Shown piece by piece: positions 1 through 37,617 of a DNA stretch of 37,617 bases. The stretch covers positions 1 through 37,617 of the forward strand of contig JABITU010000122.1 of the NCBI GenBank assembly GCA_018668195.1, read 5' to 3'. The translations under genes and the position numbers were made by a program. Under the pieces are notes generated by a model. That model was not told the DNA's origin. It ran no database searches and saw nothing but the letters and a program-made list of their open reading frames with translations. Each line of letters opens with the position of its first letter. Position 1 is the stretch's first letter. Source of the DNA: Tateyamaria sp. Its GTDB lineage: Bacteria; Pseudomonadota; Alphaproteobacteria; Rhodobacterales; Rhodobacteraceae.

Positions 1-347
1 ACCAGTTCGAGATCATGTCGCTGTTTGAAACAGATGATCTGGAGGCCGCGATCAATAAGACCGCCGACATGATACCGTTGATGATTTGCACCAAATCCGG
101 CGATGGCGTCACCATAATCGGCGAGGGCAAGCGCGTCGACATACCCGTTGATCCGATCACCCCAGTGGATGCCACGGGCGCGGGCGATCAGTTCGCTGCC
201 GGTTTCATCTATGGCATGCTGACGGGCCGTGATCTGGAAACCTGTGGGCGGATGGGCAACATGTGTGCTGCTGAGGTGATTAGCCACATTGGCCCGCGGC
301 CGCAGGCGGACATGAAACAGCAGTTTCTTGCGGCCGGGCTGGAATAA
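1..347 (+). CDS. PfkB-family carbohydrate/adenosine kinase, C-terminal part (5' end outside window)
   Basis: The reading frame is already open at the left edge (in frame from base 3) and ends at TAA 345-347, so only about the last 114 residues are present. It carries the C-terminal PfkB signature DATGAGDQFAAGF (bases about 168-206), whose GAGD aspartate is the catalytic base that activates the substrate hydroxyl and whose GAG forms the anion hole. Family knowledge: ribokinase/PfkB kinases phosphorylate sugars or nucleosides with ATP in the cytoplasm. The sequence before the signature (ICTKSGDGV, then a short strand-rich stretch) and the end (EVISHIGPRPQ) resemble alphaproteobacterial adenosine kinases, but the substrate-binding N-terminus is missing, so the substrate is an inference. 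No terminator is evident before the next gene 54 bases downstream. Confidence 0.85.
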   Translation, partial: QFEIMSLFETDDLEAAINKTADMIPLMICTKSGDGVTIIGEGKRVDIPVDPITPVDATGAGDQFAAGFIYGMLTGRDLETCGRMGNMCAAEVISHIGPRPQADMKQQFLAAGLE

Positions 348-401
348 CCCACGCGTGCGGTCAAGCAATGCAGCGTTGGGACAAGCAATAGAGGCGAATC
401 A

Positions 402-992
402 ATGTTGAGCGATGGCTTTCACGATGTGCCACGGGGCAAGGTTGCGATGGTCGTGACCGATCTTGAGATGACAGCGCCGCAAAGCCGAGAATGCGCGCGG
501 CCAGACGGTCTGGACTTCGGGCCGCTTGAGGTGACCGCCGATACCTATCGCGACCTTTTTTGCTCGATTGGCGCCCCATGGCTGTGGTTCTCGCGCATGG
601 TTTTGGATGATGCTGCACTCAACGTCATTCTAAATGACGACCAAGTCCATCTTTACACGTTGCGTAAAAACGGGCAGCCCAAAGCCTTGCTTGAACTTGA
701 TTTCAGAACCAAATCCACATGTGAACTTGCGTATTTTGGTGTCACACCCGAGTTGATCGGAAAAGGGGCCGGAGCCTATCTGATGGATCGTGCGATCGAA
801 TTGGCCTTTGCCGCACCGATCCAGCGTTTCCACTTGCACACCTGTACAATCGACAGCCCACAGGCACTGGGTTTTTATCAGCGTTCGGGCTTTTTACCAA
901 TACGACAGCAAATCGAGATCGCCGATGACCCGCGCCTGACCATGGGTTACGACCGTACCCTCGCCCCGCACGTTCCAATATTCGACCCCTGA
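402..992 (+). CDS. GNAT family N-acetyltransferase
   Basis: A 196-residue cytoplasmic protein with a C-terminal GNAT fold. Motif A is visible as FGVTPELIGKGAGAYLMDRA (about residues 112-131), the acetyl-CoA pyrophosphate loop, here with IGKGAG in place of the commoner Q/R-x-x-G-x-G/A. It is followed by the typical SPQALGFYQRSGF motif B region (about 153-165). The first 60 residues are less conserved and hold no recognised domain. The start ATG 402 has a GAGG Shine-Dalgarno about 10 bases upstream. The acceptor substrate cannot be told from sequence. The gene converges on rppH, with a small GC-rich hairpin between the two stops. Confidence 0.8.
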   Translation: MLSDGFHDVPRGKVAMVVTDLEMTAPQSRECARPDGLDFGPLEVTADTYRDLFCSIGAPWLWFSRMVLDDAALNVILNDDQVHLYTLRKNGQPKALLELDFRTKSTCELAYFGVTPELIGKGAGAYLMDRAIELAFAAPIQRFHLHTCTIDSPQALGFYQRSGFLPIRQQIEIADDPRLTMGYDRTLAPHVPIFDP

Positions 993-997
993 CACGA

Positions 998-1016
998 TGG
1001 GGCTATACGGGCCCCA
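998..1016. terminator. Hairpin between convergent genes, possible bidirectional terminator
   Basis: TGGGGC (998-1003) pairs perfectly with GCCCCA (1011-1016) around a 7-base loop. It lies in the 41-base gap between the convergent GNAT gene and rppH. There is no clear T-run on either side, so it may be only a weak terminator. Confidence 0.4.
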
Positions 1017-1033
1017 CCCAGATCAATGGTGCA

Positions 1034-1516
1034 TCACATATGTGCCGCAAATACTGCCAGAACCCGCGCGTATACCTCGCGTTTGAACGGCACAATCGCA
1101 TCGGGCAATTCCGCAGGTGCCATCCATTTCCAGGCAGAAAACTCTGGCTCTTTTGTCTCGATATTGATGTGCGCGTCGGTGCCACTAAAGCGCAAAAGAA
1201 ACCACTTTTGTTCTTGGCCACGGTAGCGCCCTTTCCACAGCTGCGGAATCAGGTCGTGCGGCAATTCATAAGGTAGCCAATCATCGGTCTCGGCCACAAC
1301 GTCGACCAGTTCTGCGGTTATACCGGTTTCTTCCTCTAACTCGCGCAGGGCCGCAGCCCGTGCATCTTCACCTTTGTCAACACCGCCCTGTGGCATCTGC
1401 CATGCATCCTTGTAACGGTCTTTGCGCTGCCCGACCCATACATGACCCTCATCATTCAAAACCATCAAACCAACATTTCGACGGTACGGTAATTTTGCAA
1501 TGTCTTCGGGGGTCAT
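1034..1516 (-). CDS. rppH: RNA pyrophosphohydrolase (Nudix hydrolase)
   Basis: A 160-residue cytoplasmic Nudix enzyme of the RppH/NudH type, which removes pyrophosphate from 5'-triphosphorylated RNA to license decay and also hydrolyses dinucleoside polyphosphates. The Nudix box lies at residues 44-66: GGVDKGED, then REL (58-60) and EEETGI. The family-typical N-terminus ([13 protein letters not shown]) and the QMPQGG and FSAWKW motifs (the latter near residue 125) agree with proteobacterial RppH, as does the length. The ATG at 1516 overlaps the stop of the upstream GNAT gene by 4 nt (ATGA), so it would be translationally coupled to that gene, which is itself broken by a nonsense codon. That could lower RppH translation unless it has its own initiation. 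Confidence 0.93.
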
Positions 1517-1977
1517 TTCAGCAACTTCTCCATTTGGGCGCGGGCAAGTGTTTGTCCCGCACGGGGCACCGTTTCATGGCGAATAACACAAAAGCCACAG
1601 GCCTCAAAGGCGCGTTGAGCCGTTAGGCTGGCATGTGTCCAAAGACGCGAACACCCCTTTTCTACAGCGTATGTTTCCAGAGCCTCGTAGAGCACGCGAA
1701 ACACACCGCGACCCTGTGAAGCGGCTGCGACAAATACCAAATCAACATAGCCTTGCGCACCGAGTGATATAAAAGCTGTTGGCCCGCTGGCCTCTTCAGC
1801 AAGCCAAACCTGCTGCGATGCAAGGCGCGCAGCCCACTCAGGTCCAGAATTTGGAGCACTCTGCCATGCGTGCCGCTGCGCCAGCGTATATGCGCTGCGG
1901 CCCTCATGGATCGCATTTTACATGATCAGGCCAAGGTGATCGGCATCTGCATCGGTTGCTTCGCGCACCAAAACCAT
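1513..1977 (-). pseudogene. GNAT acetyltransferase interrupted by in-frame TAA at codon 20
   Basis: Translated from ATG 1977-1975, which has AGGAG 9 nt upstream, the frame reads MVLVREATDADADHLGLIM, then TAA (1920-1918), then continues unbroken from NAIHEGRSAYTLAQRHAW through a normal GNAT core to a stop at 1513. The part after the stop contains VDLVFVAAASQGRGVFRVLY (motif A) and a closing TAQRAFEACGF motif. N-terminal helix, HEG-x-x-AY segment and core are all in one frame and in the usual order for this GNAT subfamily, so one codon change separates it from an intact protein of about 154 residues. A short product starting at TTG 1740 would lack half the fold. The gene overlaps rppH by 4 nt. 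A sequencing error or recent inactivation are the main explanations. Confidence 0.85.
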
Positions 1978-1993
1978 TCCATTTTGCTCCTGA

Positions 1994-4090
<2,097 letters not shown>

Positions 4091-4139
4091 TGGTGCGCAG
4101 CCCACACGCTTTTAAGTGCCGCGTTCTGCTGAACGCTGT

Positions 4140-4239
4140 ATTTTATGAAATTCCTGAAACATTGGGCATCTGCTTACGCATTGAAATTTTGCACTTAAAG
4201 CAGCGTTATGTGGTTTAAGTTTTTCGCATAGTGCTCTGG
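4140..4239 (+). repeat. Dispersed 100-bp repeat, copy C
   Basis: This unit lies 50 bases after the fadH stop. Its first 48 bases (4140-4187) align without gaps to the core of the unit at 37444-37491 (reverse strand) with 36 of 48 identical by hand count. The remaining 52 bases keep the GCAGCGTTA block and the terminal TTTTTCGCATA block at the same spacing as the other copies. It is the most divergent complete copy together with A2. It has no open reading frame of note. Confidence 0.75.
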
Positions 4240-4471
4240 TGATGGTAATTATACCGTGCGACTGAAAGCCTGCGCGATGCACCTTGAGGTCATGTTACAG
4301 GCTTTTAACATCTGATCTGCAAGGCTAAAAACCACAACACAGATCCTGCATTATCGCTGCTATACCGCGAATTATCCCTCCTAATTTCCATATGTTATCA
4401 CAACCTTGCCCTGATCTTGCCCTTATTATCCACGACGCTGCACCTTGCAACGGAAGCCGAAAGGGACAGGC
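4240..4471. other. Non-coding spacer before LysR gene
   Basis: About 230 AT-rich bases between the repeat copy and the LysR start. The only structure noticed is an inverted repeat AAAGCCTG/CAGGCTTT around 4265-4308. No confident promoter or gene was recognised here. Confidence 0.5.
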
Positions 4472-5377
4472 ATGGACCGCCTTACAGAAATGGAAGCCTT
4501 TGCCAACGTTATAGATCAGGGTGGGTTTACAGATGCCGCAAAGCACATGGGGATTTCAAAATCAGCTGTCTCAAAATACGTTTCATCGCTTGAGGCCCGT
4601 TTAGGCGCGCGTCTTTTGAACCGAACAACCCGTCGGGTCTCACCAACCGAAATTGGCCTCGCCTATTATGATCGCGCCCGTCGTGTTTTGAACGATGCAG
4701 GTGAAGCCGATGCGCTGATCACATCCATGCAATCAGAACCTTCGGGCTTGCTGCGCATCTCAGTCGCAACAGATTTCGGCGCTAATCATCTGTCGCCATG
4801 CCTATCCAAGTTTCTTGAGGATTTTCCAGAGATCAACGTAAACATGGTTTTCGAAAATCGCTATGTTGAGCTGGTCGCGGAGGGGTTTGACGTAGCTGTG
4901 CGCATTGGCCAATTAGAAACCAGCCCTCTACACGCCCGTAAACTGACCGAAACTTCCATGCGCATGATCGCCAGTCCAATATATTTTAAAAAGTACGGTC
5001 GCCCAAAGAAAATTGATGACCTTAACGCGCACAAGCTACTGCATTATTCAAACCAACCATCAGGCAACATGTGGAAGCTGACCGCGCCATCCGGTGAGAA
5101 GCGCCAAGTGCGCACTCCTGGTTGGCTCAGTATTAATGACGGGCAATCGCTGCTCAAGGCCACAGTCGCGGGGCTCGGCATAGCATACCTTCCGTCGTTT
5201 CTTTACTCTGAAGCCATGGAAAAAGGATTGGTGCAGGATGCTATTCCAGATTTGCCGGGCGAGACACAAGGCATTTATGCGATGTATCCGCCAGGTCGAT
5301 TTACCCAACCAAAGGTCCGTGCATTCGTTGACTTTTTGACTCATACATTTGCCCACAAAGGTCCAATGAAGTGGTGA
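4472..5377 (+). CDS. LysR-family transcriptional regulator
   Basis: A 301-residue LysR regulator. Start ATG 4472 is chosen because MDRLTEMEAFANVIDQGGF is the standard LTTR N-terminus and an AAGGGA ribosome-binding sequence lies just upstream. An in-frame TTG at 4445 would add 9 atypical residues. The winged helix-turn-helix spans roughly residues 1-60 (FTDAAKHMGISKSAVSKYV, then LEARLGARLLNRTTRRVS). The effector-binding domain begins near residue 90 (LLRISVATDFG) and is of the CrgA/AaeR-like subgroup judged by FGxNHLSPxLxxF. It follows fadH on the same strand, but with 381 bases and a repeat between them, so control of fadH is only a guess. The effector is unknown. Confidence 0.9.
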   Translation: MDRLTEMEAFANVIDQGGFTDAAKHMGISKSAVSKYVSSLEARLGARLLNRTTRRVSPTEIGLAYYDRARRVLNDAGEADALITSMQSEPSGLLRISVATDFGANHLSPCLSKFLEDFPEINVNMVFENRYVELVAEGFDVAVRIGQLETSPLHARKLTETSMRMIASPIYFKKYGRPKKIDDLNAHKLLHYSNQPSGNMWKLTAPSGEKRQVRTPGWLSINDGQSLLKATVAGLGIAYLPSFLYSEAMEKGLVQDAIPDLPGETQGIYAMYPPGRFTQPKVRAFVDFLTHTFAHKGPMKW

Positions 5378-5409
5378 GATGAGCTTTGCTACATTTCACT
5401 TCAGTGATC

Positions 5410-5433
5410 GCCCCGATACGTAAACATTGGGGC
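5410..5433. terminator. Hairpin between convergent LysR and OmpA-domain genes
   Basis: GCCCCGAT (5410-5417) pairs with ATTGGGGC (5426-5433), one G-T wobble, 8-base loop. It lies in the 70-base gap between two convergent stops. No long T-run follows, so terminator function is tentative. Confidence 0.4.
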
Positions 5434-5447
5434 ATTTCGCGTTCATG

Positions 5448-6383
5448 TTAGCCTTCTTCGTTGACTATGATCACCTCAACCCGGCGGTTTACGGTGCGAC
5501 CGGCTTCGGTTCGGTTAGATGCCCGTGGCGCAAGATATCCCATACCCTGCGCATCTACGCGGGCCGGATCCACCGCATGTTGTTCAATCAACCGCAACCG
5601 GACAGACTGGGCACGTTCTTGGGACACTGCTATGTTTGCTTCCAACCCGCCAGAGGTGTCGGTATGCCCAACGATTGCCAGCTTCAACTTTGGTCGCTCA
5701 GACAGCAAATCCGCCAGTGCGGCCAGTTCAGGTGCCGGCGCGTCCGACAGGCTGGTTGTTCCGACTGCGAAATTGATGCCTGACAAAACGTAATGCCCAT
5801 GCGCAGCCAACTGGCTCGCTATCCCACCAAGGGGAGTCTCAGGCGCAATCTCTTGGGGCGTGGCGGAAATCAATTCCAAGCTTTTGGTCAACACCCCCGC
5901 ATGCATGATCTGAATATAACTCGCACTGTCGGCGGCGCTTACCAAAAGGGTGATCGCTGACTGCCCCCGAGGGTCGAGGGCAGTCAGGAAACGAAACGCC
6001 CGGATGTTGACATACATATTGGGCGCGGGCAGCACTTCGATGTTGAAGCGAAAATCGTAGCCGCCGCAACTGATCTGGTTGCAATCAAGCAGAATTTCAT
6101 AGCCCGCGGCATCGATCTGATCGCGCAGTGGTGACAACATCTGAAGTGTCGTTAGTCCGGGTACATTAATGCGGTAAGCCCGGCGCGTGACCCTCCCTTC
6201 AAACTGAAGGTCCTCTAGTGCGCCGTCTTTGAAAGGACTAACTGGAATACTGACCTCATCGAATACGCTGTCACGCGCTGCGGTCTGTTTCGCGTTGTAG
6301 GGCAGATTCAGATCCAGCGCGTAGGAAGGCAGCGCCAAAATCCACAGCGCCAGACCAAAACCGCATAAACTGCCAGCCCTCAT
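5448..6383 (-). CDS. OmpA-domain envelope protein
   Basis: A 311-residue secreted protein with a signal peptide at about 1-22 (hydrophobic LALWILALPSYA, cleavage likely after YA). The middle (about 30-180) has no family I recognise. The C-terminal OmpA/MotB peptidoglycan-binding domain is at about 200-308: the NFAVGTTSL strand, GHTDTSG with Asp242, SQERAQSV with Arg257 (the pair that holds diaminopimelate), and the closing NRTEAGRTVNRRVEV. Lack of an N-terminal eight-strand barrel means it is probably a periplasmic or outer-membrane-attached peptidoglycan anchor, not a porin. Two cysteines (about 101 and 106) could form a disulfide. It is the last gene of an operon with cinA-like, GNAT and AhpD-like genes, its ATG 2 bases after the preceding stop. 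Confidence 0.88.
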   Translation of the reverse strand: MRAGSLCGFGLALWILALPSYALDLNLPYNAKQTAARDSVFDEVSIPVSPFKDGALEDLQFEGRVTRRAYRINVPGLTTLQMLSPLRDQIDAAGYEILLDCNQISCGGYDFRFNIEVLPAPNMYVNIRAFRFLTALDPRGQSAITLLVSAADSASYIQIMHAGVLTKSLELISATPQEIAPETPLGGIASQLAAHGHYVLSGINFAVGTTSLSDAPAPELAALADLLSERPKLKLAIVGHTDTSGGLEANIAVSQERAQSVRLRLIEQHAVDPARVDAQGMGYLAPRASNRTEAGRTVNRRVEVIIVNEEG

Positions 6384-6385
6384 TT

Positions 6386-6952
6386 TCAGCGTGCCTGACC
6401 ATGATATTCTTCGTTGGGCTGCATCGCAGTGGCGCTGGCCACCCGGTTCGTCATGTTAAAGAACGCGGCAACGTTTATGACATCCCAAATGTCACGGTCA
6501 GTCAATCCATGCTCCCGTAGGGTCTGCCGATCAGTCTCTTCGATGGTATAGGACGCTTGCGTAATCTTTTCTGCAAGGGCCAGCATCGATCGCTGGCGCG
6601 GTGTCACATCTGCCACGCGCCAATTCATCACCAACTGCTCGCCAAGGATGGGATTTCCCGACAGCTGCCGTACCGCCGCACCATGGGCGGTCAAACAATA
6701 GAAACAACGGTTGGTCGCACTGACGACCACGGCAATCATCTCGCGCTCGAGCTTACTAAGTTCACTTTCAGCAAGCATCAGATCGTTATAAAGTGCAGTG
6801 AACGCATCCAGCTTGGCAATATCAAAGGCATGCGCCTGTAACACATTCGGGATCATACCCAACTTGTTCTGGCAAATATCAAAATATTTCTGCGTTTGAT
6901 CGGGCAAGGGATCAACCATAGGCAGATCGAGGGCGGTTGGCTGGTCTGTCAT
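6386..6952 (-). CDS. AhpD-like / peroxidase-related protein (carboxymuconolactone decarboxylase fold)
   Basis: A 188-residue cytoplasmic protein of the AhpD/CMD superfamily. The redox site is visible as CFYCLTAH, with Cys83, Cys86 and His90, preceded by the conserved LEREMIAVVVSAT helix. Members with this CxxC-xxx-H site act as alkyl-hydroperoxide or disulfide reductants. The family-typical N-terminus LPMVDPLPDQTQKYFD and the NMTNRVAxAxxMQPNEEYH ending fit the 'uncharacterised peroxidase-related enzyme' subgroup. The start at 6952 is preferred over an upstream in-frame start at 6988 because it gives a 4-nt ATGA overlap with the preceding GNAT gene and the family N-terminus. The physiological substrate is unknown. 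Confidence 0.87.
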   Translation of the reverse strand: MTDQPTALDLPMVDPLPDQTQKYFDICQNKLGMIPNVLQAHAFDIAKLDAFTALYNDLMLAESELSKLEREMIAVVVSATNRCFYCLTAHGAAVRQLSGNPILGEQLVMNWRVADVTPRQRSMLALAEKITQASYTIEETDRQTLREHGLTDRDIWDVINVAAFFNMTNRVASATAMQPNEEYHGQAR

Positions 6953-7671
6953 GTGCTCTCCGGTTTTTGACGGTAGTGATAGCCGCAACGTTTGCGAAAA
7001 CCCAACCGTTGGTACAGCATATTAGCAGCCGTGTTTGCGTGGGTACACAGCACTGCGATATGATCGGCGTCGTTTTGCGCGGCCCAATGCCCAGCAGCCC
7101 GCATGATCCAATTCGCCACACCTTGCCTGCGTTGATGTTGCAACACCTCAACCGCGTGAACCATGGCAATACCATCGTGGATCGCCACAAAGGCAGTGCC
7201 CGCTGGCTTTTCGTTCCATCGCGCCAAAATTGCAGTCTTTTTGTTGGCCCGGTGCATCACATCGAGCCGACTTTTGCCGATTTCACCCTTGGCCCAAATG
7301 TCTGTCATGATCGCTAACGGCTCCCAAATGGCAAAGGCCGTTACGGGTGGGATAGGCTGGTCCGTCAGCAGGCCGGTATCTGCAAGATAGACATTCACAG
7401 GGTCGACGACATTATAACCCTGATTCGCCAAAATACTGTCCAGCGCTGCGTCAGCACCGCGAACCATGAACAAAGGCGTTTGACCCAGTGCACGCATCGC
7501 GTTTTCTGCAGCAGCTATATCGCCTGCGCCTGGTGCATCCGTCGCCGTTGCAGCACTTACACGCTTTCCACCGCCCTGCCCCTCGCGCAGTATCCATGGC
7601 CCATGCGAATGCATTTTGACCGCAGGCCACGTGCCATCAACCGCTGCATAAACAGACGCAGGTGTGATCAT
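6949..7671 (-). CDS. GNAT family N-acetyltransferase
   Basis: A 240-residue protein whose C-terminal half is a clear GNAT domain: AMVHAVEVLQHQRRQGVANWIM carries the acetyl-CoA loop RRQGVA (about residues 175-196), followed by AVLCTHANTAANMLYQRLGF (about 210-229), the typical strand-helix end. The N-terminal half (about 1-110) is less conserved and probably a second, degenerate GNAT-like unit. Both ends overlap its neighbours by 4 nt (CinA-like upstream, AhpD-like downstream), which points to one transcript and coupled translation. The acceptor is unknown; the context gives no clear clue beyond a mixed housekeeping operon. Confidence 0.85.
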   Translation of the reverse strand: MITPASVYAAVDGTWPAVKMHSHGPWILREGQGGGKRVSAATATDAPGAGDIAAAENAMRALGQTPLFMVRGADAALDSILANQGYNVVDPVNVYLADTGLLTDQPIPPVTAFAIWEPLAIMTDIWAKGEIGKSRLDVMHRANKKTAILARWNEKPAGTAFVAIHDGIAMVHAVEVLQHQRRQGVANWIMRAAGHWAAQNDADHIAVLCTHANTAANMLYQRLGFRKRCGYHYRQKPEST

Positions 7672-8390
7672 GCCGGAAATTCTGCGTTCAAAGCCGAAAT
7701 CGCTCGTGCCACCTCTGCGGTATCAGTTCCTCTTACAACGATATTGGCACCATAGCGCCCGTCTTTTTGAAAGGGATATGACCCAAAGCTTAGTTTGGGG
7801 AAGAGGGCGGCTAGGTTACCAAGTGGGCCCGCAATGTCGCCTTCGCCTCGCTCGACCCGCAGCGTGCTTGACACCAGTGGTGCCCCACCTGTGAGCGACG
7901 GCAAGATACTGGCCACCATTGCGCGAAACACAGATGGCACCCCGGCCATCACGTGAACATTGCCAAGGGTGAAACCCGGCGCCGACGAAACGGGATTGTC
8001 GATCAGGCTGGCACCATCCGGGATACGAGCCATTCGTAATCGCGCCGCGTTCAGCTCAACACCCGAACGCGCATAGTGGTCGGCCAGAATCGCACGCGCA
8101 TCATCGCGCACATCGATAGACACGCCAAACGCCTCGGCGATGCAATCAGCCGTGATGTCGTCATGCGTCGGCCCGATACCACCTGATGTAAATACGTTGT
8201 CATAGGCAGCAGACAAAGCCTGCACTGTCGCAACAATTGCAGCTGGATCATCGCTGACCACGCGTGCCTCGCGCAGATCAATGCCATGCTCTGTCAATTG
8301 ACCCGCGAGATAATGCATGTTTGCATCGCGTGTACGCCCGGAAAGGATCTCATCTCCGATGACAAGTATCGCAGCAGTTGGGTTTGGCAT
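7668..8390 (-). CDS. CinA-like molybdopterin-binding (MoCF) domain protein
   Basis: A 240-residue protein of the competence/damage-inducible protein A family, holding the MoaB/Mog-type domain but not the C-terminal nicotinamide-nucleotide amidohydrolase part of full-length CinA. Seen: AILVIGDEILSGRTRDAN at residues 7-24 and the TSGGIGPTHDDIT loop at 68-80 that binds the pterin or nucleotide phosphate in this fold. Start ATG 8390 is chosen because AAGGAG sits 9 nt upstream; an upstream in-frame start at 8450 would overlap sfsA and adds unconserved residues. It diverges from sfsA (48-base gap) and heads an operon of four overlapping genes. Proposed roles include ADP-ribose pyrophosphatase activity in nucleotide recycling; the role here is inferred. 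Confidence 0.88.
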   Translation of the reverse strand: MPNPTAAILVIGDEILSGRTRDANMHYLAGQLTEHGIDLREARVVSDDPAAIVATVQALSAAYDNVFTSGGIGPTHDDITADCIAEAFGVSIDVRDDARAILADHYARSGVELNAARLRMARIPDGASLIDNPVSSAPGFTLGNVHVMAGVPSVFRAMVASILPSLTGGAPLVSSTLRVERGEGDIAGPLGNLAALFPKLSFGSYPFQKDGRYGANIVVRGTDTAEVARAISALNAEFPA

Positions 8391-8438
8391 TCTCGGATCT
8401 CCTTGAGCAACGCTGTGCATCGGTATAGGCCGGGGTCC

Positions 8439-9143
8439 ATGCGCTTTCAAACTGAACTTGTCCCCGCCACATTAATCCAACGCTACAAAAGGTTTCTTGC
8501 CGATTGCCGATTGGATGATGGGCGTGAAATAACGGCCCATTGTGCGAACCCGGGTTCGATGATGGGACTGGCTGAGCCGGGGACGCGCATCTGGCTGGAA
8601 CCCAATGACGATCCCAGAAAAAAGCTGAAATTTGGATGGCGTTTATTAGAACATGCCAACGGTCGCTATACCGGGGTCGACACGTCAGTGCCAAACAAGG
8701 TCGTGCGCGCCGCTCTGATCGAACAAAAAATCGCGCTCATGTCGGCATATTCCCAAGTGCGTCCCGAACAGAAATATGGCGCAAACAGCCGTATCGATTT
8801 CCTGCTGAGTGGTGAGGGTCTGCCCGATGCTTATGTCGAGGTAAAATCAGTGACCCTATCACGTCAGAACGGGCTGGCCGAGTTCCCTGACGGCGTTACA
8901 GCGCGCGGCGCCAAGCATCTGGACGAACTTGCTACCATCGCACGAGCGGGGCAGCGGGCGGTGATGCTTTACCTTGTGCAGCGCACCGATTGTACAAGAT
9001 TCACTTTAGCAAATGACATCGATTACACCTATGCTGTTGCTTGTGAACGCGCTTTGCTGGCCGGGGTAGAAATGCTGTGCCTTGGCACCCATATCAGCCC
9101 GGAAGAGATTACAATCAGTGGTGCTATACCTGTGGTGGTGTGA
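8439..9143 (+). CDS. sfsA: SfsA family protein (sugar fermentation stimulation homologue)
   Basis: A 234-residue protein matching SfsA over its whole length. Visible signatures are the N-terminal OB-like part with RFLADCRL and AHCANPGSMMGL (about 20-45), and the nuclease-like core with RIDFLL (about 115) and YVEVKSVTL (about 130), where Asp, Glu and Lys resemble a PD-(D/E)xK active site. RGAKHLDEL (about 155) is also typical. The ATG at 8439 is chosen because MRFQTELVPATLIQRYKRF is the conserved start; longer in-frame starts run back through the CinA-like gene. Family knowledge: E. coli SfsA affects maltose metabolism and binds DNA, but its molecular function is not settled. It is followed by map after 51 bases, an arrangement common in Rhodobacterales. 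Confidence 0.93.
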   Translation: MRFQTELVPATLIQRYKRFLADCRLDDGREITAHCANPGSMMGLAEPGTRIWLEPNDDPRKKLKFGWRLLEHANGRYTGVDTSVPNKVVRAALIEQKIALMSAYSQVRPEQKYGANSRIDFLLSGEGLPDAYVEVKSVTLSRQNGLAEFPDGVTARGAKHLDELATIARAGQRAVMLYLVQRTDCTRFTLANDIDYTYAVACERALLAGVEMLCLGTHISPEEITISGAIPVVV

Positions 9144-9194
9144 CAGCCCCTAGCCCTTTTCGCCGCGGTGCAGTAAACTTACCCAAACGCCTTT

Positions 9195-10019
9195 ATGGAG
9201 CACATCGTGAACCACGAAACTCGTGGCCGTCTGACCAAGGATGGCATTCGCATTTATGACGACGCCGACTTTTCCGGCATGCACGTGGCTGGACGCCTTG
9301 CAGCCGAGATTTTGGACGCAATAGCGCCCCATGTTTTGGTGGGCCAATCCACAGCGGCAATTGATCGTATAATCGAAGAGATGATCAAAGATGCAGGCGC
9401 CACATCAGCCACAATCGGCTACAAAGGTTATAAACACGCCAGTTGCATTAGCGTGAACCACGTCGTGTGCCACGGCATCCCCGGAGACAAAACGCTAAAA
9501 GACGGCGACATACTAAACATCGATGTCACGGTGATCGTCGATGGTTGGTTTGGCGACACCAGCCGGATGTACGTTGCTGGAAAACTGCCGCGCAAGGCAG
9601 AACGTCTGATCAATGTAACGTACGATGCCCTGATGCGTGGAATTGATGCTGTGAAGCCGGGAAATACCTTTGGCGATATCGGCCATACCATTCAGGCCTT
9701 TGTGGAAAGCCATCGAATGTCCGTCGTCCGCGATTTTTGCGGCCACGGTCTGGGTCGGGTGTTCCATGCCCCTCCGAATGTGCTTCACTATGGACGACCC
9801 GGCACGGGTGCCATTTTGGAACCCGGCATGTTCTTTACCATCGAACCTATGGTGAACCTTGGACGTCCCGAAACAAAAACACTTTCGGATGACTGGACAG
9901 CCGTGACACGCGATAAATCGCTTTCCGCACAGTTTGAACATTCGGTCGGTGTGACAGAGGATGGGTGCGAAATCTTTACCCTGTCACCAAGTGGCAGGTT
10001 CCATCCTACATACGGGTGA
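9195..10019 (+). CDS. map: Methionine aminopeptidase type I
   Basis: A 274-residue cytoplasmic dinuclear-metal peptidase that removes the initiator methionine from new proteins. The five metal ligands are all present and spaced as in E. coli MAP: Asp110, Asp121, His184, Glu217 and Glu248, plus the substrate-contacting His93 in CHGIPG. GHGLGRVFHAPP (183-194) and FTIEPMV (214-220) are the type I signatures. The N-terminal residues up to about 20 are slightly longer than in E. coli, usual for alphaproteobacteria. It lies downstream of sfsA on the same strand and may share its transcript. It converges on rsmD with only 6 bases between stops. Confidence 0.96.
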   Translation: MEHIVNHETRGRLTKDGIRIYDDADFSGMHVAGRLAAEILDAIAPHVLVGQSTAAIDRIIEEMIKDAGATSATIGYKGYKHASCISVNHVVCHGIPGDKTLKDGDILNIDVTVIVDGWFGDTSRMYVAGKLPRKAERLINVTYDALMRGIDAVKPGNTFGDIGHTIQAFVESHRMSVVRDFCGHGLGRVFHAPPNVLHYGRPGTGAILEPGMFFTIEPMVNLGRPETKTLSDDWTAVTRDKSLSAQFEHSVGVTEDGCEIFTLSPSGRFHPTYG

Positions 10020-10025
10020 TTCTAT

Positions 10026-10586
10026 TTAAAAGTTAGCTTCGTCGCTGCGTGTTAGAAGGGTCAAGTGCGCCTCTCCGAATTTGCGTTGATCGACCAGCGC
10101 ATAGCCATCTGGTGGAGATTTAAACGCGCTCTCCTCCCAGATCACCAAAGCATCTGGCGTCAAACAGTGACGCAGATTGGCCAACGCCAACTCGCCCAGT
10201 GCCTTGCCATAGGGCGGATCGAGGAAAACCAAATCAAAGGTTTCCTGATCGGCCAGTTTTTTCCGGGTTGCGTCGGCCCGGATCAGTCTGGCTTGTTTCT
10301 GTGCACCGAGCTTGCTGATGTTTTCAGCGATCAACCTTTGACCTGTGCGCCCATTTTCCACAAAAACAACAGAGGCCGCCCCACGCGACAGCGCCTCAAG
10401 ACCAAGCGCACCGGTGCCTGCAAACAGGTCGAGAACCCGAGCATTATCTAGCACATTCCGATGTACCAGCATCGAAAACAGGCTTTCGCGCACTCTGTCG
10501 GGCGTGGGGCGCAAATGCGCGCTCGGATCGCCCTTACCCAGGGTGGCCAGCCGCATACCCCGCCAACGCCCCGCGATGATTCTCAC
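10026..10586 (-). CDS. rsmD: 16S rRNA (guanine-966-N2)-methyltransferase
   Basis: A 186-residue SAM-dependent RNA methylase of the RsmD family, which methylates G966 of 16S rRNA in the 30S P site. Seen: the N-terminal MRIIAGRWRGMRL typical of RsmD, the LRPTPDRVRESLFSML segment (26-40), SAM motif I VLDLFAGTGALGLEAL (51-66) and the catalytic DPPYG at 123-127. Start is GTG at 10586, which overlaps the upstream flavoprotein stop by 4 nt. Length is typical of the family. Confidence 0.95.
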   Translation of the reverse strand: MRIIAGRWRGMRLATLGKGDPSAHLRPTPDRVRESLFSMLVHRNVLDNARVLDLFAGTGALGLEALSRGAASVVFVENGRTGQRLIAENISKLGAQKQARLIRADATRKKLADQETFDLVFLDPPYGKALGELALANLRHCLTPDALVIWEESAFKSPPDGYALVDQRKFGEAHLTLLTRSDEANF

Positions 10587-11782
10587 TTGAGCAACGCTTT
10601 CAAATCGAAATCAGGGTTTTTAACAAACGCGGGATCTGCAGACTTGCCAGCCTCGATTAACCGCTTGCCGATCATATAGGCGCGCGCATCATTTGCGGCA
10701 TCCACGGCAAGCAACTCTTCGCCTCTGTAATACCAGAACGATTTAGCACCGGCATCTCGCACGATCACCCGGTCATAGCCTGCGTTCAGCCCGGCGATCT
10801 GCAACTTGACATCGTATTGATCCGACCAGAACCACGGCTTTGCAACATAGTCTTTGCCCGCTCCCATGATGTTGTCGGCCACGCACTCCGCCTGTTCGAT
10901 CGCGTTTGGCACGCTCTCCAACCGGATGCGGCCGCCACGGTAAGGAAAGGACGCGCAATCACCTGCCGCCCACACATGTGCGGCAGATGTCAGGCCGTGC
11001 ACATCCGTTCTTATGCCATTGTCGATGTCGATACCTGCTGTTTCGGCGAGTTGAGTGGCCGGTGCAACGCCAACCCCTGCAATGACAAAATCCACTTCCA
11101 GCATGCTACCATCTGACAAAGCCGCCCCAGTGACAACGCGATCGCCCGTCAATTGCGAGAGACCCACGCCTTCGCGAATGTCCACGCCATGTGCCCTGTG
11201 CAAGTCTCTGAAAAAACTGCTGGTTTCGGGGGATGCGACCCGCTGCAGGATGCGGTCGGCCATTTCCACCAAAGTGACCTGCAAACCCAGCTTTGCCGCA
11301 ACCGATGCGGCCTCGAGCCCGATGTAGCCACCGCCAACGATCAATACCCGAGCCCCCTTGATAAATCTTGGGGCCATGGCGTCCACATCTGAAACATCAC
11401 GCACGACAAAAACACCGTCCAAATCGCCACCAATGGCAGCAGGCAGCCGACGTGGCACTGAGCCTGTCGCGAGCACCAAATCGTCATAACAAAATGTCTC
11501 GGTGTTCGTGGTGAGCATTTGCGCGCCGGTATCAATCCCGGTCACGGTCATGCCCAATTTCAATACAATGTCTTGTTCGTCGAAATAGGCGCGCTGGCGC
11601 AAGAACAGCCGCTCTTTCGACAAATCGCCGATCAGATAGGCCTTGGAAAGTGGCGGACGCTGATACGGGGGCACCGCTTCGGACCCAATTAATGTGATTG
11701 GATCCCTATGCCCACCGGATCGCAACTTGGCAACACAGGACAAACCAGCCTGTCCTCCCCCAATGACGACCACATGGCCCAT
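10583..11782 (-). CDS. FAD-dependent ferredoxin/rubredoxin reductase-like oxidoreductase
   Basis: A 399-residue flavoprotein of the BphA4/putidaredoxin-reductase class. It has an N-terminal FAD motif VVVIGGGQAGLS (4-15), the family phrase YQRPPLSKAYL (about 40-50), a NAD(P)H motif VLIVGGGYIGLEAA (about 146-159), the C-terminal FAD motif VWAAGDCA near residue 272, and a reductase C-terminal domain (FWSDQYDVKLQIAG about 320-333). Such enzymes pass electrons from NAD(P)H to a 2Fe-2S ferredoxin that feeds an oxygenase or P450. No ferredoxin or oxygenase gene is adjacent, so its partner must be encoded elsewhere. It overlaps rsmD by 4 nt and diverges from the peroxiredoxin gene across an 85-base spacer. 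Confidence 0.9.
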   Translation of the reverse strand: MGHVVVIGGGQAGLSCVAKLRSGGHRDPITLIGSEAVPPYQRPPLSKAYLIGDLSKERLFLRQRAYFDEQDIVLKLGMTVTGIDTGAQMLTTNTETFCYDDLVLATGSVPRRLPAAIGGDLDGVFVVRDVSDVDAMAPRFIKGARVLIVGGGYIGLEAASVAAKLGLQVTLVEMADRILQRVASPETSSFFRDLHRAHGVDIREGVGLSQLTGDRVVTGAALSDGSMLEVDFVIAGVGVAPATQLAETAGIDIDNGIRTDVHGLTSAAHVWAAGDCASFPYRGGRIRLESVPNAIEQAECVADNIMGAGKDYVAKPWFWSDQYDVKLQIAGLNAGYDRVIVRDAGAKSFWYYRGEELLAVDAANDARAYMIGKRLIEAGKSADPAFVKNPDFDLKALLK

Positions 11783-11867
11783 TTTTTTCCCTTTTCTTTC
11801 GCCTTATACTAGCGCAAAGCCTATATCGCATTTTGCTACTGACGCAATTCCAAGAAAGGCTCAATAA

Positions 11868-12356
11868 ATGGCGATTTCCCAAGGCGACACTCTTCCCGAT
11901 GCAACCCTTGTCCAGCTGGGCGACGATGGCCCCGCCCCTATAAAAATCTCTGACAAAATCAAGGGCCGCAAGGTCGCCATCTTTGCGGTGCCAGGCGCGT
12001 TCACGCCAACATGCCACTCGGCACATGTGCCCAGCTTTATCCGCACTATGGATCAGTTTGCTGCTAAGGGCGTTGATGAAGTGATCTGTGTTTCGGTCAA
12101 CGACCCGTTCGTAATGAAAGCTTGGGGCGAGGCTACAGGCGCATCAGCGGCTGGCATTACAATGCTTGCGGATGCCGAAAGTACATTCACCACAGCTATC
12201 GGAATGGATTTTTCAGCGCCACCTGCTGGCTTGATGGCTCGGTCCAAACGCTATGCAATGCTGGTCGAAGATGGCACTGTTAGCCTGTTCCAGGCAGAGG
12301 AAAGCCCCGGCATGTGCGACGTATCCGGTGGAGAGGCTCTGCTTGCATCGATGTAG
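11868..12356 (+). CDS. Peroxiredoxin (Prx5 / hybrid-type AhpC-TSA family)
   Basis: A 162-residue thiol peroxidase that reduces hydrogen peroxide and organic peroxides in the cytoplasm. The peroxidatic Cys49 lies in VPGAFTPTCHSAHVP, the Prx5-type active-site sequence, and the substrate-binding region around ICVSVNDPFVMKAWG follows. A second cysteine, Cys150 in SPGMCDVSGGE, could be a resolving or glutathionylated residue. No glutaredoxin domain is fused, so it probably depends on a separate glutaredoxin or glutathione. Start ATG 11868 follows an AAGAAAGG ribosome-binding sequence. A rho-independent terminator lies just after the TAG stop. Confidence 0.93.
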   Translation: MAISQGDTLPDATLVQLGDDGPAPIKISDKIKGRKVAIFAVPGAFTPTCHSAHVPSFIRTMDQFAAKGVDEVICVSVNDPFVMKAWGEATGASAAGITMLADAESTFTTAIGMDFSAPPAGLMARSKRYAMLVEDGTVSLFQAEESPGMCDVSGGEALLASM

Positions 12357-12377
12357 GTGCCAAATCAAGATTGACGC

Positions 12378-12406
12378 AAAAGGCCCTCGCTTGCGGGGGC
12401 CTTTTT
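12378..12406 (+). terminator. Rho-independent terminator after peroxiredoxin
   Basis: AAAAGGCCCTCGC (12378-12390) pairs with GCGGGGGCCTTTT (12393-12405) with one wobble and is followed by a T-run. Because the 5' arm starts with AAAA, it can also serve the minus-strand pterin dehydratase gene that ends at 12429. Confidence 0.88.
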
Positions 12407-12428
12407 CATTTGGATCCTGTGGACTGCT

Positions 12429-12725
12429 TCAGTCTGCCAGCGCATCCATTTTGCCCGCTAGTTTGGCATCCAGCGGGCTTAGCCCACCGACGTCATGGGT
12501 CGTTAGCGTGACCTCAACGGTTTTGTAGACATTAGACCATTCAGGATGATGATTCCATTTCTCAGCCCAAATCGCGACCCGCGCCATCCAGCCGAATGCG
12601 TCTACGAAATCTTCAAAAACATAGGTTTTGCGGATAGCGTCGCGCCCTTGGACCATGGCCCAACCAGTGTTCAGCAAAGGGTTCAACAGGGTGGCCCGCG
12701 CCTCGTTGCTTAATGTTTCAGTCAT
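12429..12725 (-). CDS. phhB: 4a-hydroxytetrahydrobiopterin dehydratase (pterin-4a-carbinolamine dehydratase)
   Basis: A 98-residue PCD/DCoH-fold enzyme that dehydrates the 4a-hydroxypterin made by aromatic amino acid hydroxylases. The active-site signature [19 protein letters not shown] (57-75) with His59, His60 and Pro61, then THDVGGLS with His77, is intact. No phenylalanine hydroxylase gene is in the window; stand-alone copies in bacteria may instead serve molybdopterin or other pterin metabolism, so the physiological role is inferred. Its ATG overlaps the stop of the FemAB-like gene by 4 nt, and it is the last gene of the operon before the shared terminator. Confidence 0.93.
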
Positions 12726-13909
12726 TGCTGCTCCTCGATATGGGCCCGTTTGAAGGGGCCGTATTCCGTAAGAATTTCGATTTCTTCTTTCACCGCTTCA
12801 CGTTCGGCTTTCAGATACCGGGCAATCGCGTCTGCAAAGCCAGGGTCGCCTACCCAGTGCAAGCTGTGGGTCTGGGTCGGCAGATAACCACGGGCCAGCT
12901 TGTGTTCCCCCTGTGCACCTGCCTCTACCCTGTCCAGCCCTCTGGCAATGGCGATGTCTATGGCCTGATAATAGCACAGTTCGAAATGCAAGCACGGATG
13001 ATGCTCGTTACAGCCCCAATATCGGCCAAATAGCGTATCAGCGCCAATGAAATTTAACGCACCCGCCACATATCGCCCATTCCTTTCGGCCAGAACCAGC
13101 GCCATGTCATCGCGCAGTGTCTCTTGGGCCAACGAAAAGAAACGGCGCGTCAGGTAAGGCGTGCCCCATTTGCGCGCGCCTGTGTCCTGATAAAACTCCC
13201 AGAACGCATCCCAGTGCTCGGGCTTCAGAGTATCTCCCGAAAACGTGTGGATCGTACCGCCAAACTCTGTCGCACGCTGGCGTTCTTTGCGGATGTTCTT
13301 GCGTTTGCGACTGCTAAGACCAGACAGAAAATCATCGAAATCTTTATAGCCGTTATTCAGCCAATGAAATTGTTGCGTGGTTCGGGCCATGAGGCCAAGG
13401 GCCGCGCCCGCTTCGCGTTCTGCTTCGGTGCAAAAGGTAATGTGCACTGAGCTTATCTGATTGTTTGTGGCCAATTGTACTGCGCCCTGTAGCAGTGCTG
13501 ACAAGCCTGTATCAGGAAAATCGGGATGGATCAGAAACCGACGTCCTGTTGCGGGTGTGTGCGGCACCGCCATTTGCAGCTTCGGGTAATAGCGCCCGCC
13601 CGCCCGCTCGAACGCATGCGCCCAGTTTTGATCAAAGATGTATTCACCTTGGCTGTGGCTTTTGGCGTACATGGGCGCGACAGCAATCGTTTGACCTGAG
13701 AGCGTGGCATGCAGATATTGCGGCTGCCAACCAGTACCCGGTCCAACAGAATTGCTATCTTCCAGCGCCTTAAGAAAGCGGTGCGTTGTGAAAGGGTCGT
13801 TGGGGCGTGCGCCCTCCACAGCCTCGGGGCAGGCGCAGGAATCCCAGACATCTGCAGCGATTTCCTTCAAGCTGGACAGGACACGAATTTCAATCTCTTG
13901 TTCAGACAC
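12722..13909 (-). CDS. FemAB-like / GNAT-fold protein (DUF482 family, peptidogalycan biosynthesis)
   Basis: A 395-residue protein of the DUF482 family (annotated as GNAT family or peptidogalycan biosynthesis). Typical phrases are [15 protein letters not shown] (about 38-52), GWQPQYL (about 60), [16 protein letters not shown] (about 77-92) and [10 protein letters not shown] (about 103). The second GNAT-like unit contains [20 protein letters not shown] (about 190-209) and [20 protein letters not shown] (about 293-312). FemAB-fold enzymes transfer amino acids from aminoacyl-tRNA to peptidoglycan, but for DUF482 the substrate is not known. Start is GTG 13909, 63 bases after the GDPD gene; it overlaps phhB by 4 nt. 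Confidence 0.88.
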
Positions 13910-13972
13910 AGCTCAAGCCTTGTTGGTAGGACAAATAATGTGTGGCACCAAGCGCATCGATCAACTGGGAAA

Positions 13973-14728
13973 CTATGCGAGATACCCCTCAAAAGTGATA
14001 TTATCTGCAATCTCAAGTGCCTCGACCTCTACTTCGGGCGACTTCACCGTCCAGCACAGCACATCTGCCCCGGCGCGCTTGAGTTCTGCAACACGTCCAC
14101 GTGCAAGATCAGTCACCTCATGACTGATAAAAGACGCACCAACACGGTCATAATCCGGTATCTCGCGCAAGTGATCACATATGGCAACCGGCAATGGCCA
14201 ATCCGAGTAAGCGTACTCACTTGTCACCAGACCGCGCGGCACGCAAGGGCATAGCTCGGCCATGCGCGCAACCGAGTGCGGATTGAATGACATCACTGCC
14301 ACTGGCCCCTTATACTGCTCTAACGTGTCCGCTATCGCAGCTTCGAGCGGACCAATTTTCTGACCCATCGCACCATCCTGATCCTTGAGCTCGATCACCA
14401 CAGGAACCTGCCCACTCACAATTTCGAGGATTTCAGGCAGGGCAGGGATCCCCTCGTCACAGCCATTCAGTCGGATCTTCGACAAGTCCACCAATGATAA
14501 ACCACGCAACCGTCCAGACGCAGCCGTCAAGCGGTCCAAGGTGTAGTCGTGAAACACCATGGCCTGATTATCGGCGCTTAACTGCACATCAATCTCGATT
14601 GCATAGCCGTGCGAAATGGCCGCCCTGATCGCAGTACGGCTGTTTTCGGGACGGCCTTCGGTCGCATTGTGCAACGCACGATGCGTGATCGGCGCATCCA
14701 GAAACGCGACGTTCAATTTTGGGATCAT
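13973..14728 (-). CDS. Glycerophosphodiester phosphodiesterase family protein
   Basis: A 251-residue TIM-barrel GDPD that splits glycerophosphodiesters into glycerol-3-phosphate and an alcohol. Active-site residues are seen in order: His16-Arg17 in THRALHN, Glu28-Asn29 in RPENS, Glu45 and Asp47 in AIEIDVQLS, and His60 in VFHDYTLDRLT. The late Trp in DVLCWTVKSP (about 218-227) is also typical. There is no signal peptide, so it is likely cytoplasmic and acts on imported or turned-over phospholipid head groups. Its ATG overlaps the RidA stop by 4 nt. Confidence 0.93.
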   Translation of the reverse strand: MIPKLNVAFLDAPITHRALHNATEGRPENSRTAIRAAISHGYAIEIDVQLSADNQAMVFHDYTLDRLTAASGRLRGLSLVDLSKIRLNGCDEGIPALPEILEIVSGQVPVVIELKDQDGAMGQKIGPLEAAIADTLEQYKGPVAVMSFNPHSVARMAELCPCVPRGLVTSEYAYSDWPLPVAICDHLREIPDYDRVGASFISHEVTDLARGRVAELKRAGADVLCWTVKSPEVEVEALEIADNITFEGYLA

Positions 14729-15183
14729 GCGATCTGAAATATGCCTTCGATCTCAACAGCTACGCCCAACGGAAGAGATGCTGCCGACACCGCAGACCGG
14801 CTGTGTCGCCCCGCGTCCCCTAGCACCTCTACCAAGAAATCTGACGCCCCATTAATCACCTGAGGTTGGTTGGTGAAATCAGCTGTAGAATTTACAAAAC
14901 CTGTCAGCTTAATTACACGCACGAGCCGTTCAATGTCACCTCCGCATGCGGCCTTGACCTGAGCGAGCAGATTGATCGCACATGACTTGGCAGCGGCGGC
15001 ACCTGCAGCTACCTCCATGGTTTCGCCAAGTTTTCCAGTAATCAGCCCATCCGAACTGTTCGAGATTTGCCCAGAGACATAGACTATGTCTCCAACTTGG
15101 ACAAAAGGCACATAATTTGCCGCTGGTGCTGGAGCATCTGGCAAAGCGATACCAACTTCGGCGAGACGGGATTCAATGGTCAT
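14725..15183 (-). CDS. RidA family protein (YjgF/YER057c/UK114)
   Basis: A 152-residue member of the RidA superfamily, longer than the classic 130-residue RidA and closer to the ~150-residue subgroup with an N-terminal extension (ESRLAEVGIALPDAPAPAANY). The conserved GDIVYVSGQIS strand (about 32-42) and the late GDAGRHSRSAV with an Arg in the imine-deaminase position (near 130) are visible, as is LPLGVAVEIEGIF. Classic RidA hydrolyses reactive enamine/imine intermediates from PLP enzymes; whether this subgroup does so is uncertain. ATG 15183 has AAAGGA 7 nt upstream. It sits 68 bases after the HlyD gene and is coupled to the GDPD gene. Confidence 0.9.
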   Translation of the reverse strand: MTIESRLAEVGIALPDAPAPAANYVPFVQVGDIVYVSGQISNSSDGLITGKLGETMEVAAGAAAAKSCAINLLAQVKAACGGDIERLVRVIKLTGFVNSTADFTNQPQVINGASDFLVEVLGDAGRHSRSAVSAASLPLGVAVEIEGIFQIA

Positions 15184-15251
15184 GGCAACGTCCTTTTAAC
15201 TGATGTTTGCGGGACGCTAGACTGCGCCGGCGCGTGTTAAAAGACCCCAAA

Positions 15252-16553
15252 TCATGTTTCGCGAAATGCGCGATTAAAATAGTCCGCCATCGGCTTGATA
15301 AGATAGGCCAGAGGCGAACGGTCAGCGGTTTTTATGAACGCCTCAACCGGCATGCCGGGGATCAGCACTTGCCCCTCGGCCAGTTTGTCCAGCTCGCCCG
15401 GGTTCAGCACAATCTCGGCCCGATAGTAGCTAGCACCAAGCGATTCGTCTTCGAACGCGTCTGCTGACACAAGCACCACTTTCCCCACAAGTTCGGGCGT
15501 CGTTCGCTGATCAAGCGCAGAAAAACGAAGGTTCACGGCCTGGCCTGTGACGATCTGATCAATATGAATGGGGTCGACACGCGCCGCGATCACCAAAGGC
15601 CTGTCCTGGGGGATCAGGAACAACACCGGGTCCGCACCGCGCACGACCGAACGCATGGTCTGCACCCGCATCCCATAGACAATTCCCGAAACTGGCGCGC
15701 GGATCTCCATCTGCTTGATTTCGGATCGCAAGGCCAACCGTTGCTCTGCCAGTTCCAATTCACGCGACCGCAGATCTCTAAGCCGGGTGATTGCCTCTTC
15801 ACGTCTTTGAGTGGTCAGCCGTAATACTTCTATTTCAATCTCGATAATTCGTTGTTCGGCCTGTGCTTTGGATGCTGCCAGTTCTCCAATACGCCCCTCC
15901 AGCGATGCCGTTTCGCGTTGAAGGGCCAAAACTCCCGCCGCTGGGGCAAGCCCACGATTAAGAAGGCTTTGCTGTACATCCAGTTCTTGCTGGATCAGCT
16001 CACTTTGGCGCGCCAGCGACCGCTCTTGCGCTTCAATGCCCACGATCTGGTTGCGGGTTTGCCCAGCTCGTTTTTCCAGCTGTTCGGCTTGTCGCACTAT
16101 CGATTCCACACGAGCATTGAACAGATTGGTTTGCCCTGTAATCAGCTCAACAATTTCAAAGCGATCTGCCTGCACGGCCAAAAGTTCTTTTTCATATGAA
16201 ACACTGAAACTTCCATCCCGCTCAGCCACCAAACGACCACGGCGCGCCATCATCTCGTATAGCTGTCCTTCAACTATGTTGAGGCGCGACACCATTTGCT
16301 CGACATCGAGCTGGATCAAGAGGTCGCCTGCCGCGACACTGTCACCCTCTTGCACAGCGATTTTCGCGACGACGCCACCGGTTGGGTGCTGAACAATTTG
16401 CCGGTTCTGATCGACCTCAATCCGGCCACTGGCAATGATTGCACCCGCGATCTGGGTCTGCGTAGCCCAAACCGCAAACCCCCCCAAAAGCCCTAGCAAG
16501 CCGAAGAAGCCAAACAACACAGCACTGCGGGCTGACCATTTCTTGTCACTCAT
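15252..16553 (-). CDS. Type I secretion periplasmic adaptor subunit (HlyD/PrtE family)
   Basis: A 433-residue membrane-fusion protein of the HlyD/PrtE class that links an inner-membrane ABC exporter to a TolC-type outer-membrane channel. It has a short cytosolic start, one membrane segment at about 11-30 (LFGFFGLLGLLGGFAVWA), a first half-lipoyl segment QIVQHPTGGVVAKIAVQEGD (52-71), a long Glu/Gln/Arg-rich coiled coil at about 85-280, and the closing half with IRAPVSGIVYGMRVQT and VLIPGMPVEAFIKT (the PrtE/HlyD family signature). It overlaps the ABC ATPase gene by 4 nt. Because that ATPase gene is interrupted, the adaptor may have no functional partner at this locus. No RTX-type substrate gene lies nearby. 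Confidence 0.93.
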   Translation of the reverse strand: MSDKKWSARSAVLFGFFGLLGLLGGFAVWATQTQIAGAIIASGRIEVDQNRQIVQHPTGGVVAKIAVQEGDSVAAGDLLIQLDVEQMVSRLNIVEGQLYEMMARRGRLVAERDGSFSVSYEKELLAVQADRFEIVELITGQTNLFNARVESIVRQAEQLEKRAGQTRNQIVGIEAQERSLARQSELIQQELDVQQSLLNRGLAPAAGVLALQRETASLEGRIGELAASKAQAEQRIIEIEIEVLRLTTQRREEAITRLRDLRSRELELAEQRLALRSEIKQMEIRAPVSGIVYGMRVQTMRSVVRGADPVLFLIPQDRPLVIAARVDPIHIDQIVTGQAVNLRFSALDQRTTPELVGKVVLVSADAFEDESLGASYYRAEIVLNPGELDKLAEGQVLIPGMPVEAFIKTADRSPLAYLIKPMADYFNRAFRET

Positions 16554-18286
16554 GCTACGCCTCCCGCACGTGAGGGGGCCCGATTGATCTGTTCATGGTT
16601 CTTAACCACCGATTTCAGCACCTCGTCCTTTGGTCCAAATGCCGATCTCTGCCCATTTTCGAGCATCAACAACAAGTCGCATTCCTGAATAGCAGCGGGT
16701 CGATGCGCCATGATGATGATGGACTGCCCTGCCGCCTTCATGGCCCGGATTGCGGCATTCAACGCTTGTGTACCTTCATTGTCGAGGTTCGAATTTGGCT
16801 CATCGAGCACCAGCAACACCGGGTCACCATAAAGCGCACGCGCCAGGCCAATGCGCTGGATCTGCCCGCCAGACAAGCGTTGTTGGCTTGAATTGATTCG
16901 AGTGTCATAGCCATCGGGCAATTCCAAAATCATCTCGTGCGCATCTGCCTTTTTGGCGGCGGCCACGACCGTGGTCGCATCAGGCTGAGACGAAAGGCGT
17001 GCGATATTTTCGGCGATTGTCCCGTCAAACAGCTGGACTCGCTGAGGAAGGTAGCCGATGTGATCGCCCAAAACGCTAGCTTCGTATTGATCAAGTGCCG
17101 CAGCATCAAGTCGGATAGACCCGCCAGCCGGCCGCCAAACCCCAGTCACACACCGCGCCAATGTGGATTTTCCGGCACCGGAAGGGCCAATCACCCCCAT
17201 CGCGTGGCCAGGCGGCAGGTCAAAATTCAAACCACGCAATGCTGCAGTCTTTTCATTTGGTGGCACCACTGTGAGCGCTTTGGCAACAAGCCGGGCCTTT
17301 GGTGTTGGAAGTGCGGTACGTTCAGGTTCTGGTGGAACCGCACCCAGCAATTCCGCGAGCGCCCCCCAACCTTTGCTGGCGCGCTGGACCATGGGCCACT
17401 GGTTCAGCATTGCTTCGATCGGAGCAAGTGCGCGCCCCAACAAGATTGACCCCGCGATCATTGCCCCAGGGGTCATTTCATTCTGCAAAACAAGATAAGC
17501 CCCCAAACCAAGCATTGCGCTTTGCAAAAATAACCGCAGCGTTTTGGTCAATTAAGCAAAGCTACCACTGACATCCGTGGCCTGGATCTGTGCGCCAAGT
17601 GCCATGCCGCGAGCAGCCTGCCAACGGTCACAGGCGGCATCCCGCATACCCATCGATTGCACCATCTCGGCCTCGATACGCAGTTGGTCCGACATCACAG
17701 AGGCAGCTTGACCCGCTTGGCCAGCGCGCAACTGAGGTCGCCGAGACAGAAACTGATTTGCCAGCGCGATCGAAACCAACAAAAGCCCACCACCAACTGC
17801 CAACCACCCAAGCATCGGGTGAAACATGAAAATTCCGGCTATAAAAATTGGCGTCCAGGGCAAATCGAAAAAAGCCAGCAGAACAGGCGAGGTCAAAAAC
17901 TGTTGGATACTTTCGAGATCAGCCAGTCCAGACTGCGCACGCATGTCTGGTGCAACAGCAGATTTTCGAACGACCGCATCAAACACTCGACGATCTAATG
18001 ATGCCTGAAATTGCGCACCAACACGGGCCATGATACGACCACGCGTATAATCCAAAATACCCATCACACTATACAGAAACACCACCAGCAACGACAAGGC
18101 AATCAGCGTCTCTTCGCTGCGGCTTCCAAGGACCCTGTCATAGACCTGAAGCATGTACATTGGGCCGGTCAGCATCAGCAAATTCGCAAACAAACTAAAT
18201 AAAGCAACCGTCCAATACAAAACTTTGCTCTGACTTCGAGCAGCGCGCAATTCCGTCAGCCCCGCCTGTATAATATTGTTTTTCAT
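16550..18286 (-). pseudogene. Type I secretion ABC permease/ATPase (PrtD-like), interrupted by in-frame TAA at codon 245
   Basis: From ATG 18286 (AAAAGG upstream) the frame encodes membrane segments starting VLYWTVALFSLFANLLMLTG and runs to ...DVSGSFA, then TAA (17554-17552), then continues in the same frame with LTKTLRLFLQSAMLGLGAYL, PGAMIAGSILLGRALAP and a complete ATPase domain: Walker A GPSGAGKST, signature LSGGQ, Walker B VLLVLDEPN, and a late AHR switch histidine. Reading through the TAA gives about 577 residues, the usual PrtD/AprD length, with no gap or missing segment. The stop falls inside the transmembrane domain, in a stretch where homologues usually carry serine (a TCA-to-TAA change would do it). 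The second half could only start at a TTG right after the stop. Likely a recent nonsense mutation or a sequence error. Confidence 0.88.
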
Positions 18287-18454
18287 CAATAACCTTTTAA
18301 ATAAATGTAACCTGCGAGCTACCATACATACTTAAATTTTGGTGGATTCTCTGTCGCGTAAGTGTCACAATCTAGGTATATTTGATTTTACACCCATAGG
18401 CATTTTGCACAGACTCATTGATAGCCCGACTTCGATACCACCTGGAGATTAACA

Positions 18455-19216
18455 TTGTCTATTTTTTTTCCCCTATGGCGCGTCATGTTTGCTGCATTTA
18501 TGGTTATTTCGCTGACCGCATGCACTTACAACAACAGCACAGGACAAGTCGGTGAAGGTGTTTACGACCCATACGAAGAAACAAATCGCAATGTCCACGA
18601 ATTCAACCGTAGCCTAGATCGCACCATCGTGCGCCCAGCCGGTGTTGGCGTAACGACGATCCTACCCGATGAAGTCGAAGATTCAGTCGGAAACTTTGCC
18701 AACAATCTTGGACAGCCGAAAGTCATGGTGAATTCGTTGCTTCAGGGCGACTTTCGCGGCGCTGGCGTTTCTACGGTGCGGTTCTTGACCAATTCGACAC
18801 TGGGAATTTTTGGGCTTTTTGACGTTGCATCCGATTTTCAGGTGCCTCAGCATGACGCAGATTTTGGCCAAACCTTATATGTCTGGGGCGTACAGGAGGG
18901 TGCTTATATCGAAGTTCCCGTGCTTGGCCCTTCCACACAACGTGATCTGACAGGCACCGTTGTAGATCTATTTTTGAACCCGTTAAGCCATTATACTGAC
19001 AGCCCAGAAAAGTATTATGATCCCGCGGCGTCGGTGACCTCCAGTCTCAGCGCACGAGGTCGATACACAGACACAATCGATTCAATTCTCTATGAAAGCG
19101 CCGACAGTTATGCACAGGCGCGCCTGATTTATTTGCAGAACCGCAGGTTTGAATTGGGGGACAACGACTCTGAAGTAGAGATTGACCCATTTGCCTTGGA
19201 TACGGAGGGTTTCTAA
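18455..19216 (+). CDS. mlaA: MlaA (VacJ) family outer-membrane lipoprotein
   Basis: A 253-residue lipoprotein that, with an outer-membrane porin, removes phospholipids from the outer leaflet and hands them to MlaC. The signal peptide ends in a lipobox SLTAC with Cys23 as the acylated residue. The family block runs from DPYEETNRNVHEFNRSLDR (about 38-56) through NNLGQPKVMVNSLLQGD, STLGIFGLFDVAS, DFGQTLYVWGV and PVLGPSTQRDLTG. Start is TTG 18455 with GGAG 7-8 nt upstream; the next in-frame ATG (18485) would leave a signal peptide without a charged start. The stop overlaps the mlaC start by one base (TAATG). The gene diverges from the type I secretion operon. Confidence 0.93.
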   Translation: MSIFFPLWRVMFAAFMVISLTACTYNNSTGQVGEGVYDPYEETNRNVHEFNRSLDRTIVRPAGVGVTTILPDEVEDSVGNFANNLGQPKVMVNSLLQGDFRGAGVSTVRFLTNSTLGIFGLFDVASDFQVPQHDADFGQTLYVWGVQEGAYIEVPVLGPSTQRDLTGTVVDLFLNPLSHYTDSPEKYYDPAASVTSSLSARGRYTDTIDSILYESADSYAQARLIYLQNRRFELGDNDSEVEIDPFALDTEGF

Positions 19217-19806
19217 TGCTTGATCGTCGTTTTTTTATTGCTGGCCTTGGCAGCACACTGATTGTGCCAGCCATGCCAAGCTTTGCTATGACGCAGGGTG
19301 GGGCATCCAAACTGGTCAACTCTCTGGTCAATGACATCAATGGCGTCATTGCTTCAGGTAAAAGTGAGACCACAATGTATCAAGAATTTGAGCGCATCTT
19401 TGAGCGCTACAGCGATACATCCTATATTTCGGCATATGCTATGGGTGTGGACGGGCGACGTGCAACATCGACACAAAAACGTGCGTTTTCCAATGCGTTT
19501 CATACATACATTGCGCGCAAGTATGGAAAGCGTTTCCAGGAGTTTATCGGCGGTCGTTTAGAGGTAAAAAAGGTTCAACGCGTCAAGACTTGGTACGAGG
19601 TTTCAACGATCGCTTATTTGCGCAATGAATCCCCCTTTGAGGTCACGTTCCAAGTATCCGACCGAGCTGGAAAGAACCTGTTCTTCAACATGTTCATCGA
19701 AGGTGTGAATCTCCTTTTAACCGAACGAACAGAAATTGGGGCGTTGATTGACCGCAATGGCGGTAACATTGATGCTATGATTTCTGATCTGCGCAAGACG
19801 CGCTAA
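19216..19806 (+). CDS. mlaC: MlaC family periplasmic phospholipid-binding protein
   Basis: A 196-residue exported protein of the MlaC/Tol-Pal-associated Ttg2D family that shuttles phospholipid between MlaA and the inner-membrane MlaFEDB transporter. The N-terminus MLDRRFFIAGLGSTLIVPAM followed by PSFA looks like a twin-arginine-type signal (DRRFFIAG) cleaved near residue 24. The core shows FERIFERYSDTSYISAYAMG (about 58-77), AFSNAFHTYIARKYGKRFQEF (about 95-115) and a basic VKKVQRVK region. The mlaFED genes are not in the window, as is common when mlaA-mlaC are set apart. One-base overlap with mlaA implies coupled translation. Confidence 0.9.
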   Translation: MLDRRFFIAGLGSTLIVPAMPSFAMTQGGASKLVNSLVNDINGVIASGKSETTMYQEFERIFERYSDTSYISAYAMGVDGRRATSTQKRAFSNAFHTYIARKYGKRFQEFIGGRLEVKKVQRVKTWYEVSTIAYLRNESPFEVTFQVSDRAGKNLFFNMFIEGVNLLLTERTEIGALIDRNGGNIDAMISDLRKTR

Positions 19807-20071
19807 AGCCGATCCATTGCTCTTGCTACTGGACATTATTATACATTATTTACAGCGCCTTAAATAAATTTTTATCAGAATTTAATTGCCCTTGAGGGTT
19901 CGCTTTTATCACAGATTCCAACCTCGTGGCGCAGGTCTTGATGGGTATTCGAGCCATACACGTAAAACGCACAGGCTCGACTCATCATGCAAACTTCAAT
20001 AATATTTAAGGACGGCAAAACTATTTGCCATGACCTACCAGCTCAAGAAAATTAATTTTCTAGGAGGATGA
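19807..20071. other. AT-rich spacer between mlaC and GYD gene
   Basis: About 265 non-coding bases. The only structure noticed is a perfect 7-bp inverted repeat TCGAGCC (19949-19955) / GGCTCGA (19974-19980) with an 18-base loop. The region presumably carries the promoter of the GYD gene, but no convincing -35/-10 pair was picked out. Confidence 0.4.
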
Positions 20072-20074
20072 ATG

Positions 20075-20404
20075 ATGTCAAAATACTTGGTTCGAGCAAC
20101 TTATAATGGCAGCGGCTTTAGAGGCATGGTTGCCAATCCATCTGACCGAAGTGAAGCAATCAAGCAAATGACAGCCGCGCTTGGTATCAAGACCGAATCC
20201 GTTTATTTTTCTCCGTCTACTGGCGAAGCCATAATGATCGTAGATTCAGACGCCGACAAAAATGCGCGGTTGATGATGGTTGTTATGTCGTCTGATACTT
20301 TCAGCAGTGGTTCCACAATAGAACTGATCGATACAGACGATATGCGATCAGCGATGCAGGACGCGGGCGCATTGCTTGGAACATACAAACCAACAAATGC
20401 CTGA
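20075..20404 (+). CDS. GYD-domain protein
   Basis: A 109-residue protein with the ferredoxin-like dimeric alpha/beta fold of the GYD family: an opening strand KYLVRATYNGSGFRGMV, the NPSDRSEAIKQMTAALGIK helix, then VYFSPSTGEAIMIVD and a late VMSSDTFSSGSTIELIDT strand-turn-strand. Function of the family is not established. Two ATG codons stand side by side (20072 and 20075). TAGGAGG at 20061-20067 gives a 7-nt spacing to the second, so that one is preferred. No signal peptide. It appears to be a single-gene unit, flanked by AT-rich DNA before it and by tandem repeats after it. Confidence 0.85.
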   Translation: MSKYLVRATYNGSGFRGMVANPSDRSEAIKQMTAALGIKTESVYFSPSTGEAIMIVDSDADKNARLMMVVMSSDTFSSGSTIELIDTDDMRSAMQDAGALLGTYKPTNA

Positions 20405-20459
20405 CTTGGTTTCACTCAGGCGCATTTCATGCGAACGATGGGACCACGCAGGTTACAGC

Positions 20460-20559
20460 GTTTGAAATTAGGCCTGATACATCACGCCTCACCTATCGCG
20501 TTGACATCTTTGACGGCGTTCAGCGTTGGGTGGGGCTGGTCTTTCGCAAAACGCTTTAT
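20460..20559 (+). repeat. Dispersed 100-bp repeat, copy A2 (tandem, first unit)
   Basis: The first 48 bases (20460-20507) align without gaps to the core of the copy at 37444-37491 (reverse strand), 36 of 48 identical by hand count. The last part keeps TTCAGCGTT and the terminal CTTTCGCAAAACGCTTTA at the expected spacing. A three-base AGG separates it from copy A1, giving a 103-bp tandem period. Confidence 0.75.
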
Positions 20560-20562
20560 AGG

Positions 20563-20662
20563 GTTTGACGAAATACCTGAAACGTCGCACATCATCTAAC
20601 GCGGTGAAATATTTGATTTCAGGCAGCCTTAGGTGATCCAATTTTTTCGCATAACGCTTTAA
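20563..20662 (+). repeat. Dispersed 100-bp repeat, copy A1 (tandem, second unit, overlaps PBP stop)
   Basis: Core 20563-20610 is identical at 45 of 48 positions to the reverse strand of 37444-37491. The rest includes GGCAGCCTTAGGTGAT and the terminal TTTTTTCGCATAACGCTTTA. The last bases include TTA 20659-20661, which is the TAA stop of the penicillin-binding protein gene on the minus strand. Confidence 0.88.
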
Positions 20663-22800
20663 CGGTCTCTGACACCGAGAATATCGCGCAAGAGATTCTC
20701 GAGAAAGCCATCCGACTCACGCGGCGCATTTGGAACCGACAGCGCATCAGCTTGAGACGCGGGGGCCTCATCTGGTGCGCGCATCGGCAACGGTTTAGGC
20801 GGCACACCCTCGTGAACGCGCACCATGGTTTCACGCCAAATTTCAGCGGGTAATCCACCACCTGTCACACCCGACAATGGCGTGTTATTGTCATAGCCCA
20901 TCCAGACGCCGGCAACGTAATCCGCAGTGAAACCGATAAACCAAGCATCGCGTGCGGCTTGCGTTGTTCCCGTTTTCCCAGCGATCTGCCAGCCTCCGAA
21001 TTGGGCGCGTTGACCAGTACCTTCGGACACGACCTTTTCCATCATCCAGACCAGTTGTGCGGCTGCGTCATCCTGAATCACCCGTTCACCAATACCACCA
21101 CCGGCCCCCATCAGAGGCGTGTCTTCGCCTTGCATGCGCAATTCGACCAGCCCGTAAGGTGTGACAGATGATCCCCCATTCAGGATACCAGCATAGGCGC
21201 CAGTCATTTCGAGCAAATTGCTTTCCGACGCACCAAGGGCAAGCGCGGGTCCATCAGCAAGGTCACTTTCGATACCGAACTGACTGGCCACTTGCCTAAC
21301 CAAATCTCGGCTCACTGCTTCTGATACTTTGATGGCCGGGATGTTCAACGAATCCTTCAACGCTTCGGTAAGGGTCACTTGCCCAGCATAGGTGTTCGTA
21401 TAGTTGCTTGGGCACCATTCGCCCGACCCTGGAATCGTTAGGCAATAGGGTGCATCCTCGACTGTATCATTAGGCGAATACCCAAGATCAAGAGCGGCAG
21501 CATAGACAAAGGGCTTAAACGCCGACCCGGTTTGACGCTTGGCTTGAACTGCACGGTTAAACACGCCAGCAACCTGATTTTCCCGACCACCCGCCATTGC
21601 ACGAACCGCACCATCAGCCCCCATAACGACAATCGCGGCCTCTGCCTTTGATCCCTTGCGGACCTTGGTTTCAAATACACTTGCAAGCGCGTCGTCAGCG
21701 GCAAGTTGCAGTCGCTGATCTAGCGTAGTGCTAATGATCACGTCTTCGGTCGTGTTTCGAGTAAAGAACTCGGGGCCTGACGCCATCACCCAATCAGCGA
21801 AATACCCACCCGCGTTGCGCTGCGCTGCAGGCGACAACACAGCCGGAGCGGTCTGCCAACGTGCAACTTCAGATTTCGTCAGATAACCCTGTTCGCCCAT
21901 AAGCCGCAGCACGGTTGCGGCTCTATCCTGTGACCGCTGAAGATTGGCTGTGGGCGCAAGCGCAGACGGTGCTGTCAAAAGACCTGCAAGCATGGCAGCC
22001 TCAGCAGGCGTAGCAAGGGCCGCAGACTTACCAAAATACCGTTGCGTGGCGGCCTCGGCCCCATAAGCGCCGCCGCCCATGTACGCGCGGTTTAGGTAGA
22101 TCGAAAGGATCTCATCCTTGGAGTATTTCGCCTCCATCGCGAGGGCAAAGATTGCCTCCTTGGCTTTGCGTTGCAACGAACCGCGTCGGCAATCCGACAC
22201 ATAGGCCGCTTCGGTTTTCCAGACCTTCGGATCGTATTCGACACCCAGACACAAAAGCTTGGCGGTCTGCTGGGTTATGGTCGACCCACCATGCCCCTGA
22301 AGTGGGCCGCGGCCCTCTTGAAGATTGATGCGCACGGCAGATGCAATGCCGCGTGGGCTAAGGCCAAAGTGCTGGTAAAACCGCTTATCTTCGGTGGCTA
22401 CCACTGCATCGCGCAAGGCGGGTGCAACCGTGGCTGCAGTAACTGCACCACCAAACTGATCTCCACGCCATGCGAATGTGACACCATCCCGATCCTGAAG
22501 CGTGACTGAACCACGTGCGCGCCCATCCAGCAGAACATTCACATCCGGCAGTGTCGTCCACACATACCCAACGGCCAAAGCCAAAACCACGAAACAGAGC
22601 GTCCCGACACGCCATATCAGCCCCCAAATCAGACGCATGAACCAACGCAAAAGGCGCGATAGGATGTTTCTGCGCTTCTTGGGCTTGCGCTTTGACTTGC
22701 GCCGTACGGGCGCGGGTTTCTTCGCAGCGGCGACCGATTTTCGTTTTGGATAACGACGGTCGGCCACAAGGGGCTTTTTGCCTCTTTTTGAATCACTCAT
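20659..22800 (-). CDS. Bifunctional class A penicillin-binding protein (transglycosylase/transpeptidase)
   Basis: A 713-residue PBP1-type enzyme that polymerises and cross-links peptidoglycan at the periplasmic face. It starts with a very basic cytosolic stretch (about 1-48, rich in Lys/Arg), then one membrane helix at about 60-84. The glycosyltransferase domain has catalytic Glu137 in ATEDKRFYQHFG, GGSTITQQ (171-178) and a KDEILSIYLNRAYMG block. The transpeptidase has Ser426 in TGSAFK, SLN at 483-485 and KTGT at 607-610, all intact. ATG 22800 is preferred because MSDSKRGKKPLVADRRYP resembles homologues; a GTG at 22860 could add 20 residues. The TAA stop lies in a dispersed repeat, so the C-terminal tail may have been reshaped by its insertion. 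Confidence 0.93.
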   Translation of the reverse strand: MSDSKRGKKPLVADRRYPKRKSVAAAKKPAPVRRKSKRKPKKRRNILSRLLRWFMRLIWGLIWRVGTLCFVVLALAVGYVWTTLPDVNVLLDGRARGSVTLQDRDGVTFAWRGDQFGGAVTAATVAPALRDAVVATEDKRFYQHFGLSPRGIASAVRINLQEGRGPLQGHGGSTITQQTAKLLCLGVEYDPKVWKTEAAYVSDCRRGSLQRKAKEAIFALAMEAKYSKDEILSIYLNRAYMGGGAYGAEAATQRYFGKSAALATPAEAAMLAGLLTAPSALAPTANLQRSQDRAATVLRLMGEQGYLTKSEVARWQTAPAVLSPAAQRNAGGYFADWVMASGPEFFTRNTTEDVIISTTLDQRLQLAADDALASVFETKVRKGSKAEAAIVVMGADGAVRAMAGGRENQVAGVFNRAVQAKRQTGSAFKPFVYAAALDLGYSPNDTVEDAPYCLTIPGSGEWCPSNYTNTYAGQVTLTEALKDSLNIPAIKVSEAVSRDLVRQVASQFGIESDLADGPALALGASESNLLEMTGAYAGILNGGSSVTPYGLVELRMQGEDTPLMGAGGGIGERVIQDDAAAQLVWMMEKVVSEGTGQRAQFGGWQIAGKTGTTQAARDAWFIGFTADYVAGVWMGYDNNTPLSGVTGGGLPAEIWRETMVRVHEGVPPKPLPMRAPDEAPASQADALSVPNAPRESDGFLENLLRDILGVRDR

Positions 22801-23395
<595 letters not shown>

Positions 23396-23421
23396 GCGAT
23401 TCAACAAGGGAATAACGGACA

Positions 23422-24732
23422 ATGAAAATCACGAAATCTTTCCTCGTTGGCGCGGCTCTGACCGCTTTGCCAACGTTGGCGCTGGCCGAAGACGCCGCCC
23501 CGGGCTTTGACGAAATCGGCCCCTACATCATGACCACCCTGCTGTTCTGCATGGCTGGATTCCTGGTCTTTTTCATGGCAGCGGGTTTTGCCATGCTCGA
23601 AGGTGGGCTTGTGCGTTCCAAGAACGTCACGATGCAAATGACAAAGAACATTGCACTATTTTCAATAGCAGCAATCATGTACTGGCTGGTTGGCTTCAAC
23701 ACGATGTACCCTGGCGATTTCAACGGATATTTCGCAATTGGCGGCCAAACTGTTCTAGACGCCGTGGGCGTGTCAGCAGCTGATGCAGCACTGGATTATG
23801 CATCGGTCGGGTCTGATTTCTTTTTCCAGTTGGTGTTCGTCGCAGCGACCGCATCCATCGTTTCAGGTGCTGTTGCTGAGCGTATTAAGCTCTGGCCTTT
23901 TTTGATCTTCGTTATCGTCCTGACTGGTTTCATGTATCCAATTTCGGGTTCGTGGAAATGGGGCGGCGGCTGGCTTGACGCGGCGGGCTTTCAGGATTTT
24001 GCTGGCTCGACTGTAGTGCACTCTGTCGGTGGCTGGGCTGCTTTGGCTGGTGTCATCGTCCTTGGCCCGCGCCTTGGCAAATACAAAGACGGCAGAGTGA
24101 ACCCAATGCCAGGCTCAAACCTTGCGCTTGCCACGTTGGGCACGTTCATCCTGTGGCTGGGTTGGTTTGGCTTTAACGGTGGTTCGCAACTGGCCATGGG
24201 CACAGTGGGCGACGTATCAGACGTAAGCCGCATCTTCGCAAACACCAACATGGCCGCGGCCGCCGGTGCAGTGACGGCTTTGGTCCTAAGCCAACTTCTT
24301 TATAAAAAGCCTGACCTCACGATGGTGCTGAACGGTGCTTTGGCGGGCCTCGTTTCGATCACAGCCGAGCCTTTGGCACCTACCCTGTTTGGTGCTCTTT
24401 GGATCGGTGCCGTCGGTGGTGTAATCGTTGTTCTGACAGTTCCATTGTTGGACAAACTCAAGCTTGACGACGTTGTCGGTGCAATTCCGGTTCACCTGTT
24501 TGCCGGTATCTGGGGTACACTTGCCGTAATCTTCTATAACTCTGACGCGACACTAGGTGGGCAGTTGATGGGTATCATCGCCTACGGTGTGTTTACCTTT
24601 GTTGCATCGCTGGTCGTTTGGTTCATTCTCAAGGCTGCTATGGGCATCCGCGTGGGTGAAGAAGAAGAAATCGTTGGCCTCGACATGTCAGAACTGGGCA
24701 TGGAAGCCTATCCAGACTTTACTAAAGGCTGA
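23422..24732 (+). CDS. amtB: Ammonium transporter
   Basis: A 436-residue Amt/Rh channel that moves ammonium into the cell as a trimer. It has a cleavable signal peptide (about 1-22, ending ALA) followed by eleven membrane segments. The twin pore histidines are His200 (STVVHSVGG) and His358 (AIPVHLFAG). The Amt signature around DFAGSTVVHSVGGWAALAG (192-210) and the MLEGGLVRSKN loop (58-68) are intact, as are the Phe gate residues upstream. The C-terminal tail GEEEEIVGLDMSELGMEAYP is the GlnK-contacting tail. It forms a two-gene operon with glnK and ends in a strong terminator. Confidence 0.96.
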   Translation: MKITKSFLVGAALTALPTLALAEDAAPGFDEIGPYIMTTLLFCMAGFLVFFMAAGFAMLEGGLVRSKNVTMQMTKNIALFSIAAIMYWLVGFNTMYPGDFNGYFAIGGQTVLDAVGVSAADAALDYASVGSDFFFQLVFVAATASIVSGAVAERIKLWPFLIFVIVLTGFMYPISGSWKWGGGWLDAAGFQDFAGSTVVHSVGGWAALAGVIVLGPRLGKYKDGRVNPMPGSNLALATLGTFILWLGWFGFNGGSQLAMGTVGDVSDVSRIFANTNMAAAAGAVTALVLSQLLYKKPDLTMVLNGALAGLVSITAEPLAPTLFGALWIGAVGGVIVVLTVPLLDKLKLDDVVGAIPVHLFAGIWGTLAVIFYNSDATLGGQLMGIIAYGVFTFVASLVVWFILKAAMGIRVGEEEEIVGLDMSELGMEAYPDFTKG

Positions 24733-24758
24733 GCCCTCCCTCTCAGACTTTGACACTT

Positions 24759-24786
24759 GGCCGGGCGGTTTCTGCCCGGCCTTTTT
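24759..24786 (+). terminator. Rho-independent terminator of glnK-amtB
   Basis: GGCCGGGC (24759-24766) pairs perfectly with GCCCGGCC (24774-24781), 7-base loop, followed by TTTTT. It sits 27 bases after the amtB stop. Confidence 0.93.
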
Positions 24787-25092
24787 CTTGGCTAACACTC
24801 GCTGATCCCTTGCGTGGTTTTAATTGGATCTCAGAGCTTTCTGCCAAAAATATACATTGCTCAGTCTATTTTGCATGTGTGCAGAACAGCGATAGAAATT
24901 CAAAAATTTTAGAGTTCTCAGAACTGGATGGGATTAAGTCGGCATGTGCGTGCCAGTCCACTGTCCACAGCCTGGCGGCATAGGATGCGGCCCGGCCCTT
25001 CGGGGAGAGTTTAACTGGCAAGATGAATACGGGTTTGCGCTGGTGTCAGGTCAGCCAGTACGTGGCGCCGCAACGTTGTTGGTGTTGTGGCC
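24787..25092. other. 306-base spacer with no recognised gene
   Basis: This lies between the amtB terminator and the convergent end of the aminotransferase gene. The first half is AT-rich. The second half (about 24940-25092) is GC-rich and contains a CCC-TTCG-GGG stem-loop at 24996-25005. Short open frames here have no family resemblance and no good ribosome binding site. A small RNA or gene remnant is possible; see findings. Confidence 0.4.
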
Positions 25093-26274
25093 TCACACAC
25101 CGGCCTTTACGATCGCTTCTGCGAGTATCGGGACTGTTTGGGTATTCAGGCCTGCAATGTTCATCCGGCTGTCACCAACAAGATAGATGCCAAAGTTTTC
25201 GCGCATCTTCTGCACGAGTTCTGGCGTCGTACCCAATCGCGAGAACATACCGCGGTGCTGGGCGATAAAGCCGAACCGGTCCGAACCTGAGCGCTGTTGC
25301 AATTCGCGTGCCAATTGTTCGCGCAGGCCCAGCATCGAAAGGCGCATATCTTCGACCTCGGTCATCCAATCGTTGCGCAACGCTTCGTCATTCAGGATCA
25401 TGGTTACCAGCCGTGCGCCATGATCAGGCGGGAACGAAAAATTCTGACGGTTGAGAAAGGCAAGCGTGCCCTGAGCGATTTTCGGTTCGGTTCCATTCGC
25501 TATCATCATCAGGATGCCAGTACGTTCGCGGTAGATGCCAAAATTTTTCGAGCAACTCGCCGCGATCAGACACTCTGTCGTGGCGGCAGCTATGGCACGG
25601 GTCGCCGCTCCGTCGGCTTCCAGCCCATCGCCAAAGCCCTGATAAGCGATATCGATCATGGGCACGGCACCGGTCTGTTGCAGCACCGCGATCACCTCTT
25701 GCCATTGCAGTATTGTCAGGTTTGCACCGGTCGGATTGTGGCAGCACCCATGCAGCAGCACCACATCGCCTTTGCGCGCAGTTTTGAGATCTTCGAGCAT
25801 CGCATCGAAAGCCACGCCTCGGGTATCATTGTCGAAATAGCGGTAGGGCACGGTTTCTATGCCCAGATAAGCAAGGATCGAAAGGTGGTTGGGCCAGGTG
25901 GGATTGGACACGAACACGCGCGCATCTGGCCGAGCCATCTTGATCAGTTCAAACGCTTGGCGGACGGCGCCCGTGCCACCGGGCGTGGCTGCGGCCGAAA
26001 CTGTATTGCGCGGTACGGCATTACCAAGAACCAGCCGCACCATTGCATCGGCAAAGCCCGGATCGCCTGTCAGTGCAGTGTAGGATTTTGTGGTTTCATT
26101 CGCCCACAGTTTTTGCTCGGCGGCCTTGATTGCGCGCATAACCGGCGTGTTGCCAGAGGCGTCCTTGTAGACACCGACCCCAAGGTCAACCTTGTTTTCG
26201 CGTGGATCATCTTTGAACATCTGGACGAGGGCGAGGATTGCGTCGGGTTTCTGTGCTTGCAAGGCTTCGAACAT
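25093..26274 (-). CDS. Aromatic/aspartate aminotransferase (PLP class I)
   Basis: A 393-residue PLP enzyme of the AspC/TyrB type, which exchanges amino groups between aspartate or aromatic amino acids and 2-oxoglutarate. Seen: KVDLGVGVYKDASGNTPVM (28-46), the HGCCHNPTG loop (175-183), Asp208 and Tyr211 in IDIAYQGF, the PLP lysine Lys243 in SCSKNFGIYRERTG, and the carboxylate-binding Arg near the C-terminus in SRMNIAGL. Length and motifs match homologues. ATG 26274 has AGGAG 8 nt upstream and overlaps the sulfurtransferase stop as TGATG. The gene could serve tyrosine/phenylalanine or aspartate metabolism. It may also serve cysteine transamination to 3-mercaptopyruvate, given its partner gene. 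Confidence 0.92.
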   Translation of the reverse strand: MFEALQAQKPDAILALVQMFKDDPRENKVDLGVGVYKDASGNTPVMRAIKAAEQKLWANETTKSYTALTGDPGFADAMVRLVLGNAVPRNTVSAAATPGGTGAVRQAFELIKMARPDARVFVSNPTWPNHLSILAYLGIETVPYRYFDNDTRGVAFDAMLEDLKTARKGDVVLLHGCCHNPTGANLTILQWQEVIAVLQQTGAVPMIDIAYQGFGDGLEADGAATRAIAAATTECLIAASCSKNFGIYRERTGILMMIANGTEPKIAQGTLAFLNRQNFSFPPDHGARLVTMILNDEALRNDWMTEVEDMRLSMLGLREQLARELQQRSGSDRFGFIAQHRGMFSRLGTTPELVQKMRENFGIYLVGDSRMNIAGLNTQTVPILAEAIVKAGV

Positions 26275-27128
26275 CAGGCTTCTCCTGTGGCGATGGGAAC
26301 GGTGGGGAACATGCCCCATTCGGTCCAGCTTCCGTCATAAAGTGACCAGCTGTCATGCCCGGCCCGTTCGAGGGCCAGTGCTAGGATCGCAGCAGTCACG
26401 CCGGAGCCGCAGCTGGTGATAATTGGTTTGGCTAAGTCGACACCCGCCGCTTCGAAAATGGCGCGCGTGTCTTCGGGAGATTTCAGCGTCTGATCAGCGT
26501 TGAGAAGTGTCGGATAGGGTACATTCCGCGCGCCGGGAATGTGGCCCGCACGCAAGCCTTCGCGGGGTTCGGGCGCATCGCCGCGAAAGCGGCCAGCAGA
26601 GCGGGCATCAACGATCTGGGTGGAGCCGAGTTTGGAGGCTTGGCTGACCTGGGTGACATCCCGTACAAGGCGATTTTGAAAGCGAACGGTCAAGTGGCGG
26701 TCCTTGACTATGGGTGGCATATCTTCGACCGGGTGGCGCTCGGCCTGCCATTTTGGAAAACCGCCATCCAGCACAGCCACATCGCGGTGCCCCATCAATC
26801 GGAACAGCCACCAGACACGCGCAGCCGAAAACAGGCCTGCCCGATCATAGACAACGATTTGGTGTCCATCGCCAACACCCATGGCACGCATGCGGCTCAT
26901 GAACTTTTCGGCCGGCGGTGCCATATGTGGCAGATCAGAGCGGGCGTCGCTGATCTCGTCGATGTCAAAAAAGCGCGCGCGCGGGATATGTGACTGGTCA
27001 TATTCAGCGCGCGGGTCGCGGCCTGCGTCGGGCAGGTACCAAGAAGCATCCAACACGCGCAGATCGGGATCTTTTAGGTGGGCAGCGAGCCAATCAGTCG
27101 AAACCAGAATTTTGGGATCATCGATCAT
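26274..27128 (-). CDS. sseA: 3-mercaptopyruvate sulfurtransferase (two rhodanese domains)
   Basis: A 284-residue tandem-rhodanese enzyme that moves sulfur from 3-mercaptopyruvate to a thiol or cyanide acceptor. The N-terminal, inactive rhodanese contains LVSTDWLAAHLKDPDLRVLDASWYLP and AGLFSAARVWWLFRLMGH. The active domain at about 165-280 ends with Cys240 in TSCGSGVTA, the CG[S/T]GV loop that marks mercaptopyruvate preference over thiosulfate. ATG 27128 is chosen because the family start ILVSTDWL follows; longer frames reach 27293 without similarity. It is upstream of, and overlaps, the aminotransferase gene (TGATG), an economical pair for cysteine catabolism: the aminotransferase could make the substrate of this enzyme. 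It diverges from smpB. Confidence 0.93.
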   Translation of the reverse strand: MIDDPKILVSTDWLAAHLKDPDLRVLDASWYLPDAGRDPRAEYDQSHIPRARFFDIDEISDARSDLPHMAPPAEKFMSRMRAMGVGDGHQIVVYDRAGLFSAARVWWLFRLMGHRDVAVLDGGFPKWQAERHPVEDMPPIVKDRHLTVRFQNRLVRDVTQVSQASKLGSTQIVDARSAGRFRGDAPEPREGLRAGHIPGARNVPYPTLLNADQTLKSPEDTRAIFEAAGVDLAKPIITSCGSGVTAAILALALERAGHDSWSLYDGSWTEWGMFPTVPIATGEA

Positions 27129-27346
27129 GAACTGAGCCTTAATGTGCGGGGCGTGGAACGGCTTTGTCCTAACGCCACAGAGTTTGGCTGGCAAGGGTGC
27201 GCAAGCATTGTAACCATATTTACAGCGCGGTGCAGCATGACCTGCAATGTGCTCGTGCCGCGACAGTGCAAGGTCGTGCCCAAGGACACGCACATTTTAC
27301 CTGTTGCTCTTGTACGATGGACCACATGCGCCTAAGTGCCTGTGCC

Positions 27347-27823
27347 ATGGTTCAAGGAAAATCAGACCCGAACTACAAGATCTCTGCCGAGAACCGGCGA
27401 GCGCGCTTCGACTATGCGATCGAAGAAGATATCGAGTGCGGCATCATACTGGAGGGCTCAGAGGTCAAAGCGCTGCGCGCAGGCGGTGCCAATATCGCAG
27501 AAAGCTATGCCACGGTCGAAGACGGGGAACTGTGGATCGTGAATTCTTATATTGCGCCCTACGATCAAGCAAAGTCGTTCAAACATGAGGAGCGGCGGCG
27601 GCGCAAGTTGCTGGTCAGCCGCAAACAGCTTTCCAATTTGTGGAACGCGACCCAGCGCAAGGGCATGACCTTGGTGCCTCTGGTGCTCTATTTTAATCAC
27701 AAGGGCATGGCCAAGCTAAAGATCGGCATCGCAAAGGGCAAAAAGTTGCACGACAAACGCGACACCTCGGCCCGGCGGGACTGGGGCCGCCAAAAGCAAC
27801 GGCTGCTCAAACACGGCGAGTGA
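27347..27823 (+). CDS. smpB: SsrA (tmRNA)-binding protein
   Basis: A 158-residue protein that binds tmRNA and brings it to stalled ribosomes for trans-translation. The signature runs from [18 protein letters not shown] through [40 protein letters not shown] and the basic [15 protein letters not shown]. The C-terminal tail [21 protein letters not shown] is complete. ATG 27347 is chosen because the homologue-like N-terminus (K-x-DPNYK) begins there; frames extending to 27197 are not conserved. The tmRNA gene itself was not found in this window. Confidence 0.96.
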
Positions 27824-27957
27824 ACAAACAGATGCACTGCTTGCATTCAAATTGGTCAATGGTCAGAAAATGCCTAGTGGCACTGCCGCACGAATTGGCA
27901 CCCCTGGATTGTATCTGGCTAAGTAAAGATAAACAAAAGAACGGTTTGTAATTGCAA

Positions 27958-29076
27958 TCAGGGGAGCGGGTTCGTTCGATAAAGCCGCACCCGCAGGCCG
28001 CCGTGGGCAATTGTGGGGCCGTCAGGCAGGAATGGCAGGCCAGTTGTTTTGGCAAGCGCGGCTTCGCTGGTAATGATTCCCACACGCCACCCCGAGAACC
28101 GTTCAAGTAAAACCTGACCCAGCTTTCCATAGACTGGGTACAGAGATTTTTTATCCCCAATCCGGGCACCATAGGGCGGGTTAATGATCACCAACCCCGT
28201 CGCGCCGTCTGGTGGGGCGATATCAGTGAACTGTGCCTGTTCAAAACTAATGATATCGGTCACGCTGGCGCGCAGGGCATTATCACGCGCCATTGCAATG
28301 ACGCCCGCATCACGGTCTGATCCAAAAAATCGAACGGTCGGTGTGCGATGTCGGTTAGGCTGTCGCATGGTTGCGACCACGTTGGCATCGAAAGAAACCA
28401 GATGCTCGAAGGCAAAGGCACGGGCTCTGCCCGCCTGATGGCCGGATGCGATCTCTGCTGCCTCAATTACAAAAGTACCAGAGCCGCACATAGGATCATA
28501 GACTGGCTCAGTGCCATCGAAGGCGCATTGCCGCAGAAACAGCGCCGCCAGTGTCTCTCGCATGGGCGCTTTACCCACAGCGGCCTTGTGACCACGTTTG
28601 TGCAGCGGCTCGCCCGAGGTGTCCACGCTGATCGTTACGCGGTTGTCATCGATGCGAACCTTCAAGATCACTGGCGCGTCGGTAGCGATGGCTATGCCAG
28701 CGCTGTCCGTCAAAGCCTTTTCAATACGTTCAGTGGCCGCTCCCGCGTGGTAGATCTTGGACTTGCGGGATGTGGCTACATCAACCCGGACCGGCACATC
28801 GGGGCGCAGTGTGTCGGCCCATGGAAACTTGCGCGCGCGCTTATCGAGCTGGGCCAAGTGGAAGGCCATGAAAGAGCCCAACCTTACAAGCACCCGCGTT
28901 GCACCCCGCAAGGCCAGATTGGCGCGCCAGACCTCTGTCCAGTCGCCACGCAGGCTCACACCACCTGGTGTTGTGCCTGCCACGTCAAATCCCATTTCAC
29001 AGGCTTCGACGGAAAGTGCATCCTCCATACCAGGCAGGGTGATCACAAAAATTTCAAGGGTGGCTGTATCACTCAT
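27958..29076 (-). CDS. THUMP-domain class I SAM-dependent RNA methyltransferase (RlmL/YpsC-like)
   Basis: A 372-residue RNA methylase related to the N-terminal half of RlmL (23S rRNA G2445) and to YpsC. It has an N-terminal ferredoxin-like part (LEIFVITLPGMEDALSVEA), a THUMP domain at about 45-160, SAM motif DPMCGSGTF at 204-212, and the catalytic NPPYG at 309-313. RlmL of E. coli is fused to RlmK, which is absent here, so exact target is uncertain. ATG 29076 is chosen because TLEIFVITLPGME is the conserved start; a TTG at 29112 would overlap the glycosyltransferase stop. It follows the glycosyltransferase gene with a gap of about 30 bases. Confidence 0.9.
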   Translation of the reverse strand: MSDTATLEIFVITLPGMEDALSVEACEMGFDVAGTTPGGVSLRGDWTEVWRANLALRGATRVLVRLGSFMAFHLAQLDKRARKFPWADTLRPDVPVRVDVATSRKSKIYHAGAATERIEKALTDSAGIAIATDAPVILKVRIDDNRVTISVDTSGEPLHKRGHKAAVGKAPMRETLAALFLRQCAFDGTEPVYDPMCGSGTFVIEAAEIASGHQAGRARAFAFEHLVSFDANVVATMRQPNRHRTPTVRFFGSDRDAGVIAMARDNALRASVTDIISFEQAQFTDIAPPDGATGLVIINPPYGARIGDKKSLYPVYGKLGQVLLERFSGWRVGIITSEAALAKTTGLPFLPDGPTIAHGGLRVRLYRTNPLP

Positions 29077-29108
29077 TGAAAGTGCATACGCGGACAGGCA
29101 AGCAAGTT

Positions 29109-30686
29109 TCAATCGCCAATGAGGTTATTTACCTGAGCGATGGCGCGCGCTTTGTCTAATGGAACGCCAAGAAATCCAGCCAAAGCCAAAGCGTGTTCGT
29201 TTAGATCATCGGCAAGGCGCATGTGGTTCAAATTTTCGAACCCGGCATCCCGGATACGATCAGATTCAAAGATCATGTCATTGGCCATTGTGAGCAACAG
29301 ATTTTCCAGAGCACTTTCCGAGGTCTGCTCGCTTGCAAGCCCCATGCGCATGGCGTGGCCAATCAAATATTCGCGGCTGAATTCACATTGAATTTCGAGC
29401 ATGCGCGTGACTGAACGGTCGGTCGCAAAGTCCTGAAGCAGTTCAATGGCGCTGGGATCGATACAGATGATCAATTGATCGGTTTCGTAATAGTCAAGCA
29501 GCATACGCATCAATGCTCTGCGATGTCGCGTACGCTTGGTCAGGGTCGTCTGGATGCCGCCAAGGTCGGGCATTGGGGCGTGCTCTTCGTCGAATAGGTA
29601 CTCAATGCAGGGAACATTTGTCATGTGCCGGATGCGTTCCAGCAATCGCTTTCCCACATGCCATTTCTTACAAATAATAATCATCAGCTCGCGATCTCTA
29701 CCCAGCGTGCTTTCGGCCCCCCAGAACCGGGTAGCAAAGCGCCGGCCAACCCGACCCCGGCTCGTCAGAAAGTGAAAAAGGTGGCGGCCCTCGTTTGATA
29801 TCTGAGCAGGCACGTTTTCAGAATTATATAGCAAGCCAAGCCGGCGCTGCAGTTCGTTTGCTTCAGGGCTGATTTTGCGCGAAAAAAGATAATCTTGACC
29901 TACCAACAAATCATAGTGGTCATTGTAGAACATCACCGGTCGCCCATAATCGGTAAACATCAAAAAGGTGAGTGTGCGGCTTCGAATTTCGACCCCGGGG
30001 ATCAGGTGGGTGACGATTGTCTGAAAGAATGTTTCGTCAGGTATCCATGTCGTGCGGAAAAACCGAACCACGTCGGGGCGTACTCGGATAAAATCTATCA
30101 CAGACTCAATGGTTTGGCGGCGCAGACACCACCATTGACTGCCGATCTGCACCTGAATGTCTTGGGGAATTTGGCGCGTTAATCCGAAGCTACGCTGAAG
30201 GTTAAGACTGGCCTCAAACAAGCCTTTCGCAGTGCGCTCGTTAAAAAAGTGTCGATAGATCAGCCGTTCGTCCTTCAGCCCAGTCTTGATCCAGTCACTA
30301 TCAAAAAAATCAAAACATTCGATAAATTCAGCGTCATTGTCATCAAGAAACTGGTGAACGTATTCGGCGGTTTTAATTGCCATACAATCGCCCGACAGCA
30401 AATAAAAATGGGTGGCCCGGGGAAAGGCTTCAAGCGCGGCTTCAACAGCGTAAAGTGTGGCCTGTACCAGGCTCCACTCTCCCCAACCGCATTTAATGCG
30501 TTTGCGCGCAAAGGTTACGTTGGGGTTGTCCTTCAGAGCGTTGCTGATCTGGGAAAAATGAGCAGTATCAGACCGTGCATCAAAATGAATCGAGATGTAA
30601 TCATCCACAGAGGTCAGCAGCTTGGCCTGTTCGATAATAGCGGCGGGATCATCGTGACACAGCAAGATATAGGCTATTTTTGACAT
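29109..30686 (-). CDS. Core-2/I-branching-type beta-1,6-N-acetylglucosaminyltransferase-like protein (GT14, with extra C-terminal domain)
   Basis: A 525-residue protein. Residues 1 to about 280 match the Core-2/I-branching glycosyltransferase pattern: AYILLCHDDP, SIHFDARSD (32-40), CGWGEWSLVQA (66-76), HFYLLSGDCMAIK (93-105), GSQWWCLRR (about 183-191) and IPDETFFQT (about 217-225). Residues about 310-525 form an additional domain that in Rhodobacterales is classed as DUF5928, with no known function, beginning near GRDRELMIIICKKWHVG. No signal peptide, so the donor reaction is probably cytoplasmic; GT14 enzymes in animals are Golgi proteins. The acceptor is unknown. A divergent sulfotransferase gene follows across a 140-base AT-rich spacer, which suggests joint glycan modification. 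The true substrate sugar is inferred only from fold. Confidence 0.87.
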   Translation of the reverse strand: MSKIAYILLCHDDPAAIIEQAKLLTSVDDYISIHFDARSDTAHFSQISNALKDNPNVTFARKRIKCGWGEWSLVQATLYAVEAALEAFPRATHFYLLSGDCMAIKTAEYVHQFLDDNDAEFIECFDFFDSDWIKTGLKDERLIYRHFFNERTAKGLFEASLNLQRSFGLTRQIPQDIQVQIGSQWWCLRRQTIESVIDFIRVRPDVVRFFRTTWIPDETFFQTIVTHLIPGVEIRSRTLTFLMFTDYGRPVMFYNDHYDLLVGQDYLFSRKISPEANELQRRLGLLYNSENVPAQISNEGRHLFHFLTSRGRVGRRFATRFWGAESTLGRDRELMIIICKKWHVGKRLLERIRHMTNVPCIEYLFDEEHAPMPDLGGIQTTLTKRTRHRRALMRMLLDYYETDQLIICIDPSAIELLQDFATDRSVTRMLEIQCEFSREYLIGHAMRMGLASEQTSESALENLLLTMANDMIFESDRIRDAGFENLNHMRLADDLNEHALALAGFLGVPLDKARAIAQVNNLIGD

Positions 30687-30826
30687 CACGAAGCTTCACG
30701 AAACCCTTTACAATTTACTAATGCCATAGATACAGCGGTGTTATTAATGAATATACAAGATTTATTTAATTTTTAACGGTTATTTGCATGAAATAGCAAA
30801 GCGACAACAAATCAGGGGCGTGCGGC

Positions 30827-31645
30827 ATGGGCTTTCCAGGCGTTTGGATGACAGAAAGCGAAAGCGTGGCCTACAGAGTGGTGCCTAAGTGCGCCTGCTC
30901 GACGATTGGTCAGATCATGTATTACTCTGACCATGGCACGTTCTTTGATGGTGACATCCACGATGCCAAGGACGGTATGCATAAATGGGCGATAGAAGAG
31001 AGCCAGCCACTAATCACCGACAATGTGCGGTCGGGTAAATGTTACACCTTCACCTGTGTGCGCAATCCATATACCCGTATCTTGTCGTCCTTTTTCGATA
31101 AGATCTGCGGCATTCAGCGCAATGGAAAACGCTATAGGGGCAACCTCGTGCCGCTGCTCACCCAGAAATATGGGGTTGAGGTCGGCGGAGATGACGGCCG
31201 CGAGGAATTTGATCAAATCAAATCTTTCCGACGCTTTTTGCTCTTTGCCCGAGACACTGTTCAATGGCGTCGCCCAATGGATCCTGACATTCACTGGTCT
31301 GCCACCTCAGGCCACGTAAGCACATTCATTGTTAACGGCGGAAAGTACAATAAAATCATTTGGACCGAAAAGTTCGACGAGGGCATGCAAGAGGTCTTAC
31401 AGGCCATTGAAACACCACATACAGTCAACATAAGTAATGTTCCCCGTTTCAATGAAAGCGAGGGACACGGACCCAAGCGCGCTCATCCCGTCGAAGATTA
31501 TTTCGACGACCTGTCGATGCATATTGTTTATGAAATGTACAAACGCGATTTTAACATTTTCAAATATGACTTCGAGAACCCTAGTAATAAAATGCCCATT
31601 GCAGAGATTGATCTGGACGAGGTGCACAAAAAGCTGGGTTCTTGA
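30827..31645 (+). CDS. Sulfotransferase family protein (carbohydrate sulfotransferase type)
   Basis: A 272-residue PAPS-dependent sulfotransferase of the Sulfotransfer_2 kind, which in animals sulfates glycan hydroxyls. The 5'-phosphosulfate loop is VVPKCACSTIGQIMYY (18-33, Pro20-Lys21) and the 3'-phosphate-binding motif is FTCVRNPYTRILSSFFDK (75-92) with Arg79 and Ser87. The rest has many aromatic and acidic residues and no membrane segment. ATG 30827 follows CAGGGGCG at a 10-nt spacing. It diverges from the glycosyltransferase gene and converges on the GntR regulator. The glycan it would sulfate is unknown; shared spacer and the partner gene suggest a common surface polymer. Confidence 0.87.
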   Translation: MGFPGVWMTESESVAYRVVPKCACSTIGQIMYYSDHGTFFDGDIHDAKDGMHKWAIEESQPLITDNVRSGKCYTFTCVRNPYTRILSSFFDKICGIQRNGKRYRGNLVPLLTQKYGVEVGGDDGREEFDQIKSFRRFLLFARDTVQWRRPMDPDIHWSATSGHVSTFIVNGGKYNKIIWTEKFDEGMQEVLQAIETPHTVNISNVPRFNESEGHGPKRAHPVEDYFDDLSMHIVYEMYKRDFNIFKYDFENPSNKMPIAEIDLDEVHKKLGS

Positions 31646-31661
31646 TGCCAGCTTGTGCGGA

Positions 31662-32381
31662 TCAAGCGTCTCTGGGCTTTAAAATGTCCTTGAGATCACC
31701 AGCAGGCTTTGTGACCTCGCGCAGGTCGAGCGCAGTCAGAATATCCACCAAGTGACTTTTCATCAGCTCTTCGGCATCATTTCCGTGGCGACGGCGGAAT
31801 GCGTCAACAAGCGCATGATGGGCATGCTTATCACATAAAGCACTTTGGCGTTTCCAATAAATCGCAATAATCAAAGATGAACGTGCTACCAGCCGTTCGA
31901 TAAAGCCAGAGATGGTTGTTTGATCTGCAATATATGAAATCTCGATGTGGAAATGTCCGGACAACCGAAGCGCCCTGCCGGTTTCACCAGCATCCATGGC
32001 TACATGTTCGGCCTCGATATGAGTTTCCAAGCGGGCAAGAGCACTGTCGGTCATGCGTTCAGCCGCGGACCGCGCCGTGCGTGGCTCTAGCAGTGCCCGC
32101 GCCTCAAAGACTTCGCGGGCTTCGCGAATGGTGGGCTGCGAGACAAAGGCGCCACGATTGCGCCGCAGCTCGACCAGCTGAAGGTGCGACAACGCCTGAA
32201 GTGCTGTCCGAACAACAGTGCGCGACACCTTGTAAATATCACTCAGCTCATCCTCACCCAACTTGGTGCCGGGCAGCAATTTGTGCTCATGAATAGCCAG
32301 ACTGAGCGATGCCACAAGCTCAGCGCTCGGCCCGCTGAGCGTCGGTTGAACGAAGTCTTGGAAATCTGCTGTGCGACTCAT
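31662..32381 (-). CDS. GntR-family transcriptional regulator, FCD (FadR) subfamily
   Basis: A 239-residue repressor-type regulator. The winged helix is at about 22-80, with KVSRTVVRTALQALSHLQLVELRRNRGAFVS typical of the wing, followed by an FCD effector domain at about 90-220 with REVFEARALLEPRTARSAA, HFHIEISYIA and HAHHALVDAFRRRHG (metal-binding His/Asp/Asn-type pattern). Two ATGs stand side by side (32384 and 32381). AGGAG gives 6 nt spacing to the second. It diverges from the ABC transporter operon and very likely controls it, through the palindrome in the shared spacer (listed separately). The ligand is probably the transported compound or its racemised product, but that is inference. Confidence 0.9.
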   Translation of the reverse strand: MSRTADFQDFVQPTLSGPSAELVASLSLAIHEHKLLPGTKLGEDELSDIYKVSRTVVRTALQALSHLQLVELRRNRGAFVSQPTIREAREVFEARALLEPRTARSAAERMTDSALARLETHIEAEHVAMDAGETGRALRLSGHFHIEISYIADQTTISGFIERLVARSSLIIAIYWKRQSALCDKHAHHALVDAFRRRHGNDAEELMKSHLVDILTALDLREVTKPAGDLKDILKPRDA

Positions 32382-32461
32382 CATCTACTCCTGAGTCCAG
32401 ACATGGGGGCATTGCGAATCTGATGCAAGCAGACGAATCATCGTATCCATTCCGATGCTTG

Positions 32462-32473
32462 ATTGTATACAAT
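32462..32473. promoter_or_regulatory. Perfect 12-bp palindrome, candidate GntR operator
   Basis: ATTGTATACAAT reads the same on both strands. Its core TTGTATACAA fits the T-x-GT-x-AC-x-A style sites used by FCD-type GntR regulators. It lies 81 bases upstream of the regulator start and 145 bases upstream of the transporter ATPase start, so it could serve both. Confidence 0.7.
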
Positions 32474-32617
32474 TTTGTGCGTAACAATTAATCAATTGCC
32501 TCTGGAATTGCCTAACGGACATGCAATCGTGTGCATGCGCAGATCCATAGGCGCAAAAATGATTGGATTAGTTGGTCTCTTTCCGGCTTCTTCTGTGCAA
32601 CTACTCAAGGAATACTC

Positions 32618-33601
32618 ATGGCTGTCACCGGCGACTTAGAATTAAATGCGCTGACAAAACGTTACGGTCAGACCGTCGCTGTTGATGCAATAACACATCA
32701 CTTTGGGGCGGGTGTCTACGCCTGCTTGCTGGGCCCATCAGGCTGCGGCAAATCTTCAACATTGCGCATGATAGCTGGTCACGAGGACGTATCAGACGGC
32801 TCTATCGTCTTGTCTGGCCGCGATATTTCGAATCTGCCACCCGCCAAGCGTGGGACAGCGATGATGTTTCAGAATTATGCACTGTTTCCGCATCTAAGTG
32901 TCCGCGACAACGTTGCGTTCAGTCTGCGCATGGCAGGCAAGAGCAAAGCAGAGCGCGATAAGCGAGCGGACGAAATGCTCGAACTTGTCGAGATGACAGC
33001 GCTTGCGGACCGTAAGCCCGATCAATTGTCAGGTGGTCAACAACAGCGTGTTGCACTGGCGCGTGCTCTTATCACACGACCACAGGTCTTGCTTCTCGAT
33101 GAACCTTTGTCAGCGCTGGATCCATTCTTGCGTATTCGAATGCGTGCGGAGCTCAAGCGGCTGCAACGCGAGCTTGGCATCAGTTTCATTCATGTCACTC
33201 ACGGGCAAGACGAGGCGCTCGCTCTCGCTGATGAAATCATAGTGATGAACGACGCACGGATCGAGCAGGCCGGACCAGCGCGCGACGTGTTCAACACGCC
33301 AAGGACCGCCTTCGTGGCCCGTTTCATGGGCGGGCACAACGTTTTGAAGCTGCCGCAGGGCCATATTGCACTGCGCTCAGACCAGATGAACGTGACGGCT
33401 AAAGACACGGGCAAGATCGACGGCCGTGTAATCGGGATCGAATATCAGGGCACGCATGTGGCCCTAACCGCTGAAGTATCAGGCGGGCAAGAGGTAACAG
33501 CACTTATGACCGACACCACTTTTATTGAAACACCCAAGGATCTTGGCGAGGTTATTGGGCTGAATTGGGAGGACCGGTTCGCACATCCGGTTTCCGAATA
33601 A
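32618..33601 (+). CDS. ABC transporter ATP-binding protein (spermidine/putrescine type)
   Basis: A 327-residue cytoplasmic ATPase of the PotA/FbpC/CysA class. Walker A GPSGCGKSS is at 39-47, the Q-loop phrase MMFQNYALFPHLSV at 82-95, signature LSGGQQQR at 137-144, Walker B and D-loop LLLDEPLSALDP at 158-169, and the switch His in HVTHGQDEALA. Residues about 240-327 form a TOBE domain. ATG 32618 has AAGGA 6 nt upstream; an in-frame GTG at 32531 is unlikely. It opens a five-gene operon for an importer with binding protein, two permeases and a racemase. Polyamine-type importers also carry amino acids, opines and other small cations, so substrate identity is open. Confidence 0.92.
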   Translation: MAVTGDLELNALTKRYGQTVAVDAITHHFGAGVYACLLGPSGCGKSSTLRMIAGHEDVSDGSIVLSGRDISNLPPAKRGTAMMFQNYALFPHLSVRDNVAFSLRMAGKSKAERDKRADEMLELVEMTALADRKPDQLSGGQQQRVALARALITRPQVLLLDEPLSALDPFLRIRMRAELKRLQRELGISFIHVTHGQDEALALADEIIVMNDARIEQAGPARDVFNTPRTAFVARFMGGHNVLKLPQGHIALRSDQMNVTAKDTGKIDGRVIGIEYQGTHVALTAEVSGGQEVTALMTDTTFIETPKDLGEVIGLNWEDRFAHPVSE

Positions 33602-33637
33602 CACAAATCGCTGCTTAACACAGAGAGGACATCTGAC

Positions 33638-34912
33638 ATGACGACCATATCAAAGATCCGCTACAGCCGCCGTGCGCTGCTGAAAACTGGGGGCGCCGCG
33701 CTAGCTGCTTCCACGTTGCCCGCTCCAATGGTCTGGGGACAGGAAACCAAGAATATTACTCTGCGCCAGTTCGGCACCGGCGTGTCAAACCTGAATGAAG
33801 TGGCAACCAAGGTAAAAGAAGACCTGGGTATCACGCTTGAGATGACCGCGCTGGATACCGACAGTGTGACACAACGCGCGGCCACACAGCCAGACAGCTT
33901 TGATATTGCTGACATCGAATATTTTGTGGCCAAAAAGGTCTGGCCCACAGGCAACCTGCAAGCGATGGATGCGAACAAAATTACTAATTACGACAAGATC
34001 GTTGGCACCTTCCGCAGCGGCAAGCTGACACCGGAAAGCACGATTGCGCAGGGTACAGCGCCGCACACAGTGGGCTTTGTAGAAGGCCCTGATGGGACGT
34101 CTTTCGTGGACAACGAAAGCGGATGGATGACGTTGATCCCGACGATCTACAACGCTGATACACTTGGCATTCGCCCAGACCTGATTGACCGCCCAATCGA
34201 AAGCTGGACCGAGTTGCTAAATCCAGAATTCAAGGGCAAAGCATCGATCCTTGATATTTCGTCAATTGGTATCATGGACATGGCAATGGTCTGCGAAGCC
34301 ATGGGCGAGATCCAGTACGGCGACAAAGGAAACATGACTCGCGAAGAGATTGATAAGACATTTGCAATCTTTACCGAAGCCAAGAAGAACGGCCAGTTCC
34401 GTGCCTTCTGGAAAACCTTTGACGAGAGCGTCAACCTGATGGCCAGCGGCGAGGTCGTGATCCAGTCAATGTGGTCGCCTGCCATCACCGCAGTACGGTC
34501 GCGCGGCATCCCATGTGTCTACCAGCCGCTCAAAGAAGGCTATCGCAGCTGGGGTGGTGGTATCGGTCTTTCAGCATCACTGTCTGGCATGGAACTGGAT
34601 GCGGCATATGAGTACATCAACTGGTACCTGTCCGGTTGGGTCGGCGGCTTCCTGATGCGTCAGGGTTACTATTCAGCCGTACCGGAAACCTCCAAGAACT
34701 TCATGTCCGCGAATGAGTGGGGATATTGGTTCGAAGGCAAACAGAGCACGGGCGATATCACATCGCCGTTCGGTGACAAGCTTGCCGGTGCCGGAGAGGT
34801 GCGCGACGGCGGATCCTTCTATGACCGGATGGGCGCAGTTGCATGCTGGAACTCTGTCATGCAGGAAAACCAGTACATGGTCCGAAAGTGGAACGAATTC
34901 ATCGCCGCTTGA
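33638..34912 (+). CDS. ABC transporter substrate-binding protein with Tat signal (polyamine/PotD type)
   Basis: A 424-residue periplasmic binding protein. The N-terminus SRRALLKTGGAALAASTLP is a twin-arginine signal (Arg11-Arg12), so it is exported folded, with cleavage likely near VWGQE. The mature part has the type II binding fold: TLRQFGTGVSN, IADIEYFVAKKVWP, TLIPTIYNADTLG (the hinge and ligand-facing region), ESWTELLNPEFKGKASILD and SGEVVIQSMWSPAITAVRSRG. It resembles PotD/PotF homologues loosely. Start ATG 33638 has GAGAGGA about 8 nt upstream. A strong intercistronic hairpin follows its stop, as expected where a binding protein is needed in excess. Ligand unknown. Confidence 0.92.
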   Translation: MTTISKIRYSRRALLKTGGAALAASTLPAPMVWGQETKNITLRQFGTGVSNLNEVATKVKEDLGITLEMTALDTDSVTQRAATQPDSFDIADIEYFVAKKVWPTGNLQAMDANKITNYDKIVGTFRSGKLTPESTIAQGTAPHTVGFVEGPDGTSFVDNESGWMTLIPTIYNADTLGIRPDLIDRPIESWTELLNPEFKGKASILDISSIGIMDMAMVCEAMGEIQYGDKGNMTREEIDKTFAIFTEAKKNGQFRAFWKTFDESVNLMASGEVVIQSMWSPAITAVRSRGIPCVYQPLKEGYRSWGGGIGLSASLSGMELDAAYEYINWYLSGWVGGFLMRQGYYSAVPETSKNFMSANEWGYWFEGKQSTGDITSPFGDKLAGAGEVRDGGSFYDRMGAVACWNSVMQENQYMVRKWNEFIAA

Positions 34913-34920
34913 TCCAATAA

Positions 34921-34945
34921 GCGCAGGGGCACCTTGCCCCTGCGC
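34921..34945 (+). terminator. Intercistronic hairpin after the binding-protein gene (attenuator or mRNA stabiliser)
   Basis: GCGCAGGGGCA (34921-34931) pairs perfectly with TGCCCCTGCGC (34935-34945) around a 3-base loop. It has no T-run and stands between the binding-protein stop and the permease start, where such hairpins commonly protect the upstream message or thin out downstream transcription. Confidence 0.75.
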
Positions 34946-34968
34946 ACACTCCGCACAGTGGAAACCGA

Positions 34969-35817
34969 ATGAACAAACGCATAACCGCATGGCTGCAAGC
35001 CGCCCCGATAGCGGCTGTATTACTGGCCTTTCTGGTAGCACCGATCATAATGATCGTTATCGTCAGCTTTTGGGGGGCGACCGAATACTCCATCTATCCC
35101 GCGTTCATTTTCGACAATTATGAATTCCTGTTCAGCTCTCCGGTTACTTACACGGTATTTTTCAATACATTCAAATACGCCGCCATAACTTGGGCTTTAA
35201 CATTAGTCATCGGCTTTACCGTTGCATATTTTCTTGCTTTCGAGGTACGCACACTGAAATGGCAAATCGCCCTTTTTCTTTTGTGCACCATACCATTTTG
35301 GACCTCAAACATCATCCGCATGATTTCGTGGATTCCATTCCTTGGCCGTAACGGCCTTGCCAATTCGACGTTGATCTCTTGGGGTGTGATTGACGAGCCG
35401 CTTGAATGGCTGCTTTTTAGCGACTTTAGCGTCATTCTGGCATTCGTGCACCTCTACACTCTGTTCATGGTTGTACCGATCTTCAATTCAATGATGCGGA
35501 TCGACCGGTCATTGATCGAGGCGGCGCGCGACGGCGGCGCCTCTGGCCTGCAAACGCTGCGCCACGTGATCATCCCGCTGTGCAAGCCCGGCATCATGAT
35601 CGGCACAATATTCGTTACTACGCTGGTTATGGGCGATTTCATCACCGTGCGCTTTATGTCCGGCAGTCAGCGCGCCAATGTCGGACGGCTGATCTCCAAT
35701 GACATCAGCCTGCTACAGTACCCCTCTGCCTCGGCAACAGCGGTGGTTTTGCTGATAACAGTTCTGATTGTGATCGGGCTTTTACTTCGACTTGTCGACA
35801 TCCGAAAGGAGCTTTGA
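34969..35817 (+). CDS. ABC transporter permease (PotB type)
   Basis: A 282-residue inner-membrane permease with about six membrane segments, the first at 13-34. The EAA loop that docks on the ATPase is at 181-208: SLIEAARDGGASGLQTLRH, then VIIPLCKPG. The phrase IPFWTSNIIRMISWIPFLGRNGLAN (109-132) is typical of PotB/PotH. It follows the hairpin by 24 bases. Its start ATG 34969 has only a weak ribosome-binding sequence (GTGGA), consistent with lower permease output than the binding protein. Its stop is 1 base from the next ATG. Confidence 0.92.
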   Translation: MNKRITAWLQAAPIAAVLLAFLVAPIIMIVIVSFWGATEYSIYPAFIFDNYEFLFSSPVTYTVFFNTFKYAAITWALTLVIGFTVAYFLAFEVRTLKWQIALFLLCTIPFWTSNIIRMISWIPFLGRNGLANSTLISWGVIDEPLEWLLFSDFSVILAFVHLYTLFMVVPIFNSMMRIDRSLIEAARDGGASGLQTLRHVIIPLCKPGIMIGTIFVTTLVMGDFITVRFMSGSQRANVGRLISNDISLLQYPSASATAVVLLITVLIVIGLLLRLVDIRKEL

Positions 35818-35818
35818 G

Positions 35819-36655
35819 ATGGAAAGACGCAGCCGCAGTTTCTATGCCCTTGCCGCATTTTTCGGTCTGTTCGCTCTGTTCCTTTATGGGCCTATCCTGA
35901 CTATTGGCATCCTTAGCTTCCAAGGGCCACGGGGCGGGCTAACCTTTCCTATGAACGGCGTGTCTCTGCACTGGTTCCGAGATTTGTTTCAGGAACAAGC
36001 CGTAGGCGATATCTGGGGCAGCTTCCGTCGCTCATTCGCACTTGGCCTGATGGTCATGGTCACCACAGTCGTTGTGTCAGTTCTTGGAGGTCTTGCGTTC
36101 CGCAAACGGTTCGAGGGCGCGACGGTTTTGTTTTACCTCGCAATCGCTTCTCTGGTAATCCCTTCTATACTGGTCTCGCTTGGCGTCGGCTTGATCTTTA
36201 ACCAATTGGGACTGCCAGTGCACTGGTCCAGCTCAGGCTTTGGCGGTCAACTGACATGGACATTGCCCTTTGGATTGTTGATCATGTTCGCCGTCTTTAA
36301 CCGCTTTGACAAAAGCTACGAAGAAGCTGCATACGATCAGGGCGCTACATCCTGGCAAGCATTTGCATATGTCGTTCTGCCCATCATCGCGCCATCTTTG
36401 CTAGGTGTCGCTTTGTTCGGCTTTACGCTGAGCTATGATGAATTCGCGCGCACACTATTGATCGCGGGCAGCTATAATACATTGCCGCTCGAGATTTTTG
36501 GGATGACAACGAATGTAACAACACCAGTGATATTTGCGCTCGGCACGCTTACAACGGTTTTTTCATTCTGCATCATCGGCATCTTTTTCCTAGCAGCATG
36601 GCTCATGTCGCGGCGCAAAGACAAAGGCTCTGATGCTGGCAAGGGCATGGTCTGA
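35819..36655 (+). CDS. ABC transporter permease (PotC type)
   Basis: A 278-residue permease, partner of the preceding one. A first membrane segment spans about 8-32 (FYALAAFFGLFALFLYGPIL). The EAA-type loop is at 166-194: SYEEAAYDQGATSWQAFAYV, then VLPIIAP. The DLF-x-x-W, SLVIPSILVSLGVG and FTLSYDEFARTLLI segments fit PotC/PotI. ATG 35819 has AAGGAG at 35806-35811, 7 nt upstream, inside the end of the previous gene; this rules out the earlier in-frame start at 35792. Confidence 0.92.
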   Translation: MERRSRSFYALAAFFGLFALFLYGPILTIGILSFQGPRGGLTFPMNGVSLHWFRDLFQEQAVGDIWGSFRRSFALGLMVMVTTVVVSVLGGLAFRKRFEGATVLFYLAIASLVIPSILVSLGVGLIFNQLGLPVHWSSSGFGGQLTWTLPFGLLIMFAVFNRFDKSYEEAAYDQGATSWQAFAYVVLPIIAPSLLGVALFGFTLSYDEFARTLLIAGSYNTLPLEIFGMTTNVTTPVIFALGTLTTVFSFCIIGIFFLAAWLMSRRKDKGSDAGKGMV

Positions 36656-36658
36656 ACC

Positions 36659-37309
36659 GTGACTGTTATACTTATCAATCCAAATAGCACTGATGCTATG
36701 ACGCAAAGCGCGTTGACGGCTGCCCGAACTGCAGCGCCCCGTGTCCAATTCGAAGGCTGGACATCCGTATCGGCACCAAAGTCGATCGAAGGGCCACAAG
36801 ATGGCGCACGCGCAGTGCCACCGCTGTTGGATCTGGTGCGCAAAGCATCAGATGCAGGGGCCGATGCCATCATCATAGCTTGCTTCGACGATACCGGGCT
36901 GGCCGAAGCGCAAGCAATTGCTGCCTGCCCCGTGATTGGGATTGGACAAGCCAGCTATGTCATCGCGTCCCTGTTAGCCGGCCCAACTGCCGTCATAACC
37001 ACCGTCGAAGCTGCCGTGCCGGTGATCAAGGCCAATATAAAGGCGCAGGGCCAGTCTGCGACGGTTCGGCATGTCGAAGCAGCTGACGTCCCGGTTCTAA
37101 CCCTGACCAATAGTCCAGCGGTTGCACTTGCTAAGTTCTCAGACGCGGCACAAAAGCTGCCCGCTGACACGGTGAACCTAATCTTGGGATGTTCTGGGGC
37201 GGTCTCGATCAAGCGTGATTTACAGGCAGACCTACACTTGAACGTCATCGATGGAGTGACGGCAGCCGCTCGTTTGAGCAGAGTATTCTTGACAGATGAA
37301 AGCGTTTGA
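36659..37309 (+). CDS. Asp/Glu/hydantoin racemase family protein
   Basis: A 216-residue cofactor-independent racemase. The N-terminus VILINPNSTDAMTQSAL is the hydantoin racemase (HyuE) signature. The two catalytic cysteines are Cys75 (IIIACFDDTGL) and Cys178 (LILGCSGAV), spaced as in HyuE. Start is GTG 36659, 3 bases after the permease stop, so it belongs to the transporter operon. Family members racemise 5-substituted hydantoins, allantoin or aspartate/glutamate; some are decarboxylases. Location with an uptake system and FCD regulator suggests it acts on the imported compound, but no hydantoinase or carbamoylase gene lies in the window. Confidence 0.9.
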   Translation: MTVILINPNSTDAMTQSALTAARTAAPRVQFEGWTSVSAPKSIEGPQDGARAVPPLLDLVRKASDAGADAIIIACFDDTGLAEAQAIAACPVIGIGQASYVIASLLAGPTAVITTVEAAVPVIKANIKAQGQSATVRHVEAADVPVLTLTNSPAVALAKFSDAAQKLPADTVNLILGCSGAVSIKRDLQADLHLNVIDGVTAAARLSRVFLTDESV

Positions 37310-37390
37310 CGCGGCGCTTGGCGCTTGGCCTGGCTTGTGTGGTATGCGTGTTAAACCGTTACGTTTTACGAAACTCTTTAAACAATGCAG

Positions 37391-37561
37391 CCTAAAGCGT
37401 TATACGAACAACTTGAATCAGCTAACGCTGCCTGTAATCAGAGATTTCAACGCGTTAGATGATGTGTGATGTTTCAGGTATTTCGTCAAACGCTATAATG
37501 CATTGAAATTTTTATTTCTTGCAGCGTCAGGCGGCTTAATCTTTTCGCATCACGCTTTAGG
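37391..37561. mobile_element. 171-bp palindromic element with 10-bp perfect ends, MITE-like (contains repeat B and an inverted partial unit)
   Basis: CCTAAAGCGT at 37391-37400 is the exact reverse complement of ACGCTTTAGG at 37552-37561. Inside these ends the arms stay similar for about 65 bases: the right arm (about 37497-37561, including ATTGAAAT, GCAGCG and TCTTTTCGCATCACGCTTTA) is the 3' part of another unit in plus orientation. It faces copy B head to head. No open frame, no transposase. No clear target-site duplication was seen. Confidence 0.65.
37392..37491 (-). repeat. Dispersed 100-bp repeat, copy B (reverse orientation)
   Basis: On the minus strand from 37491 to 37392 this unit aligns without gaps to A1: 45 of 48 identical in the core (37444-37491), then GGCAGCGTTAGCTGATTCAA and a terminal CGTATAACGCTTTAG. 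It begins 82 bases after the racemase stop. Confidence 0.9.
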
Positions 37562-37617
37562 TGAATTGAACCCCATAAAAATGCTAGATATCGTGAGATA
37601 CTCGGATTTAACGGAAC

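Follow-up and report, generated by a model that had tools for sequence, protein, structure and literature searches.

Repeat units in the window

The window, that is, the whole 37,617-nt stretch of Tateyamaria sp. DNA analyzed here, contains five copies of a 105-bp repeat unit, designated A to E (Table 1), with E extending over about 37362–37559. Unit A, the terminal TA of which is eroded, is flanked by the genes for an NADH:flavin oxidoreductase-like protein (2063–4090, +) and a LysR-type protein (4445–5377, +). Unit B lies 3′ of a GYD-domain gene (20072–20404, +) and is followed in tandem by unit C, the two units overlapping by 2 nt in a common TA (20557–20558), and the final three bases of C form the stop codon of a penicillin-binding-protein gene (20659–22860, −). 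Unit D carries TA at both ends (37393–37394 and 37496–37497) and interrupts the older copy E. An earlier note had described four ungapped units in four intergenic places near gene 3′ ends. All four are indeed present, each about 105 nt long and mutually ungapped in the window alignment, and their proximity to gene 3′ ends is correct, with C even supplying a stop codon; since B and C are tandem and share a TA, however, the units occupy three spacers rather than four, and E is an additional, fifth copy.

Table 1. Positions of the repeat units and of the stop codon supplied by unit C; the profile was built from 29 units, all from outside the window, and R1 is a covariance model trained with the window units included.
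Feature	Position	Strand	Description and scores
Unit A	4134–4238	+	Diverged, full-length; R1 63.3 bits, 5.8e-17; profile 54.8 bits, 2.4e-16
Unit B	20454–20558	+	Diverged, full-length; profile 57.5 bits, 3.4e-17
Unit C	20557–20661	+	Tandem to B; R1 92.1 bits; profile 88.1 bits, 1.1e-26
Stop codon TAA of penicillin-binding-protein gene	20659–20661	−	From sequence, ORF, Pfam, and context
Unit E, left part	37362–37394	+	Older copy split by D; alone, no profile match reported
Unit D	37393–37497	−	Best-preserved; R1 106.8 bits; profile 95.2 bits, 6.6e-29
Unit E, right part	37496–37559	+	Profile 22.9 bits, 1.9e-06; R1 22.5 bits (37458–37559)

Pairwise identity was 87% over 112 nt for C and D and 72% over 95 nt for A and D. 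At default filters, R1 recovered D, C, A, and part of E, but missed B. Since the profile, which is free of window rows, scored A to D strongly (54.8–95.2 bits) when the 37.6-kb window was searched, chance similarity is excluded. When E was rejoined by removal of D and one TA, profile positions 6–104 aligned with 31.5 bits, as against 20.4 bits for the right part alone, a score that does not fix the exact position of the join. The inverted repeat I3 (37391–37438/37514–37561) corresponds to D against the right part of E.

Structure and distribution of the family

The unit is an imperfect palindrome devoid of genes, including any transposase gene, folding as one long imperfect hairpin in which end pairs with end. 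Its alignment was assembled from 27 genuine hits to the search pattern out of 36 (the nine shortened or broken forms being omitted), two plasmid units, and the four window units, with five of the original 41 hits (L009, L019, L028, L031, and L038) judged to be chance because their similarity was confined to the pattern; conservation in columns 11–30 is partly due to the search pattern placed there. In these 33 units, the terminal inverted repeats (TIR) form an outer helix (columns 1–24 with 83–107) with 89.8% of cells paired, and compensatory changes are seen across roseobacter genomes: cells changed on both sides numbered 47, compared with 17.3 ± 4.1 in shuffles, a covariation between lineages. 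Units A and C of the window, taken individually, fold no better than shuffled sequence. The absence of insertions and deletions that had been noticed earlier holds among the four window units but not elsewhere, where lengths range from 98 to 107 nt, in addition to the nine shortened or broken forms.

The repeat is patchily distributed: of the 149 family genomes sampled, 19 contain it and 130 lack a match under strict filters. Roseobacter cerasinus has copies in 20 distinct places at E ≤ 1e-4 (24 matches minus four opposite-strand doubles), and several genomes have tens of matches each, counts that include opposite-strand doubles. Most copies occur singly at dispersed places and are bounded by TA. 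A search of viral contigs for the exact end pattern gave 0 matches.

The sequence of the inner stem, ACCTAAC...GTTAGGT, along with the tandem arrangement of B and C, is suggestive of an integron attC site or array, for which the core consensus is RYYYAAC/GTTRRRY, and some variants fit this consensus. The commonest inner-stem variant, of the ACGTAAC type (11/33), violates it, however, the element boundaries lie about 25–40 nt beyond the inner stem, and the copies are for the most part dispersed singly and end in TA; this identity was set aside as extremely improbable. Slightly less remote, though still very improbable, is a repeat of the CIR type (Caulobacter CcrM-associated intergenic repeat) retained for its GANTC methylation site. 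The CIR of Caulobacter and Brucella shares an alphaproteobacterial host, a length of about 110 bp, and an intergenic location with the present repeat, and GANTC occurs in 39 of 82 copies, 37 of these at positions 70–90. Nevertheless, 43 copies lack the motif, and the single end-to-end hairpin is unlike the fold described for CIR, which has two arms and a linker, no TIR, and a conserved GANTC (as outlined in PMC2229807); identity with CIR was rejected on these grounds. Rfam gave no match in the window at the gathering score, and in three loci with good copies the sole match at E ≤ 1 falls outside the element. No name for the family was found in Rfam or literature searches, and it counts as new within a known kind of element, RUP, Correia elements, and CIR having been compared by description only.

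Insertion sites and probable relationship to IS630

At two orthologous empty sites, TA occurs once, as against twice at the filled counterpart. At the first, a relative (G172) reads GGGGCTCTAGGCC, whereas R. cerasinus (G001:C1:149699) has GGGGCTC-TA[element]TA-GGC, and the frames of two convergent genes stop there in both genomes. At the second, another relative (G165) reads GAGTAACACCG, compared with GAC-TA[element]TA-AGCACCG in R. cerasinus (G001:C9:3525), in an alignment of 73% identity with a one-base gap adjoining the TA. These are the two empty sites reading through TA among eight junctions searched; one more showed YTAR without a clean left side, and the other five gave half matches only, among the matches listed. 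For B/C in the window, 172 of 394 genomes matched, with none across the junction among the matches listed. Among 78 copies examined, 49 keep the left TA, with a pyrimidine before it in 44, and 56 keep the right TA, with a purine after it in 51; TA is kept at both ends in only 44 of 82 copies. The insertion target is YTAR, with the TA duplicated, and the tandem and nested copies agree with this, including two copies in another genome (G157) that overlap by 2 nt as B and C do.

The target preference of IS630 elements is CTAG. An IS630 of Octadecabacter sp. SW4 pow41 (L189; NCBIfam NF033545, PF13358) has the ends TAAAGCGTCCCGCCAAAAACCTGAATCG and TAAAGCATTCCGCCTTTAACCTGAGACA, 1,054 bp apart, which are like the repeat ends at 24/28 and 19/28 bases, and eight further different IS of 1,056–1,059 bp are like them at 16–22/28 and 17–20/28. 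Random 750-nt segments mostly gave 12–13/28, with at least 16 in 194/5,000 and at least 18 in 31/5,000, such that single end matches of 16–17/28 are attainable by chance; the likeness is one of similarity, not identity. Seven of the 17 IS loci at ≥68% protein identity failed to yield the full pair of ends, being cut, broken, or not recognized. Among the repeat-bearing genomes, G005 and G007 contain three IS630 fragments in all that retain an IS-type 3′ end, which is like that of L189 at 19, 19, and 22 of 28 bases. No intact IS630 was found in the 12 repeat-rich genomes: PF13358 was absent at 1e-5 in nine, and the other three gave five matches, mostly fragments. When the ends were used to look for a parent in 12 repeat-bearing genomes, none emerged among the ends listed; in R. 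cerasinus, 32 of the 33 listed ends lie at known copies, and there was no long pair.

The empty sites, nested and tandem copies, patchiness, palindrome, and IS630-like termini together point to a MITE (miniature inverted-repeat transposable element), most likely of the IS630 type. Judged from sequence, the repeat is very probably (at about 0.87) a non-autonomous 105-bp MITE belonging to the IS630 (Tc1/mariner-like) group, which an IS630-type transposase would mobilize in trans and which inserts at YTAR with TA duplication. Its ends probably descend from roseobacter IS630 ends, with the hairpin presumably serving transposition and not the host. The innermost IS bases (TGAATCG in seven of nine 5′ ends and TGAGACA in six of nine 3′ ends) suggest that the right end of the repeat corresponds to the IS 5′ end and the left end to the IS 3′ end. 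Over all 28 bases, however, the IS 3′ ends are 1–3 bases closer to the right than to the left end of the repeat in 9/9 cases, so that this tentative assignment depends on the last 8 bases only. Spread of an element family by copying, one of the two possibilities raised in the earlier note, is well supported by the empty sites, nesting, TA duplication, tens of matches per genome, patchiness, and IS630-like ends.

The Rhodobacterales IS630 elements, such as that of Octadecabacter sp. SW4 pow41, have outer ends similar to those of the repeat, TA flanks, and a length of 1,054–1,059 bp, whereas the repeat lacks a transposase gene and has its own, short interior. Likened by description, RUP of Streptococcus pneumoniae, a proposed MITE of IS630-Spn1, agrees with the repeat in its 107-bp length, IS630-like ends, TA ends, convergent enrichment, and mutual insertion (as presented in PMC2229807, PMC3049150, and PMC10969869); its host is unrelated, and its IS630 is common there, unlike the fragments at most in the repeat-rich genomes here. 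Correia elements/NEMIS of Neisseria, also likened by description, have about 107 bp (or 155 bp) in two length forms, TIR, TA ends, and a long stem-loop (as summarized in PMC2229807), but another host, and the repeat has IS630 relatives with similar ends. BOX of S. pneumoniae, like the repeat, gives neighboring genes their stop codon (36 annotated genes), but is modular, and its stop codons are not tied to a target site in the account of PMC3049150.

Gene context and its meaning

Gene context was counted from gene calls made by our own script in 78 placed copies, best scores first (all 17 of G001, 21/21 of G003, 21/28 of G004, 4/4 of G005, 4/13 of G002, 5/21 of G006, 2/5 of G007, 2/8 of G009, and 2/29 of G010, among the places listed), with none from G008, G011, or plasmids and with the four window units left out. 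The stop codon of a neighbor lies at or in the element end in 43 of the 78 copies, at both ends in four. For the 58 copies flanked on both sides by a gene call no more than 400 bp away, the neighbors are convergent in 47, compared with 37/247 gene pairs across 400 kb of R. cerasinus sequence (Fisher 7e-22). In R. litoralis, one copy lies between an acetylornithine-deacetylase-like gene and panC. A specific preference for stop codons as targets was rejected: control YTAR sites coincide with stop codons in 27 of 35 cases (20/26 from 37 convergent gaps in 400 kb of R. cerasinus and 7/9 from 22 gaps at other loci), compared with 32/47 for copies in convergent gaps (Fisher p = 0.46), the control being small and the pools mixing genomes. 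The coincidence is predicted by the YTAR target, and stop-codon targeting is unneeded. Copies survive mainly between convergent genes, often within a stop codon, probably through purifying selection; persistence there would reflect the fact that TAA and TAG account for the majority of YTAR sites in such gaps and that the element ends re-close the reading frame, by TAG or TATAGCGTTTGA at the left and TAA, read from the right, at the right.

Alternatively, the host may retain the element as a two-way terminator or RNA-processing hairpin, copies between convergent genes being favored and not just tolerated. The convergent bias is consistent with this, as are a long hairpin formable from either strand, stems covarying between lineages, and, in copies of exactly 105 nt (15, 15, and 9 in three genomes), a stem changing more slowly per site than the loop in two of the three (0.042 vs 0.107; 0.127 vs 0.198), with 4/5, 11/19, and 3/10 double stem changes keeping the pair. 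Yet tolerance accounts for the same bias, as argued in PMC3049150 for pneumococcal RUP, SPRITE, and IS elements; where only one side of the stem has changed, pairing is lost in 22/35, 72/113, and 49/74 cases, raw counts without a neutral expectation; A and C fold no better than shuffles; most family genomes have no match under the strict filters; and a simple scan, which detects only short loops followed by T, found no terminator inside the elements when applied to four stretches, namely B/C, D/E, a stretch from R. cerasinus, and another from R. litoralis. Host retention is consequently regarded as unlikely. The selection on length or structure suspected in the earlier note is, similarly, hinted at by the between-lineage covariation, but counterbalanced by the mostly pair-breaking one-sided changes, the unremarkable folding of A and C, and the variable length elsewhere.

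Returning to the IS630-type MITE, its ends may, speculatively and with little likelihood, be adapted to gene-dense genomes, with TAG, TGA, and TAA in the relevant frames, so that an element landing in a CTAG stop common to two overlapping convergent genes would be silent for both proteins and would also place a putative two-way hairpin terminator between the genes. In that case, the family would spread as an almost harmless and at times beneficial means of separating convergent genes.

Roseobacters are abundant marine bacteria. For their repeat family, the boundary is clear, a target and empty sites have been found, and the type of parent is likely; whether the repeat is present at an orthologous site can serve directly as a marker of insertion. 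Gene ends in these genomes need rereading, as a number of stop codons come from a mobile element. The family also makes it possible to test directly whether hosts use hairpin elements located between convergent genes or just tolerate them.

Copies in the window and in other genomes

A profile built from 29 units, all of other genomes, matched four units in the window (E-values of 2e-16 to 7e-29), members of a TA-ended 105-nt family, and all four units proposed in the earlier note were thus recovered.

Repeat units in the window recognized by profile match
Unit	Position	Strand
A	4134-4238	+
B	20454-20558	+
C	20557-20661	+
D	37393-37497	-

Unit D is inserted in E, an older copy and the fifth in the window. 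Once D and one TA are excised, the sequences flanking D align to profile positions 6-104 with 31.5 bits, versus 20.4 bits for the right flank alone; the score does not fix the exact join. Because D sits inside E, a long inverted repeat reaches 37561. The overlap of B with C is two bases only, TA, and two copies in another genome (G157) likewise overlap by just TA. MlaA, MlaC-type, and ammonium transporter genes near the tandem copies (18455-19806 and 23422-24732) are ordinary neighbors.

When 84,980 species genomes were scanned with a sequence pattern, 41 matches came up, and inspection by eye accepted 36 as real; they lie in records of Roseobacter cerasinus, Sulfitobacter, Ruegeria, Pseudophaeobacter, Litoreibacter, Paracoccaceae, and other Rhodobacteraceae. 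BLAST added R. litoralis and R. denitrificans plasmids. R1, a covariance model of the repeat, hit 13 of 13 genomes or records chosen from these loci at E ≤ 0.01; each had 1-71 matches, a count that includes opposite-strand doubles. In an even sample of the taxonomic family, a covariance-model search like that proposed in the earlier note, run with R1 at E ≤ 1e-4 and stricter filters, matched 19 of 149 genomes, and R. cerasinus carries the repeat in 20 distinct places at this setting.

Short forms of ~43-50 bp (L042:4235-4284, L005:573-622, also in L032, L040, and L023) look deleted between the unit's two TAACGC copies, with the TA ends kept in most. Separately, other short spacer stretches of R. 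cerasinus in the flanks of C2:198410 (L081) and C7:190347 (L082), at query positions 923-1017 and 1388-1454, match several places in relatives, above all in G174, and are probably a different intergenic repeat family.

Empty sites, target, and neighboring stop codons

In R. cerasinus (G001), two reading frames converge on the element at C1:149699-149803, one stop codon being formed by its first three bases and the other by its last three. At the orthologous place in one relative (G172), GGGGCTCTAGGCC, with 82% identity across the whole junction, the element is absent, a single TA is present, and both genes' frames stop at CTAG. The orthologue of C9:3525 in another relative (G165), GAGTAACACCG (73% identity, with gaps further right), likewise shows a single TA and the left gene's stop codon. 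The place of C10:116202 reads CTAG, CTAA, or TTAG in six of six relatives, the left side lacking a clean alignment, and for C2:198410 no left-side match was found in relatives. The C10:116202-116306 element itself (L085) has CA in place of both terminal TAs, yet the gene called on its right stops at the element all the same, with TGA instead of TAA.

Among 78 placed copies outside the window, the best-scoring of the R1 matches listed, the TA on the left survives in 49, with C or T before it in 44, and that on the right in 56, with A or G after it in 51; once the window units are added, 44 of 82 copies have TA at both ends. With genes called by script, a neighbor's stop codon was located at or in an element end in 43 of the 78: at bases 1-3 in 18 and bases 10-12 in 8 on the left, as the last three bases in 21 on the right, and at both ends in 4. 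Annotated genes independently confirm this coincidence at one place, R. litoralis pRLO149_94, where an acetylornithine deacetylase-like gene ends in TAG (L190:1502-1504) and panC in TTA (L190:1597-1599), the two ends of one element.

As to orientation to genes, which the earlier note had suggested checking, 47 of the 58 copies with genes called ≤400 bp away on each side lie between convergent genes, against backgrounds of 37/247 gene pairs in R. cerasinus and 22/191 in the other fetched loci; this bias follows from tolerance or use. An excess of stop codons at elements in convergent gaps was considered and rejected (32/47 versus 27/35, p = 0.46), since 27 of 35 control YTAR sites, in convergent gaps without known elements, are themselves stop codons. 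Thus, the stop-codon habit follows from the target, YTAR.

Hairpin structure and covariation

The 33 aligned units form one long imperfect hairpin, with 90.9% of cells paired versus 26-45% in slid versions. Cells changed on both sides numbered 47, compared with 17.3 ± 4.1 in shuffles, a value that none of 500 shuffles reached. Six standard pair types occur at column pair 40-77, and pair 9-99 is UA in 17 units and CG in 14. Compensatory changes, another check suggested beforehand, are therefore present, with weaker measures being less clear: 18 of 500 shuffles had at least as many pairs with a double change as the 10 seen here, and so did some slid versions (range, 6-11). Alternatively, the covariation in the outer part could reflect a single transposase that recognizes both ends.

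Within genomes, one-sided stem changes broke the pair in 22/35 cases in R. cerasinus, 72/113 in G004, and 49/74 in G003, and double changes kept it in 4/5, 11/19, and 3/10, respectively. Stem and loop positions had 0.042 and 0.107 substitutions per site, respectively, in R. cerasinus, 0.130 and 0.133 in G004, and 0.127 and 0.198 in G003. The picture is mixed, and selection on each copy is not clear; of the selection on structure suggested earlier, the covariation between units stands, but clear selection per copy within genomes does not. Of the window units, B and D fold well (z of -3.9 and -3.7), and no good fold was found for A and C (+1.1 and -0.7).

Class of the repeat and its likely IS630 parent

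The repeat's class, TA-ended stem-loop families, is already known: one review covers the TA ends and stem-loops of Correia/NEMIS, ERIC, RUP, RPE, and CIR (PMC2229807), a second paper describes convergent-gene enrichment of RUP and others and stop codons supplied by BOX (PMC3049150), and a further paper concerns the same class (PMC10969869). Excerpts of a Paracoccus transposon paper mention MITEs in general once and IS630 not at all (PMC3281130). Among the matches listed from open-licence papers, neither a named roseobacter repeat family nor a MITE linked with stop codons or CTAG was seen, in keeping with the earlier failure to recognize a named family. The repeat is accordingly regarded as a new family, of a kind already known.

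BLAST with the repeat's right end led to plasmid pow41 of Octadecabacter sp. SW4, where a similar end opens a 1,054-bp IS (L189:2502-3555). Its transposase, spread over more than one reading frame, matches PF13358 and the NCBIfam IS630 transposase model NF033545 (131.8 bits versus a cut-off of 100). The PLSDB gene table, which omits pseudogenes, has no gene there. Relatives at 1e-30 occur in 37 of 295 genomes, and both IS ends, 1,054-1,059 bp apart, were recovered in 10 of 31 loci examined (L189 and the identical L191, L192-L197, L199, and L200; nine different sequences), with 16-24 and 17-20 of 28 bases identical to the repeat's ends. Both ends were not recovered in seven loci with at least 68% protein identity (L198, L201-L204, L209, and L218), and more distant loci gave 6-20 end identities. 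The inner bases of the IS differ between its two ends just as they do in the repeat, the 5′ end CTGAATCG corresponding to the repeat's right end CTGAATCA and the 3′ end CTGAGACA to its left end CTGARACA; when all 28 bases are compared, however, the repeat's right end is the better match not only for nine of nine 5′ ends but for the 3′ ends as well.

A Roseovarius sp. Pro17 plasmid carries a second short palindromic element with IS630-type ends and a different interior (L188:2502-2616), with an amidohydrolase gene on one side and a LysR-type gene on the other.

IS630 is mostly missing from the repeat-bearing genomes, PF13358 being found in just 3 of 12. These 3 genomes contain five hits, of which three retain a 3′ end of this IS type, with 19, 19, and 22 of 28 bases like those of L189 and 17, 18, and 15 like those of the repeat. 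Today, the repeat thus appears to be orphaned, its parent IS having been lost or broken.
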